A stretch of DNA of 57,941 bases from Alloalcanivorax mobilis (GTDB lineage Bacteria > Pseudomonadota > Gammaproteobacteria > Pseudomonadales > Alcanivoracaceae): positions 1 through 57,941 of the forward strand of contig NZ_NMQZ01000039.1 in the NCBI RefSeq assembly GCF_002864685.1, given 5' to 3'. Both the position numbers and the translations under genes were made by a program. The first letter of the stretch is position 1, and the number at the start of each line of letters is the position of its first letter. This document shows positions 1 to 57,941 of this stretch, in pieces. The notes under the pieces were generated by a model. It saw nothing but the letters and a program-made list of their open reading frames with translations, ran no database searches and was not told the origin of the DNA.

Positions 1-260
1 GGAGCGGGCACTGTGTTTTTGTGGGAGCGGTCCTTGACCGCGAATCGGCTTCGCCAAGCCCAGCCTCGCCTTCGGCTCGGTTCGCGGTCGGGGACCGCTC
101 CCACAGGGGCGTTGTAGCGGGGCCGAGGCTGGAGCGGGCACTGTGTTTTTGTGGGAGCGGTCCTTGACCGCGAAGGGGCGCTGCCAGGCTGTTCCTCGCC
201 TTCGGCTCGGTTCGCGGTCGGGGACCGCTCCCACAGGGGCGTTGTAGCGGGGCTGGAACA
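1..260. repeat. Tandem pair of REP-like palindromes (130-bp unit)
   Basis: Two direct copies of a unit of about 130 bp; bases 1-20 recur at 131-150. Each copy holds an inverted pair of 24-nt arms: 21-44 with 81-104, and 151-174 with 211-234. The arms begin GTGGGAGCGGTCC and end GACCGCGAA, with two mismatches between partners. This resembles Pseudomonas-type REP sequences (GTGGGAGCGGGC core) paired as a BIME. The rest of the gap to 340 (GC-rich, plus an ACTGAAAACTGAAAACC word cluster at 314-330) holds no gene that I can see. A related REP set lies at 10723-10872. Confidence 0.85.
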
Positions 261-340
261 GCGAGCAGGTTGCAGGGAACAGCGGGCCCGCTCCGGAGTG
301 GGGTTGGTTTGCACTGAAAACTGAAAACCAACCCCTCCCC

Positions 341-577
341 TCAGGTCTTCAACACATCCCGGCCCAGTTCGGCGGCGCGTTTGGCGCTGACCTGGCGGGT
401 GTTTTCCTCGCAGGCGTCGCGGTCGCCACCGCAGATTTCACAGCCGTCTTTCATGCCCAGGGTGGCAAGGCCGCCGCAGGAGCCTTTAATCGGTTTGTTG
501 GAGAAAATCACGCCCACCGCCATGCCGGCGAACAGCAAGGCGACCACGAAGAAAGTAGCGAGCACGGTCAGTAACAT
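341..577 (-). CDS. nqrM: NqrM, Na+-NQR maturation protein (DUF539 family)
   Basis: A 78-residue protein with one N-terminal membrane helix (about residues 2-25) and four cysteines at 34, 46, 49 and 56 in the motif CGGLATLGMKDGCEICGG. NqrM is known to be needed for assembly of the Cys-ligated iron centre between NqrD and NqrE. The ATG at 577 is chosen because a strong AGGAGG lies 7-8 nt upstream. A longer in-frame reading would overlap apbE and lacks the family's start. It is the last gene of the nqr operon, one base after apbE, so it is probably translationally coupled to it. Family and role are firm; the cysteine roles are inferred from the family. Confidence 0.9.
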   Translation of the reverse strand: MLLTVLATFFVVALLFAGMAVGVIFSNKPIKGSCGGLATLGMKDGCEICGGDRDACEENTRQVSAKRAAELGRDVLKT

Positions 578-578
578 G

Positions 579-1646
579 TCAGTGTTCCTCCTGCCCGGCG
601 GGTTTCGCCTGGGCGTCGAGCAGCGCCTGGAAGGCGGGGCTGAGAATTTCCCGGGGGCCGTCATCGGTTCGGACAATAAACAGCACCGCCAGTTCATGAG
701 CTTTGGCAAACGCCAGGCCCTCGTCAGGGCCGAGCACGGTCAGTGCGGTGGCCAGGCCATCGGCGATCATGCAGTTGGAGTGTAACACGGTCACCGACCC
801 CAATTTGTGGCCCACCGGGGCGCCGGTGCGCGGGTCGATGGTGTGGGAGTAGAAATGGCCTTCTGATTCGAAGAAATTGCGATAATCACCGCTGGTGGCG
901 ATGGCCACATTATGCAATTCGATGATTTTCTCCACATCGCGAACGCCAGGTACCGGGCGTTCCACGGCGATGCGCCAGGGCTGATCGTAGGGCTTATGGC
1001 CGGCGGCGCGCAGTTCTCCGCCCACTTCCACCAGATAGTTGCGCAGACCCTGCTTTGCCAGCACGTCGGCCACTTTGTCCACGGCGAACCCCTTGGCGAT
1101 GGAGGACAAGTCCACGTATACGCCGCCGGGCTGGGTGAGCCGGCGGTGGTCAAGTTTCAGCTTCTGATAGCCCACCCGTTGGCGGGCGGCGTCGATCTGG
1201 GCTGGCGTGGGCGCCTGGTCGCGGCGCGGGTCGGGGCCAAACCCCCACAGATTGACCAACGGGCCGACGGTGACGTCGTAGGCGCCGCCGGTGTCCCGGG
1301 AGATTTTCAGCGCCTGGCTGAGCACCAGGGCGAAGTCGGCGGGCAGAACCACGTCGGTGCCGGCGAGTGCGTTATTGAAGCGGCTCAGCGCGGAATCCTC
1401 GCGGTAGGTGCTCATCTCGTCGTTGACCTGATCGAGAGCCGCCTGAATGGCGTTTTTCAGGTTCGCCGCGCCATCGTCGGGGGTGCCGGTGAACTTGACC
1501 GACCAGGTGGTGCCCATGGTGTCGCCGTTCAGTTGCGACAGGCGTTGCTCACTGTCGTCGCCGCAGCCGCTGAGCAAGGCCACGCACAGTAACGCCCATA
1601 GCAGCGCGTTAAAGCAACGGCTGGGGGAAACGGAAAGAATGCCCAT
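579..1646 (-). CDS. apbE: ApbE, FAD:protein FMN transferase (lipoprotein)
   Basis: About 355 residues. A lipoprotein signal (LLWALLCVALLSGC) places it on the periplasmic side of the membrane. ApbE transfers FMN from FAD to a threonine in target proteins, in Nqr to NqrB and NqrC. Family motifs visible are VDLSSIAKGFAVD, ATSGDYRNF, HTIDPRTGAPV and ADGLATALTVLG. A GTG at 1697 would extend the protein upstream, but the ATG at 1646 puts the signal peptide at the correct distance, so it is preferred; neither start has a strong Shine-Dalgarno. It lies between nqrF and nqrM, so the enzyme that flavinylates the pump is made with it. Confidence 0.93.
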   Translation of the reverse strand: MGILSVSPSRCFNALLWALLCVALLSGCGDDSEQRLSQLNGDTMGTTWSVKFTGTPDDGAANLKNAIQAALDQVNDEMSTYREDSALSRFNNALAGTDVVLPADFALVLSQALKISRDTGGAYDVTVGPLVNLWGFGPDPRRDQAPTPAQIDAARQRVGYQKLKLDHRRLTQPGGVYVDLSSIAKGFAVDKVADVLAKQGLRNYLVEVGGELRAAGHKPYDQPWRIAVERPVPGVRDVEKIIELHNVAIATSGDYRNFFESEGHFYSHTIDPRTGAPVGHKLGSVTVLHSNCMIADGLATALTVLGPDEGLAFAKAHELAVLFIVRTDDGPREILSPAFQALLDAQAKPAGQEEH

Positions 1647-1739
1647 GGGATTGGCCTGTGCACACGGAGGGAAAGAGAGAAAGTGGGCGCGCGCCACGGC
1701 CGCAGTGGCCGGGGGCGCGCCGGACGGCGGCGCTGGCGA

Positions 1740-2969
1740 TCAGCCGCCGAAGTCGTCGAGCAGAATGTTTTCCGGTTCGACGCCCAGGTCCTCCAGCATC
1801 TTGATCACCGAAGCGTTCATCATCGGCGGGCCGCACATATAGTATTCGCAGTCCTCCGGCGCCGGGTGTTCCTTGAGATAGTTCTCGAACACCACGTTAT
1901 GAATGAAGCCGGTGGGGCCTTCCCAGCTGTCCTCGGGCAGCGGATCGGACAGCGCCAGGTGCCATTCGAAGTTGTCGTTTTCTTCGGCGAGCTTGTCGTA
2001 CTCGTCCATGTAGAAGGTTTCGCGCAGCGAGCGGGCGCCGTACCAGAAGCTGATTTTGCGCTTCGAGTTGAGCCGCTTGAGCTGGTCGAAAATGTGGCTG
2101 CGCATGGGCGCCATGCCGGCGCCGCCGCCAATGAAGATCATTTCCGCGTCGCTCTCTTTGGCGAAGAATTCGCCGAACGGGCCAAACACGGTGACTTTGT
2201 CGCCGGGCTTAAGACCGAACACCCAGGAGCTCATCTTGCCGGCGGGAATGCCCTGGCTGCCCGGCGGCGGCGTGGCGATGCGGATGTTGAACTTGAGAAT
2301 GCCTTTTTCGTCCGGATAGTTGGCCATGGAGTAGGCACGGATCACCGGCTCGTCGTTCTTGGCGGTCAGATCGAAGAAGTTGAAGCGTTCCCAGTCGGAG
2401 CGGAAGCGCTCTTCGATCTCGAAATCGGAGAACTTGACGTCGTAAACCGGAGCTTCCAGTTGCACGTAACCGCCGGCGCGGAAGTTGACGTCCTCGCCTT
2501 CCGGCAACTTCAGGGTCAGTTCCTTGATAAAGGTGGCCACGTTGGGGTTCGAGACCACCTCGCACTCCCATTTCTTCACGCCGAAGAACTCTTCCGGCAC
2601 CTTGATCTTCATGTCCTGCTTGACGTTGACCTGGCAGCTCAGGCGCCAGCCATCGCGGATCTGACCTTTGGTGAAATGGCCTTCCTCGGTGGGCAGAATA
2701 TCGCCACCGCCGTCGAGCACCTGGCAGCGGCATTGCGCGCAGGTGCCGCCGCCGCCGCACGCGGAGGAAAGAAAAATACCCTGGTCGGCAAGGGTGCCCA
2801 GCAATTTGCCGCCGGCGGCCACGTCCACGCCCTTATCGGCCTCGCCATTAATATCAATGTGCACGTCGCCGCTGCTCACCAGCCGCGATCGCGCCACCAG
2901 GATCATGACCACCAGCGCCAACACGATGGTGGTGAACATGACCACGCCAAATACAATTTCAAAACCCAT
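1740..2969 (-). CDS. nqrF: Na+-translocating NADH:quinone reductase subunit F
   Basis: A 409-residue subunit that takes electrons from NADH into the Na+ pump. Residues about 4-26 form the membrane anchor. A plant-type 2Fe-2S domain follows with Cys71, Cys77, Cys80 and Cys112 ([10 protein letters not shown]). Next comes a ferredoxin-reductase module with the FAD motif RAYSMANYP and the NAD-binding stretch [12 protein letters not shown]; it ends DDFGG, as in the family. Length is as expected (about 407). It is preceded by nqrE with a 27-nt gap. Nothing appears degenerate. Confidence 0.97.
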
Positions 2970-2996
2970 AACTCAGCCTCTCCCTTCCCCTTGGCG

Positions 2997-3617
<621 letters not shown>

Positions 3618-3633
3618 GTCTCGTTCCTCCGCC

Positions 3634-4299
3634 TTAGAAGGCGTCGCTGACGCGGGTGTGCGGCTTCATCTTGAAGGTGTCTTCTTCCACCTGCTCCGGC
3701 TTCCAGGTGCGCAGGCCCCAGATAAACAGCCCGATCAGGAAGAACGCGCTGGGCGGCAACAACAGCAGACCGTTGGTTTGATACCAGCCGCCGTCCGCGG
3801 TGGAGTTGAGAAGGGTGACACCGAACAGACTGCCGGCGCCAAACAGTTCACGCACCACGCCCAGGCAAAGCAGCATCAATGAATAGCCCAGGCCATTGCC
3901 CACGCCATCCATGAACGACGGCAGCGGCGGGTTCTTCATGGCGAAGGCTTCCACCCGGCCCATCACGATGCAGTTGGTGATGATCAGGCCAACGAACACC
4001 GACATCTGTTTGGAGATGCTGTAGGCATAAGCGCGCAGAAGCTGATCAACCACGATCACCAGCGAGGCGATGATCACCATCTGCACGATCATGCGGATGC
4101 TCGAGGGGATGGCGTTGCGCACCATGCTCACGAACAGGTTGGAGAACGCCGTCACCAGGGTCAGCGCGATGCACATGGTGACCGTGGTGCTCAGGTTGCT
4201 GGTGACCGCCAGGGCGGAGCAGATACCGAGAATCTGCAGCGCGATGGGGTTGTTATCGAAAATGGGACCGAACAGAAGGTCCTTGGTTTTCTCCGCCAT
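3634..4299 (-). CDS. nqrD: Na+-NQR subunit D
   Basis: A 221-residue polytopic membrane subunit, starting [20 protein letters not shown]. The [16 protein letters not shown] segment and the helix carrying TNCIVMGR contain the family's conserved cysteines, which ligate iron with NqrE. Its ATG overlaps the nqrC stop in a TAATG arrangement, indicating translational coupling. Confidence 0.96.
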
Positions 4300-5120
4300 T
4301 ACGCCTCTCCTCCAGGGTTGCCGGCGGAAGCGGTTTGTCGCCCGCCGCCGTCAGGGTTCTTGCGCATGCGCTCCAGATACGGGCCGTAGCCTTTTTCGCT
4401 GGCCCAGAAACGCACCAGATTGCTGACGCCCTTGCTGGTCAGGGTGGCGCCGGCCAGGCCGTCCACCTTGTATTCCGCGTTGGGCGTGCCGCCGTCCACG
4501 TGCCCTTTGATCACACTGATGGCCACGTCGCCGTTCTCATCGTAAAGCTGTTTGCCGTCCCACAGGGCCTTCCAGCCGGGATCGTCCACCTGGCCGCCCA
4601 GGCCCGGGGTTTCGCCGTGCTGGTAGAAGCCCAGGCCGGAAATGGTGCGGGCGTCCGGTTGCAGCGCCAGGAAACCATACAGGGTGGACCACAGGCCATA
4701 GCCGCGCACCGGCAGAATAATGCGGGTCAGTTGCTGGTCGTCGTCATAGGCCAGGTAGACCTCGCCCACGTTCTCCTGGGTCTTGATGCTGGCGATGTCT
4801 TCATCGCCGCTGAGCCGCTCGCTGCGCGCCGGGTCCTTGGCCGCCTTGAGGTGGTCATAGCTGTCCGGCTCGTCCACGTATTCACCGGTGTCGAGCTTCA
4901 CGAACTTGCGTTCGATGGTCTTGAACGCGGCTTGCACGTCCATGCCCGGCTGATACATGCCCGCCGCCATAAGAATATTCACCTGGCGGTCGAGCACCTG
5001 GTTTTGCTGCTGAACCGGACGCAACGCCACGGCGGCGGTGGCCACCACCACCGCGCACACCAGGCACACCAGAAAGGCGACCAGGAGGGTCTTGCCTACA
5101 CTCTCGTTGTTTCCAGCCAT
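4299..5120 (-). CDS. nqrC: Na+-NQR subunit C (covalent FMN)
   Basis: A 273-residue subunit with one membrane helix (about residues 10-33) and a periplasmic FMN-binding domain. The flavinylation motif appears as [10 protein letters not shown]; the Thr of GAT (about residue 226) is the expected FMN acceptor for the ApbE encoded downstream. The second motif position is Ala rather than the usual Ser. ATG 5120 overlaps the nqrB stop (TAATG). A longer reading to 5198 would lie entirely inside nqrB and is rejected. Confidence 0.95.
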
Positions 5121-6367
5121 TACACCGCTCCCCCGGTCCGACGCAGACGACGACGGATATTCGCCTGGGTAACAAAGTAGTCGATCAACGGCGCGCACAG
5201 GTTAGCGAACAGAATCGCCAGCATGATGCCCTCCGGAAACGCCGGATTGACCACCCGGATCAGCACCGTCATCACGCCAATCAGGGCACCGAAAATCAGC
5301 TTGCCGGTGTTGGTCATGGAGGCGGAAACCGGATCGGTGGCCATGAACACCAGACCGAACGCGAAACCGCCCACGGTCAGGTGCCAGTACCAGGGCATCG
5401 CGAACATCGGGTTGCTGTCGCTGCCGGCCCCGTTGAACACCAGGCTCATGGCGATCATGCCGACCAGCACGCCGAGCATGATGCGCCAGGAGGCGATCTT
5501 GGTGAACAGCAGGAAGAGCGCGCCCAGGGCGATGGCGATCACCGAGGTTTCGCCGATGCAGCCTTGAATGCCGCCCAGGAAGGTGTCCATCCAGCTGAGG
5601 CTGTGGGCGCCGGCGCTCAGTGCGTTCTGGGACAGGCCAGCGGCGAAGTTGAGGTCGCCGTTGGCGGCCAGCGACAGCGGCGTGGCGCCGGAGAAGTTGT
5701 CCACCGCGGTCCACACCGCGTCACCGGACATCTGCGCCGGATAAGCGAAATACAGAAACGCCCGGCCCACCAGCGCCGGGTTGAGGAAGTTCTTGCCGGT
5801 GCCGCCAAATACTTCCTTGCCGATCACCACGCCGAACGAAATGCCCAGCGCCACCTGCCACAGCGGAATCGCCGGCGGCAGAATCAGCGTGAACAGGATG
5901 CCGGTGACGAAGAAGCCCTCGTTCACCTCATGGCCGCGCTTCCAGGCGAACAGGCCTTCCCAGATGAACCCGACCAGATACACGGTGATCAGAATCGGCA
6001 CGTAGTAGACCAGCCCATGGACCATGTTGGACCAGAAACTGGTGTAATCGAAGCCGGTCAGCGCCATCACCAGATCGGAACGCCAACCGGGCACCGGGCT
6101 GAAGTTGAAATCGTTGATCTGCAGGTTGGCCTGGTAACCGGTGTTGTACAGGCCAAACAGGATCGCCGGGAAGGTGGCGAACCAGACCGTCATCATGATG
6201 CGCTTCAAATCGATGCCGTCACGCACGTGGGCCGCGGATCGGGTCACCGAATCCGGGCTGTAGAGCATGGTGTCGAACATCTCGTAAAAGACGTAGTACT
6301 TCTGCAGCTTGCCGCCGTCATGGAAGTGGGGCGCGACTTTGTCATCCAGAAAACTTCTCAGGCCCAT
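5120..6367 (-). CDS. nqrB: Na+-NQR subunit B (covalent FMN, Na+ pathway)
   Basis: A 415-residue polytopic subunit, the largest membrane subunit of the pump, which binds riboflavin, quinone and covalent FMN. The flavinylation motif is DNFSGATPLS, with the Thr of GAT as acceptor. A conserved FGGTGKNFLNPALVGRAFLYF stretch (written here as two halves, FGGTGKNFLNP and ALVGRAFLYF) identifies the family. It starts 1 nt after the nqrA stop. The length matches Vibrio-type NqrB (about 415). Confidence 0.96.
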   Translation of the reverse strand: MGLRSFLDDKVAPHFHDGGKLQKYYVFYEMFDTMLYSPDSVTRSAAHVRDGIDLKRIMMTVWFATFPAILFGLYNTGYQANLQINDFNFSPVPGWRSDLVMALTGFDYTSFWSNMVHGLVYYVPILITVYLVGFIWEGLFAWKRGHEVNEGFFVTGILFTLILPPAIPLWQVALGISFGVVIGKEVFGGTGKNFLNPALVGRAFLYFAYPAQMSGDAVWTAVDNFSGATPLSLAANGDLNFAAGLSQNALSAGAHSLSWMDTFLGGIQGCIGETSVIAIALGALFLLFTKIASWRIMLGVLVGMIAMSLVFNGAGSDSNPMFAMPWYWHLTVGGFAFGLVFMATDPVSASMTNTGKLIFGALIGVMTVLIRVVNPAFPEGIMLAILFANLCAPLIDYFVTQANIRRRLRRTGGAV

Positions 6368-6368
6368 A

Positions 6369-7715
6369 TCAGCTCTCCACCTCGATCGTGGTCAGGTTGT
6401 CGCGCAGAATCGGCCCGTATTCATATTTGCCGGGGCAAACATAGGTACACAGGGCCAGGTCCTCTTCCACCAGTTCCAGAGCGCCCAGGGCGGCGGCGGA
6501 GTCGGTATCGCCCACCACCAGCGAACGCAGAAGCTGGGTGGGCAGAATGTCCAGCGGCATCACCTCTTCATAGGCACCGATCGGCACCATGGCGCGCTCG
6601 CTGCCATTGGTGGTGGTGGTCATGTTGAAGCGTTTTCCGGGCATCAGTTTGGACAGATAGATGTTCATCACCGAGAAACGATTGAGGCCGGGGGAAACGT
6701 AGCCCAGCAGCGGCCGCTCACGACCTTCGCGCAGCACCGTGATCTGATTGGCGACGCGGCTGATATAGGCCAGCGGCCCACGGGCGTGGTGGCCGTTCAG
6801 TACCGAGCCGGCGACGATGCGATTGTCGCCTTCTTTCAGTTCGCCGCGGGTGAACTCTTCCACGCTGGCCCCCACCCGGGTGCGCAACAGACGCGGCGTT
6901 TTCACCTGCGGGCCGGTGATCGCCACCACCCGCTCGCTGCTGATGCGGCCTTCGGTGAACAGCTTGCCGATGGCGATGGTTTCCTGGTAACCCAGCGACC
7001 ACACCGTCTTGCCCAGGCTGACCGGGTCCAGGTGGTGGATGTGGGTGCCGGCGTTGCCGGCCGGGTGGCGTCCGGCGAAGCTTTCTTCACGGACCTGCCC
7101 TTCGGCGAACGACGGCAGCCCGCTGTTGGCGGCTTTGCACACCCACACCGGGCCGTCGGTGAGACGCGCCAGCACCGCCAGACCGTGGCGGAAGCTCTGC
7201 TCGTTCTCTTTGATTACCGCCACCGGGTCCTGGGCCAGGGGGTTGGTGTCCATGGCGGTGACGAAAATGGAATTGGGCGTGGTGCCCGGCGTCGGCACCT
7301 TGCCGAACGGCCGGCTGCGCAGCAGGGTCCACTCGCCGGACTCCACCAGCTGTTGCTGCACCGTGGCGCGCTCCAGGCTGGCGAGCGCCGAGGCATCGTG
7401 GGCGGCGAAGGTGATTTCCTCTTCGTTGTCCGCCACGTCGATCACCACCGATTGCAACACGCGCTTGTGGCCACGGTTAATGGCGCTGACGCGCCCCCCG
7501 GCGGGCGCGGTGTATTTGACGCCGTCGGTTTTCTTGTCACTGAACAGCAGTTGACCTTTTTTGACCGTGTCCCCTTCGCGGACCTCCATGGTCGGTTTCA
7601 TCCCCACATAGTCGCCACCGAGCACGGCGACAGAACGGACCTGATGGCCTTCCTCAATCACCTGGCGCGGCGCGCCGGCGATGGGCAGGTCAAGCCCCTT
7701 CTTGATTTTGATCAT
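6369..7715 (-). CDS. nqrA: Na+-NQR subunit A
   Basis: A 448-residue soluble subunit and first gene of the six-gene pump operon, starting [16 protein letters not shown] as in the family. It sits on the cytoplasmic face of the complex. The [13 protein letters not shown] segment is the biotinyl-lipoyl-like part. The ATG at 7715 is chosen by homology of the N-terminus; codons upstream to 7937 are open but not family-like. The Shine-Dalgarno is weak (GGGCGAG). Confidence 0.95.
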
Positions 7716-7899
7716 AGTGTCTCGCCCACGTTGCGTGTTGCTGAAGTCGAGCTGCGCGTGCTTTCCAGGGCGCATCGGCGGCCTGTCCGGCGGCGAATGG
7801 CGGAAGCGGCGCAGAAAACCGGCAGAAAGCGTTCCTGGCACCCATTGGGTAGCCTGAATGCCCGGCCCCGGAGGTCCCGGCCAATGGCCGGCGCGCGAC

Positions 7900-7905
7900 A
7901 TTATA
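7900..7905 (-). promoter_or_regulatory. Possible -10 element for the nqr operon
   Basis: TATAAT on the minus strand, about 185 nt upstream of nqrA. I see no good -35 at 17 nt. The gap 7716-8008 otherwise holds only GC-rich sequence. The amino-acid transporter gene that I recall between nqrA and gap in P. aeruginosa is absent here. Confidence 0.35.
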
Positions 7906-8008
7906 ATGACCGACCCGTCAGGATGCCAGGATCGCACCCCGCGTTAGCGAATGCGGTAAACATGGCGTCCGCCCCGGCCTGTCTGGTGCGGCCTTCGCCG
8001 CGGTGCAT

Positions 8009-8036
8009 AAAAAAGCCCGCCGGAGCGGGCTTTTTC
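8009..8036 (-). terminator. Rho-independent terminator after gap
   Basis: Perfect hairpin GCCCGC-CGGA-GCGGGC flanked by an A-run on one side and TTTTT on the other, so it can act in both directions. It lies 13 nt past the gap stop and separates gap from the nqr operon. Confidence 0.85.
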
Positions 8037-8048
8037 AGGGTCGGGTGA

Positions 8049-9488
8049 TCAGTCCTTCGGATAGATCGGAAATTCCACCCGCGAGATCTGCTGCAGGATG
8101 CGCAGCACCTGGCAGCTGTAACCGAACTCGTTGTCGTACCACACGTACAGCACGCAGTGGCGACCGTTGACGATGGTCGCCTCGGCATCGATCACCGCCG
8201 CATGGCGGGAACCGACGAAGTCGGTGGACACCGCGTCCGGGCTGCTGATGAAGTCCACCTGGCGCTGCAGCGGCGAGTGCAGGCTCACCCAGCGCAGGTA
8301 CTCATTGAGCTCCTCCAGGGAGGTTTCCTGGCCCAGGGTCAGGTTCAGGATCGCCATGGAGACGTCCGGCGTCGGCACCCGGATCGAGTTACCGGTAAGC
8401 TTGCCGGCCAGCTCCGGCAGCGCCTTGGCGGCGGCGGTGGCGGCACCGGTTTCGGTGAGCACCATATTGAGCGGCGCGGCGCGGCCCCGGCGCGGGCCCT
8501 TGTGGAAGTTATCCAGCAGGTTCTGATCGTTGGTGTAGGAGTGCACCGTCTCCACGTGGCCGAACTCAATGCCGAATTTGTCGTTCAGCGCCTTGAGCGG
8601 CGGCACGATGGCGTTGGTGGTGCAGCTGGCCGCCGAAATGATCTTGTCGTCGTCGGTGATCAGATCGTTGTTGACGCCGTGCACGATGTTTTTCAGATCG
8701 CCCTTGCCCGGCGCGGTCAGCATCACCCGCGACACGCCCTTGCACTCCAGGTGCTGGCTGAGGCCTTCGCGGTCACGCCATTTGCCGGTGTTGTCGATCA
8801 CCACGGCGTTGTCGATGCCGTATTGGGTGTAATCGATGGTGGACGGATCGTTGGAGTAGATCACGCGGATAAAGTTGCCGTTGGCGATGATCGCCGATTC
8901 GTCTTCATCCACGGCGATGGTGCCGGCGAACGGGCCGTGCACCGAGTCGCGGCGCAGCAGGCTGGCGCGCTTTTGCAGATCGCCCTTGCCGGATTCGCGC
9001 ACCACGATGGCCTTGAGGCGCAGGCCGTCGCCGGAACCGGTTTTTTCGATCAGCAAACGCGCCAGCAGGCGGCCGATGCGGCCGAAACCGTAGAGCACCA
9101 CGTCGGTGGCACCGGGCAACTCGGCCTTGTTATTGACCGCCTCACCCAGCTCGCGGCGCACGTATTCCTCGATCGACAGGCCGTGATCGCCCTTTTTGAA
9201 CTCCACCGCCAGCTTGCCGATGTCCAGACGGCAAGGGCCCAGGTCCAGCTTGGTCGCTTCCTGCAGAATCGGGAAGGTGTCCACCACCGACAGCTCGGAA
9301 TTCTCGATCTGCTTAACGAAACGGTGGTTCTTGAGGATCTGGATGACGGACTTGTTGACCAAGGAACGGCTGTAAACCGTGGTGGCCACGTTCTTTTCGC
9401 GATACAGCCGGCCAATCATCGGGATCATCGACTCGGCGATTTCTTCCCGGTTCTTCCAGCGTCCGAAGTGGTCTTCCAGTTTGTTCAC
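8049..9488 (-). CDS. gap: Glyceraldehyde-3-phosphate dehydrogenase, long form
   Basis: 479 residues, against about 330 for the classical enzyme. Residues 1 to about 125 are an extra N-terminal domain. The GAPDH fold then begins at VVLYGFGRIGRLLARLL (Rossmann GFGRIGR, residues 134-140) with catalytic Cys289 in SAASCTTNAIVPP. The usual SCTTNCLAP has Ala where the second Cys lies. The enzyme interconverts glyceraldehyde-3-P and 1,3-bisphosphoglycerate in central metabolism. Position between nqr and mfd matches Pseudomonas. It appears monocistronic, with a terminator at 8009-8036. The function of the extra domain is unknown to me. Confidence 0.93.
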   Translation of the reverse strand: MNKLEDHFGRWKNREEIAESMIPMIGRLYREKNVATTVYSRSLVNKSVIQILKNHRFVKQIENSELSVVDTFPILQEATKLDLGPCRLDIGKLAVEFKKGDHGLSIEEYVRRELGEAVNNKAELPGATDVVLYGFGRIGRLLARLLIEKTGSGDGLRLKAIVVRESGKGDLQKRASLLRRDSVHGPFAGTIAVDEDESAIIANGNFIRVIYSNDPSTIDYTQYGIDNAVVIDNTGKWRDREGLSQHLECKGVSRVMLTAPGKGDLKNIVHGVNNDLITDDDKIISAASCTTNAIVPPLKALNDKFGIEFGHVETVHSYTNDQNLLDNFHKGPRRGRAAPLNMVLTETGAATAAAKALPELAGKLTGNSIRVPTPDVSMAILNLTLGQETSLEELNEYLRWVSLHSPLQRQVDFISSPDAVSTDFVGSRHAAVIDAEATIVNGRHCVLYVWYDNEFGYSCQVLRILQQISRVEFPIYPKD

Positions 9489-9587
9489 GAGGGGCCCTCT
9501 CAGTCAGGTTCTGGCGGTTGGGTACCTGGGGGCGCGAATGATATCGCCAATCGCGCCCGGCATCCAGCCGGGGCGGCGCTTTGCGCC

Positions 9588-9693
9588 AGCAACAAGCTGC
9601 AAGCGACAAGCCACAACGCGGAACAGACGCCAACGATCCGCCGGGCCTTGCCCGCGACCAGCGGTCTGCTTGCAGCCTGAAGCTTGCAGCGGG
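9588..9693. repeat. CAAGC-word inverted element
   Basis: The words CAACAAGCTGCAAGCGACAA (from 9590) and GCTTGCAGCCTGAAGCTTGC (from 9669) form imperfect inverted arms of about 25 nt around a GC-rich core. This is the weaker form of the heptamer-arm family detailed at 41513, 25735 and 38303. It fills the gap between gap and tesB. Confidence 0.5.
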
Positions 9694-9705
9694 CGCCCAG
9701 CGCCC

Positions 9706-10581
9706 TTAAACCGGCTCCGCGCCGGGGCGCAGGCGCATCAGGCCTTCCTGGGCCACCGAGGCGACCAGGGTGCCGTCTTCGCGATAGATAGCGCCGAAGG
9801 TCAGGCCGCGCGCGCCGGCGGCGCCGGGGCTTTCGCAGTGGTACAGCAACCATTCATCGATACGAAAATCATCGTAAAACCACATGGCGTGATCGAGGCT
9901 GGCGCACTGCACGTTGCCCTGCCAAAAGGTCATGCCGTGAGGCTGCATGGCGGTGCCCATGAAACCGAAATCGGAACAATAGGTCAGCAGCGCCCGCTGG
10001 GTCATGCGATCCGCCTGCACTGGATCGGGCACCCGGAACCAGATCTGCTTGAGCGGCTCGCGGGTTTCCGGCGTGAACGAGTTGCGCGGCGTCACCGGAC
10101 GGAATTCCACCGGCCGTTCACGCAGATAGGCGGCGCGGAACTTCTCCGGGATCTGCTCGGCCATCTTGAGGCGGCCCTGCTCGTCGCTGCCCAGTTCGTC
10201 CGGGTACGGCACATCCGGCATGGTGGCCTGATGGCGGGCGCCCTCTTCCTCGACCTGAAACGAGGTGGACAGGCTGAAAATCGGCCGCCCATGCTGGATC
10301 GCGTTGACCCGGCGGGTGGTGAAGCTCTTGCCGTCGCGAATCCGGTCCACGTCATAAATGATCGGCTGGCGGAAATCCCCCGGCCGCAAAAAATAGGCGT
10401 GCAGCGAGTGCACCGGGCGCTCCTCCGGCACCGTCATCGACGCCGCCAGCAACGCCTGCCCGGCCACCAGCCCCCCGAAAATGCTCTGCTGGCCATTGGC
10501 CTCGCTCTGCCCCCGGAACAGATTGTCTTCCAATCGTTCCAGATCGAACCGTTGCATCAGTTCCCGTACTGACTCTCGCAT
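9706..10581 (-). CDS. tesB: Acyl-CoA thioesterase II
   Basis: A 291-residue double-hotdog thioesterase that hydrolyses medium- and long-chain acyl-CoAs. The N-terminal hotdog carries FGGLVAGQALLAAS and VHSLHAYFLRPGD. The C-terminal hotdog carries ASLDHAMWFYDDFRIDEWLL and VASVAQEGLMRLR, which hold the family's Asp and Gln catalytic positions. ATG 10581 is preceded by GAGGAA at 8-9 nt; a longer start at 10605 has less support. It stands alone on the minus strand, divergent from mfd. In a lipid-degrading organism it may relieve CoA trapping (inference). Confidence 0.92.
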   Translation of the reverse strand: MRESVRELMQRFDLERLEDNLFRGQSEANGQQSIFGGLVAGQALLAASMTVPEERPVHSLHAYFLRPGDFRQPIIYDVDRIRDGKSFTTRRVNAIQHGRPIFSLSTSFQVEEEGARHQATMPDVPYPDELGSDEQGRLKMAEQIPEKFRAAYLRERPVEFRPVTPRNSFTPETREPLKQIWFRVPDPVQADRMTQRALLTYCSDFGFMGTAMQPHGMTFWQGNVQCASLDHAMWFYDDFRIDEWLLYHCESPGAAGARGLTFGAIYREDGTLVASVAQEGLMRLRPGAEPV

Positions 10582-10722
10582 TGCTTGTCGTTCCTCAGCG
10601 CACAAAACGCCGCAATGTTAGCACATAGCTGCACGCTGCACGCTTGCACGCGCCACGCTAAAACCCGTGCCGCCCACATAGCGGAGCGGCGCTGCCTAGC
10701 CCGCCTCGCCTTTCAGGCTCGG

Positions 10723-10872
10723 TTCGCGATCAGGGATCGCTCCCACAGTGGCGCTGTAGCAGGGCGTGCCGCGACGCGGAATGTTTTGTGGGAGCGGTCC
10801 TCGACCGCGAATCGGCGCTGCCTGGCCCGCCTCGTCTTTCAGGCTCGGTTCGCGATCAGGGATCGCTCCCAC
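10723..10872. repeat. REP-like cluster upstream of mfd
   Basis: Three 24-nt REP-type units: 10723-10746 and 10849-10872 (TTCGCGATCAGGGATCGCTC class), and 10788-10811 in the opposite orientation (GTGGGAGCGGTCCTCGACC class). They are related to the pair at 1-260. The rest of the tesB-mfd gap contains CACGCTGCACGCTTGCACGC words at 10629-10650 and TAGCGTCCAGCGTCTGGCGT at 10926-10945. Confidence 0.8.
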
Positions 10873-11002
10873 AGTGGCTCCGTGGAAGGTCGCCCCGATA
10901 CGGCGACGGTTTTGATTCTGGCTGTTAGCGTCCAGCGTCTGGCGTCCGGTTCCTTCCGCCATGCCCATCGTCTGCTACAATGCGCGCCCTCTGGAGGCAT
11001 TG

Positions 11003-14000
11003 ATGACCCTGTTACCCAACACTCCCCTGTTTCCCGCCGGCCATGAGCACTACCGCGATTGGCAAGGGCTTGGCGATGGCGCGCTGGCGGCGGTGCTGGC
11101 GGAGGCCGCCAGGGTGCCGGCGGCCGGCGCCCTGACCGCCAGCAAACCCGGGCCGCTGCTGGTGGCCGCGCCCAGCAGCAGCCGCGCGCAACAACTGACC
11201 GATGCGCTGACGTTCTATCTGGCCGGCAGCAACGTGCCGGTGATGCTGTTCCCCGATTGGGAAACCCTGCCCTACGATCTGTTCAGCCCGCATCAGGACA
11301 TCATCAGCGATCGCATCCGGGTATTGAACTGGCTGGGCACGGCGCGCGCCGGGGTGCTGGTGGTGCCGGTCAACACGCTGATGCAGCGGCTGGCGCCGCC
11401 GATGCACATCAGCGGCAACAGTTTTGCCCTGCGGGTTGGCGAGCGCTTCGACATGGAAGCCACCCGGGAACAGCTGGTCTCCTGCGGCTACCGCCAGCGC
11501 GACAACGTCTACGAGCACGGCGAGTTCGCGGTGCGCGGGGCGATCATGGACATCTTCCCGATGGGCTCCGACCAGCCGTTCCGGGTCGAACTGTTCGACG
11601 ACGAGATCGAATCCCTGCGGCTGTTCGACCCGGAGAGCCAGCGCTCCACCGGCCAGGTCGACGACATCAATCTGCTGCCCGCCGCCGAGTACCCGCTCAG
11701 CAGCGAAGGGGTGCGCCATTTCCGCAATGCGTTTCGCGACGCCTTCGATGTGGAACCGCGCAAGGTCACTCTGTACCAGGACGTGTCCGAAGGCATCGCC
11801 ACCCCGGGTGTGGAATATTACCTGCCGCTGTTCTATGACCAGCTCGCCACCCTGTTCGATTATTTGCCCGGCAACGCACGGGCGGTGGAAATGGCCGGCT
11901 GCGACGAGGCGGCGCGGCACTTCTGGGACGAAGTCAACGAGCGCTACGAATCCCGCCGCCACGATATTCGCCGGCCGATTCTGCCGCCCGCGTCTCTGTT
12001 TCTGCGACCCGAGGAGCTGAATGGCGCCTGGCAGCGGCTGCCCCGCGCCCGGCAGAAGGACTCCGCTCAGGCGGTGCGCTTCCCGGTGGCGCCGTCGCCG
12101 GATGTGTCCGCCGACGCCCGCGCGCGCAACCCGCTGGCGGCGCTGCACACCTTCGCCGACGCCCACCCGGACACGCGCATTCTGGTGGTGGCGGAAACCG
12201 CCGGCCGGCGCGAGGCGCTGCTGGAGCTGATGCAAAAAATCGGCATCCAGCCGGCGCTCAAGGACGGCTGGCAGGATTTCGTCGCTGATCCGCAACGCTG
12301 GAACCTCACCCGGGGCGAGTTGGACAGCGGCTTCCATGCCCCCGACCACGAAATTCTGGTGGTCACCGAGAGCCAGCTTTACGGCGAGCGCATTATGCAG
12401 CGCCGCCGGCGCCGCACCAGCGAGGAAAGCGGCAACGAAATGGGCATGCGCTCGCTGGGCGAGCTCAGCGCCGGCGCGGCGGTGGTGCATCTGGACCACG
12501 GCGTGGGCCGCTACCAGGGCCTGGTGCACATGACCGTGGACAATCAGGCCCACGAATTCCTGCTGCTGGAATACGCTGGCGGCGACAAGCTCTATGTGCC
12601 GGTTTCATCTTTGCACCTGATCAGCCGCTACGGTGGCGGCGACAGCCCGCCGCTGAACCGGCTCGGCACCGAGCAATGGAGCAAGGCGCGCCAGAAAGCG
12701 GCGGAAAAGATCAACGATGTGGCCGCCGAGTTGCTCAACACCTACGCGCGCCGCGAGGCGCGCACAGGGCGCGGCTTCCCGGTCGAGGCCGAGGAATACC
12801 AGCGCTTCGCCGCCGGCTTTCCGTTCGAGGAAACCCCGGACCAGGAAAGCGCCATTCGCGCGGTGCTCAGCGATATGCAGTTGGAAAAGCCGATGGACCG
12901 GCTGGTGTGCGGCGACGTCGGCTTCGGCAAAACCGAGGTTGCCATGCGCGCCGCCTTCGTGGCGGTGCAAAACGGCACCCAGGTAGCAATCCTGGTGCCC
13001 ACCACCCTGCTCGCCCAGCAGCACTACGAATCCTTTGTCGACCGTTTCGCCGACTGGCCGGTGAACGTCGAGGTGATGTCGCGTTTCCGCAGCGCCAAGG
13101 ACAAAGCCCAGGTGCTGGAGCGGCTCAAGGCCGGCAAGGTGGACATCGTGGTGGGCACCCACCAGCTTTTGCAGGAATCGGTGACGTTCGCCGACCTGGG
13201 GCTGATTATCGTGGACGAGGAACACCGCTTCGGGGTGCGCCACAAAGAGCGCCTCAAGGAGATGCGCGCCGAGTGCGACATCCTCACGCTGACCGCCACG
13301 CCGATCCCGCGCACCCTGAACATGGCGATGAGCGGCATGCGCGACATTTCCATTATCGCCACGCCGCCGCAGAAGCGGCTGTCGGTGAAAACCTTTGTGC
13401 AACAGCGCGACGGCACCGCCATCAAAGAGGCGATTCTGCGTGAGTTGCTGCGCGGCGGGCAGGTTTATTTTCTGCATAACGACATTGATACGATGGCGCG
13501 CACCGCCGAGGAACTGCGCGCCATGGTGCCCGACGCGCGCGTTGGCATCGCCCATGGGCAAATGCGCGAGCGCGAGCTGGAGGCGGTGATGGGCGACTTC
13601 TACCACCGGCGTTTCAACGTGCTGGTGTGCACCACCATCATCGAAACCGGCATCGACGTGCCCAGCGCCAACACCATCATTATCGAACGCGCCGACAAAC
13701 TCGGCCTGGCCCAGCTTCACCAACTGCGCGGCCGCGTCGGGCGCAGCCATCACCAGGCCTACGCCTACCTGATCACGCCACCGCCCAAGGCGATGACCAA
13801 GGACGCCCAGAAGCGGCTTGAAGCGATTGAAATGGCCACCGACCTGGGCGCCGGTTTCGTGCTCGCCAGCCAGGATTTGGAAATCCGCGGCGCCGGCGAA
13901 CTGCTCGGCGAAGAGCAGCACGGCAACATGGAAACCATCGGTTTTTCGCTCTACATGGAAATGCTCGAACAGGCGGTGGACGCCCTCAAGCGCGGCGAGC

Positions 14001-14479
14001 AACCGGACACCGCCAAACCGCTCTCCGGCGGCCCCGAGGTGAATCTGCGCATTCCCGCCCTGATCCCCGAGGATTACCTGCCCGACGTGTTCACCCGCCT
14101 GACACTCTACAAACGCATCGCCGGCAGCAAAACCGCCGAGCAGCTCAAAGAGCTGCAAGTGGAAATGATCGACCGTTTTGGCTTGCTGCCCGAGTCGCTG
14201 AAAAATCTGTTCGCCGTCACCACCCTGCGCCAACGGGCCGAGAAACTGGGCCTGACCCGCGTCGACGCCCACGCCAACGGCGGCAAACTGGAGTTCGGCG
14301 AGCGCACCCCGGTGGACCCGCTCACCATCGTCAAGCTGGTGCAATCCAATCCCGGCCGCTACAAACTGGAAGGCGCCCACATATTGCGTTTCCAGATCGA
14401 ATCCGACGGCCCCGCCGAGCGCCTGGACCTGATCGAACGGCTGCTTGCCCACCTGGGCGGTGAAGGCATCGCCCCCTAG
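11003..14479 (+). CDS. mfd: Transcription-repair coupling factor Mfd
   Basis: 1158 residues (E. coli 1148). Mfd removes RNA polymerase stalled at DNA lesions and recruits UvrA. Order seen: an N-terminal UvrB-like region (LFPDWETLPYDLFSPH, near residue 80), the RNAP-interaction domain (VVHLDHGVGRYQGL near residue 495), then the RecG-like translocase with Walker A GDVGFGKTE at 637-645 and the DEEH box at 738-741, then motif VI (QLRGRVGRS) and the C-terminal TRCF domain. ATG 11003 has GGAGG 5-6 nt upstream; a start at 10961 is upstream of the Shine-Dalgarno and is rejected. The P. aeruginosa neighbour gap is adjacent here too. Confidence 0.97.
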   Translation: MTLLPNTPLFPAGHEHYRDWQGLGDGALAAVLAEAARVPAAGALTASKPGPLLVAAPSSSRAQQLTDALTFYLAGSNVPVMLFPDWETLPYDLFSPHQDIISDRIRVLNWLGTARAGVLVVPVNTLMQRLAPPMHISGNSFALRVGERFDMEATREQLVSCGYRQRDNVYEHGEFAVRGAIMDIFPMGSDQPFRVELFDDEIESLRLFDPESQRSTGQVDDINLLPAAEYPLSSEGVRHFRNAFRDAFDVEPRKVTLYQDVSEGIATPGVEYYLPLFYDQLATLFDYLPGNARAVEMAGCDEAARHFWDEVNERYESRRHDIRRPILPPASLFLRPEELNGAWQRLPRARQKDSAQAVRFPVAPSPDVSADARARNPLAALHTFADAHPDTRILVVAETAGRREALLELMQKIGIQPALKDGWQDFVADPQRWNLTRGELDSGFHAPDHEILVVTESQLYGERIMQRRRRRTSEESGNEMGMRSLGELSAGAAVVHLDHGVGRYQGLVHMTVDNQAHEFLLLEYAGGDKLYVPVSSLHLISRYGGGDSPPLNRLGTEQWSKARQKAAEKINDVAAELLNTYARREARTGRGFPVEAEEYQRFAAGFPFEETPDQESAIRAVLSDMQLEKPMDRLVCGDVGFGKTEVAMRAAFVAVQNGTQVAILVPTTLLAQQHYESFVDRFADWPVNVEVMSRFRSAKDKAQVLERLKAGKVDIVVGTHQLLQESVTFADLGLIIVDEEHRFGVRHKERLKEMRAECDILTLTATPIPRTLNMAMSGMRDISIIATPPQKRLSVKTFVQQRDGTAIKEAILRELLRGGQVYFLHNDIDTMARTAEELRAMVPDARVGIAHGQMRERELEAVMGDFYHRRFNVLVCTTIIETGIDVPSANTIIIERADKLGLAQLHQLRGRVGRSHHQAYAYLITPPPKAMTKDAQKRLEAIEMATDLGAGFVLASQDLEIRGAGELLGEEQHGNMETIGFSLYMEMLEQAVDALKRGEQPDTAKPLSGGPEVNLRIPALIPEDYLPDVFTRLTLYKRIAGSKTAEQLKELQVEMIDRFGLLPESLKNLFAVTTLRQRAEKLGLTRVDAHANGGKLEFGERTPVDPLTIVKLVQSNPGRYKLEGAHILRFQIESDGPAERLDLIERLLAHLGGEGIAP

Positions 14480-14499
14480 CGCGGTGGTGGGTCTTTTTT

Positions 14500-14620
14500 T
14501 GTAGGAGAGACCCCGGTAGAAGCCCCGGTTTCTGTAGGAGAGGCCGGGCGGCGTTCCGCCCTGCCAGCGACGGTTTTGATCTTCGCGTCGGAGGTTCGAG
14601 GCAAAACCCACCGGGTACGG
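14500..14620. repeat. TGTAGGAG / CCAGCGACGG mosaic fragment
   Basis: The gap after mfd holds two TGTAGGAGAG words, then GCCAGCGACGGTTTTGATCT followed by TCGCGTCGGAGG. The same words in the same order occur at 36866-36930, and partly at 31785-31850. No clear terminator is seen beyond a T7 run at 14493-14499. Confidence 0.5.
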
Positions 14621-14624
14621 GCAT

Positions 14625-15617
14625 TCAGTGGTGACCGTGGCCGCCGCCGGCGTTGGCCAGGCGCTCGGCTTGCGGTTGCCAGTACACCTCCCCTGACACC
14701 GCCATCGGTTCACCGGCGCGGGTCATCGGTACCGACCATTGGGTGACCAGGGCGCGTTTGCCGGCCTGTCGGATCGCTTCCGGCGGGTTCAGGCTGGCGT
14801 AGGTGGCGCGCGGTTCGGTCCAGGCGTGGCGCGGCACGTCGGAGATTTTCACCCAGCGTGGCGGCTGCCTCGGGGCGGCGGCGTTGGCGGCGGTGCCATC
14901 GGGGCCGATGCGCAGGTAGGGCTGGCCGCTGGCGTTGAGCACCATCACCGGTTCCTTGCCATCGTTGCGGACAAACAGGGCCGGCACGGTGCCCGGCGCC
15001 AGACTGACGCGCACGCCCGGCGCCGGCTGCGGTGATGAGGTCAGCCGCGACACCATCACGCCCTCCGGCAACGGCTGGTAACGGAAGGTGCCCTGGAGGG
15101 TGGCGGGCTCGCCGTCGAAACGCACCGGGATCGACCAAGCGCTCAATGACGCCGGCCGGCCGGCGTGTTCAACATCGTGGGGCACCTCGATGCCGTCGGT
15201 GCGCAGGCGGGTGTCGAACCAGCCCCAATGGGGTTCGCTGTGCACCCGCGCCCAATGGGGCGGTGCGTGCTCGCCGACGCCGCCGGGTATCGGCACGCCG
15301 CGCGCGGCGGTCTGGGTCTGGTACCAGGCCGGGCTGGCGAGATCGGCGCGCACGCCGTCGGCGCCGATGCGCAGGAAGGCGCGCCCGTTGCGGTCGAGAA
15401 TCTCCAGGGTTTTAGTGCTGCTGTTCTCCACCACCAGTTGCGGTGCCACCGTGGTTTGCACCTGCACCTTCACGCCCCGCAGCGCCGGCGGCAGCGCCTC
15501 CAGCCGCGCCTTCACCGTGGAGGCCTCCGGGCCATGGGCGAGCGCCGGCGCCGGCCAGCCGGTCGCGGCCGCCAGCAGCAGCGCGGCCAGAAGGCGGATT
15601 CGCTTGATCGTCACCAT
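14625..15617 (-). CDS. Secreted protein with an internal two-fold repeat, partner of the copper oxidase
   Basis: I do not recognise a named family. The 330 residues open with a Sec signal (LLAALLLAAATGWPAPALAHG, cleavage near ALA-HG) and end in a His-rich GGGHGHH tail. Two copies of a domain are visible. The first holds APQLVVENSSTKTLEILDRN, then FLRIGADG and PPHWARVHSEPHWGWFDTRL. The second holds VPALFVRNDGKEPVMVLNAS, then YLRIGPDG and PPRWVKISDVPRHAWTEPRA. The PP-x-W...W-x-x-x-R pattern recalls a WHDHR-type motif in uncharacterised actinobacterial membrane proteins (weak memory). ATG 15617 has GGGAGG 7 nt upstream. It overlaps the end of the upstream copper-oxidase-like gene's operon gap by only 14 nt, so the two are co-transcribed. 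The His-rich tail could bind metal (inference). Confidence 0.75.
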   Translation of the reverse strand: MVTIKRIRLLAALLLAAATGWPAPALAHGPEASTVKARLEALPPALRGVKVQVQTTVAPQLVVENSSTKTLEILDRNGRAFLRIGADGVRADLASPAWYQTQTAARGVPIPGGVGEHAPPHWARVHSEPHWGWFDTRLRTDGIEVPHDVEHAGRPASLSAWSIPVRFDGEPATLQGTFRYQPLPEGVMVSRLTSSPQPAPGVRVSLAPGTVPALFVRNDGKEPVMVLNASGQPYLRIGPDGTAANAAAPRQPPRWVKISDVPRHAWTEPRATYASLNPPEAIRQAGKRALVTQWSVPMTRAGEPMAVSGEVYWQPQAERLANAGGGHGHH

Positions 15618-15631
15618 GCGTAAGCCTCCCA

Positions 15632-18100
15632 TCAACGACGCACCAGGGTTTGCGGTGTCGCGCCCGCCAACCGCACCTTCACCGGCGCGGCCACCGAGGG
15701 CACGATCATGCCGGAGCCGTCGCTGGCCTGACGGTTGACGAACAGCAGATAGTGGCCGGCCGGCGCCACCGCCGCGTTGGCGGGAATGCGCGCGCTTAAC
15801 TGACCCTCATCCGTAACCTGGAACGGCAGCACCACGGTGCGCTGATCACCGTCCACCAGATGGGTGATGGTGGTGCGGCGTACCAGCAACACCTGGCGAA
15901 TGGCGTTGGCGTCGTCCACCTGCACGGCGATGGTCTCGCCGTGGTCCACTTCAGCGGGTGCCTCGACGATCCTCGGGCGCTGCTTGTACAGGTACGGCGG
16001 CGTGTAGATCTCGAACGAAGGATCACGGCCGTCGTTGGGCGACAACCCCAGGCTTTCCAGGTTGAGGCTGAACAGGTAGGCGGTGTTGATGGGCGCATGA
16101 CCGCCGATCAGTACCCGGCCATCCGGCAACAGGATGGCGGTGTTGTGGTAGGTGCGCGGATTCAGCGAGGTGGCCATCGGTTGCCAGGTTTCGGTTTGCG
16201 GATCGAAGCGCTCGCTGAGTTGCACCGGCACGTCGAGCCCCGGCAGCACTACCCCATCGCGGTTGCCGCCGTTGAACGCCATCACCGAGCCGTCCGGCAG
16301 CAGCACACCGGAGGGATACCAGCGCGGGCCGCTGAAATTGCCGACGATGCGTGAGGAGTAGCGCATGCCGGCGACCACGTCGTCGCCGCCTTCCGGCAAG
16401 CCCACTTCCACGGTGTCGATGCGGCTGTTGGGGACCGCCAGGTAACTGCCCGGGCTGGACGCCGCGACCAGCCCCAGCACGCCGCCGGCGGTGAGGAATT
16501 CCGCTTTGCCGTACTCGCCGTTGGCGTCGGGAACCAGTGGCATCATGATCGAGAAAGTGGAGCCTCGGAACCCGGCGCCCAGCACCCGGTTGACCACCTG
16601 CGGGTCGGCCAGATCGCCGAGCAGATTCTGAACCTGTTCGACGCTGCCCAGCGGGTTGCCCAACAGATTGCCGAGCAGGCCGCCGACGCTGCCGGTCAGG
16701 TCTTCCAGCAGATCCGGGTTGGTGACCGTGAGCGCCGAGGTGATGCGCTCCAGCCCAAGTTGATTGAGCTGCACATTGAGGCCGGCGTAGCCCAAATCGT
16801 TCCAGCGCTGGGTGGCCGGGTTGTAGGCGGACACGAAGTTCCATTGCGCCTGATTGTAGGACTGGCCGAACGGATTGAACGCTTGCCCGGCGGCGTTGTA
16901 GAACACCTGCCCATTAGGCAGCAGGTGCAAGCGCGGAAACAGCGGCAATGCTTTCTCGGCGGTGTGCAGCGGCCCGACTTGCTCGCCGTTTTCCGACCAG
17001 GTGCCGCTCTGCAGATCGTAGGTTTCACTGATGCGCACGTTGTCGGCGGATTGCAGCAGGTTGGCCAGGCCGTTCTCTTCACCGCCCAGCAGCGAGCCGG
17101 TGTACACCGGCTTGAGCAGCTTGGTGACGCCGCTGGCCACGAACACGTCGCCGTCCGGCAGGGTCACCAGGCTCGGGTACCAGCGCCCCTGGCTCATCTT
17201 GCCGGTCTGCGTCCAGGAGTTGTCGTCGGGGTCGAAAATGCGCGCGTCTTTCAGGCCTTCCAGTTCCACCACGCCGATGTCATCGGGTACGCCGAGGCGG
17301 CCAAAGTTACTGGGCAGCGGGAACTCCGCGTCGAAACCAGAGAGCACATCGCGGGCCTGGGGAAACACCGAGCCGAGGGACGGTTCGGTGTAATAATCGG
17401 TGCCGCCCACCGCCATGATGCGGCCGTCGGCCAGTTGCACCAGATCGGCACAGAACAGGGCGCCATCGTTGCCGGCGGTGTCTTCCGCGTCGCTCAACTG
17501 CTTGCCCGGCAACAGCGTCTCGCTGTCACTGCCGTCCACGTTGGCGCCGCCGCGCAACGGCGAGGGGCGCTGCCAGGAGGGCTGGTCCGCCGGCCCGGCC
17601 GGCCCCAGGCTGAGCACCCGGGTCTGGTCGTTCACCGACACGAAACCGAACTCGGCGACGATCGAGACCTCCACATTCTCGGTGCCTTCCAGGGCGTTGA
17701 AGTACACCAGCCGGTCGTCCGGCAGCAGCGCGATGGAACCCGCCGCCGGCTTGCAGCGGAAATCGTTTTCGGCGTCCTTGAGGCATTTGTCGTCGGTGGT
17801 GACCACCTTCATCTGATCGCCGGTGCTGGAATCGCCATAGCGAATGGTCGGCTCGGCGAAGGGACCCGCGAAGGCGCCCTGCTGACACGACTCGCCCTGA
17901 CACTGATAACGGCGCCCATCGAACGAGGCTTGATCGGCCTCCGGCGCTGGCCCCATGGGATCGTCCGTGTTCGGTGTTTCCACCTCGCCGCCGCCCGTGT
18001 CCACTGCGGCGGCACCGGACCCGCCGCCCCCACCGCCACCGCACGCACTGATCAGCGCGCCCAGCAGCGCCAGGCCGATAAGCCGATAGAACCTTGTCAT
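15632..18100 (-). CDS. Predicted radical copper oxidase lipoprotein (galactose/glyoxal oxidase-like, AA5-type)
   Basis: 822 residues. A lipoprotein signal (LLGALISAC, Cys20) is followed by a Gly-rich linker, kelch-type propeller repeats (PDGDVFVASG, PNGQVFYN, PDGSVMAFNGG, PDGRVLIGGH) and a C-terminal DUF1929 Ig-like domain (EIYTPPYLY). The copper-radical ligands of galactose oxidase have candidates: Cys217 (ALFCADLVQ) and Tyr308 (GRWYPS) for the thioether-linked Tyr-Cys, Tyr651-His652 (RTYHNTAILLPDG) and His747 (TTITHLVDGDQR). The Tyr-His to His distance (about 96) is close to glyoxal oxidase. Such enzymes oxidise alcohols or aldehydes with O2, giving H2O2. ATG 18100 has GGGAGAG upstream. A long Leu/Gly-rich insert (about 440-515) is unusual. 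Substrate unknown. The family is well supported; activity is inferred. Confidence 0.85.
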   Translation of the reverse strand: MTRFYRLIGLALLGALISACGGGGGGGSGAAAVDTGGGEVETPNTDDPMGPAPEADQASFDGRRYQCQGESCQQGAFAGPFAEPTIRYGDSSTGDQMKVVTTDDKCLKDAENDFRCKPAAGSIALLPDDRLVYFNALEGTENVEVSIVAEFGFVSVNDQTRVLSLGPAGPADQPSWQRPSPLRGGANVDGSDSETLLPGKQLSDAEDTAGNDGALFCADLVQLADGRIMAVGGTDYYTEPSLGSVFPQARDVLSGFDAEFPLPSNFGRLGVPDDIGVVELEGLKDARIFDPDDNSWTQTGKMSQGRWYPSLVTLPDGDVFVASGVTKLLKPVYTGSLLGGEENGLANLLQSADNVRISETYDLQSGTWSENGEQVGPLHTAEKALPLFPRLHLLPNGQVFYNAAGQAFNPFGQSYNQAQWNFVSAYNPATQRWNDLGYAGLNVQLNQLGLERITSALTVTNPDLLEDLTGSVGGLLGNLLGNPLGSVEQVQNLLGDLADPQVVNRVLGAGFRGSTFSIMMPLVPDANGEYGKAEFLTAGGVLGLVAASSPGSYLAVPNSRIDTVEVGLPEGGDDVVAGMRYSSRIVGNFSGPRWYPSGVLLPDGSVMAFNGGNRDGVVLPGLDVPVQLSERFDPQTETWQPMATSLNPRTYHNTAILLPDGRVLIGGHAPINTAYLFSLNLESLGLSPNDGRDPSFEIYTPPYLYKQRPRIVEAPAEVDHGETIAVQVDDANAIRQVLLVRRTTITHLVDGDQRTVVLPFQVTDEGQLSARIPANAAVAPAGHYLLFVNRQASDGSGMIVPSVAAPVKVRLAGATPQTLVRR

Positions 18101-18136
18101 GGAATCTCTCCCGCGAACGCGATTGTCGTTATTCAC

Positions 18137-18548
18137 CGGCCCGATGGCCTGGCGGCTTCAACCACAATGCGCGCGAGCAAGCGCCCCGTCGTGAAGGCCA
18201 CGTGCGCGATTACCACATTGCGACATTCGGATACCGGCACGGAAAAAGGCTTACACAGAGATCGTAAAAGTTTCACGGTTTGACGACGGGGAAACGGAAA
18301 CAGCGGGGTTTGTTGAGCGGGGAGACAAGTTTCAGGCGGCAGGCTTCAGGCGGCAACACGGGCGATGCCGTGGTGGGTCGGAGGCCGTGCCCGCGCGGTT
18401 GCGTTGGACGTGTGACGTCGGACGTCGGACGTCGGACGCCAAAATTAAGACCGTCGCTGGCCGCGTGGTACGGCGTGGTTGCCGCCACCCGTGAAGACGC
18501 AGCCCCCTGAACACTGAACACTGAAAACTGAACACTCTTCCCAACGCC
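18137..18548. repeat. Mosaic intergenic repeats (CAGGCGG, GACGTCG, ACTGAACACTGAA words)
   Basis: No gene is seen in this gap of about 450 nt. It contains TTTCAGGCGGCAGGCTTCAG at 18328-18347, an AGGCCGTGCCCGCGC word near 18379, three GACGTCGG heptamers at 18414-18436, GACCGTCGCTGGCC at 18449-18462, and CTGAACACTGAACACTGAAA from 18508. These are the same word families found in other gaps, here chained without clear inverted arms. Confidence 0.6.
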
Positions 18549-19736
18549 CTAAAGCGCCTCCCCCGCGGCGTGACCACAGGCCCAGGCCCATTGAAAGTTG
18601 AAGCCGCCGAGTTGGCCGGTGACATCCAGCACTTCGCCAATAAAGTGCAGCCCTGGCACCCGGTTGACCTCGAAGGTTCTGGACGACAGGGCATCGGTGT
18701 CGAGGCCACCCAGGGTGACTTCGGCGGTGCGGTAGCCTTCGGTGCCCGAGGGTTTGAACGACCAGCCCTTGAGCAGGGCGGCCACGTCGGCCAGCGCCTC
18801 GTTACTGTAGTGCTGCAGCGGGCCGGCCCATTGAAAGTGAGCGACCCAGGCGGCGGCCAGGCGCTGCGAGAAAAAGCCACGCAGCCATTTCTCCAGGGAC
18901 GCCGAGGGTTGCTCCTGGCGGGCCTGGCGGAGGGCCTGAAGCGGGTCCGCCAGCGCCGGCAGCCAGTCCACGGTGACGGCCTCGCCGGGCCGCCAGAACG
19001 TGGAGACCTGCAGCATCGCCGGGCCAGACAGGCCGCGATGGGTGATCAGCAGCGGTTCGTTGAAGCTCACCCCGCCGGCTTGCGCGCGCACCTCGGCGCT
19101 GACGCCGCTGAGCGTCGACAGCCAGGCTTTGTCCGCCGGCTGCAGGGTGAAAGGCACCAGGGCCGCCCGGGTGGGCAGCACCGGCAGACCGAACTGCTCC
19201 GCGACCTGATAACCGAAGGGGCTGGCCCCCAGGGTGGGAATCGACAGGCCGCCGCTGGCGATCACCAGCTTGTCACAAGCGATGTCGGCGTTTGCCGCGC
19301 GCAACGAAAAGCCCGGGCCACGTTGGCGGATCGCGCTGACCGGCGTGTTCAGGCGCATCTCCACGCCGGCCCACTCGCACTCGGTGAGCAGCAGGTTGAG
19401 AATTTCCTTGCTGGACTGCGCGCAAAACAGCTGGCCCGGCGCTTTTTCCACGTGCTCGACGCCGTGGCGCTCGACCAGCTCGACGAAATGCCAGGGGCTG
19501 TAGCGCTTCAGCGCCGATTTGCAGAAATGCGGGTTGGCGGAAAGAAAATGATCCGGGGTGGTGTTCAGGTTGGTGAAATTGCAGCGGCCGCCACCGGACA
19601 TAAGAATTTTTTTGCCGGCTTTATTGGCGTGGTCGAGCAACAGCACCGAGCGGCCCCGGTAACCGGCGGTGGCGGCGCACATCAGGCCGGCGGCACCGGC
19701 GCCGATCACCACCGCGTCATACTGTTGCACGGCCAT
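18549..19736 (-). CDS. HI0933/YhiN (BaiN)-type FAD-dependent oxidoreductase
   Basis: 395 residues. The N-terminal dinucleotide-binding motif is YDAVVIGAGAAGLMCAATAG (residues 6-25). The family signature KKILMSGGGRCNFTN follows at about 43-57. A C-terminal FAD-contact stretch carries EVLDVTGQLGGFNFQWAWAC and G-H-A-A-G. The HI0933 family contains flavoproteins of mostly unknown substrate; a gut member (BaiN) has been linked to bile-acid dehydroxylation, so the name should not be read as function here. It is 45 nt downstream of the MTIP gene and probably the tail of the nagZ operon. Confidence 0.88.
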   Translation of the reverse strand: MAVQQYDAVVIGAGAAGLMCAATAGYRGRSVLLLDHANKAGKKILMSGGGRCNFTNLNTTPDHFLSANPHFCKSALKRYSPWHFVELVERHGVEHVEKAPGQLFCAQSSKEILNLLLTECEWAGVEMRLNTPVSAIRQRGPGFSLRAANADIACDKLVIASGGLSIPTLGASPFGYQVAEQFGLPVLPTRAALVPFTLQPADKAWLSTLSGVSAEVRAQAGGVSFNEPLLITHRGLSGPAMLQVSTFWRPGEAVTVDWLPALADPLQALRQARQEQPSASLEKWLRGFFSQRLAAAWVAHFQWAGPLQHYSNEALADVAALLKGWSFKPSGTEGYRTAEVTLGGLDTDALSSRTFEVNRVPGLHFIGEVLDVTGQLGGFNFQWAWACGHAAGEAL

Positions 19737-19781
19737 ACTGTCTCCGCGATGGCGGGTTGTGGAAAGGATGGCGAGGCAGGA

Positions 19782-21094
<1,313 letters not shown>

Positions 21095-21111
<17 letters not shown>

Positions 21112-22339
21112 CGCCTGTCTCCTCGGATTGTTCGCCTTTCCAGCCCTGCTTGCAGTCGCGGCGGTTGCGCGCCGGCTTGCCATCCGGTTCGCGCGCCTCG
21201 GGTGGCTGCTCCGGGCCGGGTGCGCCCTCCCCTTCATAGTTCGGGGCGGTGTGCATGTGCAGGGTGCGCGTCGGGAAGGCGAACTGGGCGCCCCGATCGT
21301 GGACGATGTTCATGATGCGCATCAGCACATCCTGTTTGATCTCGTGATAGCGCACCCAGTCGGTGGTCTTGGTGAAGGTGTAAATAAAGAACTCGATGTA
21401 GGAATCGGCGTAGGTGTCGAAGTTGACGATCAGCGTGCGGGAATCGGTTTCGATTTCCTCATGATCGATCAACATCTGGCGGACCTCGGCGACGATGTCC
21501 GGCATCTTGCGCCAATCGTCGTAACGAATACCGATCTTCTCGTTGATGCGGCGGTTGAACATTCGCGAGGGATTTTCCAGCACCACCGTGGTGAACAGCG
21601 AATTGGGCACGTACAGCGGCCGCTGGTCGAAGGTGCGAATGCGCGTCAGGCGCCAGCCGATGTGCTCCACGGTGCCTTCGATGGCGCGATCCGGAGAACG
21701 GATCCAATCACCCACGCGAAACGGTTTATCCAGATAGACCATCATGCCGCCAAAGAAATTGGCCAGCAGATCCTTGGCGGCGAACGCCACCGCCACCCCG
21801 CCCACGCCACCGAAGGCGAGCACCCCGGAGATGCTGTAACCCAGGCTTTGCAGAATGATCAGCAGCGAGGTGATGATCACGGAAATGCGCAGCAGCTTGC
21901 CAATCGCACTGGCGGTGGTCTTGTCCATCGGCTTGCGCATGCGGCGCGCGTCGACCAGATTGTTCTCGATATTGGTGACCAGCCGGGTCAGGAAATAAGC
22001 GATGATGGCGATAAAGGCGATGCGCCGCGCTTCGCCCACGTACTCGAAAATTTCACTCTCGGAAACCGCTTGCAGCATTTCCGCCGCCACCGACAGCCCC
22101 GCCACCCAGACCATCAGCCGCACCGGAATGCGCGCCGCTTCCAGCAGGGCGTCGTCCCACAGGTTTTGGGTTTTACGGCTGAAGTGATCGATCACGTCGA
22201 TCACCCGCATGAGGATAAAATTCACCGTCACGGTACAAAACACCACCGCGAACACCTGGGTCAGCCAGATCACCATCTCGGTATCCGGCCCCGGCCATTG
22301 CAGCAGCCGCTGCCAATCGGTCAGTACTTGCCAGTTCAT
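21095..22339 (-). CDS. MscS-family small-conductance mechanosensitive channel
   Basis: 414 residues. About four to five hydrophobic segments (roughly 25-47, 72-92, 105-125, 145-200) lead into the pore-lining helix and beta domain, with VLAFGGVGGVAVAFAAKDLL followed by NFFGGMMVYLDKPFRVGDWI, the MscS signature. Such channels release solutes on hypo-osmotic shock. The C-terminus is hydrophilic (Glu/Pro/Arg-rich). It overlaps nagZ by ATGA, so it is coupled to it. The YbdG/YnaI subtype is possible from length, but I cannot tell. Confidence 0.9.
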
Positions 22340-23355
22340 TGCCCTCTTTCCCCCAGTAGGTCAGCGAGATCGCCGGCCTGGCGGCGGCGGCTCAGGTGCA
22401 TGGGCGCGCGGCGCCGGCCGCGCAGGCTGGCGGCGGGCACCCGTGGCTCGAACGTTTGGGTCTCAAGCCATTGCAGCACCGCCACCGCGCCGGCGCGGTC
22501 GTTGCAGGCCAACACCATGTCGCAACCGGCGTTCAATGCCGCTTCGGCACGCTGCTCGAAACCACCCGCGACGGCGGCACCGGCCATGCCCAGATCGTCG
22601 GAAAAAATCACACCGCGATAACCGCACTCGCCGCGCAATACCTGGCCCAGCCAATGGCGGGAAAAACCCGCCGGCTGGGAATCCACCGCGGCGTAACGCA
22701 CATGGGCCGGCATGATGCCCTCCAGCCGGGGCGCCAGGGCCCGGAACGGCGCCAGGTCGCCTTGCAACTGCTCCAGGGAGCGCGGGTCCTCCGGCAACTC
22801 CAGATGGGAATCCGCCGCCACATGGCCGTGGCCGGGAAAGTGCTTGCCGGTGGCGGCCATGCCGGCGCGGGCCATGCCGTCCATGAAAGCACCAGCCAAG
22901 GCGATCACGGTGCCCGGCTCGGCGTGGAAACTGCGATCACCAATCACGCTGCTGGTGCCGAAATCCAGATCCAGCACCGGCGCGAAACTGATGTCGATAT
23001 CGAACGCCCGCAGTTCATCGGCCATCAGTTCGCCCAACAGATCGGCGGCGTGCAAGGCGGCCACCGGGTCGCGCTGATGGTAGCGGCCCAGGCTCGCCAT
23101 CGGCGGCAGGCGGGTGAACTCGGTACGAAACCGCTGCACCCGGCCGCCTTCCTGATCCACCGCGATCAACAGTTCGGGCCGGACCGCGCGGATTTCATGG
23201 ATCAGCCGGTACAGCTGATCCGGTTCTTGATAGTTGCGGCTGAACAGGATCAAACCGCCGACCGCCGGGTGAGCCAGCAGTTCGCGCTCCTCGGCATTCA
23301 GGGCAAGGCCTTCCAGGTCCAGCATCAAAAGGGGCTGGGGATTGGCGTCGGACAT
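22336..23355 (-). CDS. nagZ: Beta-N-acetylhexosaminidase NagZ
   Basis: About 339 residues, glycoside hydrolase family 3, cytoplasmic. It removes GlcNAc from anhydro-muropeptides during peptidoglycan recycling. Motifs: AVDQEGGRVQRFRTEFTRLP, KHFPGHGHVAADSH (mobile loop with the Asp-His dyad) and the nucleophile Asp in FSDDLGMAGA. No signal peptide, as expected. Start at 23355 fits the family's N-terminus; 23367 (four residues longer) is an alternative, and neither has a strong Shine-Dalgarno. The order YkuD gene-nagZ-mscS-hpt-MTIP resembles an operon; nagZ and mscS overlap. Confidence 0.94.
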   Translation of the reverse strand: MSDANPQPLLMLDLEGLALNAEERELLAHPAVGGLILFSRNYQEPDQLYRLIHEIRAVRPELLIAVDQEGGRVQRFRTEFTRLPPMASLGRYHQRDPVAALHAADLLGELMADELRAFDIDISFAPVLDLDFGTSSVIGDRSFHAEPGTVIALAGAFMDGMARAGMAATGKHFPGHGHVAADSHLELPEDPRSLEQLQGDLAPFRALAPRLEGIMPAHVRYAAVDSQPAGFSRHWLGQVLRGECGYRGVIFSDDLGMAGAAVAGGFEQRAEAALNAGCDMVLACNDRAGAVAVLQWLETQTFEPRVPAASLRGRRRAPMHLSRRRQAGDLADLLGERGQ

Positions 23356-23469
23356 AGGGAGTCTCATTCCTTAACGGTCACGGCCGCGTGTTATTACGGC
23401 CGATGGCGTTGTCGATAAAAAACAGCGCGCCTGTTTCAGCGACACGGGTTCCGCCCGCAGCCGTGCACG

Positions 23470-23967
23470 CTAGTCCGTGGGGCGGGCCGCTGGCGCTTCG
23501 ATAATGGTCACCGGCGTCGCCACCGGCACCCGCTCGAACAGATCGATCACATCGGCGTTGCGCATGCGAATACAGCCGTGGGACGCGGGCTCGCCCATCG
23601 GCTCGCTGTCCGCGGTGCCGTGAATATAAATAAAGCGCCGGAAACTATCCACGTCACCGCCTTGATTGCGGCCCGGTTCCAGGCCGCCCAGCCAGAGAAT
23701 GCGGCTGAGCATCCAATCGCGACCCGGGTGCGCGCTGGCCAGCTCCGCTGTCCAGCGCTCGCCGGTGAAACGGCGGCCCTGGAACACCGCCGCCGCCGGC
23801 AGGCCGGTACCGAATCGAGCGCGCACCAGATGACGGCCGCGCGGCGTGCAGCCACTGCCGTGCCGCTCGCCGGCCCCGTTGACGGCGCTGGACACCGGAT
23901 AAACAAAGCGCCCCGCCCGGCTGTCCAGGGTCAGGGTCTGATCGCTGAGAGAGATGGTGATTTGCAT
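23470..23967 (-). CDS. YkuD-fold L,D-transpeptidase/carboxypeptidase without export signal
   Basis: 165 residues forming only the YkuD catalytic domain. The active-site pattern is His116-Gly117 (IYIHGTAD) and Ser-His-Gly-Cys at 129-132 (ASHGCIRM), with Cys132 as nucleophile. There is no signal peptide, membrane segment or cell-wall-binding domain, so the protein should stay in the cytoplasm. Most YkuD enzymes are periplasmic transpeptidases; cytoplasmic members described in Acinetobacter act as L,D-carboxypeptidases in peptidoglycan recycling. The neighbour NagZ supports that role (inference). No Shine-Dalgarno precedes the ATG; a GGATGCA repeat lies about 10 nt upstream. A 115-nt gap separates it from nagZ. 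Confidence 0.85.
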   Translation of the reverse strand: MQITISLSDQTLTLDSRAGRFVYPVSSAVNGAGERHGSGCTPRGRHLVRARFGTGLPAAAVFQGRRFTGERWTAELASAHPGRDWMLSRILWLGGLEPGRNQGGDVDSFRRFIYIHGTADSEPMGEPASHGCIRMRNADVIDLFERVPVATPVTIIEAPAARPTD

Positions 23968-24468
23968 GGAGGGGAAGATACAGGATGCAGGATGCAGGAT
24001 ACAGCGCGGGCACCGCCGTGCGGTGGTTTCAGGCTTCAGGCTTCAGGCTTCAGGCGTCTGACGTCTGACGTCTGACGTCTGACGTCTGGCGTCTGGCGTC
24101 TTAGAGCGCTGGACGCCGGACGCTGGACGCTGGACGCTGAACCCGAGACGGCGGGGCTTTGCGGCAGCGCGGGCAACGCTTGCGCAGCCGCAATGCTTTC
24201 CGTTCCGGGGTTTGATCTTAGCGTCTAGCGTCTCGCGTCTGGCGTCTGGCGTCTGGCGTCGGGCGTCTGGCGTCTGGCGTCTGGCGTCTGGCGTCTGGCG
24301 TCTGGCGTCTTAGAGCGCTGGACGCCGGACGCCGGACGCTGGACGCTTAACCCGAGACGGCGGGGCTATGCGGCAGTGCGGGCAACGCTTGCGTAGCCGC
24401 AATGCTTTCCGTTCCGGGTCTTGATCTTAGCGTCTAGCGTCTAGCGTCTGGCGTCTGGCGCATAGCCA
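23968..24468. repeat. Large heptamer array with a 209-bp tandem duplication
   Basis: No coding content. It opens with ACAGGATGCAGGATGCAGGA (23978-23997), then four TCAGGCT heptamers (24028-24056), then at least six GACGTCT/GGCGTCT heptamers. A unit beginning TTAGAGCGCTGGACGCCGGA starts at 24101 and again at 24310 (period 209). Each copy has a left arm of GGACGCx words, a core containing CCGAGACGGCGGGGCT, GGGCAACGCTTGCG and CCGCAATGCTTTCCGTTCC, and a right arm of AGCGTCT/GGCGTCT words. Between the copies about ten GGCGTCT heptamers run in tandem (24236-24308). The arms are inverted relative to each other, so each copy can fold into a long hairpin. Confidence 0.88.
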
Positions 24469-25098
24469 TCAAGCTCGGCCACCCCGAATGCCGCCGGCGA
24501 CGAACGGCAGCAGGTGCTCGGTGATGCGCGAGGCGGTGACGGTTTCGTTGAAGTCCTTTTTGCTGATGGTCTGCAACGATTCCATCCCCGAGAGAGTGAA
24601 AATCACCGCGCCCAGGCTGAAGTGCACGCGCCAGAACAGCTCCATGGGCGGCACGTCCGGCACCGAGGCGCGCAACACCGCCAGCACCTGCCGGAACACC
24701 TCGCCGTAATGGGCGCGCAGCCAGGTGCGCAGATGGTTCTGCGGCTGGCTGTAGGCTTGCCCGGAGAGGCGGAAAAAGATCATCGCCCGGCGCGGCTCGT
24801 CACCGTGGGAACCCAGCGCCAGGCGCGACACCATGGTCAGCAGCTTCTCAAGGGTCACGTCGCCGCTGCTTTCCAGTTCCTTGAGCTTGACGCTCAAGGC
24901 CTGACAAAAGGGGGTCAGGTAGCGTTCGAACACCGCCTGCACCAGGGCTTCCTTGGAGCCGAAATGGTAATTCACCGCCGCCAGATTAACGCCGGCCTTA
25001 CTGGTGATCGCCCGCAGGCTGGTCTCGGCGAACCCCTTCTGAGCGAACAGCACTTCCGCGGCATCGAGAATGCGTTTGACGGTATCGGATTGGGACAT
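24469..25098 (-). CDS. psrA: PsrA-like TetR-family regulator
   Basis: 209 residues. The N-terminal TetR HTH is ILDAAEVLFAQKGFAETSLR followed by AITSKAGVNLAAVNYHFGSK. The C-terminal ligand domain includes FWRVHFSLGAVIFTLSGMES. PsrA in Pseudomonas represses fatty-acid beta-oxidation genes, is released by long-chain acyl groups, and activates rpoS. Here the order psrA-DUF6586-topA on the minus strand, with lexA nearby, matches the P. aeruginosa neighbourhood. ATG 25098 has GAGG 6-7 nt upstream. A palindrome just upstream (25118-25140) suggests autorepression. Identity as PsrA rests on synteny, motif similarity and operator type. Confidence 0.85.
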   Translation of the reverse strand: MSQSDTVKRILDAAEVLFAQKGFAETSLRAITSKAGVNLAAVNYHFGSKEALVQAVFERYLTPFCQALSVKLKELESSGDVTLEKLLTMVSRLALGSHGDEPRRAMIFFRLSGQAYSQPQNHLRTWLRAHYGEVFRQVLAVLRASVPDVPPMELFWRVHFSLGAVIFTLSGMESLQTISKKDFNETVTASRITEHLLPFVAGGIRGGRA

Positions 25099-25117
25099 CA
25101 AAGCCTCGGCGGGTAAA

Positions 25118-25140
25118 CAAACGTTTTAAACTTACGTTTG
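25118..25140. promoter_or_regulatory. Probable PsrA operator
   Basis: Inverted arms CAAACGT and ACGTTTG separated by 9 nt (TTTAAACTT-type centre), 20 nt upstream of the psrA start. The CAAAC/GTTTG half-sites match the known PsrA consensus (G/C-AAAC...GTTT-G/C). Placement fits autoregulation. Confidence 0.7.
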
Positions 25141-25190
25141 GCCGTCGGCCGAGTCAAGAATCGCCCCGTAAATGAAGCGGTTCGGATGGC

Positions 25191-25715
25191 CTACCATTCT
25201 TCCATGTAGGCGCCGCATTGCGCGACCAGCGCCTCGACCCGGTCGGCGGCCTGGGCGAGGCGCTCCAGGTCACCGCTGGCGAGCGGCGCGTAGGGGTCTT
25301 CGACGCGCAGCGCCAGGCCGTCCTGCTCCTGCGGCGGCGCCGCGCGGCGCGCCAACCCGGCGGCACCCACCGCCGCGCGCAGTTCCTGATCAAGCCAGAA
25401 CACCAGGTCAGCGCGATCAGCCCGCGCCCGGGCCAGCAAGCGCAGCTCCGGCGAATCCACCGCCGCGTCGCGGAATGCCGCTTCCAGCGCCGCCAGGCTG
25501 ATCAGATCCTGATAGCCCGCCACCTGATAGCTCCTGGCCGCCTCGCGAGCCAGCCCCACCAGCACCGAGTACAGGTGAAACACCACCGCCCCACGCAACG
25601 CCAACCGCTCCCCCGCCGACCCACTTTCATCGCTCACGCGCTTGAGCAGCGTACGGCCAAAAAAAAGCCGCTCGCGCAAGCCGCTGGTCTCGTTTTCTCT
25701 CACCATTCGGGACAT
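25191..25715 (-). CDS. DUF6586-like conserved protein
   Basis: 174 residues, soluble, mostly helical, no signal or catalytic motif that I recognise. The segment LRGAVVFHLYSVLVGLAREA followed by ARSYQ resembles the conserved core of a Pseudomonas protein of about 160 residues encoded between psrA and topA (DUF6586 as I recall). ATG 25715 has GGAGG 8 nt upstream, a clear start. It may be transcribed with the downstream-lying psrA or separately; a 92-nt gap lies between. Function unknown. Confidence 0.75.
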   Translation of the reverse strand: MSRMVRENETSGLRERLFFGRTLLKRVSDESGSAGERLALRGAVVFHLYSVLVGLAREAARSYQVAGYQDLISLAALEAAFRDAAVDSPELRLLARARADRADLVFWLDQELRAAVGAAGLARRAAPPQEQDGLALRVEDPYAPLASGDLERLAQAADRVEALVAQCGAYMEEW

Positions 25716-25734
25716 GGAAAACCTCCGGTTATGG

Positions 25735-25884
25735 GCTTCAAGCTTCAGGCTGCAAGCTCCAACACGAATCGAGGTTGCCCGGTTTACGAAAGGCCAACGC
25801 CCGCGCCGTGACCGGTGCGCGGGCAGAGCCGTTCAACCCACTCACACGGCTGACGTGCTGTAGCTTGAAGCTTGTAGCTTGCCG
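25735..25884. repeat. CAAGCTT-word inverted element between topA and the DUF6586 gene
   Basis: Left arm 25735-25760 (GCTTCAAGCTTCAGGCTGCA...) and right arm 25858-25884 (GTAGCTTGAAGCTTGTAGCT...) are inverted sets of about four 7-nt words, around a core of about 97 nt. The right arm ends at the topA stop codon. Confidence 0.75.
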
Positions 25885-28623
25885 CTATTTCCTGGCCGCC
25901 TTCTTCTTGGCTGCGGCCTTCTTCTTGGCCGGGGCTTTTTTCTTGGGCGCGGCTTTTTTCTCTTCTTGCTCCCATTTGCCGTCGCGGTAGAAGGCGTACC
26001 AGCCGGTGGGTTTGCCGTCGTCCTCGGTCATCACGTACTGCTCTTTGGCCTTGCGGCTGTAGCGCAGCACCGCCTTGCGGCCTTGCGGGTCTTCGGCGGG
26101 GGCGTCGGCCAGGTACTTGTGCTTGGGATCAAGCTCGGCGGCCACCGACTGCACCTCTTCGATCAGCGGCGCGCGGGTTTCCCGGTTCTTGGGAAACTGG
26201 CTGGCGGCGAGAAACAGACCAGAGGCGCCGTCGCGCAGCAGGTAATGATCGTCCACTTTTTCGCACTTGAGGTGCGGCATCGGGATCGGGTCGGCGCGCG
26301 GCGGCGCCGGCTCGCCGCTTTTCAGCAGCTTGCGGGTGTTGCCACAGGCTTCGTTGGTGCACTTGAAAAACTTGCCGAAACGACCGGTGCGCAACTGCAT
26401 TTCGTTGCCGCACTTCTCGCATTCCAGCACCGGCCCGTCGTAGCCCTTGATGCGGAATTCGCCTTGCTCCACCACGTAGCCGTCGCAATCCGGATTGTTG
26501 CCACAGATGTGCAGCTTGCGCTTCTCATCGATCAGATAGGATTCCATCGCCGTGCCGCATTTCTGGCAGCGTTTCTTGCGGCGCAGCTCCTGGGTTTCCG
26601 CTTCCTCGTCGTCATCGGCGCGCACCGCCTCTTCGCCGGGCAACAGGTTCAGGGTCGCGGTGCAGCGTTCCTTGGGCGGCAGGCTGTAGCCCGAACACCC
26701 GAGAAACACCCCGGTGGATCCGGTGCGGATCTGCATCGGGCGGCCGCATTTGGGGCACTCGATGGTGGTGTCGGTGGGCAGGTTGGCGCGCATGCCACCC
26801 TTGGCCTGCTTGCCACTGCCCTCGCCCTGGGCCGCTTCCAGCTTGGCGAGAAAGTCCCGGTAGAATTCGTCGAGCACGTCGCGCCATTGGCGCTTGCCTT
26901 CGCCGATCTGATCCAGGGTTTCTTCCATCTGGGCGGTGAAGTTGTAATCCATCAGCCCGGGGAAGCTTTCCACCAGGCGGTCGGTGACGATGTCGCCCAT
27001 CTTCTCGGCGTAGAAGCGGCGATTGTCCTGCCGCACGTAGCCCCGATCCTGAATCGTGGAGATGATCGAAGCGTAGGTGGAAGGCCGGCCAATGCCGCGC
27101 TTTTCCAGCTCGCGCACCAGGCTCGCTTCGGTATAGCGCGCCGGCGGCTTGGTGAAGTGCTGATTGGCGTCGATGTGATCCACGGCCAGCAAATCGCCTT
27201 TTTTCAGATCCGGCAGTTCGGTGTCTTCCTGGCCCTTGCGCGAGGCCTGCGGCTGAATGCGGGTCCAGCCGTCGAACTTCATGATGCGGCCCTTGGCTTT
27301 CAGCTCGTAGCCGTCCGCCTGGCTTCCCTTCGTTGTTGCAACAAGGGTGGTGCTCAGGTATTCCGCCTGGGGCATCTGGCAGGCGATGAACTGGCGGCGG
27401 ATCAGCTCGTAGAGCCGGCGCGCGTCGCGTTCCATGTCCTTGAGCGATTCCGCGTCGCGTTTCACGTCCGAGGGGCGAATCGCCTCGTGAGCTTCCTGGG
27501 CGCCATCGCGGCTGGAATAGCGAATCGGATTTTCGGGCAGGTACTTGTCGCCCAGCTTGTCGCTGATCCAGGCGCGGCAATCGTTGACCGCGTCGGCGCT
27601 GAGGTTGGTGGAATCAGTACGCATGTAGGTGATGTGGCCGGCTTCATAGAGCCGCTGGGCCATCATCATGGTCTTTTTCACGCCGAAGCTCAGGCGGGTG
27701 CTGGCCGCCTGCTGCAGGGTCGAGGTAATGAACGGTGGCGGCGCCTTGGAGCGGGTTGGCCGCTCCTCGCGCTGGGTAATTTGCAGCTCGCCGGCGGCCA
27801 CCAGGGCGGCGCGATGCCGCTCCGCGTCCTCGCCGTTGTTGGGCCGGAAATTCTCGCCCTGGTAGCGCGCCACCTGCAGGCGGATCTCATCGCTGGCTTT
27901 GGCCTTGCTGTGGGTGTCGGCGTGCAGCTCCCAGAATTCCTCCGGGGTAAAGGCGCGGATTTCCCGCTCACGCTCCACCACCAGCTCCACCGCCACCGAC
28001 TGCACCCGCCCGGCGGACAGGCCGCGGGCGATCTTTTCCCACAGCAGGGGTGAGATCATGAAGCCCACCACCCGGTCCAGGAAGCGGCGCGCCTGCTGGG
28101 CTTCCACCCGGCTCATGTCGAGCTTGCCGGGCACCTCGAAGGCGGCCTGAATGGCCTTCTTGGTGATTTCGTTGAACACCACCCGGTCGAATCGCTGCTC
28201 GTCGCCGCCAATCACTTCCCGCAGGTGCCAGGCAATGGCTTCCCCTTCGCGGTCCAAGTCAGTGGCGAGGTAGATGCGGTCGGCGTTGGCCGCCAGCCGC
28301 TTGAGTTCGTCGATGACCTTCTCTTTGCCAGGCAGAATCTCGTAGTGCGCGCTCCAGCCGTGCTCCGGGTCCACGCCCATGCGGTTGATCAACTGGGCCT
28401 GGGACTTCTTCTTTTTATACGCTTCGCGCTCTTCCTTGGGCAGCGATCGGGTGTAAGCGGCTTCCTTGGCCCGCTCCTGGGGGGTGCTTTTCTTGCCCCC
28501 GCCGCTGACCGGCAGATCGCGCACGTGACCGACGCTGGATTTGACGACAAAGTCGTCACCCAGATAGCGGTTGATGGTTTTCGCCTTGGCCGGCGATTCG
28601 ACAATTACCAGGGATTTACCCAT
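25885..28623 (-). CDS. topA: DNA topoisomerase I
   Basis: 912 residues (E. coli 865). A type IA topoisomerase that relaxes negative supercoils. An N-terminal TOPRIM domain starts [20 protein letters not shown]; the [11 protein letters not shown] motif follows near residue 115, and active-site Tyr333 lies in [11 protein letters not shown]. Three C-terminal zinc-ribbon modules are visible: [25 protein letters not shown] with CGNNPDC, and [13 protein letters not shown] with CTNEAC. The protein ends in a long Lys/Ala/Pro tail ([20 protein letters not shown]...), probably a non-specific DNA-binding extension. The start is fixed by homology; codons upstream to 28950 are not family-like. Confidence 0.97.
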
Positions 28624-28768
28624 TCGCTGGTCACCCGAACTGTGAGAGTCTGCGTATCGGAGGGGCCCCGGCCAGGCCGCGGCGCGGGCCAGGCGTCGCG
28701 CGGACAATGGCTGCCAACCTTGCCAGCGAATGGCAAAAAACGGTTTGCGGGGTCCCACGGGGCGCCTA

Positions 28769-28797
28769 TTTAGACAGCGCCGGTATCGCCCGGTCAA
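28769..28797 (-). promoter_or_regulatory. Candidate sigma70 promoter for topA
   Basis: On the minus strand TTGACC (28792-28797) is followed after 17 nt by TCTAAA (28769-28774). The leader would be about 140 nt. The rest of the 328-nt divergent gap to the usp gene (28624-28951) shows only a TATACT hexamer at 28912-28917 that could serve the plus-strand gene. Confidence 0.4.
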
Positions 28798-28951
28798 GCG
28801 CCGAACGATATAAGGTAGCCTTTGCAGCCCTGCCCGATGACTCCGCAAGGCCCGCGCAAGCCGACTCAAGGTGGCATTGATAACGAGGCTGGCGGCGCGG
28901 CCGGGGAGCGATATACTCGGGCCACACTGACAAAAATCAAGGGAGATCACC

Positions 28952-29395
28952 GTGACCGCACCCTATCGTAAGGTCCTGGTAGCCATCGACTGCAGCGACG
29001 AGTCCGCCGATGTCCTGTCACGGGCCGCCGGCGTGCTGGAAGGCATCGAGGGCGAGCTGCATCTGATCCACGTGATCGAGCCACTGGCGCTCGCCTACGG
29101 CGCCGATGTGCCCATGGACGTCACCGACCTGCAAAGTGGCCTGGTCAAACAGGCCCGCGACACCGCTTTGGACTACGCCCGCCAGTACCGCATCAACGAA
29201 GACCGCATCCACGTGGAGCTCGGTTCCATCGAGAAGACCATTCTCGACAAGGCCGACCAGATGGGCGCCGACCTGATCGTGGTCGGCAGCCATACCCGCA
29301 GTGGCCTGGCCCTGCTGCTCGGCTCCACCGCCCGCGGCCTGGTCCCCGGCGCCCACTGTGACGTGCTCGCTGTGAAAATGCATAAAAAGGCATAA
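28952..29395 (+). CDS. Universal stress protein A family
   Basis: 147 residues, one Usp domain. It starts with a GTG at 28952 after GGGAG and reads [20 protein letters not shown]. The nucleotide-binding pattern is [20 protein letters not shown] then STARGLV, a form of G-2x-G-9x-G(S/T), so ATP binding is likely. Soluble stress-linked protein; partner unknown. It is divergent from topA and precedes lexA on the same strand, with a repeat element and the SOS promoter between them. Confidence 0.92.
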
Positions 29396-29400
29396 AGGCG

Positions 29401-29465
29401 GTTGAACGTTAAAAGTTGAAAGGAGCGGCCTGATGGCCGCTTGCCGATCTCAACCTTCAACTTGC
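29401..29465. repeat. GTTAAAA-word inverted element after the usp gene
   Basis: Left arm 29401-29421 (GTTGAACGTTAAAAGTTGAA) and right arm 29451-29464 (TCAACCTTCAACTTG) flank a short core with the palindrome GCGGCC-TGAT-GGCCGC. It begins 6 nt after the usp stop, so it may act as a transcription terminator or mRNA-stabilising hairpin. Confidence 0.7.
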
Positions 29466-29602
29466 CGTCGCTCAAAACCCATCGCACCGCGGCGCCGGCC
29501 GGGCACCCAGGCAGTGTCGGCCGGTGCGCCGGCTCTGATCTTCGCTGGCTCATTTTCACTTGCGATTCTACTGGGGCTTCCAAAAGTACTGGACATATTA
29601 TA

Positions 29603-29618
29603 CTGTTCATACTATCAG
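29603..29618. promoter_or_regulatory. LexA (SOS) box upstream of lexA
   Basis: CTGTTCATACTATCAG matches the gammaproteobacterial LexA consensus CTG-N10-CAG. It overlaps a -10-like TATACT (29599-29604), 120-140 nt before the lexA start, as expected for autorepression. The rest of 29396-29741 carries one hairpin element (29401-29465) and no gene. Confidence 0.85.
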
Positions 29619-29741
29619 TATCGGAGCAGGCTTGATCGCGGTCGACATTGTCCCCCGGCGTTTCCGAAATCGGAGGGGGGCCGGGCGGCGCTCGGCTTCA
29701 ACCGCGATGATCGCCATCGCCCAACGCCCCAGGAGGACGTT

Positions 29742-30359
29742 ATGAGCAGCACCTTGACCGCACGTCAGCAGCAGGTTCTTGACTGCATTCGCGAATCCCA
29801 GAGCGAGACCGGCATGGCCCCGACCCGGGCCGAGATCGCCGAGCGCATGGGTTTTCAATCCAAGAACGCCGCCTCGGACCACCTGCGTGCGCTCGAGCGT
29901 AAGGGCTACATCAAGCTGCACGGCGACCGCTCCCGGGGCATCCAGCTTCTCAACAGCGCCTTCTGGGGCAGTGAAGACGAGCTGCCGGTGGTCGGCAAGG
30001 TGGCCGCCGGTTCGCCGATCGAGGCGGTGGAAAACCTGGAGCGCACGGTGCCCGTGCCCCAGGGCCTGTTCCGCCAGCGCCCCACCTATTTATTGCGGGT
30101 GCAGGGCGACAGCATGATCGACGCCGGCATCTTCGATGGCGATCTGATCGCGGTGCGCAAAAGCCAGACCGCCCGCTCCGGGGAAATCGTGGTGGCGCGC
30201 ATTGACGACGAAGTCACGGTGAAAACCCTTAAACTGAACCGCAACAACGCGACTCTGCTGCCGGCCAACGAGGCCTACGAGCCGATCCGGGTACCCGCGG
30301 ACGAGTTGATCATCGAGGGCATTTTCGTGGGGCTGATCCGTGACACCACCGCGCACTGA
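29742..30359 (+). CDS. lexA: LexA repressor / SOS autoprotease
   Basis: 205 residues. The winged-helix DNA-binding domain spans about 1-70 (TRAEIAERMGFQSKNAASDH recognition region). The cleavage site is Ala89-Gly90 (GKVAAGSP), and the catalytic Ser124 (QGDSMIDAG) and Lys161 (TVKTLKLN) are present. RecA filaments trigger self-cleavage and SOS derepression. ATG 29742 has AGGAGG 6 nt upstream. Upstream in-frame codons to 29433 include the promoter and are rejected. The next gene overlaps its end by 20 nt. Confidence 0.97.
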   Translation: MSSTLTARQQQVLDCIRESQSETGMAPTRAEIAERMGFQSKNAASDHLRALERKGYIKLHGDRSRGIQLLNSAFWGSEDELPVVGKVAAGSPIEAVENLERTVPVPQGLFRQRPTYLLRVQGDSMIDAGIFDGDLIAVRKSQTARSGEIVVARIDDEVTVKTLKLNRNNATLLPANEAYEPIRVPADELIIEGIFVGLIRDTTAH

Positions 30360-30930
30360 ATACCAACGCCGTACCGTCTTGGCGGCCCGGCGCGGCGGCC
30401 GCCGCGACACGGCACTGCCTGGGCTATTGGTGGTTCTGCTGGCCATGCTGCTCGGTGGCTGCCAGACTGCCAGTTCAACGACATCCGGCACGGCCACGCC
30501 GGATGCCACCAAGAGCGCCGTTATGAACAATCACGAAATCGACAAGGAAAGCACCCGCCTGCTGGCGCCCTGCCCCTCGGCGCCGCATTGCGTCTCGAGC
30601 CTGGCCACCGACCCACGTCATCGGGTTGAACCACTGCCCGGCGCCGGTGATCGCGAGGCCAGCCTGGCCCTGCTCAAGGCGCTGCTCGGTGAATTGCCCC
30701 GGGTGGACTATGAAGCGGTGGGCCCGGCCCGCATCAACGCCCGTTTCACCAGTCTGATTCTGCGCTTTACCGATGACGTCACCTTTTATGTGCATGAGGA
30801 AGGCAAGATCGATGTGCGTTCCTCCTCACGGGTGGGCTATTACGACTTCGGCGCCAACCGCCGCCGCGTGGAGGATCTGCGCGAACGGCTGCGAGACCGG
30901 CTGGACCAGCCGCTTGCCAGCCAGAGCTGA
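30340..30930 (+). CDS. DUF1499-family lipoprotein in operon with lexA
   Basis: 196 residues. After a basic N-terminus, a lipoprotein signal (LLVVLLAMLLGGC) is followed by a Ser/Thr-rich linker and a DUF1499 domain beginning CPSAPHCVSSLATDPRHRVE and including LILRFTDDVTFYV and RSSSRVGYYDFGANRRRVED. The GTG at 30340 overlaps lexA by 20 nt, so it is translated from the SOS-regulated message. In P. aeruginosa the gene after lexA is the division inhibitor sulA; no SulA-like protein is seen here. DUF1499 function is unknown. A damage-inducible role is inferred from position only. Confidence 0.85.
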   Translation: MTPPRTEYQRRTVLAARRGGRRDTALPGLLVVLLAMLLGGCQTASSTTSGTATPDATKSAVMNNHEIDKESTRLLAPCPSAPHCVSSLATDPRHRVEPLPGAGDREASLALLKALLGELPRVDYEAVGPARINARFTSLILRFTDDVTFYVHEEGKIDVRSSSRVGYYDFGANRRRVEDLRERLRDRLDQPLASQS

Positions 30931-30943
30931 GCCAGAGCCGGGT

Positions 30944-31750
30944 ATGTCCGCACAGTGGGCCGATATCGGCGTCAACCTGACCGACAAACAGTTTAATGAC
31001 GATCACCGGGCGGTTCTGGACAGAGCCCGGAGCGCGAACATCGCGCTGATGCTGTTGACCGGCACCAGCGTGGAGGAATCGCGCCAGGTTCTGGCCCTGT
31101 GCCGGGGCTTTTCCGACCACCCGCTGCTCGCCACCGCCGGTATCCACCCGCACAACGCCCGCTTTTTCAGTGACTCGGCGCTCTCCGAGCTGGCGGAGCT
31201 GCTGGCACAGCCCGAGGTCGCCGCCGCCGGCGAAATGGGCCTGGATTTCAACCGCGACTTCTCACCCCGCCCTGACCAGGAGCGCGCCTTCGAGGCGCAA
31301 TTGGCGCTCGCCGCCGAGCTGGGTAAACCGGTGTTTCTGCATGAGCGCGATGCCCATCCACGTTTTCTGCCGATGCTCAAAGCCTGGCGTGACCGGCTGC
31401 CCGCCGCGGTGGTGCACTGCTTCACCGGCGAGAAAAGAGCGCTCTACGACTACCTGGACCTGGATTGTCACATCGGCATTACCGGCTGGGTTTGCGATGA
31501 GCGACGTGGGCGGCCACTGGCGGAGCTGGTGCCGCATATTCCGGCCGAGCGCCTGCTTCTGGAAACCGACGCCCCGTATTTGTTGCCCCGCGACTTGCCG
31601 GAACCGCCACCCCGCAAACGGCGCAATGAACCCGCCCTGCTGCCCTGGATCGGCGAACGGGTCGCCGCCCTGCGCGGCGACACCCCGGACCACCTGGCCG
31701 CCCTCACCCTCGCCAACAGCCGGCGGTTTCTTGGCCGCGCGGGGGAATGA
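30944..31750 (+). CDS. tatD: TatD-family metal-dependent hydrolase
   Basis: 268 residues, TIM-barrel amidohydrolase fold. Metal-binding and active-site motifs: ADIGVNLTDKQF, TAGIHPHNARFF, AAGEMGLDFNRDFSP, VFLHERDAH, AVVHCFTGEK and LLLETDAPYLLP. TatD proteins are Mg-dependent 3'-5' DNA exonucleases implicated in repair of oxidised DNA, which fits the lexA operon context. ATG 30944 follows the DUF1499 stop by 13 nt with GAGCCGGGT as a weak Shine-Dalgarno. The other members of the family (YcfH, YjjV) are harder to exclude. Confidence 0.9.
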   Translation: MSAQWADIGVNLTDKQFNDDHRAVLDRARSANIALMLLTGTSVEESRQVLALCRGFSDHPLLATAGIHPHNARFFSDSALSELAELLAQPEVAAAGEMGLDFNRDFSPRPDQERAFEAQLALAAELGKPVFLHERDAHPRFLPMLKAWRDRLPAAVVHCFTGEKRALYDYLDLDCHIGITGWVCDERRGRPLAELVPHIPAERLLLETDAPYLLPRDLPEPPPRKRRNEPALLPWIGERVAALRGDTPDHLAALTLANSRRFLGRAGE

Positions 31751-31764
31751 AACCGAGGGCGAGC

Positions 31765-31862
31765 GGGTGTTCAGTGTTCAGTTTAGGAGCAGGCCTGGCC
31801 AGCGGCGTTTTTGATTTTGATTTTGATCTTAGCGTCTAGCGTCTAGCGTCTAGCGTCTGGCG
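31765..31862. repeat. Mosaic of TTCAGTG, TAGGAGC and AGCGTCT words
   Basis: Between convergent genes: GTGTTCAGTGTTCAGTTTAG (31768-31787), GGAGCAGGCCTGGCCAGCGG (31786-31805), three TTTTGAT words, then four AGCGTCT heptamers ending at 31862. No Rho-independent terminator is obvious. This is the same vocabulary as at 24.0-24.5 kb and 36.86-37.01 kb. Confidence 0.65.
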
Positions 31863-31868
31863 GCCAGC

Positions 31869-32171
31869 CTAGCCAGCGCGCCAGTTGAAATCGACCTCCA
31901 GCGGCGCGGTGGGGCTGTCTTCCGGTTGGCCGGCCATTTCCCCATAGGGGGATTGATGGACCAGCACGGCGCGGTCGGTGGTCAGTTTGGCGAGCACGTT
32001 ATTGGCGTGTTCGGCGCCGTTGAAACGCACGATGGCGCCCTGCTCATCGACCACGTTGTGCGGCACGCCGTCAATCCGCACCTGCACGATGCAGACCGAC
32101 AGCACGACCGAGCGCAGCACGATCTTTTCCACGTGACGGCCGTTCAGTTGCCGGGCGGTGATCTTTTCCAT
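31869..32171 (-). CDS. DUF6482-like small conserved protein
   Basis: 100 residues, soluble, starting MEKITARQLNGRHVEKIVLR. The pattern VQVRIDGVPHNVVDEQGAIV with a later RAVLVHQSPYGEMAGQPE resembles the pseudomonad family that I know as DUF6482 (short proteins with a ...H..YDEM.G.P motif). Function unknown. ATG 32171 has AGAGGTG 7 nt upstream. It follows a glutaredoxin-like gene by 21 nt and is probably co-transcribed with rlmL. Confidence 0.7.
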   Translation of the reverse strand: MEKITARQLNGRHVEKIVLRSVVLSVCIVQVRIDGVPHNVVDEQGAIVRFNGAEHANNVLAKLTTDRAVLVHQSPYGEMAGQPEDSPTAPLEVDFNWRAG

Positions 32172-32192
32172 ATCGGGACACCTCTTATTCGC

Positions 32193-32423
32193 CTAAGCGC
32201 TGGCGTGCAGAAAGCGCTGTACGTCGAGTAATCCAAATGGCCAGGCCAGCTCCTCACCGGCCCGGGCGAGCACCGGGATGCGCTCGCCGTAGCGGGTGAT
32301 CAGGTGATCGTCCTCGGCAATGTCCACCGCTTCGATCGCCACACCGGGATCGACGGTGAGCAACAGCGCCCGTGCCTGATCGCACAAATGGCAGCCCAGG
32401 GTGGTGTATAGCGTGACGGACAT
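32193..32423 (-). CDS. Glutaredoxin-like thioredoxin-fold protein (DUF836 type)
   Basis: 76 residues. Starts MSVTLYTTLGCHLCDQA with a CxxC pair at Cys11 and Cys14 and the cis-Pro region RIPVLAR. Small glutaredoxin-like proteins of this type reduce disulfides or bind GSH; the partner is unknown. Its start overlaps the rlmL stop in a TGATG arrangement, so it is coupled to that gene. The preceding TTG codon could add one residue; ATG 32423 is preferred. Confidence 0.88.
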   Translation of the reverse strand: MSVTLYTTLGCHLCDQARALLLTVDPGVAIEAVDIAEDDHLITRYGERIPVLARAGEELAWPFGLLDVQRFLHASA

Positions 32424-34555
32424 CAACTCACTCCGTGACGAATCGCGTAGCAGTGGTGAATGGTGCTGTTACGGCGGAAATCCTCGGGAATACTGCTGGC
32501 GGTGATGTCCTCCACCTGGTACCAGCGCACGATTTCCTGATCCATGACGAAGCGGCGGAAATTGCAGGAAAAATACAGCACGCCGCCGGGTTCCAGGCGT
32601 TTCATGATGCGGCGAATCAATTCGCCATGGTGCTCCTGCACCACGAAATCGTTGCGCGCCTTGTTGTTGGAAAACGTGGGCGGGTCGCAGAACACCAGAT
32701 CGAATTGTTCGCTGCAGGTCTCCAGCCAGGCCATGGTGTCCGCGCGCACCAGCGGATGGGCTTCACTGGCGAAGCCGTTCAGGGCCAGGTTGCACCCGGC
32801 CCAGTCCAGATAGCGCCGCGAGGCATCCACCGTCACCGCCCGGCGGGCGCCACCGGCCAGCGCGTGCACGGTGGCCGCGCCGGTGTAGGCAAACAGATTG
32901 AGAAAACGTTTGCCGGCGGCTTCGCGGCCCAGCCGCAGGCGCATCGGCCGATGATCCAGAAACAGGCCGGTGTCCAGATAGTCACTGAGATTGACCAACA
33001 ACCTGGCCTCCCCCTCGCGCACCACCTTGTACTGGCTCGGCTGGGCGCCGCCCAGCTTTTGATACTGGCGGCTGCCCTTCTGCCGCTCGCGGGTGCGCAG
33101 GTGCACCTGCTCGCGGTGCACACCCAGCGCCGCGCGCACCGCGCTCACCGCCCACTGGCGGCGCTGGCGGGCCTTGTCTTCGTCAATGCTCGAGGGCGCC
33201 TTGAATTCCTGCACCAGGGCCTGATCGCCGTACACGTCCACCGCCACGTTGAACTCCGGCAGATCCCGGTCGTACAGACGGTAGGTCTGGATGTCGTCGC
33301 GCTCCAGCCAACGGCGCAGGTGCTTGCCGTTTTTGCGCAGGCGATTGAGCAACGGCACCGCTCCTTCCGGCAATTCAAAGCCGGGCGCATCGCTGACCCG
33401 CAACGGCGCGCGCGGCACCGGCGGCCGCGGCACGCTGCGGCGGATAAAGTTGATCAGAGCGCCGTTGCGTACTCGCCATTGCTGCTGAATATCCATGCCG
33501 GAGCGATCCAGGGCGGTGACGTCGGCGCCCAGCACCACCGCTTGCCAGGAGCGCGCTTTCTCCGCCAGCACCTGGCCCAGGCCGGCCAGCAGCCAGGCGG
33601 CTTGCTCTTGCTGGTCAAGCCGTTCCCCCCAGGGCGGGTTGGTGGCGACCAGCCCCTGCTCGGCGAAATCGCGCTGGCGCAGAGCGCCCAGTTCCCGGCG
33701 TTCAAAATGGATGGCGCCGCGCACGCTGGCGCGCTCGGCGTTGTGCATCGCCATCTTCAAAGTGTCGGCGTCGGCGTCGAAGCCCTTGAAGGCGGGCAAC
33801 GCCGCGCTCACCGCGCTGTCGCTGAGACGGCCCAGGCTGGCGGCGGCGGCGGCCATCGCCGGCTCCCAAAGCGCGCGCGGACAACCGCGCCAGGCCATGA
33901 ACCCGTACTGCCGGCGCAGCGCCCCTGGCGCCACCCCGGCGGCCATCCACACGCCCTCCACCAACAGGGTGCCACTGCCGCAAAACGGGTCCAGCAGCAC
34001 CGGCGCGCGGCTCTCAAGGTGCCAGCCACCGGCGCGCAACACCGCCGCCGCCAGGTTCTCCCGCAGCGGCGCGCGGCCGCCGGCGAGCCGGTAGCCACGG
34101 CGGTGCAGAGGCGTGCCGGCCAGATCCAGCCACAGCTGGGCCTGGCTTTCATCAAGCCGCGCTCGCACCGTGCAGGCGCCCTCTTCGCGCCGTGCCACTT
34201 CCATGCCGGGCAGCGCGCGCAGCAGCCGTTTGCTGCTGATGCGGCTGTCGCCGCGCACACCCTTGCCGTGGTCCAGGCTCAGATGTACCGGCGTGCCGGG
34301 CGCACACAGCTGCTGCCAGTCCACGGCGGCGGCAAGCGCCTCGGGCGCCTCTTCCGGCGGCACGTCAAGTTTCGCCAGCGGCAACAGCACCCGCTCCGCC
34401 AGCCGCGACCACAGGCACACGCCCACGGCCGCTTGCTCATCACCCTGGATGCCCACATGGGCACTGCCCTGCTCCGTTACCGTCATGCCCAACTCGGTCA
34501 GCTCATCGGCCAGCAGCGGCGCCAGACCGGGCAGACAGGTAATCACAAACTCCAT
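32423..34555 (-). CDS. rlmL: Bifunctional 23S rRNA methyltransferase RlmKL
   Basis: 710 residues (E. coli 702). The N-terminal half is RlmL (m2G2445): a THUMP domain, LLDPFCGSGTLLVEGVWMAA (SAM site) and the catalytic NPPWGERL. The C-terminal half is RlmK (m7G2069), with KRFLNLFAYTGAATVHALAG and FDLVFCDPPTFSNN. Both halves look intact. Start MEFVITCLPGLAPLLADEL matches the family. As in Pseudomonas it lies next to rmf, here divergently. Confidence 0.96.
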   Translation of the reverse strand: MEFVITCLPGLAPLLADELTELGMTVTEQGSAHVGIQGDEQAAVGVCLWSRLAERVLLPLAKLDVPPEEAPEALAAAVDWQQLCAPGTPVHLSLDHGKGVRGDSRISSKRLLRALPGMEVARREEGACTVRARLDESQAQLWLDLAGTPLHRRGYRLAGGRAPLRENLAAAVLRAGGWHLESRAPVLLDPFCGSGTLLVEGVWMAAGVAPGALRRQYGFMAWRGCPRALWEPAMAAAAASLGRLSDSAVSAALPAFKGFDADADTLKMAMHNAERASVRGAIHFERRELGALRQRDFAEQGLVATNPPWGERLDQQEQAAWLLAGLGQVLAEKARSWQAVVLGADVTALDRSGMDIQQQWRVRNGALINFIRRSVPRPPVPRAPLRVSDAPGFELPEGAVPLLNRLRKNGKHLRRWLERDDIQTYRLYDRDLPEFNVAVDVYGDQALVQEFKAPSSIDEDKARQRRQWAVSAVRAALGVHREQVHLRTRERQKGSRQYQKLGGAQPSQYKVVREGEARLLVNLSDYLDTGLFLDHRPMRLRLGREAAGKRFLNLFAYTGAATVHALAGGARRAVTVDASRRYLDWAGCNLALNGFASEAHPLVRADTMAWLETCSEQFDLVFCDPPTFSNNKARNDFVVQEHHGELIRRIMKRLEPGGVLYFSCNFRRFVMDQEIVRWYQVEDITASSIPEDFRRNSTIHHCYAIRHGVS

Positions 34556-34879
34556 TCGTTTCGCCCTGCAAGTGCCTGTTTTAAACGTTCAAACGGGGAA
34601 TTTACCAAAGAAAAATCAATCACTTAACCAATTCGTAGCGACGGCGGCCATTATACGGCACATGTTTAAATGAGCCAGCCGTTATCGCCACACGTTATTC
34701 GACACCCCACTCTTTGTTTGAACATACTCAGGGTGTGGCTTTCGATTCGATGCCGCCAAGGAGCAAGGAGAGACAGCGGCCATTTTGGCCATCATGGGTC
34801 GCTCCGCGAGGCGTCGACAGAGGTTCCTGAAGCCGCAAGCTAACCCGACATTGCGTCAGCAAAAAAGAGGAAAGCGTCT
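34556..34879. other. Divergent regulatory gap between rlmL and rmf
   Basis: A 324-nt gap less GC-rich than its neighbours. It includes AGAAAAATCAATCACTTAAC (34608-34627), a TTATAC hexamer at 34651-34656, and the interrupted repeat ACACCCC...GGGTGTGG (34708-34737). It must hold the promoters for both genes, but I cannot place a -35/-10 pair with confidence. Confidence 0.35.
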
Positions 34880-35086
34880 ATGAAGAGACAGAAACGGAAT
34901 CGTGAAGAACGCGCTTACAGCCGGGGGTACCTGGCCGGTTTTCAAGGCAGGCCCAGGGACTTTTGCCCTTTCGGCACGTTGCAAGCTCGCGGCCACTGGA
35001 TGAGTGGCTGGCGTGAGGGCCGCACGAATCAAGTACAAGGAATGACCGGCGTCGCTGGCATTCATACTCTCAGAGACATCGGATAA
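34880..35086 (+). CDS. rmf: Ribosome modulation factor
   Basis: 68 residues (E. coli 55). MKRQKRNREERAYSRGYLAG and the later CPFGTL, RGHWMSGWREGR match RMF, which binds the 30S subunit in stationary phase and drives 100S dimer formation. The C-terminus carries about 13 extra residues (GMTGVAGIHTLRDIG) not found in the E. coli protein. A GAGGA lies 12 nt before the ATG. The gene is monocistronic with a terminator at 35205. Confidence 0.95.
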   Translation: MKRQKRNREERAYSRGYLAGFQGRPRDFCPFGTLQARGHWMSGWREGRTNQVQGMTGVAGIHTLRDIG

Positions 35087-35204
35087 ATCAGGAATCTCAG
35101 TGGTCCGCCCGGCCACCTCCCGCCGGGCGCGGCACGGAACAAACGAAACATTGAACATAGAAAGAAAAACGATCAGCGCCGGCGCTTCGCGCGTCGACCC
35201 AACA

Positions 35205-35230
35205 GGGCCCCTCCCGGGCCCTTTTCTTTT
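35205..35230 (+). terminator. Rho-independent terminator after rmf
   Basis: GGGCCC-CTCCC-GGGCCC hairpin followed by TTTTCTTTT, about 120 nt beyond the rmf stop. It marks the boundary between the normal-GC chromosome and the AT-rich island. Confidence 0.85.
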
Positions 35231-36345
35231 CTATAAAATCAGTCAGTTAGTGACACATGGCGTAAACTTGGCGCAGCAATGCCGCACCTGTGCAAAACTC
35301 CCCCTAAACTTTCCGACCAACCAGATTATTTTATTCTTCATCATCAACCCAAAATCCGAACGTTCATTTTTATCATTAAAATCTTATTTTTTAAGAAACT
35401 CTTTCATTTTATATATATAATATATTTTCTAAGTCAATCTAAAGTTTATAAATTTTTGGCTGATAGAATGGAATCTCAGATTCAGATTCTCTCTCCTCTA
35501 GTGATAATCGTACAAATTCTTCAATCTTGCAAAATGTAGTAACATCTAACAAGCATAGCCCCTTCATTCGTAAAGACGCGTCCAAAAAAATGTTTAAGGC
35601 CTCCCTCGACTCTAATGATGTATCTGAGCACCCTATGACTTCTACACAGGAATTGGCAAGCTCCACAAAGTGCTTTCGTACAACTTTTGCTGCCGTTCGG
35701 TTTTTTGGATCATCCCAAAGATCAAGCAAACTCTCATCAGGGTAATCAAGATTGATTCCCTGGCTATTCTTTCGGTCCATATAAGCTGCCCAGAGCATCA
35801 TCAAAGGCAATTTCCCAGAGCGCTCTTCCGTAGCTGTAGCGCGCAGCATATCCTCACTGAACTCAAAGCTCACTGTCATCCAAAATTTGTCGAAAATAGC
35901 ATTTCTCTCTTTGAATCTCTCCCACAAGCGTGGCCAGATCAGCTCCCTGTGTTTCATCACCAAATTTTGCTTATGGATTTTATTCGACTCATTGATTTCC
36001 TTGTTAGCTATAGCCAGCTCTCTTTTTTGAATTCGTAATGAAATCAATAATAAAAAAACAGTGAAAAATCCAAGCACAGGATTAATAACACCCCCAACAA
36101 AATCTCCAAAAAGCGCGAACGACTCCGGCCCTCCCAAACCCAGCCCCCTAAACCTATAAAAATAAAAAAAAATCGTGCAAGCGAGCACCAAAATCATGAG
36201 ACACGCCAACCCGAAAACCCAGCCGAAAGCACCCCTCATATTTTCACCCTTACCAAATCTAAACAATGAGCTCCGATACTAACCGGAAGAAATTAATCTG
36301 AAAAGGTTTAGGTTTATAGATCAAAGATTATATATCTCAGTTACC
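35231..36345. mobile_element. AT-rich island between rmf and pyrD (probable horizontally acquired segment)
   Basis: Base composition changes sharply after the rmf terminator. Stretches such as 35390-35455 are almost pure A/T, in a window that is otherwise strongly GC-rich. The only convincing gene is the AbiC-like membrane protein at 35439-36239. No transposase, integrase or clear flanking direct repeats are visible, so the mode of entry is unknown. In P. aeruginosa rmf and pyrD are adjacent as far as I recall, so this is an insertion at a conserved junction. Confidence 0.65.
35439..36239 (-). CDS. Putative phage abortive infection protein (AbiC-like membrane protein)
   Basis: 266 residues. 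Two N-terminal membrane helices (about 5-27 and 45-66) surround the motif FALFGDFVGGVINPVLGFFT, the mark of the putative phage abortive infection family (PF16872 type, GDF-x-GG...NP...). A coiled stretch RIQKRELAIANKEINESNK follows, then a helical cytoplasmic domain. AbiC-like proteins are candidates for phage-triggered growth arrest; the mechanism is not known. ATG 36239 has AAGGGTGA upstream; a TTG at 36264-36266 could add nine residues. Codon use is AT-rich, unlike all neighbours. The assignment rests on the membrane motif; no enzyme residues are recognisable. Confidence 0.7.
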   Translation of the reverse strand: MRGAFGWVFGLACLMILVLACTIFFYFYRFRGLGLGGPESFALFGDFVGGVINPVLGFFTVFLLLISLRIQKRELAIANKEINESNKIHKQNLVMKHRELIWPRLWERFKERNAIFDKFWMTVSFEFSEDMLRATATEERSGKLPLMMLWAAYMDRKNSQGINLDYPDESLLDLWDDPKNRTAAKVVRKHFVELANSCVEVIGCSDTSLESREALNIFLDASLRMKGLCLLDVTTFCKIEEFVRLSLEERESESEIPFYQPKIYKL

Positions 36346-36613
36346 ACCTCCTAAACACAGACTGTCCAGAACTTTTCCGCGATCAAAGATGGCTCCCATA
36401 GCAGCTTTGTAGCGGGGCAGGAACAGGGAAGAGGTTGTAGGGAGCAACAAGCCGGGTCCGGGATTGGATTCTGTTGTGAGAGGCTCTATAACGTCGCGCA
36501 AGAGCAATTGAAGCTTTGGCAAGATTTTGTAAAAGGGGATGACAGGTTCTATCTGTGAGGAAATCTGGCTGCAAACGAGCATCTTTTATCGGCGTTGACG
36601 CCCTGCTGGGCGT

Positions 36614-36797
36614 CCTACTTTCTTGCTTGTCCAAGAAAGTAGGCAAGGAAGGACACCCCGATGTGTCGCCCTTCTGGTTCCCGAGCCGCGGGAACTTGAT
36701 GGCCGGGTCGGCGGCGAGACGACATCCTGTCGTCCGCCACCTCAGTTGGCCGTCCCTGGCCAACTGACCCTATCAATTTCCCGCGACTCGGCGACAC
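36614..36797. repeat. Multi-hairpin structured element
   Basis: Consecutive perfect stems: 36614-36625 with 36632-36643 (CCTACTTTCTTG, 12 bp), 36677-36683 with 36689-36695 (GTTCCCG, 7 bp), 36719-36724 with 36728-36733 (ACGACA, extended by GGCGG/CCGCC at 36710-36714 and 36734-36738), and 36743-36751 with 36758-36766 (CAGTTGGCC, 9 bp). Long-range arms 36681-36694 and 36778-36791 (13 of 14 pairs) and 36663-36670 with 36790-36797 (8 of 8) enclose the inner hairpins. The CTTTCTTG...CAAGAAAG...CACCCCGATG words recur in other gammaproteobacterial genomes in my memory. Open frames across it are not protein-like. It could be an RNA or a mobile hairpin element. Confidence 0.7.
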
Positions 36798-36856
36798 AAC
36801 AAGGGGGAAGACCCTCCAGATCAGCACCCGGCGAACCGTAACGCTGACCGCCTTTC

Positions 36857-37013
36857 TACAGCGCCGAGTAGGAGCAGGCCCAGCCAGCGACGGGTTTGAT
36901 GCTGGTTTTCGCGTCGGACGTCTGACGCAAAACCCGTCAGGTTCGGGGCAAAGACACCGTGCCATTCGGCCAAAAACCGTCGCTGGCTGGGCCTGCTCCT
37001 ACTCGGCGTTGTA
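36857..37013. repeat. Long inverted repeat (TAGGAGCAGGCC module)
   Basis: Arms 36857-36896 and 36974-37013 are near-perfect inverted copies (about 38 of 40), reading CTACAGCGCCGAGTAGGAGC then AGGCCCAGCCAGCGACGG. The core contains GCGTCGGACGTCTGACGC and AAAACCCGTCAGG, which pairs with the left-arm end. Bases 36362-36480 upstream of the structured element also hold a degenerate REP end (CGCGATCAAAGATGGCTCCC at 36379-36398), so the whole 36240-37153 gap is repeat-built with no gene seen. Confidence 0.85.
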
Positions 37014-37043
37014 GATATTCTCTGGCGCGCTAATCGTGGATAA

Positions 37044-37149
37044 GAAGTGTTCAGTGTCTGGTTTCCAGTGTTCAGAAAGGGCGCGGGCACGGGCTCTGCC
37101 CCACCCCGGCCTCGCTCGTGTTGCAGCTTGAAGCTTGAAGCTTGCAGCC
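37044..37149. repeat. TTCAGTG and AAGCTTG word clusters upstream of the pyrD stop
   Basis: AAGTGTTCAGTGTCTGG and CCAGTGTTCAGAAAGG (37047-37079) form a loose inverted pair. AGCTTGAAGCTTGAAGCTTG (37125-37144) is a tandem heptamer run ending 10 nt from the pyrD stop. Confidence 0.6.
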
Positions 37150-37153
37150 CGCC

Positions 37154-38152
37154 TTACCAACCTCTGACCAGTTCTCCGATCAGCCCGGGCCCCTGGTAGA
37201 TCAACCCGGAGTAGACCTGCACCAGGTCGGCGCCGAGGCGTTGTTTGCGGCGGGCGTCGTCGGCGTTGAGGATGCCGCCGACGCCGATGATCGGGATGCG
37301 CCGCTCAAGAGCCATGGCCATGGTTTCCAGGGCGTGGTCGGCGATCGGTGCGAGGGGCGCGCCGCTCAGGCCGCCCTGCTCGCCGCCGTGTTGGAGCCGT
37401 TCCACGCCAGGGCGTTGCAGGGTGGTGTTGCCGACACAGACACCGTCGATGCCGTGCTCGACGAACGCCTGGGCCATGGCCCACAGTTCGTCGTCGCTGT
37501 TGTCCGGGGCGATTTTGATCACCAGCGGCACGCGCTTGCCGTGGCGCTGGTCGAGGCGGGTTTGCGCTTCGCGCAGGGTGCCGAGCAAGCGGTCGAGGGC
37601 GTCGCCGTGTTGCAGGGTGCGCAGGCCGGGGGTGTTGGGCGAGGACACATTGACCACCAGGTAGCCGGCCAGGGCGTGCACTTTTTCCTGGCAGAGCAGG
37701 TAATCGTCCACCGCCTGCTCCACCGGGGTGTCCTTGTTCTTGCCAATGTTGATGCCGAGCACGCCCCGGTAGCGGCTGGCGCGGACGTTCTCCACCAGAG
37801 CGTCGACTCCGTGGTTGTTGAAGCCCATGCGGTTGATCAGCGCCTGCCGTGGCGGCAACCGGAACAGGCGCGGTGTGGGGTTGCCGGGCTGGGGACGCGG
37901 CGTCACCGTGCCCACCTCCAGAAAGCCGAAGCCCAGCTCCGCCAGACCATCAATGCAGTCGCCGTTCTTATCCAGCCCCGCCGCCAGGCCGACCGGGTTG
38001 GCGAACGTCAGCCCCATGACCTCCACCGGCCGCGCCGGCACCCGCCCTGGATACAGTTTACCCGCGCCCCGGCGCAGCATTTCCAGAGTCAGATCGTGGG
38101 AGCGCTCCGCGGACAGCGAGAACAGCAACGGGCGGGCCAGGGAATACAGCAT
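37154..38152 (-). CDS. pyrD: Dihydroorotate dehydrogenase (quinone), class 2
   Basis: 332 residues. A membrane-associated N-terminal helix ([20 protein letters not shown]) marks class 2. FMN and substrate motifs: [28 protein letters not shown], the catalytic Ser in [25 protein letters not shown] and [13 protein letters not shown]. It oxidises dihydroorotate to orotate with quinone as acceptor in pyrimidine synthesis. Length matches E. coli (336). It is monocistronic, flanked by repeat elements on both sides. Confidence 0.97.
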
Positions 38153-38302
38153 CGGGGTTCCTCAACGGTGAGCGGCGGCGGGCATTATAGGGACAGCATC
38201 ACGGCTGGGACAGGGTGAAGTCAGCGGGTGATGCGTGGAAACAGGCTGGCGGGAATCGGTCGGAGGCCGTGCCGGACCAGTTGCCCCAGCCCTGTAGATA
38301 GG

Positions 38303-38366
38303 GGCCACAAGCTTCAAGCTGAAAGGGCCGTTGCAACCTGAAGCTTCGAGCTTGGAGCTTGTGGCC
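38303..38366. repeat. CAAGCTT-word inverted element
   Basis: Left arm 38303-38324 (GGCCACAAGCTTCAAGCTGA) and right arm 38345-38366 (TTCGAGCTTGGAGCTTGTGG...) are inverted with about 20 of 22 matches around a 20-nt core. The AGGCCGTGCC word lies at 38268, and its reverse complement near 38388. The element sits between pepN and pyrD. Confidence 0.8.
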
Positions 38367-38415
38367 GCTCTCCACGGAGCACGGCCTAGACTGTTCCCTT
38401 CACCCTGCTCCCCCT

Positions 38416-41052
38416 TTATAAAATCCGATCAAGCACCTCCGCCAGGTTGGCGGAGGTGCCGTCGCGGACGGTTTGCAGGGCGTCGCGCAGTGGCTGTTGC
38501 AGCGGCGGCGCCAGGCGCTCCAGGCGGGCGGCGCCATTGGCGAGCCGGGCGGCGATCTGCGGGTTGATGCCGTCGAGCTTTTTCAGTGCCGTGGCGAACA
38601 GGCGGTAGCCGCTGCCGTCGGCGGCGTGGAACGCCGAGGGGTTGCCGTTCACCAGGGTGCCGATCAGCGCCCGCACCCGGTTCGGCAGGGTCCATTCGAA
38701 TGCCGGGTGATCCAGCAACGCTCGCGCCCGGGCCACGGTGTCCGCGCCGGGCACGGTGGCTTGCACGGCGAACCATTGGTCGATGACCAGGGCTTCGTCG
38801 TGCCAGCGGGCCTCGAAGGCACGCAGCGCCTGATTGGCGCCGTCCAGATCGTTGTGCACCAGGGCGCGCAGGGCGCCCAGTTCCTCGGTCATGCAGGTGG
38901 GGTGATCCAGGCTGCGCTGCAGGTGCGCGGTGATTTGATCGGCTTCGATCAGGCCGGCGCCGGCGGCGCTGGCCAGGTAGCCCAGCGCCAGTTGCCGCAG
39001 ACGGCGCTTGCCCATGGCGTCGCCGTCGGCGCGGTAGCGCGGCTCATAAAGCGTTTCCGCGAGCCGCCACCAATGTTCGGCGAGCGCCTCGCCGAGCGCC
39101 GCGCGCAGGCCGCTGACGGCGGCATGCACCGGTTGCGGGTCCAGGGGCGAATGGCGATCGCCAACCGCTGTCTCGGTGGGCAGGGTGAGCAGCAGGGCGG
39201 CCTCCGCCGGGTCTTCGCCGGCGCGCTCAATCACCTGTTCCAGCACCGGCCGCAGCCGTGCCACCTGCGCCGCTGACGACCCGGGGTGGTCGATCATTTC
39301 CGCCAGCGCCATGAAATAGAGCCGTTGGGCGGCGTCCCAGCGGCAGAAACCGTCGGTGTCGAACGCCAGCAGAACATGCAATTGCGCTTCCTGGAACGGA
39401 TAACGCAGCTCCACCGGCGCCGAGAAGCCGCGCAGCAGCGAGGGCACCGGGCGGGCCCGGGCCGGGAAGTTAAACGTCTGCTCCGCCTCGCCCAGAGTCA
39501 CCACGGTTTCCACATCACCGGCATCGTTGAGCGGCAAGGCCTGGCCCTGATCGTCGAGCAGCGCCAGCCGGACCGGGATCATTAGCGGTTGTTTGTCGGG
39601 CTGCCCGGGCGTGGCAGGGGTGTGCTGGCGCAGCGTGAGCCGGTACTCGCCTTGGCCCTGGGCCGGCTCGAAGGCGTCCTCGACGGTCACCACCGGGGTG
39701 CCCGCCTGGCTGTACCAGCGCTTGAACTGGCTCAGATCCTGGCCGGAAATCTCCTCCATGCAGGCAACGAAGTCGTCGCAGGTCACCGCCTGGCCGTCGA
39801 AGCGCTGGAAATACAGATCGGTGGCGCGGCGGAAATCGTCGGCGCCCAGCAGCTGGCGCTGCATGCGCACGATCTCCGAGCCTTTTTCATAGATCGTCAG
39901 GGTGTAGAAATTATCGATCTTCTGGTATTCCGCCGGGCGCACCGGGTGGGCCATGGGCCCCTGATCCTCGGGGAACTGATGGTTGATCAGGAAATCCACG
40001 TTCTCCACCCGCACCACCGTGCGGGAGTTCATGTCGGAGGAAAATTCCTGATCCCGGAAGACCGTGAAGCCTTCTTTGAGACTCAGTTGAAACCAGTCCC
40101 GGCAGGTGACCCGGTTGCCGCTCCAGTTGTGGAAATATTCGTGGGCGACCACCGATTCGACCCGCTCAAAGGCGGCGTCGGTGGTGGTGGCCGGGTGCGC
40201 CAGCACGCAGGAGGTGTTGAAGATATTGAGGCCCTTGTTCTCCATGGCCCCCATATTGAAGTGGCTCACGGCGACAATCTGGAACAGGTCGAGATCGTAT
40301 TCACGGCCATACACCTGCTCGTCCCAGGCCATCGCCCGCTTGAGCGAATCCATGGCGTGGTCGAGCTTGTCCAGATCACGGTGCTCGGCGTACAGGCGCA
40401 ACGCGATCTCACGGCCGGTCTCGGTGGTAAAGGTGTCTTCCAGGCAGGCCAGATCACCGGCTACCAGGGCGAACAGATAGCAGGGTTTGGGAAACGGGTC
40501 TTCCCAGGTGACAAAATGCCGGCCGCCCGGTTCGTCACCACGGGCCACCGGATTGCCATTGGAGAGCAGCAGCGGGTAGCGCTGCTTGTCCGCGTGCAAG
40601 GTGGTGGTGAAGCGGCTGAGCACGTCGGGACGGTCCGGAAAGAAGGTGATGCGGCGGAACCCTTCGGCTTCGCATTGGGTGCAGTACATGCCGTTGGAAC
40701 GGTACAGGCCTTCCAGCGCGGTGTTGTTCTCCGGCTCGATGCGCACCCGGGTGCTCAGCAGGCAGCGCTCGGGCAGCCCGGCAATCGTCAGGCGGCCGCC
40801 TTGCAGCTGGTACTCGCTCTGTTTGAGTGCCCGGCCATCCACACTGAGTGCTTCCAGGCGCAGATGATCGCCGTTGAGCACCAGTTCATCGGGGCGGTCC
40901 TGGCGCGCCGGGTTGCGCACCAGTTGCAGCTCGGTGCTGACCACGGTGTGGCCGTCGTGAAGGTCCACGTCCAGGCGGGTGTGCTCAACCAGATAGGCCG
41001 GCGGCTGGTAATCCGCCAGTCGCGTCACCGCGGTCGGGTTGCCGTCTCTCAT
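38416..41052 (-). CDS. pepN: Aminopeptidase N
   Basis: 878 residues (E. coli 870), M1 metallopeptidase. The exopeptidase motif is GAMENKGLNIF. The zinc site HEYFHNWSGNRVT begins at His304 with the Glu downstream in LKEGFTVFRDQEF. It removes N-terminal residues from peptides in the cytoplasm. The C-terminal helical domain appears complete (ends AEVLDRIL). Its start overlaps the stop of the YeaC-like gene, so the two are coupled. Confidence 0.97.
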   Translation of the reverse strand: MRDGNPTAVTRLADYQPPAYLVEHTRLDVDLHDGHTVVSTELQLVRNPARQDRPDELVLNGDHLRLEALSVDGRALKQSEYQLQGGRLTIAGLPERCLLSTRVRIEPENNTALEGLYRSNGMYCTQCEAEGFRRITFFPDRPDVLSRFTTTLHADKQRYPLLLSNGNPVARGDEPGGRHFVTWEDPFPKPCYLFALVAGDLACLEDTFTTETGREIALRLYAEHRDLDKLDHAMDSLKRAMAWDEQVYGREYDLDLFQIVAVSHFNMGAMENKGLNIFNTSCVLAHPATTTDAAFERVESVVAHEYFHNWSGNRVTCRDWFQLSLKEGFTVFRDQEFSSDMNSRTVVRVENVDFLINHQFPEDQGPMAHPVRPAEYQKIDNFYTLTIYEKGSEIVRMQRQLLGADDFRRATDLYFQRFDGQAVTCDDFVACMEEISGQDLSQFKRWYSQAGTPVVTVEDAFEPAQGQGEYRLTLRQHTPATPGQPDKQPLMIPVRLALLDDQGQALPLNDAGDVETVVTLGEAEQTFNFPARARPVPSLLRGFSAPVELRYPFQEAQLHVLLAFDTDGFCRWDAAQRLYFMALAEMIDHPGSSAAQVARLRPVLEQVIERAGEDPAEAALLLTLPTETAVGDRHSPLDPQPVHAAVSGLRAALGEALAEHWWRLAETLYEPRYRADGDAMGKRRLRQLALGYLASAAGAGLIEADQITAHLQRSLDHPTCMTEELGALRALVHNDLDGANQALRAFEARWHDEALVIDQWFAVQATVPGADTVARARALLDHPAFEWTLPNRVRALIGTLVNGNPSAFHAADGSGYRLFATALKKLDGINPQIAARLANGAARLERLAPPLQQPLRDALQTVRDGTSANLAEVLDRIL

Positions 41053-41399
41053 CAGTGCTCTCCCTGTTTGCCGGCGCTCTCTTTGGCGGCGGTGCGCGGG
41101 TCAGCGACCCCCGCCGCCCCGGGGGTGGCGCCGCGCGCCGGCTGCAAACTGACCGGCTGCTCGGCGGCGTCTTGATCGGCTTCGCTCTTGCAATGCTGAG
41201 GCAGATAACCGGTGCGCTCTTCCTCGGGCAGGTTGCGCACCTCCCAGGCGATCACCGCCTGAAGACACAGCTCGCGCTGCTCGCCACTGACCGTACGGCC
41301 ATCCGGCCAACGCCCGGTTTCCACCGCCCGGCGCATGTTGTGCCAGACTTCCAAGGTCATGGAATCAATCAGTTGTTCGAAAGAAGGAGCGGAAGACAT
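41052..41399 (-). CDS. YeaC-like protein (DUF1315)
   Basis: 115 residues. The N-terminal 65 residues (MTLEVWHNMRRAVETGRWPD then SGEQRELCLQAVIAWEVRNL) match E. coli YeaC, a small protein of unknown function. The C-terminal Ala/Pro-rich tail is disordered and longer than in E. coli. It is translated just before pepN with overlapping ends. Confidence 0.85.
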   Translation of the reverse strand: MSSAPSFEQLIDSMTLEVWHNMRRAVETGRWPDGRTVSGEQRELCLQAVIAWEVRNLPEEERTGYLPQHCKSEADQDAAEQPVSLQPARGATPGAAGVADPRTAAKESAGKQGEH

Positions 41400-41493
41400 T
41401 CGGTACCTACCAACAGCTGTGCGTCTTTGATGGGGTCAAGGATACAGGATGCAAGCGCTGCAAGCTGCACGCCAGGGCAGCGTGGCTGAAAGG

Positions 41494-41628
41494 CCGTGCC
41501 GGTCGAGAGCCCGTTGAAAGTTAAAGGTTAAAAGTTGAAACGCGGGCGGGGCCGCACAATACGGCAAGGCCGTGCCCGCGCTTGAAGCGGTCCAGAACCA
41601 CTTCAACTTTTAACCTTTAACTTTCAAC
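41494..41628. repeat. GTTAAAG-word inverted element A (perfect 27-bp arms)
   Basis: Left arm 41513-41539 and right arm 41602-41628 are perfect 27-bp inverted copies beginning GTTGAAAGTTAAAGGTTAAA. The 62-nt core has CGCGGGC (41541-41547) pairing with GCCCGCG (41574-41580). The left flank CCGTGCCGGTCGAGAGCCC (41494-41512) recurs beside the element at 47213. The right arm ends 5 nt before the nadK stop, so read from nadK the element lies directly downstream and could terminate its transcript. Confidence 0.92.
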
Positions 41629-41632
41629 TTGT

Positions 41633-42523
41633 TCAATTCCCATCCCCGGGGCGGGTGCTCCAGCCGAGTTTGGAGCGGCATGACTGGTAAAAGTCGTGGC
41701 CGGGGGGGTGGATGAGTTGCAGCCGGTGGGGCTTTTTGCGGATCGCGATCACGTCGTCCACTTGCAGGCGGGTGCCGGCGGTGCCGTCGCAACTGACCAG
41801 GGGTTTCACCTTCTCGGTGGTGATCTGGATCTTGATCTCGCTGTTGCCGTCCACCACCAGCGGGCGGCTGGTCAGGGTGTGGGGGTTGAGCGGCACCAGC
41901 ACCATGGCGTCCAGGCGCGGATGCATGATCGGGCCGCCACCGGACAGCGCGTAGGCGGTGGAGCCGGTGGGCGTGGAGATGATCAAGCCATCGGAGCGCT
42001 GGCCATACACGAAATGACCGTCGATCAGCAGTTCGAAATCGATCATGTGAACGCTGTCACCGGAGAGCAACACCACGTCGTTGAGGGCGCTGCCCTCGCC
42101 GATCACCGCCTTGCCCCGGCGCACTTCCATGTCGAGCAGAAAGCGCCGCTCAATGCTGTATTCGCCGTCCAGCACCTGGCCCACCCGAGCTTCGATCTCG
42201 GAGGGCAGAATGTCGGTGAGAAACCCCAGATGACCCCGGTTGATGCCCAGCACCGGCACGTCAAAGCGCGCCAGGGTGCGCGCGGCGCCCAGCAGGCTGC
42301 CATCGCCACCGATCACGATCACCAGGTCGCAGGCTTCGCCCATCTGCGCCGGGCCGGCGGCTTGCAGGCCCATTTCCGGCAGGCTGTCGGCAATCGCTTT
42401 GTCGAGGATCACGGTGCAATCGCGACCGTGCAGAAAGTGAATCAGCTGGCGCATGGAATACAGCGCCTGTTCACTCTCGGAGCGGGCGATCAATCCGATA
42501 TTGCGAAATTTTTCCTGGGGCAC
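41633..42523 (-). CDS. nadK: NAD kinase
   Basis: 296 residues. The NAD kinase motifs are VIGGDGSLLGAARTLARFDV (GGDGS), INRGHLGFLTDI, NDVVL and STPTGSTAYALSGGGPIMHP. It phosphorylates NAD to NADP. GTG 42523 is used as start (MPQEKFRNIGLIARSESEQA); a GACAGG lies about 12 nt upstream. It ends right beside the inverted repeat at 41602-41628. Confidence 0.95.
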   Translation of the reverse strand: MPQEKFRNIGLIARSESEQALYSMRQLIHFLHGRDCTVILDKAIADSLPEMGLQAAGPAQMGEACDLVIVIGGDGSLLGAARTLARFDVPVLGINRGHLGFLTDILPSEIEARVGQVLDGEYSIERRFLLDMEVRRGKAVIGEGSALNDVVLLSGDSVHMIDFELLIDGHFVYGQRSDGLIISTPTGSTAYALSGGGPIMHPRLDAMVLVPLNPHTLTSRPLVVDGNSEIKIQITTEKVKPLVSCDGTAGTRLQVDDVIAIRKKPHRLQLIHPPGHDFYQSCRSKLGWSTRPGDGN

Positions 42524-42605
42524 GGCGCGGGCCTGTCAATTGAGGGGCCGGCAACGCTGTCGCGCAACGGCCCCGGGAGGCCCCCGTTGCTACCGTGGGC
42601 CCGCC

Positions 42606-43688
42606 CTATTCAAGATACTCATGCAGGTTATCAGCATTGGCGTTAAGACCGCCATCCAGCACGAACACGTCCAAACCGGCGTTTTTTAACAAAAAAGCGG
42701 CCGTGGCGCTACGTCGGCCGGTGTCGCAGTAGGCCACATAGGCCCGTGCCGGGTCCAGCAGGCGGGATTTCAACCGCAACCCGGCCAACGGCATGTTCAG
42801 GGCGTCGCGCAGGGGCTGCTGGTCAAATTCATCGGCGGTGCGCACGTCCAGCCAGCGCGCGCCGGCACTGAGCCGGACGCGGGCGCCGGCGACGTCCAGG
42901 GTGCGAATGGCGGGCTCGCCCAGCAACGCCTCGAAGTCCTGCCGATCCAGACGCATCAGGATGCCGTCGGTGGCCATGGTCACGGTGGCGTTGCGTGGCG
43001 TGCCCGAGAGCAGCGCTTCCTCGCCGAACCACTGGCCCGGCTCCAGCAAGGCCAGCGGCGTTTCGGCGCGGCTGCCGGGGGCCGGCCCGCCCAGGTGGAT
43101 CGCCACCTCGCACACTCCTTCCTTGATGATGTAGCAGCAATCGGCCTGCTCGCCCTGGCGAATGATGGTCTCGCCCTGCTGGCAGCGGCGGGCGCGCAGA
43201 CGGCGGAAAATTTCCAGGATGTTGGACGGCGGCACCCGGTGAAACAGGTTGGACTTGAGCAGCCGGATCATCCATTCCCGGTCGTGCTGGTAGGCGGCAT
43301 TGGCGTTGATGTCGAGGATCACGTAACCGGCGGACTGATCCCAGGAAAGAATGGTGTCCAGGCGGAAGCTGTCAAAGCGCACCACGCTCACCTCGGTGAG
43401 CGCGCGGCAATCGTCGCGGCGCGGCTGCACGTGCCCGAGCGGATGCCAGGAGGCGCCGTCGCCGGCGCGCACTTCGCTGCGCTCGCCACGCTCGCTGAAC
43501 AATTCCACGGTGCCGCTGAGCAGATAGAGCGTGGCGTTGTCGCGATCGTTCTGCCGAAACAACACATCGCCGGCTTCGTAGCGGCATACTTCCTGTTGAT
43601 CAAGCAGCCAGTCGAGCTGATCCCCGGACAGGGCATTGACCGGCACAAAGGTTTGCAAAAGGCGTTTGTCGATGGATTCCCGGGTCAT
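42606..43688 (-). CDS. Tandem cyclic-nucleotide-binding domains fused to rhodanese
   Basis: 360 residues in three parts. CNB domain 1 (about 13-130) has lost the phosphate-binding cassette: the equivalent stretch is GASWHPLGHVQPRRDDCRAL. CNB domain 2 (about 145-260) retains it as FGEEALLSGTPRNATVTM. The C-terminal rhodanese domain (about 275-360) has LDVRTADEFD and the active loop CDTGRRS with Cys321. No output enzyme other than rhodanese, no membrane segment. The combination suggests sulfur or redox signalling gated by a nucleotide, but ligand and target are unknown. ATG 43688 is chosen for the family-like N-terminus. Confidence 0.88.
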   Translation of the reverse strand: MTRESIDKRLLQTFVPVNALSGDQLDWLLDQQEVCRYEAGDVLFRQNDRDNATLYLLSGTVELFSERGERSEVRAGDGASWHPLGHVQPRRDDCRALTEVSVVRFDSFRLDTILSWDQSAGYVILDINANAAYQHDREWMIRLLKSNLFHRVPPSNILEIFRRLRARRCQQGETIIRQGEQADCCYIIKEGVCEVAIHLGGPAPGSRAETPLALLEPGQWFGEEALLSGTPRNATVTMATDGILMRLDRQDFEALLGEPAIRTLDVAGARVRLSAGARWLDVRTADEFDQQPLRDALNMPLAGLRLKSRLLDPARAYVAYCDTGRRSATAAFLLKNAGLDVFVLDGGLNANADNLHEYLE

Positions 43689-43893
43689 TGCACTGCGTCC
43701 CCCATGGTCATGATCGCGGCCACCACGCGGCTGCCCGCACCGCCGCCTGGGCCCCTCCGGCGCTGCTTTCAAGGCAGCGGGCCGGGCGGCTTTTTCGGCT
43801 TATTGGGACCTTGACCTGCAAAAACCTTACCAATGCCAGACAGTGACCCAGGACGCCGGGAATATCCGCGCAGTCTCAGGCCGCCCGGGGCCT

Positions 43894-45258
43894 TCAACGA
43901 AACCGCAAAACCGCGTCGATGGAGGAGTCCGAGCGGCAGTGGGTGCAGCGGTTGGAGTTGCAGTCGGACACCCCCGGCTTGAACTGGCTGGGCACGTCCA
44001 CGCGAATCACGCGTTTGCCACAAGCACCGGCGTCGCCGCCCAGCGCCATCTGGCAAACCGGATTTTCGTAGTGCCGCAACCAGGCCCGATAATGCTCTTC
44101 GGTCACCAGGCATTTGCGCGCCGCGAACGCGAGCGGGTCGTCCATGTAGTCGGCGATCTGCTCGGCGGGCACCGAGATATGCCCCGCGCCCGGGTGGAAG
44201 GCGATAAAACTCAGGCCCAGATCCTCCAGCTTCTCGAGCATTTTCTGGGCGCCGGAATTGGCCTGTTTGAGCTGGTCGCGGCGCAACGCGGCCAGTTCCT
44301 CGCGCAGTTGATGTATCAGGTCATCGCGATTGAGGATTTCCATTTCGCGGCTGTGAATGTCATCGGACAGGCTGGCGCGCTCTTCCTCCAGGCGCTGCTC
44401 CAGAGTGATTTTGTACTGCTCGGCGAGCCGATCCATTTCGCTGCCGTGCTGCTGGTCGCGGCCAGCGTGATCGTTCAGGCTGCCGGTGAGCGATTCCACC
44501 TGAGCCTTGAGGGAGTGGTTCTGCTCGCGCAGCGCCAGGTTCTGTGATTTCAGTGTTTTGAACTGCACCAGCACTTTTTCCAGCTGGGCGTTAAGAATTT
44601 CCTCTTTCTGCTGCTGGGCATAACGCAGCTTTGCCAGCTCTTCTTTCTGGCCGCTCTCCAGGGTGTGAATGCGCAGGCGCAATTCCTTGAGGGTGCGCGC
44701 CAGACGAACACGCTCTTCGTCGTCACGCCGCGGCGCGCCGCCATCACTGGCGGTCAGGGTGGGCACGGCGCCGTCGCGGAGCATGGGCGGGCTCGGCGGC
44801 GGCCTCTCCTCGTCCACTTCCAGGCCCATTTTGGGCCCCCGGCTGCGCAATAAATCGCGCACCGTCACGAAATCGTTGGCGCCGGGTTTCATGCCCGGGT
44901 CCCAAAGCTGATCCTGATGCCAGGCCACCGGACACTGGCTGCGGCAGGCCAGCCGGATCGGGCCGGCGCCCATGTCCGGCCCCGGCCCGCCGTGTTCGGC
45001 CAGATGCCGCAGAGGGATATTCCAGGTGCGGTCAGCCATGCCGTCTTCATCGAAATCGATCAAGAACAGCACCATTGCCTTGGCCCGCATCTGCCCGTTG
45101 ACCAGGCAATAAGCACCGCGCACCTCACGGCCAGCGAACTCCGGCACCCCCACCATGCCATCCAGAATCGCTTCAAAATCCGCGTACAGCATGCCCTTGG
45201 TGCCGCCGCTGTCGGCGCAAAACAGCACCGCTTCCGACGTCACGGAAGAAACCGCCAT
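43894..45258 (-). CDS. Coiled-coil, Cys-rich conserved protein of unknown function
   Basis: 454 residues. The N-terminal domain (about 1-130: AVLFCADSGGTKGMLYADFE, MVLFLIDFDEDGMADRTWNI) is followed by a Pro-rich linker, a long coiled coil (about 175-345, starting RRDDEERVRLARTLKELRLR) and a C-terminal domain with a Cys cluster (CLVTEEHY, CQMALGGDAGACGKRV, CNSNRCTHC) that looks zinc-binding. Relatives in pseudomonads are, as I recall, sometimes called DNA-repair proteins without evidence. ATG 45258 is preceded by GGGGGAAGGGG; in-frame codons upstream to 45399 exist but lack a better Shine-Dalgarno. It is divergent in role from the neighbouring CNB gene, with a 205-nt gap. Confidence 0.75.
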   Translation of the reverse strand: MAVSSVTSEAVLFCADSGGTKGMLYADFEAILDGMVGVPEFAGREVRGAYCLVNGQMRAKAMVLFLIDFDEDGMADRTWNIPLRHLAEHGGPGPDMGAGPIRLACRSQCPVAWHQDQLWDPGMKPGANDFVTVRDLLRSRGPKMGLEVDEERPPPSPPMLRDGAVPTLTASDGGAPRRDDEERVRLARTLKELRLRIHTLESGQKEELAKLRYAQQQKEEILNAQLEKVLVQFKTLKSQNLALREQNHSLKAQVESLTGSLNDHAGRDQQHGSEMDRLAEQYKITLEQRLEEERASLSDDIHSREMEILNRDDLIHQLREELAALRRDQLKQANSGAQKMLEKLEDLGLSFIAFHPGAGHISVPAEQIADYMDDPLAFAARKCLVTEEHYRAWLRHYENPVCQMALGGDAGACGKRVIRVDVPSQFKPGVSDCNSNRCTHCRSDSSIDAVLRFR

Positions 45259-45643
45259 AACCCCTTCCCCCGCGGCCCGTGAGCGGGCCATGTTGTTGTC
45301 CAGGAAATCGCCACCGGTGACCAGGGGCGTCACTTTTCTGCCCTTTACGGTCATCCGGCTCAGAGCCTGTTCCTTGCATGAAGACCGCCAGGAAGCCACC
45401 AGGCTGGTCGAGAATATTCAGCACCACCACCATGGCACAAGGAAGCTGGTCACCAAAATTCCACCTTTCGTCATAAACAGTACCGTGGTGCCACCGCTCA
45501 GCGGCGGGAATCGGCACGACAAAAGGCGAGCCCGGGCGATGGCCAGGCGGATCAGGAATCAGGATTTAATGGAGGGAGGGAAAATCAAGCGGTGTGGCGG
45601 TCAGAGAGGGCAATGAGGTGATGGAGCGGGAAAACGGCAGGGG
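45259..45643. other. Gap with no recognisable gene
   Basis: A 385-nt stretch upstream of the coiled-coil gene. Part of it (45259-45399) is open in frame with that gene. I see no repeat arms, tRNA or convincing small frame. It presumably carries the promoter of the coiled-coil gene and the terminator of the small acidic gene. Confidence 0.4.
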
Positions 45644-45751
45644 CTAAAGCTCCACGCCGTCGTCTTCCCACTCTTCTTCCAACGCTTCCAGTTCTTCCAT
45701 ATTTTGCAGCCAGAGCTTTTCCTCCAGCCTTTCTTCAACGTACTCATCCAT
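45644..45751 (-). CDS. Small acidic protein (35 residues)
   Basis: A short frame starting MDEYVEERLEEKLWLQ and ending EDDGVEL. 16 of 35 residues are Asp or Glu, with two Trp. AAGGAG lies 7-8 nt before the ATG and a consensus TATAAT (minus strand 45779-45784) 28 nt upstream, so expression signals are good. It is predicted to be one amphipathic helix with no membrane segment. I do not recognise a family. It could bind a basic partner protein or regulate an enzyme (inference). It sits alone upstream of a coiled-coil gene and beside tRNA genes. Confidence 0.7.
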   Translation of the reverse strand: MDEYVEERLEEKLWLQNMEELEALEEEWEDDGVEL

Positions 45752-45778
45752 GGTGATTCTCCTTCAGGTGTAATCACT

Positions 45779-45784
45779 ATTATA
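45779..45784 (-). promoter_or_regulatory. -10 element for the small acidic gene
   Basis: TATAAT on the minus strand, 28 nt upstream of the ATG at 45751, giving a leader of about 20 nt. No TTGACA-like -35 is seen at 16-18 nt, so it may need an activator. Confidence 0.5.
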
Positions 45785-45948
45785 GTTTGCGTTGCCAGGA
45801 TAGCCCCCGGCCGGTGACGCTTTGATGAAATCCACCCCACCGCCGAACAGTGATGGCGATCAAGGCTTTGCCCGGTAGCGGACAATGATTTGAGCGGAGC
45901 GAGAGGGGAAAGTTTCGAAGGTGGGGAAATTTTCAGGCAAAACGCAAA

Positions 45949-45977
45949 ACGCCCGTGGCATCCATGCCTACGGGCGT
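45949..45977 (-). terminator. Terminator of the tRNA-Val/tRNA-Asp unit
   Basis: ACGCCCGT pairs with ACGGGCGT, with an inner GGCAT/ATGCC pair, followed on the minus strand by TTTTGCGTTTTGCC. It lies 35 nt beyond the tRNA-Asp 3' end. Confidence 0.75.
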
Positions 45978-46011
45978 GCGGGTCTCAAAATCCGAACAAA
46001 GAAACCAAAAT

Positions 46012-46088
46012 TGGCGGAGCGGACGGGACTCGAACCCGCGACCCCCGGCGTGACAGGCCGGTATTCTAACCAACTGAACTACCGCTCC
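46012..46088 (-). tRNA. tRNA-Asp (anticodon GTC)
   Basis: 77 nt with an encoded CCA. Acceptor stem GGAGCGG/CCGCTCC, discriminator G, D-loop AGTTGGTTAGAA, anticodon loop CTGTCAC giving GTC, and T-loop GTTCGAGTC. All stems pair. It is the second gene of a two-tRNA unit. Confidence 0.97.
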
Positions 46089-46109
46089 GTTTTCCCTTTA
46101 CGGGGAAAC

Positions 46110-46185
46110 TGGTGGGTGGTGACGGGATCGAACCGCCGACCCTCTGCTTGTAAGGCAGATGCTCTCCCAGCTGAGCTAACCACCC
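46110..46185 (-). tRNA. tRNA-Val (anticodon TAC)
   Basis: 76 nt with an encoded CCA. Acceptor GGGTGGT/ACCACCC, D-loop AGCTGGGAGA, anticodon loop CTTACAA giving TAC, T-loop GTTCGATCC. It is upstream of tRNA-Asp by 21 nt. Confidence 0.97.
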
Positions 46186-46210
46186 AGGTTCGCGTTGCGA
46201 AGTGGGCGCC

Positions 46211-46238
46211 ATTTTAGGGATTGCGCTCGGGGTGTCAA
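46211..46238 (-). promoter_or_regulatory. Sigma70 promoter of the tRNA unit
   Basis: On the minus strand, consensus TTGACA (46233-46238), 16-nt spacer, TAAAAT (46211-46216), then a GC-rich discriminator GGCGCCC, which suggests stringent (ppGpp) control. It is about 25 nt upstream of the tRNA-Val 5' end. Confidence 0.85.
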
Positions 46239-46310
46239 CGGCTTTTTTGCCGGAAGGGCACCGTTCGGTCATAAATTGGGCGGCGGGCAGCGGCAACCGG
46301 CCTGTTCCCT

Positions 46311-46508
46311 TTATCCCGCCCCCTGCTCCCGGGTCTCAATGAACATCTTGGCCGCCTGTAACGTCGTGAACCGGCCCGGCAATGGCCGGCCATCCGGCGC
46401 GGCGACCAGATAATGGTCGACCCGCAACTGCAGGGTGGCGCGATCCAGTTCGCCCTCTTCAATAATGGTGTGGCCGCGCTCGCCCCAGGCGATGCCATTG
46501 CCGATCAT
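46311..46508 (-). CDS. Hypothetical 65-residue protein coupled to the TetR regulator
   Basis: Starts MIGNGIAWGERGHTIIEEGE. Its ATG overlaps the TetR stop (ATGA), so it is translated with that gene. The sequence is soluble, with a possible beta-rich core (TLQLRVDHYLVAAPDGRPLP) and no motif that I recognise. It might modulate the regulator, but position is the only evidence. Confidence 0.6.
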   Translation of the reverse strand: MIGNGIAWGERGHTIIEEGELDRATLQLRVDHYLVAAPDGRPLPGRFTTLQAAKMFIETREQGAG

Positions 46509-47107
46509 CGGCTGTGCTCCTCTTCACCCACCACCCGCGCCAGCACGATGTCGGTCAGATCCTCCACCGAGAGGCTGCGGTTGCGGTCAAACCAGTTCGG
46601 CGCCCAGCCGATCATGCCGGTAAGCAGGCGCCGCATAATAAAGGGGTCGGCGCGAAACGCGCCCTGCTCGCGCAGGTCGCCGAGCACATCCAGCCACAGG
46701 CGCTCATAGATATCGCGCAACGCCAGCGCCCGGCGCTGCTTGTCCTCGCCTAGACAGCGCCACTCGGTGACCATCACCACCATCGCCTCACGGGTGTCGC
46801 CTACGGTCGCGGTCAACTCCGCGTGCACCAGATTACGCAACCGCTGCAACGGCGTGGCACCCGTCGCCACCGCCTGGCGCAAACGCTCGGTATTAAAGCG
46901 GATCACCTCTTCCATCACCGCGTAGAGGATGTCTTCCTTGGTTTTGAAATGGTGGAAAATCGAACCGCTCTGGATGCCCACCGCCGCGGCGATATCCCGC
47001 ACCGTGGTGCGGTCAAACCCCTTGTCCCGGAACAGATGCGCCGCGGCACTCAGCAAGCGCCCACGGGGGGAATTGTCAATGCCATGGATGGCGGCGGTTT
47101 CGGGCAT
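46505..47107 (-). CDS. TetR-family regulator, divergent from the atu operon
   Basis: 200 residues. HTH: LLSAAAHLFRDKGFDRTTVR followed by DIAAAVGIQSGSIFHHFKTK. The C-terminal domain is all-helical with EWRCLGEDKQRRALALRDIY, typical of acyl-CoA-type TetR regulators. ATG 47107 has AAAGGAG upstream. It is transcribed away from the atu genes with a 347-nt gap that contains one repeat element and a palindromic operator. It likely represses the atu operon and is released by an isoprenoid-CoA intermediate, by analogy to AtuR (inference). Confidence 0.88.
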   Translation of the reverse strand: MPETAAIHGIDNSPRGRLLSAAAHLFRDKGFDRTTVRDIAAAVGIQSGSIFHHFKTKEDILYAVMEEVIRFNTERLRQAVATGATPLQRLRNLVHAELTATVGDTREAMVVMVTEWRCLGEDKQRRALALRDIYERLWLDVLGDLREQGAFRADPFIMRRLLTGMIGWAPNWFDRNRSLSVEDLTDIVLARVVGEEEHSR

Positions 47108-47193
47108 GGGGGTCTCCTTTGATCGGGCGCATTATGAAGGGAACAGGGAAGTCGCGGCTACAAGCTCTGGGCCGAGGCCGTCTGGCTGAGCCG

Positions 47194-47372
47194 CCGTGCC
47201 GGTCAAGAGCCCGTTGAAAGTTAAAGGTTAAAAGTTGAAGGGTGGTCGCCGAGGGGCTTTCCCGCGGCCTGCGGCCGTGGAAGGCCGCCGCGAGGGCTCC
47301 CTTGGCGCGGGCACGGCCTTACCGTCGTGTGGGCCCCGCCCGCGTTTTAACTTTTAACTTTTAACGTTCAAC
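47194..47372. repeat. GTTAAAG-word inverted element B (core flipped relative to element A)
   Basis: Left arm 47213-47239 is identical over 27 bp to the left arm at 41513, and the preceding CCGTGCCGGTCAAGAGCCC (47194-47212) matches the element A flank with one change. The right arm 47344-47372 (GTTTTAACTTTTAACTTTTA...) is a less exact inverse. The core segment 47305-47344 (GCGCGGGCACGGCCTTACCG...) matches the reverse complement of element A's core (41541-41581), not its forward strand. The extra 65 nt at 47240-47304 is self-complementary GC-rich sequence. Confidence 0.85.
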
Positions 47373-47394
47373 TGGCGAAGCCATCCCTTTACAA

Positions 47395-47412
47395 ACCAAG
47401 CGCTTGCTTGGT
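47395..47412. promoter_or_regulatory. Candidate TetR operator of the atu operon
   Basis: ACCAAGC-GCTT-GCTTGGT, a perfect 7-bp inverted repeat with a 4-nt centre. It begins just after a -35-like TTTACA (47388-47393) and covers the spacer, 43 nt before the atuA start. A repressor here would block polymerase. Confidence 0.65.
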
Positions 47413-47454
47413 AGCTTACTGAACACCTTTACTCATCGCAATCAGGACATCCGC

Positions 47455-49236
47455 ATGACCGAACCCGTCCGCATCGGCTGCGCCGCCGGTTTCTGGGGTG
47501 ACACCAACTCCGCTGCTTTTCAGTTGGTGCGTCAGGCCGACATTGATTATCTGGTGTTCGACTATCTGGCCGAGGTGACGTTGTCGATCATGGCCGGTGC
47601 GCGGATGAAGGACCCGGCGGCGGGGTACGCCCACGATTTCGTGACCCAGGTGATGGCGCCGCTGGCGAAAGAGATCAAAGAGAAGCGCATCAAGGTGATC
47701 AGCAACGCCGGGGGCGTCAATCCCCATGCCTGCCGGGAGGCCCTGCAAAAGGCCTTCGCGGAGGCTGGCGTGGAGATGAACATCGCCCTGGTGGAAGGCG
47801 ACGATCTGAACCCGCGCCGGGGCGAGTTCGCCGAATGCCGGGAGCTGGACAGCGGCGAGCCGATGCCGCCGATGACCGTGACCATGAACGCCTACCTCGG
47901 CGCCCTGCCGATCAAGCAGGCGCTGGACGACGGCGCCGATCTGGTGCTCACCGGCCGCATCGCCGATTCGGTGCTGGCATTGGGCCCGCTGATGCACGAG
48001 TTCAACTGGTCGGTGGACGATTACGACAAGCTTGCCCAGGGCTCTCTGGCCGGCCATGTGATTGAATGCGGCGCCCAGTGCAACGGCGGCAATTTCACCG
48101 ACTGGCGCCTGGTGCCGGATTTTCACAACATGGGTTTTCCCATCGCCGAGTGCCACGCCGACGGCAGCTTCGTGATCGCCAAGCCAGAGGGCACCGGCGG
48201 CCTGATCACCACCGCCACGGTGGGCGAGCAGATCGTCTATGAGATTGGTGATCCACGCGCCTACATTCTGCCCGACGTGGTGTGCGATTTTACCGGCGTG
48301 ACCCTGGAGCAGGCCGGCGACAACCGGGTGCGGGTCAGCGGCGCTTGCGGGCGGCCGCCCACCGACACCTATAAAGTGTCCGCCACCTGGCCGGATGGCC
48401 AGCGCATCACCGCCTCGTTTCTGATGGCCGGCATCGACGCGCCGGATAAAGCCCGCGTGGTGGCTGACGCCATTGTCAAAAAAGTCGGCGGCCTGTTCCA
48501 ACAAATGGGCCTGGCGCCGTTCCGCGAGGTGAACATCGAAATTCTCGGCACCGAAACCACCTACGGCGCCAACGGCCGGCGCGGCGACACCCGCGAGGTG
48601 GTGGTGAAAATCGCCGCCTTGCACGACGACCGCAAAGCGCTGGGGCTGTTTGCCCGGGAGATCGCCCAGGCCGCCACCGGCATGGCGCCGGGGCTCTCCG
48701 GCCTGGTCGGCGGGCGGCCCAAGCCGATGCCGCGTATTCGCCTGTTCTCGACCCTGGTGCCGAAAACCGCCGTCACCGCCAGCGTGGACCTCAATGGCGA
48801 GCGCCGCGAGGTGCCGATCCCCGCCGGCGAAGCGCTCGACCCGGCCACCCTGCCCGACACCAACGGCACGGAAACCGCCACCGGCGAGGTCGAGGTGCCG
48901 TTGGTGAAACTGGCCTGGGCGCGCTCCGGCGACAAGGGCGACCACGCCAATATCGGGGTCATCGCGCGCCACGCCCGCTACCTGCCCTACTTGCGCGCCG
49001 CGCTCACCGAGCAGGCCGTGGCTGACTACATGGAACATGTGCTCAACCACCCCGCCAGCGCCGTGCAACGCTGGGAAATGCCCGGCTTCAACGCCTTCAA
49101 TTTCCTGCTCAAAAACGCCCTCGGCGGCGGCGGCATCGCCAGCCTGCGCATCGACCCGCAAGGCAAAGCCTTCGCCCAGCAGTTGTTGGATTTTCCGGTG
49201 CCGGTGAGCGCGGAGATCGCGGAGAGCGTGCGATGA
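47455..49236 (+). CDS. atuA: AtuA-like acyclic terpene utilisation protein (DUF1446)
   Basis: 593 residues. DUF1446 N-terminal domain ([59 protein letters not shown]) followed by a C-terminal AtuA-type domain ([20 protein letters not shown]). AtuA is required for growth on citronellol/geraniol in Pseudomonas, but its reaction is not settled. ATG 47455 follows AGGACATCCGC. It is the first gene of the operon with repeats in its leader. Confidence 0.9.
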
Positions 49237-49238
49237 GG

Positions 49239-49379
49239 GGCCGGACGCTGGACGCCGGACGCCGGACGCTTCAACCCGTGGCGGAAAGGCCCGGCGTGTT
49301 TTCTGCAGCGTGTTAGGAAACACGCCGATAATCTCAGCACCGGGTTAAGCGTCGAGCGTCCGGCGTCCGGCGTCCGGCC
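49239..49379. repeat. GGACGCC-word inverted element between atuA and the SDR gene
   Basis: Left arm 49239-49278 (GGCCGGACGCTGGACGCCGG...) and right arm 49341-49379 (CGGGTTAAGCGTCGAGCGTC...) are nearly perfect inverses made of five 7-nt words each, ending AACCCG/CGGGTT. Core 62 nt. The left arm starts 3 nt after the atuA stop. Confidence 0.9.
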
Positions 49380-49413
49380 AACCATCCATAATCGTATAGA
49401 GGACCTTGCCCCC

Positions 49414-50286
49414 ATGCCCTACCGCTCCGTCTTTCACCCCAATCTGTTCGCCGATAAAACCGTGATCGTCACCGGCGGCGGGTCCGGCATTGGCCGGTGC
49501 ACCGCCCACGAACTGGCGGCACTGGGCGCCCGGCTGGTGCTGATCGGCCGCAAGGCGGAAAAACTGCAGACCGTGGCCGCTGAACTGCTTGAGGACACCG
49601 GGCGCGAAGCCCTGTGCTTCGCCTGCGACATCCGCGATGAGGAAGCCGTACGCGACACCGTGGCCGCCATCTATCAGCAAACCGGCCGCGTGCACGGGCT
49701 GGTCAACAACGCCGGCGGCCAATTCCCCGCGCCGCTGGCAGCGATCAATCAGAAGGGCTGGGAAACGGTGGTGCGCACCAACCTCACCGGCGGTTTTCTG
49801 ATGGCCCGCGAAGTCTTTACCCAGGGCATGAACGAGCACGGCGGCGCCATCGTCAATATCGTCGCCGACATGTGGGGCGGCATGCCCGGCATGGGCCACT
49901 CCGGCGCCGCCCGCGCCGGCATGGTCAATTTTACCCAGACCGCCGCCTTCGAGTGGGCCCAGTGTGGCGTGCGCGTGAACGCGGTGGCGCCGGGCTGGAT
50001 CGCCTCATCGGGCATGGACACCTACCCGGAGGGTTTCAAGCAAACCCTGAAAACCCTGAAAGCGGCGGTGCCGCTCAAGCGCATGGGCCTGGAATCGGAA
50101 GTGTCCTCGGCGATCTGCTTTCTGCTCAGCGAGGGCGCCGCTTTTATCAGTGGCGACACGCTGCGCATCGACGGCGCCGCCAGCCAGGGCAATATGTCGA
50201 TCTTCCCGCTCGCCGAGCACACCAACAGCCAACCCTACGATGGCTTTCACCGCGCCATCGTTCCGGACATTTTCAAGGATCTGTAA
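49414..50286 (+). CDS. atuB: SDR-family dehydrogenase/reductase, AtuB-like
   Basis: 290 residues. NAD(P)-binding TVIVTGGGSGIGRCTAHELA and NNAGG are intact. The catalytic YxxxK is replaced: the aligned segment reads GMGHSGAARAGMVNFTQTAA, the HSGAARAG form found in peroxisomal trans-2-enoyl-CoA reductases, with no Lys. AtuB is proposed to act in citronellol/citronellal oxidation. With this site an enoyl-CoA reductase-like role is possible. The stop overlaps the next gene (TAATG). Confidence 0.85.
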   Translation: MPYRSVFHPNLFADKTVIVTGGGSGIGRCTAHELAALGARLVLIGRKAEKLQTVAAELLEDTGREALCFACDIRDEEAVRDTVAAIYQQTGRVHGLVNNAGGQFPAPLAAINQKGWETVVRTNLTGGFLMAREVFTQGMNEHGGAIVNIVADMWGGMPGMGHSGAARAGMVNFTQTAAFEWAQCGVRVNAVAPGWIASSGMDTYPEGFKQTLKTLKAAVPLKRMGLESEVSSAICFLLSEGAAFISGDTLRIDGAASQGNMSIFPLAEHTNSQPYDGFHRAIVPDIFKDL

Positions 50287-51902
50287 TGCCCGTGATCGAA
50301 TCCAGCCTCGACACGCAAAGCGAGGCGTACGCTCAGAACCGCCAGGCCCTGCTGGAGGCGGTGGCGCAGTTCCGCGCCATCGAGCAGCAAGTGCTGGACA
50401 CCGCCGAAAGCAAACGGGAAAAGTTTGAAAAACGCGGCCAGCTTCTGCCCCATGAGCGGGTCGCCCGGCTGCTGGACCCGGGGTCGCCGTTTCTGACCCT
50501 GATGAATCTGGGCGGCTATAAGATGCACGACGACCGCGACGGCACCGAAGCCGGCGGCGGCGTGATCGCCGGCATCGGCTATGTAAGTGGCGTGCGCTGT
50601 CTGGTGTCGGCGTCCAATTCCGCCATCAAGGGCGGCACGGTAACGCCCTCCGGGCTGAACAAAACCCTGCGCCTGCAACGCATCGCCCTGGAAAACAAAC
50701 TGCCGGTGGTGAGCCTGGTGGAATCCGGCGGCGCCAACCTCAATTACGCGGCGGAGGTGTTCGTGGAAGGCGCGCGCACCTTCGCCAACCAGGCGCGGCT
50801 GTCCGCCGCCGGCATCCCGCAGATCACCGTGGTGCACGGCAACGCCACCGCCGGCGGCGCCTACCAGCCCGGCTTGTCCGACTACGTGGTAATGGTGCGC
50901 AACCGGGCGAAGATGTTTCTCGCCGGGCCGCCGCTGCTCAAGGCCGCCACCGGCGAAATCGCCAGCGACGAGGACCTGGGCGGCGCCGAGATGCACGCCG
51001 GCGTCGCCGGCACCGCCGAATACATCGCCGAGAACGACGCCGATGGCATTCGCCATGCCCGCGATATCGTCGCCAAACTGGGCTGGCAAGACAGCGCCCG
51101 CGACCGGCGGCGCGGTGACTGGCAGCCCCCCCGCCACGACGCGCAGGAACTGCTGGGCATCGTGCCCGCGGACACCAAGACACCCTACGATGTGCGCGAA
51201 CTTCTGGCGCGCATCGCCGACGCTTCTGACTTTCTCGATTTCAAGAACGATTGGGACGCCGCCACCGTGTGCGGCTGGATCAGCATTGAAGGCCAGCCCG
51301 TGGGCGTGCTCGGCAACAACGGCCCGATTACCCCGCGCGGCGCCGCCAAGGCCGCCCAGTTTATTCAGCTTTGCGACCAGACCCGCCGGCCGCTGCTGTT
51401 TCTGCACAACACCACCGGCTTTCTGGTCGGCACCGATCCGGAACACAACGGCGTGATCAAACACGGCTCGAAAATGATTCAGGCGGTGGCCAACGCGCGC
51501 GTGCCGAAGATTTCGATTCTGGTGGGCGGTTCCTACGGCGCCGGCAACTACGCCATGTGTGGTCGCGGCCTGGACCCGCGCTTTATTTTCGCCTGGCCCA
51601 ATTCCCGGGTGGCGGTGATGGGCGGCCAGCAGGCCGGCACGGTGCTGCGTATCGTCGCCGAAGCCAAACAGCGCGCCAACGGCCTGGAACCCGACGAAAA
51701 AGTGCTCGACATGCTGCAGCAAAGCACCGCCCAGAAACTGGACGCGCAATCCACCGCGCTCTACGGCACCGCCCGCCTCTGGGACGACGGCATCATCGAC
51801 CCCCGCGACACCCGCAAAGTGCTGGCGTACGTGTTGGATATTTGCCGGCAGGCGGACGACAAACAGCTGCATCCGAATACGTTCGGGGTGGCGAGGTTTT
51901 AA
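50286..51902 (+). CDS. atuC: Geranyl-CoA carboxylase, carboxyltransferase (beta) subunit
   Basis: 538 residues, acyl-CoA carboxylase beta family. Two carboxyltransferase halves: VVSLVESGGANLNYAAEVFV and VVHGNATAGGAYQPGLSDYV in the N-half, LLFLHNTTGFLVGTDPEHNG and ILVGGSYGAGNYAMCGRGLD in the C-half. It moves CO2 from biotin to geranyl-CoA. A methylcrotonyl-CoA carboxylase is very similar in sequence; the atu neighbours (AtuA, AtuD, AtuE) favour the geranyl enzyme. The ATG overlaps the SDR stop. Confidence 0.87.
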   Translation: MPVIESSLDTQSEAYAQNRQALLEAVAQFRAIEQQVLDTAESKREKFEKRGQLLPHERVARLLDPGSPFLTLMNLGGYKMHDDRDGTEAGGGVIAGIGYVSGVRCLVSASNSAIKGGTVTPSGLNKTLRLQRIALENKLPVVSLVESGGANLNYAAEVFVEGARTFANQARLSAAGIPQITVVHGNATAGGAYQPGLSDYVVMVRNRAKMFLAGPPLLKAATGEIASDEDLGGAEMHAGVAGTAEYIAENDADGIRHARDIVAKLGWQDSARDRRRGDWQPPRHDAQELLGIVPADTKTPYDVRELLARIADASDFLDFKNDWDAATVCGWISIEGQPVGVLGNNGPITPRGAAKAAQFIQLCDQTRRPLLFLHNTTGFLVGTDPEHNGVIKHGSKMIQAVANARVPKISILVGGSYGAGNYAMCGRGLDPRFIFAWPNSRVAVMGGQQAGTVLRIVAEAKQRANGLEPDEKVLDMLQQSTAQKLDAQSTALYGTARLWDDGIIDPRDTRKVLAYVLDICRQADDKQLHPNTFGVARF

Positions 51903-51906
51903 TGCG

Positions 51907-52003
51907 GTTGAAAGTTAAAAGTTAAAAGTTGAAAGGGCGGCTCCGCCGAAAATCTCTACCAATGCCGACCACGGAGCGCGCCTTTTAACTTTTAACTTTT
52001 AAC
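51907..52003. repeat. GTTAAAA-word inverted element between atuC and atuD
   Basis: Left arm 51907-51934 (GTTGAAAGTTAAAAGTTAAA...) and right arm 51981-52003 (CCTTTTAACTTTTAACTTTT...) around a 46-nt core that contains GCGGCTCCGCCG. It begins 5 nt after the atuC stop. Confidence 0.88.
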
Positions 52004-52057
52004 CCGCCGGAAAACAATGAACCCGTTTTAACGAATACTAACACCCAGGAGCGCCCC

Positions 52058-53215
52058 ATGCTGTTTACCCAGGAACACGAAGAGCTGCGCCGTACGGTGC
52101 GCAATTTTATCGACAAAGAAGTGAACCCTTATGTGCCGGAGTGGGAGGCGGCGGGCCGGTTTCCGATCCATGAGGTGTTCAAGAAGATGGGCGATCTGGG
52201 TTTGCTCGGGGTGACCAAACCCGAGGAGTACGGCGGCATGGGGCTGGATTATTCCTACGGCCTGATTGTCGCCGAGGAAATTGGCGCCGCCCATTGCGGT
52301 GGTGTGCCGCTGTCGATCGGCGTGCAAACCGACATGGCCACGCCGGCGCTGGCGCGTTTTGGCTCCGATGCCTTGAAACGCGACTATCTCGCGCCGGCCA
52401 TTGCCGGCGACATGGTGGCGGCGATCGCGGTGTCCGAACCCCAGGCCGGCTCCGATGTGGCGCAAATCAAGACCAGCGCCCGCAAGGACGGCGATGACTA
52501 CGTGATCAACGGCACCAAGATGTGGATCACCAATTCCCCCAGCGCCGATTTCTTTTGCCTTCTCGCCAACACCTCCGAAGACAAGCCGCACGTCAATAAG
52601 TCCTTGATCGTGGTGCCCGGCGATACCGCTGGCATCACCGTGGACAAGCCGCTCAATAAGCTGGGCATGCGCAGCTCGGAAACCGCCCAGGTGTTTTTCG
52701 ACAACGTGCGGGTGCCGCGAAGCAACCTGATCGGCCAGGAAGGCATGGGCTTCATGATGCAGATGATGCAGTTCCAGGAAGAGCGCCTGTGGGGCGCCGC
52801 CAACTCCATCAAGGGCTGTGAAAAGGTGATCGCCGCGACCATTGAGTACGCCCGCGAGCGGCAGGTGTTTGGCATGCCGTTGCTCGATAATCAGGCGGTG
52901 CACTTCCGTCTCGCCGAACTGCAAACCGAAGTGGAACTGCTGCGCGCTCTGGTGTGGCAGGCCTGCGAAACCTACATCAACGGCGGCGACGTGCTGCGCC
53001 TAGCGTCGATGGCCAAGCTCAAAGCCGGGCGCCTGTCCCGCGAGGTCGCCGACGGCTGCATGCAGTATTGGGGCGGCAACGGTTTTATGTGGGACAACCC
53101 GGCCAGCCAGCTCTACCGCGACGGCCGCCTCGGCTCCATCGGCGGCGGCGCCGACGAAATCATGCTCGGCATTATTTGTAAGACCATGGATATGTTGCCG
53201 GGTAAGAAAAAATAA
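52058..53215 (+). CDS. atuD: Citronellyl-CoA dehydrogenase-like acyl-CoA dehydrogenase
   Basis: 385 residues, FAD-dependent acyl-CoA dehydrogenase. Motifs: AIAVSEPQAGSDVAQIKTSA (FAD contact), YVINGTKMWITNSPSADFF, and the C-terminal DGCMQYWGGNGFMWDNPASQ with YRDGRLGSIGGGADEIML. In the atu route it makes cis-geranyl-CoA from citronellyl-CoA. GGAG lies 7 nt before ATG 52058. Family members of other substrate range are hard to exclude; the operon decides. Confidence 0.88.
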   Translation: MLFTQEHEELRRTVRNFIDKEVNPYVPEWEAAGRFPIHEVFKKMGDLGLLGVTKPEEYGGMGLDYSYGLIVAEEIGAAHCGGVPLSIGVQTDMATPALARFGSDALKRDYLAPAIAGDMVAAIAVSEPQAGSDVAQIKTSARKDGDDYVINGTKMWITNSPSADFFCLLANTSEDKPHVNKSLIVVPGDTAGITVDKPLNKLGMRSSETAQVFFDNVRVPRSNLIGQEGMGFMMQMMQFQEERLWGAANSIKGCEKVIAATIEYARERQVFGMPLLDNQAVHFRLAELQTEVELLRALVWQACETYINGGDVLRLASMAKLKAGRLSREVADGCMQYWGGNGFMWDNPASQLYRDGRLGSIGGGADEIMLGIICKTMDMLPGKKK

Positions 53216-53217
53216 GA

Positions 53218-53318
53218 GTTGACAGTTTAAAGTTAAAAGTTAAAGGCGGCTCCGTAAACGAGCACGCCAGCTTTGCGACGAAGCCGCCCTTGCAACTTTT
53301 AACCTGTAACTTTCAACT
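53218..53318. repeat. GTTAAAA-word inverted element between atuD and atuE
   Basis: Left arm 53218-53244 (GTTGACAGTTTAAAGTTAAA...) and right arm 53292-53318 (GCAACTTTTAACCTGTAACT...) around a 47-nt core with GGCGGCTCC...CGCCC. It begins 2 nt after the atuD stop. Confidence 0.85.
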
Positions 53319-53341
53319 CGCCATTCGAGTGAGTCAAAGCT

Positions 53342-54148
53342 ATGACGCTTCCGCAAACCGAAACGATCACCCTGAACCGCGACAACGGCACCCTCCACGT
53401 CACCCTCAACCGGCCCGAGGCGCGCAATGCCATGAGCCTGACCATGGTGGAAGAGCTGATGGGCGTGTTTGCCGCCGTGGAGGGCGACGCCACCGTGCGG
53501 GCGTTGGTGCTGCGCGGCGCCGGCGGGCATTTCTGCGCCGGTGGCGACATCAAGGACATGGCCGGTGCGCGGCAGAAAGCCACCGAGGGCGAGAACGATG
53601 CCTTTTTCAGCCTGAATCGGCGCTTTGGCGAAATGATCAGCCGCGCCAATCGGTTACCGGCGGTGCTGATCTGCGTCTTGGAAGGGGCGGTGATGGGCGG
53701 CGGCTTCGGCCTGGCGTGCGTGTCCGACGTGGCGCTGGCCGCCGGTGACGCGCGCTTCGCGCTGCCCGAGACCGGGCTCGGCGTGATTCCCGCGCAGATC
53801 GCGCCGTTCGTGGTGCAACGGGTGGGCCTCACCCAGGCGCGCCGGCTGGCGCTCACCGGCGCCCGCTTCGATGGCCATCGGGCCCTGGCGTTGGGCGTGG
53901 TCCACGAAGTGGCCGACTCCGCCGAACAGCTGGACAACAAAATCCAGGAGCTGCTAGCACAGGTGCGGCGCTGCGCCCCCGGCGCCAACCGCGCCACCAA
54001 GGCACTGGTGCTGGATGTGGACCAGGTGCCGATGGAACAGCTTCTCGACCGCGCCGCCGCCGACTTCGCCACCGCGGTGAACGGCGAGGAAGGCCAGGAA
54101 GGCACCCTGGCGTTCGTGCAGAAACGGGCGCCGGGTTGGAGCGAGTAG
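53342..54148 (+). CDS. atuE: Isohexenylglutaconyl-CoA hydratase-like crotonase
   Basis: 268 residues, enoyl-CoA hydratase/isomerase family. Oxyanion-hole segments are VLRGAGGHFCAGGDIKDM and VLEGAVMGGGFGLACVSDVA; ALPETGLGVIPAQIAPFVVQ follows. In the Atu pathway it hydrates isohexenylglutaconyl-CoA, the product after carboxylation of geranyl-CoA. Length is usual for the family. The start at 53342 has a weak Shine-Dalgarno (GAGTGAG). Confidence 0.87.
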   Translation: MTLPQTETITLNRDNGTLHVTLNRPEARNAMSLTMVEELMGVFAAVEGDATVRALVLRGAGGHFCAGGDIKDMAGARQKATEGENDAFFSLNRRFGEMISRANRLPAVLICVLEGAVMGGGFGLACVSDVALAAGDARFALPETGLGVIPAQIAPFVVQRVGLTQARRLALTGARFDGHRALALGVVHEVADSAEQLDNKIQELLAQVRRCAPGANRATKALVLDVDQVPMEQLLDRAAADFATAVNGEEGQEGTLAFVQKRAPGWSE

Positions 54149-54151
54149 CGC

Positions 54152-54292
54152 GCCCCCTCTCCCTGTCCCTCTCCCGCGGGGGGAGAGGGAACGCTCCAGG
54201 GAAGCATGGTGGAGTCGGCCACGCTTGATCACCAGCCAGACTCTCTACCGGGTCCCCTCCCCCCTCGAGGGGGAGGGACAGGGAGAGGGGGC
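54152..54292. repeat. CCCTCTCCC-type inverted element between atuE and atuF
   Basis: Left arm 54152-54175 (GCCCCCTCTCCCTGTCCCTC...) and right arm 54269-54292 (GGGAGGGACAGGGAGAGGGG...) are inverted. Each end also forms its own hairpin (CCCTCTCCC-GCG-GGGGGAGAGGG on the left; CTCCCCCCTCGAGGGGGAGG on the right). A different sequence from the heptamer elements but the same architecture, and also starting right after a stop codon. Confidence 0.85.
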
Positions 54293-54344
54293 CAGCGAAG
54301 CGCGAACAGAACCAACGGCAAACCGCGGACTACAAGGAACCCCA

Positions 54345-56260
<1,916 letters not shown>

Positions 56261-56261
<1 letters not shown>

Positions 56262-56279
56262 TTGTCTTCAAAAGACAAT
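56261..56279 (+). terminator. Short hairpin after atuF
   Basis: ATTGTCTT pairs perfectly with AAGACAAT over a 3-nt loop, and it overlaps the last base of the atuF stop. No U-run follows directly, so it may be a weak terminator or an mRNA-end stabiliser. Confidence 0.5.
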
Positions 56280-56398
56280 GACGGCGGCTTTTCAGCCCAA
56301 GCACAACCGTGCCAGATTGTGATTCAATAGCAGGTTGTGGTGGCTGAACCGCGACAGTGAATGGGCGCCCGGGCAGGCCGGCCAATGGCCACGGTTAC

Positions 56399-56414
56399 GC
56401 GACCGGTCGGTCGC
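56399..56414. promoter_or_regulatory. Palindrome in the atuF to acyl-CoA synthetase gap
   Basis: GCGACC-GGTC-GGTCGC, a 6-bp inverted repeat with a 4-nt centre, the spacing typical of TetR-type operators. It lies about 220 nt before the acyl-CoA synthetase start. The rest of the 373-nt gap (56262-56634) holds no gene; the reductase gene atuG that I recall at this place in P. aeruginosa is missing. Confidence 0.35.
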
Positions 56415-56634
56415 GCAACGGCGGGCGGTTTGCTTGCCGGCCCCGGGGGTGAACGGTAAGGTAAGCGCGCTTTCCCGAGCCTGGCGCGGCCCGCTGTTTG
56501 CTCTCGTTTCATGCTGTGCAAAGCGTGAATCCGGCGCGGCGGATCGGTGCAAGAATCAGCCCTTTTTTGATGTTTACACACTGATGCTCCCGGCCTCAAC
56601 CGGGCATTCCAAGAACACAGACAACGGAGATCCC

Positions 56635-57941
56635 ATGAGCAACGCAGACGTGATTACGTTGCCCAAGCTTTTGTCCAAGGTTCCCGAAGTGATTGGTAAT
56701 CTGCCCGGCCTGATCAAAGGCTCGAAGATGAGCAAGATCACCGACACCTCGAAGCCACTGGGCCTGGGCGTGGAGTTCGAAAATGCCACCCGTGCCAACC
56801 CCAACGGGGTGGCGGTGCTCTACGAAAACACCGAACTGACCTACAAACAGTTCAACGCCTGGGCCAACCGCATCGCCGACTACCTGGCCTCGATCGGCTT
56901 GAAAAAAGGCGACACCGTGGCGCTGAACGTGGAAAACCGGCCCGAGTTGCTGGTCAGCGCCCTGGCCTGCGCCAAGCTGGGCGTGTGCGCCGCCATGCTC
57001 AATACCTCCCAGCGCGGCAAAGTCCTGACCCACAGCTTTAACCTGGTGGCGCCCAAGGCGGCGATCATCGGCGAAGAGTTGGTCGACGCCATCAAAGAAG
57101 TGCGCGACGACCTGGATCTCAAGGACAACTTCTTCTACGTCGCCGACCAGGACACCCTCACCGATCCGGGCAGCGCCCCCGAGGGTTACAAGAACCTGGC
57201 CACCGAGATCAAGGATTGCTCCAGCGAGAACCCGGCCAGCACCGCCCAAACGTTCCTGCGCGACCCGTTGTTCTACATTTATCCGTCCGGCACCACCGGC
57301 CTGCCCAAGGCGGTGGTGTTCAATCACGGCCGCTGGCAAAAGGCCTTCGGCGCCTTCGGCTACTCCGCCGTGCGTCTCAACAAAGACGACCGCCTCTACT
57401 GCACCCTGCCGTTCTACCACGCCACCGGCATGGTGATCTGCTGGGCCTCGGTGATCGCCGGCAACGGCGGCCTGGCCATCGCCCGCCGTTTTTCCGCCAG
57501 CCGGTTCTGGGACGACACCCGCCGCTACAACTGCACCGCCTTCGGCTATGTGGGCGAGCTGTGCCGCTATCTGCATGAGCAGCCGGGCAAAGCCGACGAC
57601 GCCAACAACCCGGTGCACACCATCGTTGGCAACGGTCTGCGCCCGAGCATCTGGAAGCAGTTCAAGGAGCGCTTTGGCATTGAGCGCGTTGTCGAGCTGT
57701 ACGCCTCGTCGGAAGGCAACGTAGCGTTCACCAATGTGTTCAACTTCGACAACACCGTGGGCTTCTCCCCGGTCAGCTACGCGATCGTCAAATACGACAA
57801 GGAAGCGGACCACCCGGTGCGCGACGACAAAGGGTTCATGATCAAAGTGGGCAAAGGCGAATCCGGCCTGATGCTCGGCGAGATCTCCGAGGAAACCCCG
57901 TTCGACGGCTACACCGACCCGGAGAAAACCGAAAAGGCGAT
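56635..57941 (+). CDS. Acyl-CoA synthetase, FATP/very-long-chain type (cut by window end)
   Basis: 435 codons are visible before the window ends; the frame stays open. Starts MSNADVITLPKLLSKVPEVI after GGAGATCCC. The AMP-binding signature is YPSGTTGLPKAVVF at about residue 222; FYHATGMVICWASV and VELYASSEGNVAFTNVF identify the FATP/VLACS class. It activates fatty or isoprenoid acids to CoA esters. In P. aeruginosa atuH encodes a similar enzyme, so it may provide citronellyl-CoA to the operon. It has its own leader, so it may be regulated separately. Confidence 0.88.
   Translation, partial: MSNADVITLPKLLSKVPEVIGNLPGLIKGSKMSKITDTSKPLGLGVEFENATRANPNGVAVLYENTELTYKQFNAWANRIADYLASIGLKKGDTVALNVENRPELLVSALACAKLGVCAAMLNTSQRGKVLTHSFNLVAPKAAIIGEELVDAIKEVRDDLDLKDNFFYVADQDTLTDPGSAPEGYKNLATEIKDCSSENPASTAQTFLRDPLFYIYPSGTTGLPKAVVFNHGRWQKAFGAFGYSAVRLNKDDRLYCTLPFYHATGMVICWASVIAGNGGLAIARRFSASRFWDDTRRYNCTAFGYVGELCRYLHEQPGKADDANNPVHTIVGNGLRPSIWKQFKERFGIERVVELYASSEGNVAFTNVFNFDNTVGFSPVSYAIVKYDKEADHPVRDDKGFMIKVGKGESGLMLGEISEETPFDGYTDPEKTEKA

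Follow-up and report, generated by a model that had tools for sequence, protein, structure and literature searches.

Intergenic gaps of an Alloalcanivorax-like genome carry a family of non-coding elements, each of which ends in two inverted arrays of tandem 7-nt words. That these heptamer-armed hairpin elements are real is confirmed by the controls given below, and they are read here, with a probability of about 0.5, as MITE-like insertions in which the heptamer arrays at the two ends change together. The window is the whole stretch of 57,941 nt that was analysed; together with 40 further stretches it forms the own-genome sample of 815,283 bases, and the reading covered about 20% of the genome. 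The comparison panel consisted of 13 genomes of the genus. The layout is a heptamer array, a border (often CGCG), a core, a second border and an inverted heptamer array, and the words were grouped into families A (GTTNAAA), N (GTTNCAA), C (GCYNCAA), D (GATNCAG) and G (GMYNGAC), in addition to a family T. The window contains the following elements and arrays:

9588..9693, unstranded: C-type element with GCYNCAA arms, 13 nt downstream of the stop codon of 9706-10557(-)
18407..18438, + strand: unpaired array of GTCGGAC heptamers, lacking a complementary partner within about 200 nt
24028..24460, unstranded: G-type composite (GMYNGAC arms), at most 9 nt from the stop of 24469-25098(-)
25735..25884, unstranded: C-type element, immediately downstream of the stop codon of 25885-28623(-)
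29401..29465, unstranded: A-type element (GTTNAAA), short or degenerate, the right arm being weak; gene end at 29395
31830..31862, + strand: unpaired heptamer array, right-arm orientation of GCTAGAC
37121..37148, + strand: unpaired heptamer array, right-arm orientation of GCTTCAA
38303..38366, unstranded: C-type element, short-looped, 50 nt downstream of the stop codon of 38416-41052(-)
41513..41628, unstranded: A-type element whose 27-nt arms are 100% complementary, downstream of the stop codon of 41633-42523(-)
47209..47376, unstranded: A-type element with an X1 core of about 100 nt, located between divergent genes rather than behind a stop
49239..49379, unstranded: G-type element containing an inner hairpin, GTGTTTTCTG...AGGAAACAC, 3 nt downstream of the stop codon of 47404-49236(+)
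51907..52003, unstranded: A-type element, 5 nt downstream of the stop codon of 50286-51902(+)
53216..53319, unstranded: A-type element, 3 nt downstream of the stop codon of 52058-53215(+)

The block at 24028-24460 has a 209-nt tandem duplication, and the interval 24101-24468, in which an earlier note on this DNA had placed the element, is part of this block.

Occurrence of the elements and controls

The earlier note had claimed inverted heptamer arms for at least nine gaps, and this was borne out. Arm pairs were found in nine of ten intervals, in each of which the ungapped complementary arms exceeded every one of 200 dinucleotide shuffles (p = 0.005 for each interval) and the period-7 self-match was 0.62-0.90; at 29401-29465, where the left arm has three units and the right only about two, no arm pair reached the threshold. 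Self-match runs of at least 10 nt in the window numbered 20 at lag 7, 10 at lag 14 and 0-2 at each of the other lags from 4 to 15. A search for inverted tandem heptamers, which the note had called for genome-wide, yielded 53 non-overlapping elements of period 7 in the own-genome sample, compared to 0, 7, 2, 4, 3 and 0 with the same detector at periods 5, 6, 8, 9, 10 and 11, respectively. The detector takes ungapped inverted period-7 arms, and the elements at 9588, 25735, 29401 and 38303 are absent from the 53. At least one of the 53 (L092:18719, within a called gene) resembles a GC-rich coding repeat. Period-7 arrays in the same bases amounted to 117, and 82 of these had a complementary partner within about 200 nt.

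Shuffling of 432 intergenic gaps 20 times gave no element, compared to 49 in the real gaps, and none was found in 989 kb (50 loci) outside Alcanivoracaceae; hence, chance or an assembly artefact can be given practically no weight as an explanation. Larger stretches of other genomes held two elements in 120 kb of G294 and none in 100 kb of G292, 80 kb of G239, 20 kb of G170 or 17 kb of G204. The pattern GTKRAHA, three times in succession, was matched in 14 of 369 genomes, the own genome included, and one of the loci read from the other genomes was inverted (L234, G127). The unique elements (n = 113, exact duplicates and elements at most 25 nt from a locus end being omitted) are non-coding, with terminal inverted arms of 15-61 nt. 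Element length had a median of 141 nt, the middle half lying between 101 and 162 nt.

Heptamer words, borders and arm pairing

The view that the architecture is constant among elements with different words was supported, but the words are not unrelated, as had been supposed: GTTGAAA, GTTGCAA, GCTGCAA and GATGCAG are near neighbours, meet the CGCG border in a similar phase and occur in register on one core. The distance from G1 to CGCG modulo 7 was 0-2 in 33 of 34 A, all nine C, all 16 D and all eight N arms that bear CGCG, or 66 of 67 together, the chance expectation being 3 in 7. Arms without CGCG were 27 of type A, 20 of C, 8 of D, 30 of T and 38 of G. The T and G words have other borders, and their few CGCG-bearing arms fall in other phases (T 3-4, G 4-6).

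When adjacent assigned arrays were counted with pairing ignored (n = 77), 61 pairs were of one family and facing and 13 were of different families; the remaining same-family pairs were two pointing apart and one in tandem. The own genome alone gave 32 facing, two apart, one tandem and six of different families among 41 adjacent pairs. With at least two units required per arm, 97 of 113 elements had both arms in one named family, nine were unassigned on both arms, six on one arm, and a single element had different families. A looser tally, in which 111 of 113 elements had their two arms in the same family, is no independent measure: complementarity of the arms is a requirement of the detector, and pairs without an assignment were scored as equal. 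The count of adjacent arrays is relied upon instead. The order of units was not clearly mirrored between the arms (0.889 vs 0.857; mean p 0.535), the effect being small and not convincing. Mixed arrays occur, as in G006, where outer GTTAAAA is followed by GTGAATA. Stop codons in three frames were considered as the purpose of the words and rejected; the idea fits GTTAAAA and GCTAGAC but not GCCGGAC and GCTTCAA.

Orthologous gaps and cores

Element-bearing gaps that have an element-less ortholog (43 gaps) were longer than those orthologs, with a median of 205 vs 92 nt (p = 9e-8), and it was therefore concluded that the elements are insertions. After subtraction of the element the gaps measured 65 vs 92 nt (p = 0.004), which is not predicted by simple insertion; some of these orthologs hold other repeats, and many element-less sites, placed side by side, hold remnants or other repeats. 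No sign of target-site duplication was seen in 14-nt flanks, where the longest direct repeat was 3.19 vs 3.15 in permuted flanks, with ends uncertain by a few nucleotides. Among own-genome copies, the twelve best pairs listed had 80-94% identity over 72-197 nt. There is no sign of a recent jump, because own copies of at least 140 nt were at most 83% identical, with the exception of one adjacent duplicate (94%).

Clustering of 117 cores, for which only part of the named loci was taken so that species were not counted twice, gave a grouping of 31 members and left 43 cores with no detected relative; single linkage can chain such clusters, and pairwise E-values were therefore relied upon. The X1 core at 47209 (A-type) and the core at L214:6342 in G009 (D-type) were 77% identical over 100 nt (E = 1.8e-16). 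One core of about 100 nt is bounded by GTTNAAA arms in two species and by GATNCAG arms in a third, and eight aligned members change words at the same CGCG border with their units in register. Cores were inverted between species in seven of 16 homologous-core pairs, although the inverted pairs are interdependent, include one with a palindromic REP and are in some cases short. Nested elements were found in four cases. The earlier note had argued against one ancestral mobile sequence; the longer gaps, the cores common to several loci and the nesting are insertion-like.

Recurrence of elements in the same gap had an odds ratio of 4.7 over 1787 orthologous gap pairs, which share ancestry. An element was present in 355 of the pairs, on one side only in 288 and on both sides in 67. 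Words differed in 45 of the 67 shared pairs, a count subject to the same shared ancestry and based on an arm similarity score below 13, so that near words (GTTGAAA/GTTGCAA) can count as different. Since the cores were not detectably related in 42 of these 45 pairs, most word changes at shared gaps look like another element and not like in-place drift. Among the gaps of the window, that of 25735..25884 holds a C-type element in G003 and a GATNCAG element in G009. GATNCAG elements occur in G006 and G009 in the gap of 38303..38366 and also in that of 49239..49379, where their cores are mutually inverted. The 51907 gap, compared by eye, has GTTRAAA, GTKAAYA, GTKGAYA, GTTNCAA, GCTACGA or ATTGATA-like arms in relatives, or none.

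Position relative to genes

In co-directional gaps, 24 of 27 elements begin at most 31 nt from the upstream stop, with a median start 4 nt behind it. Convergent gaps are enriched (16 elements vs 8.1 expected) and divergent gaps depleted (6 vs 11.7). A position just after stop codons had been described as constant; it holds for nine of ten intervals, which lie 1-50 nt behind the upstream stop, but not for 47213-47372, which lies between divergent genes. Rfam at gathering score identified two tRNAs and one TwoAYGGAY in the window, none of them at an element.

Search for a parent transposon or driver enzyme

Complementary solo arrays lying 250-7000 nt apart were listed in 1.89 Mb, with 20 genes between them. 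Pfam annotated ten of the 20: nine were ordinary or cargo genes and one was an ISL3-family transposase. At L018, the gene between the arrays is AtuA-like and homologous to gene 47404-49236 of the window (78% identity). The ISL3-family transposase (L114:9679-10968) is flanked by A arrays that face each other, but the insertion sequence to which it belongs is bounded by inverted ends of its own (7655-7678 and 11003-11026) and has interrupted the left arm of an A-type element, AAAGTTAA being present on either side of it. It was hence regarded as an insertion into the element and rejected as the parent; ISL3 transposases are present in 13 of 13 genomes. No parent transposon was found in the 1.89 Mb scanned, with ten of the 20 between-array genes annotated and about 20% of the own genome covered, nor was any described MITE or REP family together with a cognate transposase, an origin that the earlier note had named as contradicting its own reading.

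Three matches to Y1 transposase genes were obtained (L123-L125, about 3.3 kb each). REPs flank L124, and one unpaired array lies by L125; none of the three stretches has a heptamer element beside the gene, and a Y1/RAYT driver was therefore rejected. REPs of another type are present in the own genome. An RVT_1 reverse transcriptase occurs in seven of 13 genomes but was not found in the own genome, G002, G003, G005, G007 or G010, and is an unlikely writer of the arms because none was found in the own genome.

Interpretation

If the elements are MITE-like insertions, a trans-acting enzyme would recognise the heptamer termini. Slippage within an arm and exchange or templating between arms would homogenise the arrays, and it is possible that slippage or templating holds both arms to one word; exchange or templating would also invert cores. 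New words would spread over all units and drift between lineages, and the loop would serve as a secondary landing site for other elements. It is quite unlikely that the arrays are actively rewritten by a process that leaves the core in place and copies one word into every unit at both ends. If true, an element family could switch as a whole from one recognition word to another, as with GTTRAAA, GTTNCAA and GATNCAG on one core, and might thereby evade or track the protein that reads the word.

A two-layer origin, in which the basic insertion (or a local repeat) is the pure heptamer hairpin and the cores are independent mobile elements that have landed in the loops, is rather unlikely. Loops shorter than 30 nt in 18 of 115 elements and the four nested elements are consistent with it, and so are two gaps compared by eye: that at 23968, where a REP element lies within the core in three of four related genomes (G001, G011 and G012, not G002), and that at 25707, where the own genome and G003 have C-type arms around different cores. 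The near-complete restriction of four word families to three of seven phases and the register of different words on one core count against it, because independent landing would give random phase. In-place slippage with template switching, by which arms would grow and drift at a fixed post-stop hairpin with no transposition, would suit the dominance of period 7, the mixed array of G006 and the arms of relatives that stand nearly equidistant from the same stop with different but near words. It is judged improbable in view of the lengthened gaps, the homologous cores at unlinked loci and the unrelated cores in 42 of 45 different-word pairs. It is also very doubtful that the elements are transcription terminators or stabilisers of mRNA 3' ends with a selected hairpin shape, even though their placement behind stops and in convergent gaps points that way and A-type elements show TTTT directly after a GC stem (as read by eye). 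A U tract was not seen by eye in the C, D and G types, and in 288 of the 355 element-bearing orthologous gap pairs one side lacks the element. Selection on hairpin shape had been suggested for these elements, but wobble mismatches give no sign of selection at the RNA level: over 60 elements in transcribed orientation, G.U and A.C mismatches numbered 55 vs 53, with no strand bias, and unit order is barely mirrored. Smaller sets counted earlier were mixed (34 vs 20 in the own genome, 11 vs 15 in other Alcanivoracaceae, locus L027 being in neither).

Comparison with known systems

Bacterial MITEs are short, non-coding and dispersed, with inverted termini, nesting and presence/absence variation. 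The present elements share all of these features but differ in that no target duplication or parent transposon was found in the material covered and that the terminal words vary on one core. REP/REPIN sequences with RAYT transposases are short inverted non-coding repeats in gaps, built on a REP palindrome; the present elements are likewise short, inverted, non-coding and located in gaps, but heptamer arrays replace the palindrome and none lies beside the three Y1 genes. The attC sites carry GTTRRRY, and identity with them was dropped since the polarity is opposite.

The nearest system in print, in the parts of the sources consulted, is that of the Xanthomonas GGGAATC inverted heptamers. These GGGNATC repeats have a period of 7 with 2-26 units, form 70 (Xcc) and 75 (Xac) inverted pairs, prefer one strand relative to the neighbouring gene, lie mostly within 50 bp of the stop when downstream and are under-represented between divergent genes (Rehm et al. 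2015, PMC4692102). The period, the inverted pairs, the proximity to stops and the scarcity between divergent genes are common to both systems. The Xanthomonas word is single, G-rich and thought to fold as a quadruplex (PMC4692102), whereas none of 113 left arms here has three GGG tracts. The many words, the word changes at orthologous gaps, the cores shared across words, the nesting and the core inversion are not reported for Xanthomonas in the consulted part of PMC4692102.

The TAACTGA repeats of Beggiatoaceae, cyanobacteria and Bacteroidetes are also intergenic tandem heptamers (MacGregor 2015, PMC4679880). As far as the consulted part of that report goes, they are direct repeats except for one inverted set in about 170, lie mostly upstream of start codons and rarely have related words (PMC4679880). 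The arrays described here are inverted, mostly behind stops and of many words; on the other strand TAACTGA can be phased, in our analysis, as GTTATCA, which is similar to GTKRAYA.

An excess of heptamers in bacterial intergenic DNA is known, and polymerase slippage has been suggested as the cause (PMC4692102, citing a 2007 survey). Here the heptamers would be the termini of insertion elements, and in 13 congeneric genomes the words change while the site, the architecture and sometimes the core persist. Comparison of strains thus makes the origin of heptamer repeats testable and offers a natural case of two inverted ends changing in coordination.

Occurrence and anatomy of the elements

The 7-nt period put forward in the earlier note was borne out in the window, where lag 7 gave 20 self-match runs as against 0-2 at other lags, excepting lag 14. 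For the ten intervals said to carry inverted arms, the complementary arms exceeded 200 shuffles each in nine, that at 29401-29465 being weak. The wider search for inverted tandem heptamers was taken as far as about 20% of the A. mobilis genome (a 4.1-Mb draft, of which the window is contig 33), namely the window and 40 further stretches, and 53 elements were found in these 815,283 bases. An identical detector set to periods 5, 6, 8, 9, 10 and 11 returned 0, 7, 2, 4, 3 and 0 elements, and dinucleotide-shuffled gaps (432 gaps, 20 shuffles) returned none, versus 49 in the real gaps. The same bases hold 117 heptamer arrays (single runs of heptamers), and for 82 of them a complementary partner lies no more than about 200 nt away.

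A set of 113 unique elements has a median overall length of 141 nt, with arms of 15-61 nt (median 29) around cores of 13-249 nt (median 77). We grouped the arm words, spelled inward from the element ends, into the families GTTNAAA (A), GTTNCAA (N), GCYNCAA (C), GATNCAG (D), GTKRAYA (T), GMYNGAC (G) and rarer ones. As a rule, both arms of an element come from one word family. Because the detector itself requires complementary arms, arrays were classed singly, regardless of partner, and adjacent assigned pairs 5-260 nt apart were counted; of 77 such pairs, 61 were of one family and facing, two of one family pointing apart, one tandem and 13 of different families. By eye, the G-type core has a conserved inner hairpin, GTGTTTYCTG...CAGRAAACAC, flanked by CTAAACCC and GGGTTTAG. 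Four outer elements contain a further heptamer element.

Unlike other words, ACTGAAA/ACTGAAC arrays mostly stand without a partner (loci L084, L091, L092, L101, L110, L115, L120 and window 18507-18536). At the 10543 gap of locus L264, from the congener G003, about 12 perfect GCTGCAA units make up an arm that lies opposite a right arm of about five, with an A-type arm inside; this is an unequal expansion, possibly a recent one.

Position relative to genes

A constant place just after stop codons had been claimed; nine of the ten intervals do lie 1-50 nt downstream of a stop, and 47213-47372 lies in a divergent gap. The 53 elements of A. mobilis fall into co-directional (27; 29.2 expected by gap length), convergent (16; 8.1) and divergent gaps (6; 11.7), with four in called genes or at edges. 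In co-directional gaps they start at a median of 4 nt after the upstream stop, 24 of 27 within -15 to 31 nt, as do 30 of 34 in loci of other Alcanivoracaceae. These relatives' loci have four divergent elements (6.2 expected) and one convergent against 8.2 expected, so that the convergent excess of A. mobilis is not repeated there.

Relatedness of the words

A core of about 100 nt (X1) is common to eight aligned elements, in which the register of the units and the ...CGCG border are constant though the words differ.

Elements in the X1 alignment
A. mobilis: four elements, A words
G003 (congener): two elements, A words
G006 (congener): one element, mixed A and N words
G009 (congener): one element, D words

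Between the core at window 47209 (A) and that at L214:6342 (D), identity is 77% across 100 nt (E=1.8e-16). Where an arm has a CGCG, counting from the opening G of a unit to this tetranucleotide gives 0-2 modulo 7 (chance level 3 in 7) in 33/34 A, 9/9 C, 16/16 D and 8/8 N arms; CGCG is missing from 27 arms of type A, 20 of C and 8 of D. GTTGCAA differs from each of GTTGAAA, GCTGCAA and GATGCAG by one or two substitutions. Of arms with a CGCG, six T arms stand at phase 3-4 and five G arms at phase 4-6, and with these deviating phases it is not shown that the T and G families belong with the others. The words had been regarded as unrelated; judged by register on a shared core and by CGCG phase, the A, N, C and D words are related to one another.

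Origin of the elements

The elements are most likely MITE-like insertion elements ending in heptamer arrays, a reading to which we give a probability of roughly one half. They would be mobilized in trans, as their dispersal, nesting and variable presence or absence suggest. Word sharing between arms would arise by slippage within arms and exchange between inverted arms, which would invert cores as well, and other elements may land in the loop.

The median gap length was 205 nt for 43 element-bearing gaps and 92 nt for element-less orthologs (p=9e-8); with the element subtracted it was 65 nt, shorter than the latter (p=0.004), some of which contain other repeats, side-by-side examples showing remnants or REP elements at many element-less sites. 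No target duplication was seen at element ends. The best twelve element pairs within A. mobilis share 80-94% identity over 72-197 nt.

Orthologous gaps were assigned by reciprocal best matches among 13 genomes of the genus, including A. mobilis. In 1787 gap pairs, which are not mutually independent, an element was present on both sides in 67, on one side in 163 and 125, and on neither in 1432 (odds ratio 4.7, or by our arithmetic about 3.2 if only shared pairs with different words are counted). By an arm-similarity cut-off, 22 shared pairs have the same words and 45 different ones; since the cores are unrelated in 42 of the 45, most different-word cases appear to be a separate element occupying that site. 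Among the 67 pairs, 16 have homologous cores, nine direct and seven inverted. The firmest inversions are those of G006 versus G009 in the 49237 gap (86% over 87 nt, flanks and D arms in common) and the 38153 gap (74% over 70 nt), and of A. mobilis versus G003 in the 47107 gap (70% over 109 nt).

Selection on an RNA hairpin, hairpin shape being one of two explanations offered in the earlier note, would be expected to yield an excess of G.U over A.C on the transcribed strand; the counts were 55 and 53 in 60 elements (34 vs 20 and 11 vs 15 in smaller earlier sets), which speaks against it. Copying of whole arms would mirror the unit order, and the match was 0.889 versus 0.857 for shuffled order (mean p 0.535), which amounts to hardly any mirroring. 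As to drivers, no elements flank the Y1 transposase in the three Y1 loci, and no RVT_1 reverse transcriptase, a candidate arm writer, was found in the A. mobilis genome. An ISL3 transposase between facing A arrays (L114) was rejected as parent, as it belongs to an insertion sequence with its own ends that splits an arm, with AAAGTTAA on both sides.

This ISL3-family insertion sequence (L114:7655-11026, contig 4 of A. mobilis) interrupts an A-type element within its left arm and carries MerR, cation-efflux and signal-peptidase-II genes.

Other repeats and features of the window

REP-type elements (TGTGGGAGCGGTC...GACCGCGAA) occur at 1-253 and 10681-10914 as tandem units of 130 and 126 nt. The same REP flanks a Y1 transposase at G000:C44:28221 (L124), with which it apparently forms a cognate pair. 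GC is down to 0.53 at 34001-36000, most 2-kb steps having about 0.60-0.69, and the stretch 34556 to 37153 lacks called genes; the former region is possibly acquired DNA.

Further features of the window
36668-36805, minus strand: TwoAYGGAY RNA (Rfam), 51.8 bits, cut-off 43
36855-37015: 43-nt inverted repeat TAGGAGCAGGCCCAGCCAGCGACGG, 95% complementary, related copy at 31784-31824
54141-54303: inverted repeat of 52 nt whose CCCTCTCCCTGTCCCTCTCCC arms are 81% complementary and separated by 59 nt

Taxonomic extent and known heptamer systems

Judged by the acyl-CoA dehydrogenase at 52058-53215, with 89-93% protein identity, the closest named relatives are Alloalcanivorax species and Alcanivorax MAGs. 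A further 39 elements were detected in 29 loci (549 kb) of other Alcanivoracaceae; outside the family, 50 loci (989 kb) gave none, nor an excess of period-7 arrays (three, versus 0-10 at other periods). The distant gammaproteobacterium G294 (L283, L285) has GTGAATA/GTGAAAG heptamer arrays, two of which form inverted pairs with 32-nt cores and words partly differing between arms.

In a search that took in little of the subscription literature, no published description of heptamer-armed elements in Alcanivoracaceae was recognized from titles and abstract openings, which does not prove absence. The GGGAATC repeats of Xanthomonas resemble the present elements in having a 7-nt period, pairing in inverted orientation and lying behind stop codons; 83% of them share their context between two species, and they consist of one G-rich word (PMC4692102), unlike the several word families here. 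TAACTGA repeats are described as direct and mostly upstream of starts (PMC4679880), whereas the elements reported here are inverted and lie mainly behind stops.

Follow-up and report, generated by a model that had tools for sequence, protein, structure and literature searches.

The intergenic elements of the window (the whole stretch of DNA analysed, 57,941 nt of an Alloalcanivorax mobilis contig) are probably non-coding, MITE-like relatives of a mobile-type element in which a gene for 23S_rRNA_IVP (IVP; PF05635, a four-helix-bundle protein also called S23p) is framed by inverted arrays of 7-nt words. This layout is that of the intervening sequences (IVS) inserted in the 23S rRNA genes of some bacteria, here found between genes; the window elements share with them tandem heptamers and complementary ends from which a long stem can fold. 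In sequence comparison, full-length relatives carry the IVP gene between the arrays. PF05635 has no match inside the window, and because none lies between their ends, the window elements are classed as non-coding relatives and not as full members of the IVS class. An earlier sequence-only reading weighed hairpin shape against one ancestral mobile sequence and missed a third option, namely, many words within one element class.

Read by eye and with lag tests, gaps between genes of the window carry inverted arms of tandem words with a unit of exactly 7 nt. The words form at least four families in inverted-arm elements (GTTRAAN, GACGCYN, GATNCAG and CAAGCYN), bearing out the earlier view of one architecture built from several words. 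Inverted heptad arms are present on reading in all 10 of the 10 spans previously named. A strict test, demanding two lag-7 arrays and ungapped inverted pairing, recovers 5/10 of these spans as seven rows (24107-24460 with three rows, 41513, 47213, 49243 and 51907), one of the three rows at 24107-24460 being an outward pair between two neighbouring copies. Weaker arms are found at 9588, 25735, 38303 and 53218, and at 29401-29465 the left arm has three units and the right arm only about two degenerate ones. Arms were said to hold 3-5 units, a range that is too narrow: 13 units occur in a single arm of the window, and elsewhere in the genome there are arms of up to 25. Arrays missing from the earlier list lie at 10628-10659, 18407-18536, 23977-24101, 31767-31862 and 37121-37148, some with different left and right words. 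The host is an Alcanivorax-type marine bacterium. The features of the window, none with an assigned strand, are:

9588..9693, CAAGCYN element; its arms are degenerate and its core motif, at 9645, has one mismatch
10628..10659, single heptad array of GCTGCAC type
18407..18536, hybrid element, GACGTCG array left and CTGAACA array right
23977..24101, GATRCAG array followed by a TTCAGGC/CGTCTGA array, within a compound of adjoining elements
24107..24310, GACGCYN element, core 79 nt, right arm of 13 units
24316..24460, GACGCYN element, core 80 nt; copy of 24107..24310 (209-nt direct repeat)
25735..25881, CAAGCYN element
29401..29465, GTTRAAN element, degenerate right arm
31767..31862, hybrid of GTGTTCA array and TAGCGTC array
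37047..37148, hybrid, GTGTTCA units left and GCTTGAA array right, core motif at 37082
38303..38366, CAAGCYN element
41513..41630, GTTRAAN element with 100% complementarity between its 27-nt arms and the core motif at 41569
47213..47372, GTTRAAN element with a 108-nt core and the core motif at 47306; between divergent genes
49240..49378, GACGCYN element separating atuA from the atu gene next to it
51907..52003, GTTRAAN element between atuC and atuD
53217..53319, GTTRAAN element between atuD and atuE

The atuC-atuD spacer also holds a GTTRAAN element in the genomes G009, G004 and G003.

The 7-nt period stands out from all others. The window has 14 strict runs at lag 7 against 0-1 at lags 4-6, 8-13, 15 and 16; lag 14, the double of 7, gives seven runs, and one dinucleotide-shuffled copy of the window gives none at lag 7. 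In a blind 160 kb of the same genome (G000), 17 runs occur at lag 7, 13 at lag 14 and 0-2 at other lags. The full sample of this genome comprises 28 stretches, the first 8 of them blind; since several of the remaining 20 cover sites where matches had been noticed before, densities were taken from the 8 blind stretches only. Across all sampled stretches, the inverted-arm test is passed by 64 pairs at lag 7 and by 0, 0, 1, 1 and 1 at lags 5, 8, 10, 11 and 13. In 100-kb samples of G006 and G002, 0 and 4 lag-7 arrays were found, not above other lags. Eighty other named loci (1.48 Mb) hold 20 lag-7 arrays versus 10-24 at eight other lags, and only two of them, in Alcanivorax (L021) and Desulfobacteraceae (L037), have several.

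The connection with IVP comes from congeners, a Pseudomonadota sample and plasmids, where arrays of 7-nt, sometimes 8-nt, units frame the gene. Among the matches listed, best scores first, lag-7 arrays lie on both sides of IVP at 40/71 loci and on either side at 62/71. Within 160 bp, both sides are occupied at 15/31 family, 16/28 Pseudomonadota and 9/12 plasmid loci, and at least one side at 28/31, 25/28 and 9/12, respectively; these loci are not independent, several being orthologues and at least 8 of the 31 family loci sharing one spacer. Two-sided arrays are absent from three sets of control windows (0/2000, 0/1600 and 0/54, in total 0/3654; either side 86, 37 and 4), the last set lying 0.8-1.2 kb from an IVP gene. 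Control genes of 240-600 nt in G000 (n=118) have arrays on both sides in 3 cases and on either side in 20. The Fisher p for two-sided framing is 5e-18. Furthermore, an inverted repeat scoring at least 14 joins the flanks of 48/71 IVP loci versus 1/118 control genes. The family set consists of L207 and 30 more loci from 65 places listed, the Pseudomonadota set of 29 loci less a clipped one (L277), with a match in 62/398 genomes, and the plasmid set of 12 of 23 plasmid records. L257 (a duplicate of L241), L258 (period 6) and L259 (truncated) were left out, and misplaced gene bounds at L231, L232 and L256 lower the counts. Twenty more Pseudomonadota loci, hand-picked from the same match list and given 200-bp flanks, have lag-7 arrays on both sides in 5 cases and on either side in 16.

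Framing is not universal, and the period varies. The inverted repeat scoring at least 14 is absent from 24/48 Pseudomonadota loci (10/28 and 14/20), and in 27/48 no more than one flank carries a lag-7 array. At L272, L297, L299 and L300 the period is 8 in place of 7, a weak lag-9 array occurs on one side at 6/28 and 5/20 Pseudomonadota loci, and the frame of the Nannocystaceae locus L258, outside the counts, reads by eye as a period-6 GGGCAC array. The genome of the window has two PF05635 genes, on contigs C18 and C64, with GACGCYN (L302) and CAAGCYN (L301) arms, and these are two of its abundant words. IVP dN/dS is 0.03-0.20 in 12 pairs, a thirteenth being saturated, and by this estimate the gene is under purifying selection.

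Moreover, the word follows the protein. Among 39 IVPs less than 70% identical, word and IVP sequence co-vary with a Mantel r of -0.29 (0/5000 permutations as strong), and within the family alone r is -0.44 (p 0.0004, 15 IVPs); reading the word as its reverse complement weakens the tie (r -0.14, p 0.02). The analysis was restricted to loci with a lag-7 array, 62 in number. At one orthologous IVP locus, flanked by an apparent apsK-type gene and an apparent transporter gene, the arms of several species are made of at least five words (GTTRAAN, CAAGCYN, GATNCAG, GAGTTRC and CAAGTTK), while in G004, G005, G007, G033 and G034 only 13-70 nt separate the anchors (18 loci compared; G002, G012 and G016 dropped as misjoined or not aligned). 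IVP genes could instead be passengers that settled in pre-existing heptad hairpins with a mover of their own, which would agree with the lack of a known catalytic domain in IVP and with a word copy number only loosely tied to the IVP word. We consider this unlikely: framing is seen where windows 0.8-1.2 kb away have no two-sided arrays, the word follows the IVP sequence, and the gene is under purifying selection.

PF05635 is present in 12/13 genomes of the window's genus (g1), 16/17 of a second genus (g2) and 1/16 others of the family, and triple units of GTTRAAN, GACGCYN and CAAGCYN occur only in g1 and g2 among eight genera. GATNCAG triple units were found in 2/274 genomes of a class-wide sample. 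Among the 25 genomes behind the array-type named loci, 3 have an IVP match; the genome of Desulfobacteraceae L037 gave none. Copy number, counted as overlapping 3-unit matches and not as elements, tracks the IVP word poorly. G005 has no IVP match, yet 117 GACGCYN matches; G012 has 507 GACGCYN matches and two IVP genes with CACGCNN and AGTTGAY arms; in G006 a GATNCAG IVP goes with just 8 GATNCAG matches; G009 has a GTT IVP and 39 GATNCAG matches; and G000 has 243 GTT matches and no GTT IVP. Reversed patterns, used as a control, gave almost no matches, GTTRAAN excepted (15 vs 243 in G000); in parts of the sister genus GTT counts mean little, because the reversed pattern matches about as often (13 vs 20 in G020, 10 vs 12 in G028).

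Elements prefer the 3' sides of genes. With gene calls from a home-made codon-usage caller, 43/46 element rows (window and genome sample) lie between called genes, two overlap a gene call and one is at an edge. The placed rows comprise 16 tail-tail, 22 tail-head and 5 head-head cases, against 60, 240 and 73 gaps of at least 20 nt, a tail-tail enrichment whose Fisher p of 0.0003 is only rough because some rows share a gap. Counting all tail-head rows, 19/22 are nearer the stop codon (the statistical test of this side covered 18/20) and 18/22 lie within 20 nt of it. The position just after stop codons, earlier called constant, is a strong tendency with exceptions such as 47213-47372, which lies between divergent genes. 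Elements also occur within the atu gene run; the positions are between protein genes and not in a 23S rRNA gene.

Such positions, after stop codons and in tail-tail gaps, would suit REP/BIME-like hairpins kept for their RNA shape, serving mRNA 3'-end protection or bidirectional termination, with the words as filler. GTT elements have a layout of A-run, GC stem and T-run, and the cores contain inner palindromes. The arms themselves point elsewhere. In 22 GACGCYN elements, arm-unit identity is 0.862 in register versus 0.868 and 0.864 when shifted by one unit, and in 15 GTTRAAN elements 0.915 versus 0.891 and 0.918. Shuffling partners among elements gives equal pairing in 80/2000 trials for GACGCYN, a weak excess within elements in favour of the RNA-shape reading, and in 1769/2000 for GTTRAAN, no excess. 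Unit numbers of left and right arms differ and are uncorrelated (Spearman 0.15 and 0.25, p 0.51 and 0.37, for GACGCYN and GTTRAAN). Arm co-variation as proof of hairpin selection was dropped, the in-register match being no better than the off-register one. Taken with the fixed and free positions of the units, these results do not support the selection on hairpin shape proposed earlier. Since the RNA-shape reading also leaves IVP framing unexplained and has elements inside the atu run to contend with, we regard it as quite unlikely.

Every word has fixed and free positions. In GATNCAG, position 4 is T19 G19 A16 C1, whereas each of the other six positions has one letter in 52-55 of 55 units; by sequence, such words resemble a recognised site. 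A core motif is common to three word families, GACGCYN elements having a different core. The figure of 26/28 for this motif is partly circular, the motif having first been noticed in elements of the same data (eight shuffled motifs have 1-9 intergenic sites), and its weight lies in its sharing among word families. With fixed and free positions, a core motif common to three families and full-length relatives that carry IVP, the words are not the unrelated fillers they had been taken for. Integron attC sites contain 7-nt GTTRRRY boxes; attC as the identity of the elements was dropped, as it leaves the other words unexplained. Rfam at gathering thresholds gave no match on the elements and three elsewhere. 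A supposed large element with apparent arms around a gene (G000:C27:39369-40968) turned out on reading to consist of a single complete element plus right-hand halves of elements, together with ordinary genes.

The earlier suggestion of slippage holds to the extent that adjoining units within an arm resemble each other more closely than units taken from separate elements do (GACGCYN 0.944 and 0.913 vs 0.835 and 0.834). Simple replication slippage as the whole explanation, with polymerase geometry favouring heptamers and template switching at small palindromes producing inverted arms, also has long pure arrays on its side, and a polymerase-slippage idea for the heptamer excess is quoted in PMC4692102. 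It is nevertheless improbable in view of the fixed versus free positions, the dispersal of one word in many copies, the patchiness among genomes, the IVP framing and the co-variation of word and protein.

For the elements as relatives of an IVP-bearing mobile unit, some orthologous spacers contain an element where others lack it. Against it, comparison of four close pairs (blocks ~88-96% identical) revealed no movement: what differs between them resembles deletion or wholesale replacement, and these comparisons gave no clean insertion with target-site duplication. One non-coding element of G009 matches an IVP element at 19/20 nt just inside the arm. Among GTT ends, 8/45 have an inner-end match of at least 12/20 versus 27/2000 shuffles, several of the eight being orthologues of one site; this comparison was computed for GTT and made by reading only for other words. 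That the elements are MITEs of a REP-associated tyrosine transposase (RAYT) is very improbable: Y1 transposases (PF01797) occur in 13/13 genomes of the window's genus and REP-type palindromes in the same spacers as the elements, but 0/12 Y1-transposase loci (of 48 places listed) have a lag-7 array or any of six heptad patterns, consistent with the sequence-only reading that no known REP family is involved.

We propose that IVP reads the word, on RNA or DNA, which would hold the units of both arms to one word; its solved homologue is a pentamer, and 2gsc represents the fold. IVP may act in trans on non-coding copies, and these would spread by copying into the 3' ends of genes, where a folded insert should be least harmful and could be trimmed by RNase III, as rRNA intervening sequences are. 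Descriptions of PF05635 give a plain four-helix bundle and no nuclease, so that a host enzyme, or a reverse transcriptase in trans, is only a guess as the maker of copies. Avd, whose fold is homologous to that of IVP, serves reverse transcriptases in diversity-generating retroelements, and copying might for this reason go through RNA. More tentatively, a general class of mobile hairpins can be imagined in which a pentameric IVP recognises a 7- or 8-nt word in both arms, protein and word drift together and non-coding copies multiply in trans; it would unite 23S rRNA IVS with the puzzling intergenic heptamer repeats known from cyanobacteria, Xanthomonas, Geobacter, Beggiatoaceae and Alcanivorax. 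Two old puzzles have stood apart: why bacterial genomes are rich in heptamers, and where 23S rRNA IVS come from and what they do. A common architecture with a named protein makes both testable, through a single protein family, a single word in each element, a predicted binding reaction and natural protein-word pairs in many species, and the IVP-array link may account for puzzling 7-letter repeats in other bacteria. If true, the selfish elements gain a further kind, one that has no recognisable nuclease.

In the open-licence literature, no publication was found that links IVP to inverted heptad arrays outside rRNA. REP/REPIN sequences with RAYT resemble the present elements in being extragenic palindromes after genes, many per genome and lineage-specific, but they are short palindromes without tandem units (PMC3733652). 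The TAACTGA repeats of Beggiatoaceae are abundant intergenic tandem heptamers of one word; unlike the present elements, they lie mostly just upstream of start codons, are direct with one indirect repeat and are read as post-transcriptional signals (PMC4679880). Heptamer repeats of Xanthomonas (GGGAATC) and Nostoc (GGGGAYT) are mostly intergenic and nearer one flanking gene, and convergent pairs number 70 and 75 in two genomes of Xanthomonas; they were studied as G-quadruplexes, in a main text that lacks the terms S23 and four helix (PMC4692102). The paired arrays of Geobacter metallireducens, in classes 1-3 with 7- to 9-nt units (four octamers, three units and five heptamers), mostly lie on opposite strands at variable distance, and the class 3 word, MTYCTGA, fits a GATNCAG-type word read as its reverse complement; they are read as sites of global regulators (IHF/HU), the available sections mentioning no IVP link (PMC2700814). 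The Coxiella burnetii IVS differs in sitting in rRNA helix 45, whereas the present elements lie between protein genes, and in an IVP gene judged to be under reductive evolution, in contrast to the purifying selection estimated here; the portion of that account at hand mentions no word families or non-coding relatives (PMC4990558). In this short element, whose mobility is among the hypotheses discussed, complementary ends surround an S23p/IVP gene preceded immediately upstream by tandem heptameric GACAGAT repeats, and it thus shares complementary ends, an IVP gene and tandem heptamers with the IVP elements described here (PMC4990558).

The sequence-only reading had described inverted arms built of tandem 7-nt words in ten spans of the window, and such arms are indeed present in all ten. 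Period 7, together with its double, 14, is the sole lag favoured in lag-k self-similarity counts. The window has 14 strict lag-7 runs, and a blind sample of 160 kb from its genome has 17; in these sequences every other lag from 4 to 16 except 14 yields 0-2 strict runs. A looser score finds 107 lag-7 arrays in 560 kb and 91 arrays at lag 14, compared with 2-12 at each of lags 4, 5, 8, 10, 11, 13 and 16; lags divisible by three are inflated by codon periodicity under this score, and the comparison is with the remaining lags. The window also holds arrays beyond the ten spans, some of which pair two different words.

The 64 paired arrays, collected in the window, in the sampled stretches of its genome and in congeners, sort into word families, each with its own units, in which some positions are near-invariant and one or two are free. 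The main families are GTTRAAN, GACGCYN (and GACGTCN), GATNCAG and CAAGCYN, with ACTGAAN and CACGCNN as further words. GACGCYN cores are ~80 nt long and frequently start with TAAACCC and end with GGGTTTTGATCTTA. CGCG is a frequent start and end of GTTRAAN, GATNCAG and CAAGCYN cores, which have the motif CGCGGGCACGGC in common; most CAAGCYN elements read in the sister genus likewise have CGCG ends, and inner palindromes. When one mismatch is allowed, CGCGGGCACGGC has 28 intergenic sites, of which 26 have a heptad pair no more than 140 nt away; for random intergenic points the figure is 171 in 1000. Another 27 sites are genic.

A pair of CAAGCYN arms 550 nt apart in genome G014 encloses a 112-aa ORF. 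A search with PF05635 (23S_rRNA_IVP) gives a match at this place, and the encoded protein has a structural match in 2gsc (X. campestris XCC0516, a solved structure; E 3e-14). Within the family, PF05635 matches occur in 12/13 genomes from the genus of the window, in 16/17 from its sister genus and in 1/16 from the remaining members. The window's own genome has two IVP genes, one with GACGCYN and one with CAAGCYN arms, and fetched IVP loci are framed by many words (GACGTCN, GACGCYN, CACGCNN, GTTRAAN, CAAGCYN, GATNCAG, GCAAGGR, AGTTGAY and others). Gene bounds were fixed by homology or annotation at 71 loci, drawn from the family, from a sample of Pseudomonadota and from plasmids (cyanobacterial and other). 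Lag-7 arrays flank the IVP gene on both sides at 40 of these loci and on one side or both at 62; at four loci the period is 8 in place of 7. No two-sided arrays were found in the 71 loci at lags other than 7 and 8, and lag 9 appears on one side only in 6. Similar-sized genes of the heptad-rich genome of the window give 3/118 for both sides and 20/118 for either side, and random windows elsewhere give two-sided arrays in 0/2000, 0/1600 and 0/54. Of twenty more IVP loci, 5 have lag-7 arrays on both sides and 16 on one side or both. Heptad framing of the IVP is a strong rule but not a universal one, because a good inverted repeat is missing at half of 48 Pseudomonadota loci, the counts include many orthologues, and one locus outside the counts (L258, Nannocystaceae genome G324) has its IVP gene framed by apparent period-6 GGGCAC arrays.

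Three of 12 fetched plasmid IVP genes lie in cyanobacterial CRISPR-Cas gene clusters (L292, L298, L299), twice between cas6 and cas4 and once between cas10 and a cmr3-type gene. A distinct branch of about 118 aa (L251, L252, L253, L255, L303), with AGTTGAY/AATTGAT-like arms, adjoins apparent nrdR or glyA genes, and an apparent metK-ahcY spacer hosts L227, L228, L229, L230, L231, L234, L235 and L238, with GACGTCN, GACGCYN or CACGCNN arms depending on species; the flanks in both cases were named by eye.

The simplest account is that the window elements would be non-coding relatives of IVP elements, the word being what the IVP reads. Higher IVP identity goes with smaller word distance in a set of 39 IVPs that share less than 70% identity (Mantel r -0.29, a strength that 0 of 5000 permutations reached). 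Over 62 loci, word distance averages 0.517 for pairs with 35-45% identity, 0.345 for those with 55-70% and 0.113 for those above 90%. A single orthologous IVP locus carries at least 5 different words, both arms switching jointly; its anchors are just 13-70 nt apart in G004, G005, G007, G033 and G034. In G009, a non-coding GTTRAAN element matches the inner end of the same genome's GTTRAAN IVP element at 19/20 nt. The IVP itself is subject to purifying selection, with dN/dS of 0.03-0.20 in 12 of 13 pairs and the remaining pair saturated. Alternatively, the IVP may be a passenger of heptad hairpins; the co-variation of IVP and word, and two-sided frames far beyond Alcanivorax, count against this. 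The account of the elements as IVP relatives has two chief gaps: copy number follows the word of the IVP only loosely in several genomes (G000, the window's genome, and congeners G005, G006 and G012), and no insertion was observed.

Stem selection as the cause of the arms is not supported by comparisons of arm units. Selected or repaired pairing should make left unit k match right unit k of the same element better than a neighbouring unit, and same-element arms match better than another element's arm. In-register units match no better than neighbours, same-element arms show a weak excess in one family and none in the other, and no link was found between the lengths of the two arms. In GACGCYN, neighbouring units show greater likeness within one arm, which is a trace of slippage.

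Counted as triple units on both strands, the genome of the window has 243 matches to GTTRAAN, 712 to GACGCYN and 236 to CAAGCYN. Elsewhere, GTTRAAN reaches 120 in G003 and 103 in G009 and is absent from seven congeners; GACGCYN reaches 507 in G012 and 117 in G005 and is absent from four congeners; and CAAGCYN reaches as many as 401 in the sister genus. These three words are confined to 2 of 8 genera of the family, and GATNCAG is present in 9 of the genus's 13 genomes and in a single genome from another genus. The acyclic-terpene-utilisation (atu) region, with genes named from Pfam matches and gene order, houses four window elements, one before atuA and three between atu genes; among the relatives identified by name, an Alcanivorax sp. 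contig is the nearest, at 86% AtuC-type identity. The genus sample comprises 13 genomes, the window's own among them, and orthologous atu spacers of the 12 congeners hold varied words, REP-type palindromes, half elements or coreless arms, or are empty. Between atuA and atuB, the window and G012 carry GACGCYN, G009 and G006 carry GATNCAG, and G003 and G004 carry REP-type palindromes; nested elements occur in G003 and G010. Differences between close genome pairs look like deletions and replacement, and no clean insertion was found in these comparisons. Coreless palindromes of joined arms in L128 (G005, atuD/E spacer) and L130 (G002, atuA/B spacer), GATACAGGATGCATCCTGTATC and GGTCGGACGTCTGACGTCAGACGTCCGACC, look as if the loop had dropped out exactly. 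Other repeats and an RNA in the window are:

20-235 and 10720-10873: tandem repeats of 126-130 nt holding palindromes of REP/REPIN type, TGTGGGAGCGGTC..GACCGCGAA, distinct from the heptad class
within 36668-37015, minus strand: TwoAYGGAY RNA, 51.8 bits
36855-37015: 43-nt inverted repeat (95%) adjoining the TwoAYGGAY RNA
54141-54303, between atuE and atuF: 52-nt inverted repeat of CCCTCTCCCT type, without heptads

In published work, tandem heptamers precede the IVP gene in the Coxiella rRNA intervening sequence (IVS), and mobility is one of several hypotheses raised for IVSs (PMC4990558). Heptamers of Xanthomonas and Nostoc (PMC4692102) and TAACTGA repeats of Beggiatoaceae (PMC4679880) are described without mention of IVP in the available portions of those papers. 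Intergenic repeat families of P. fluorescens have a tail-tail bias as in heptad elements, and some have terminal inverted repeats (PMC2718517). A study of G. metallireducens describes paired 7- and 8-nt arrays, one word of which is compatible with the GATNCAG type (PMC2700814).
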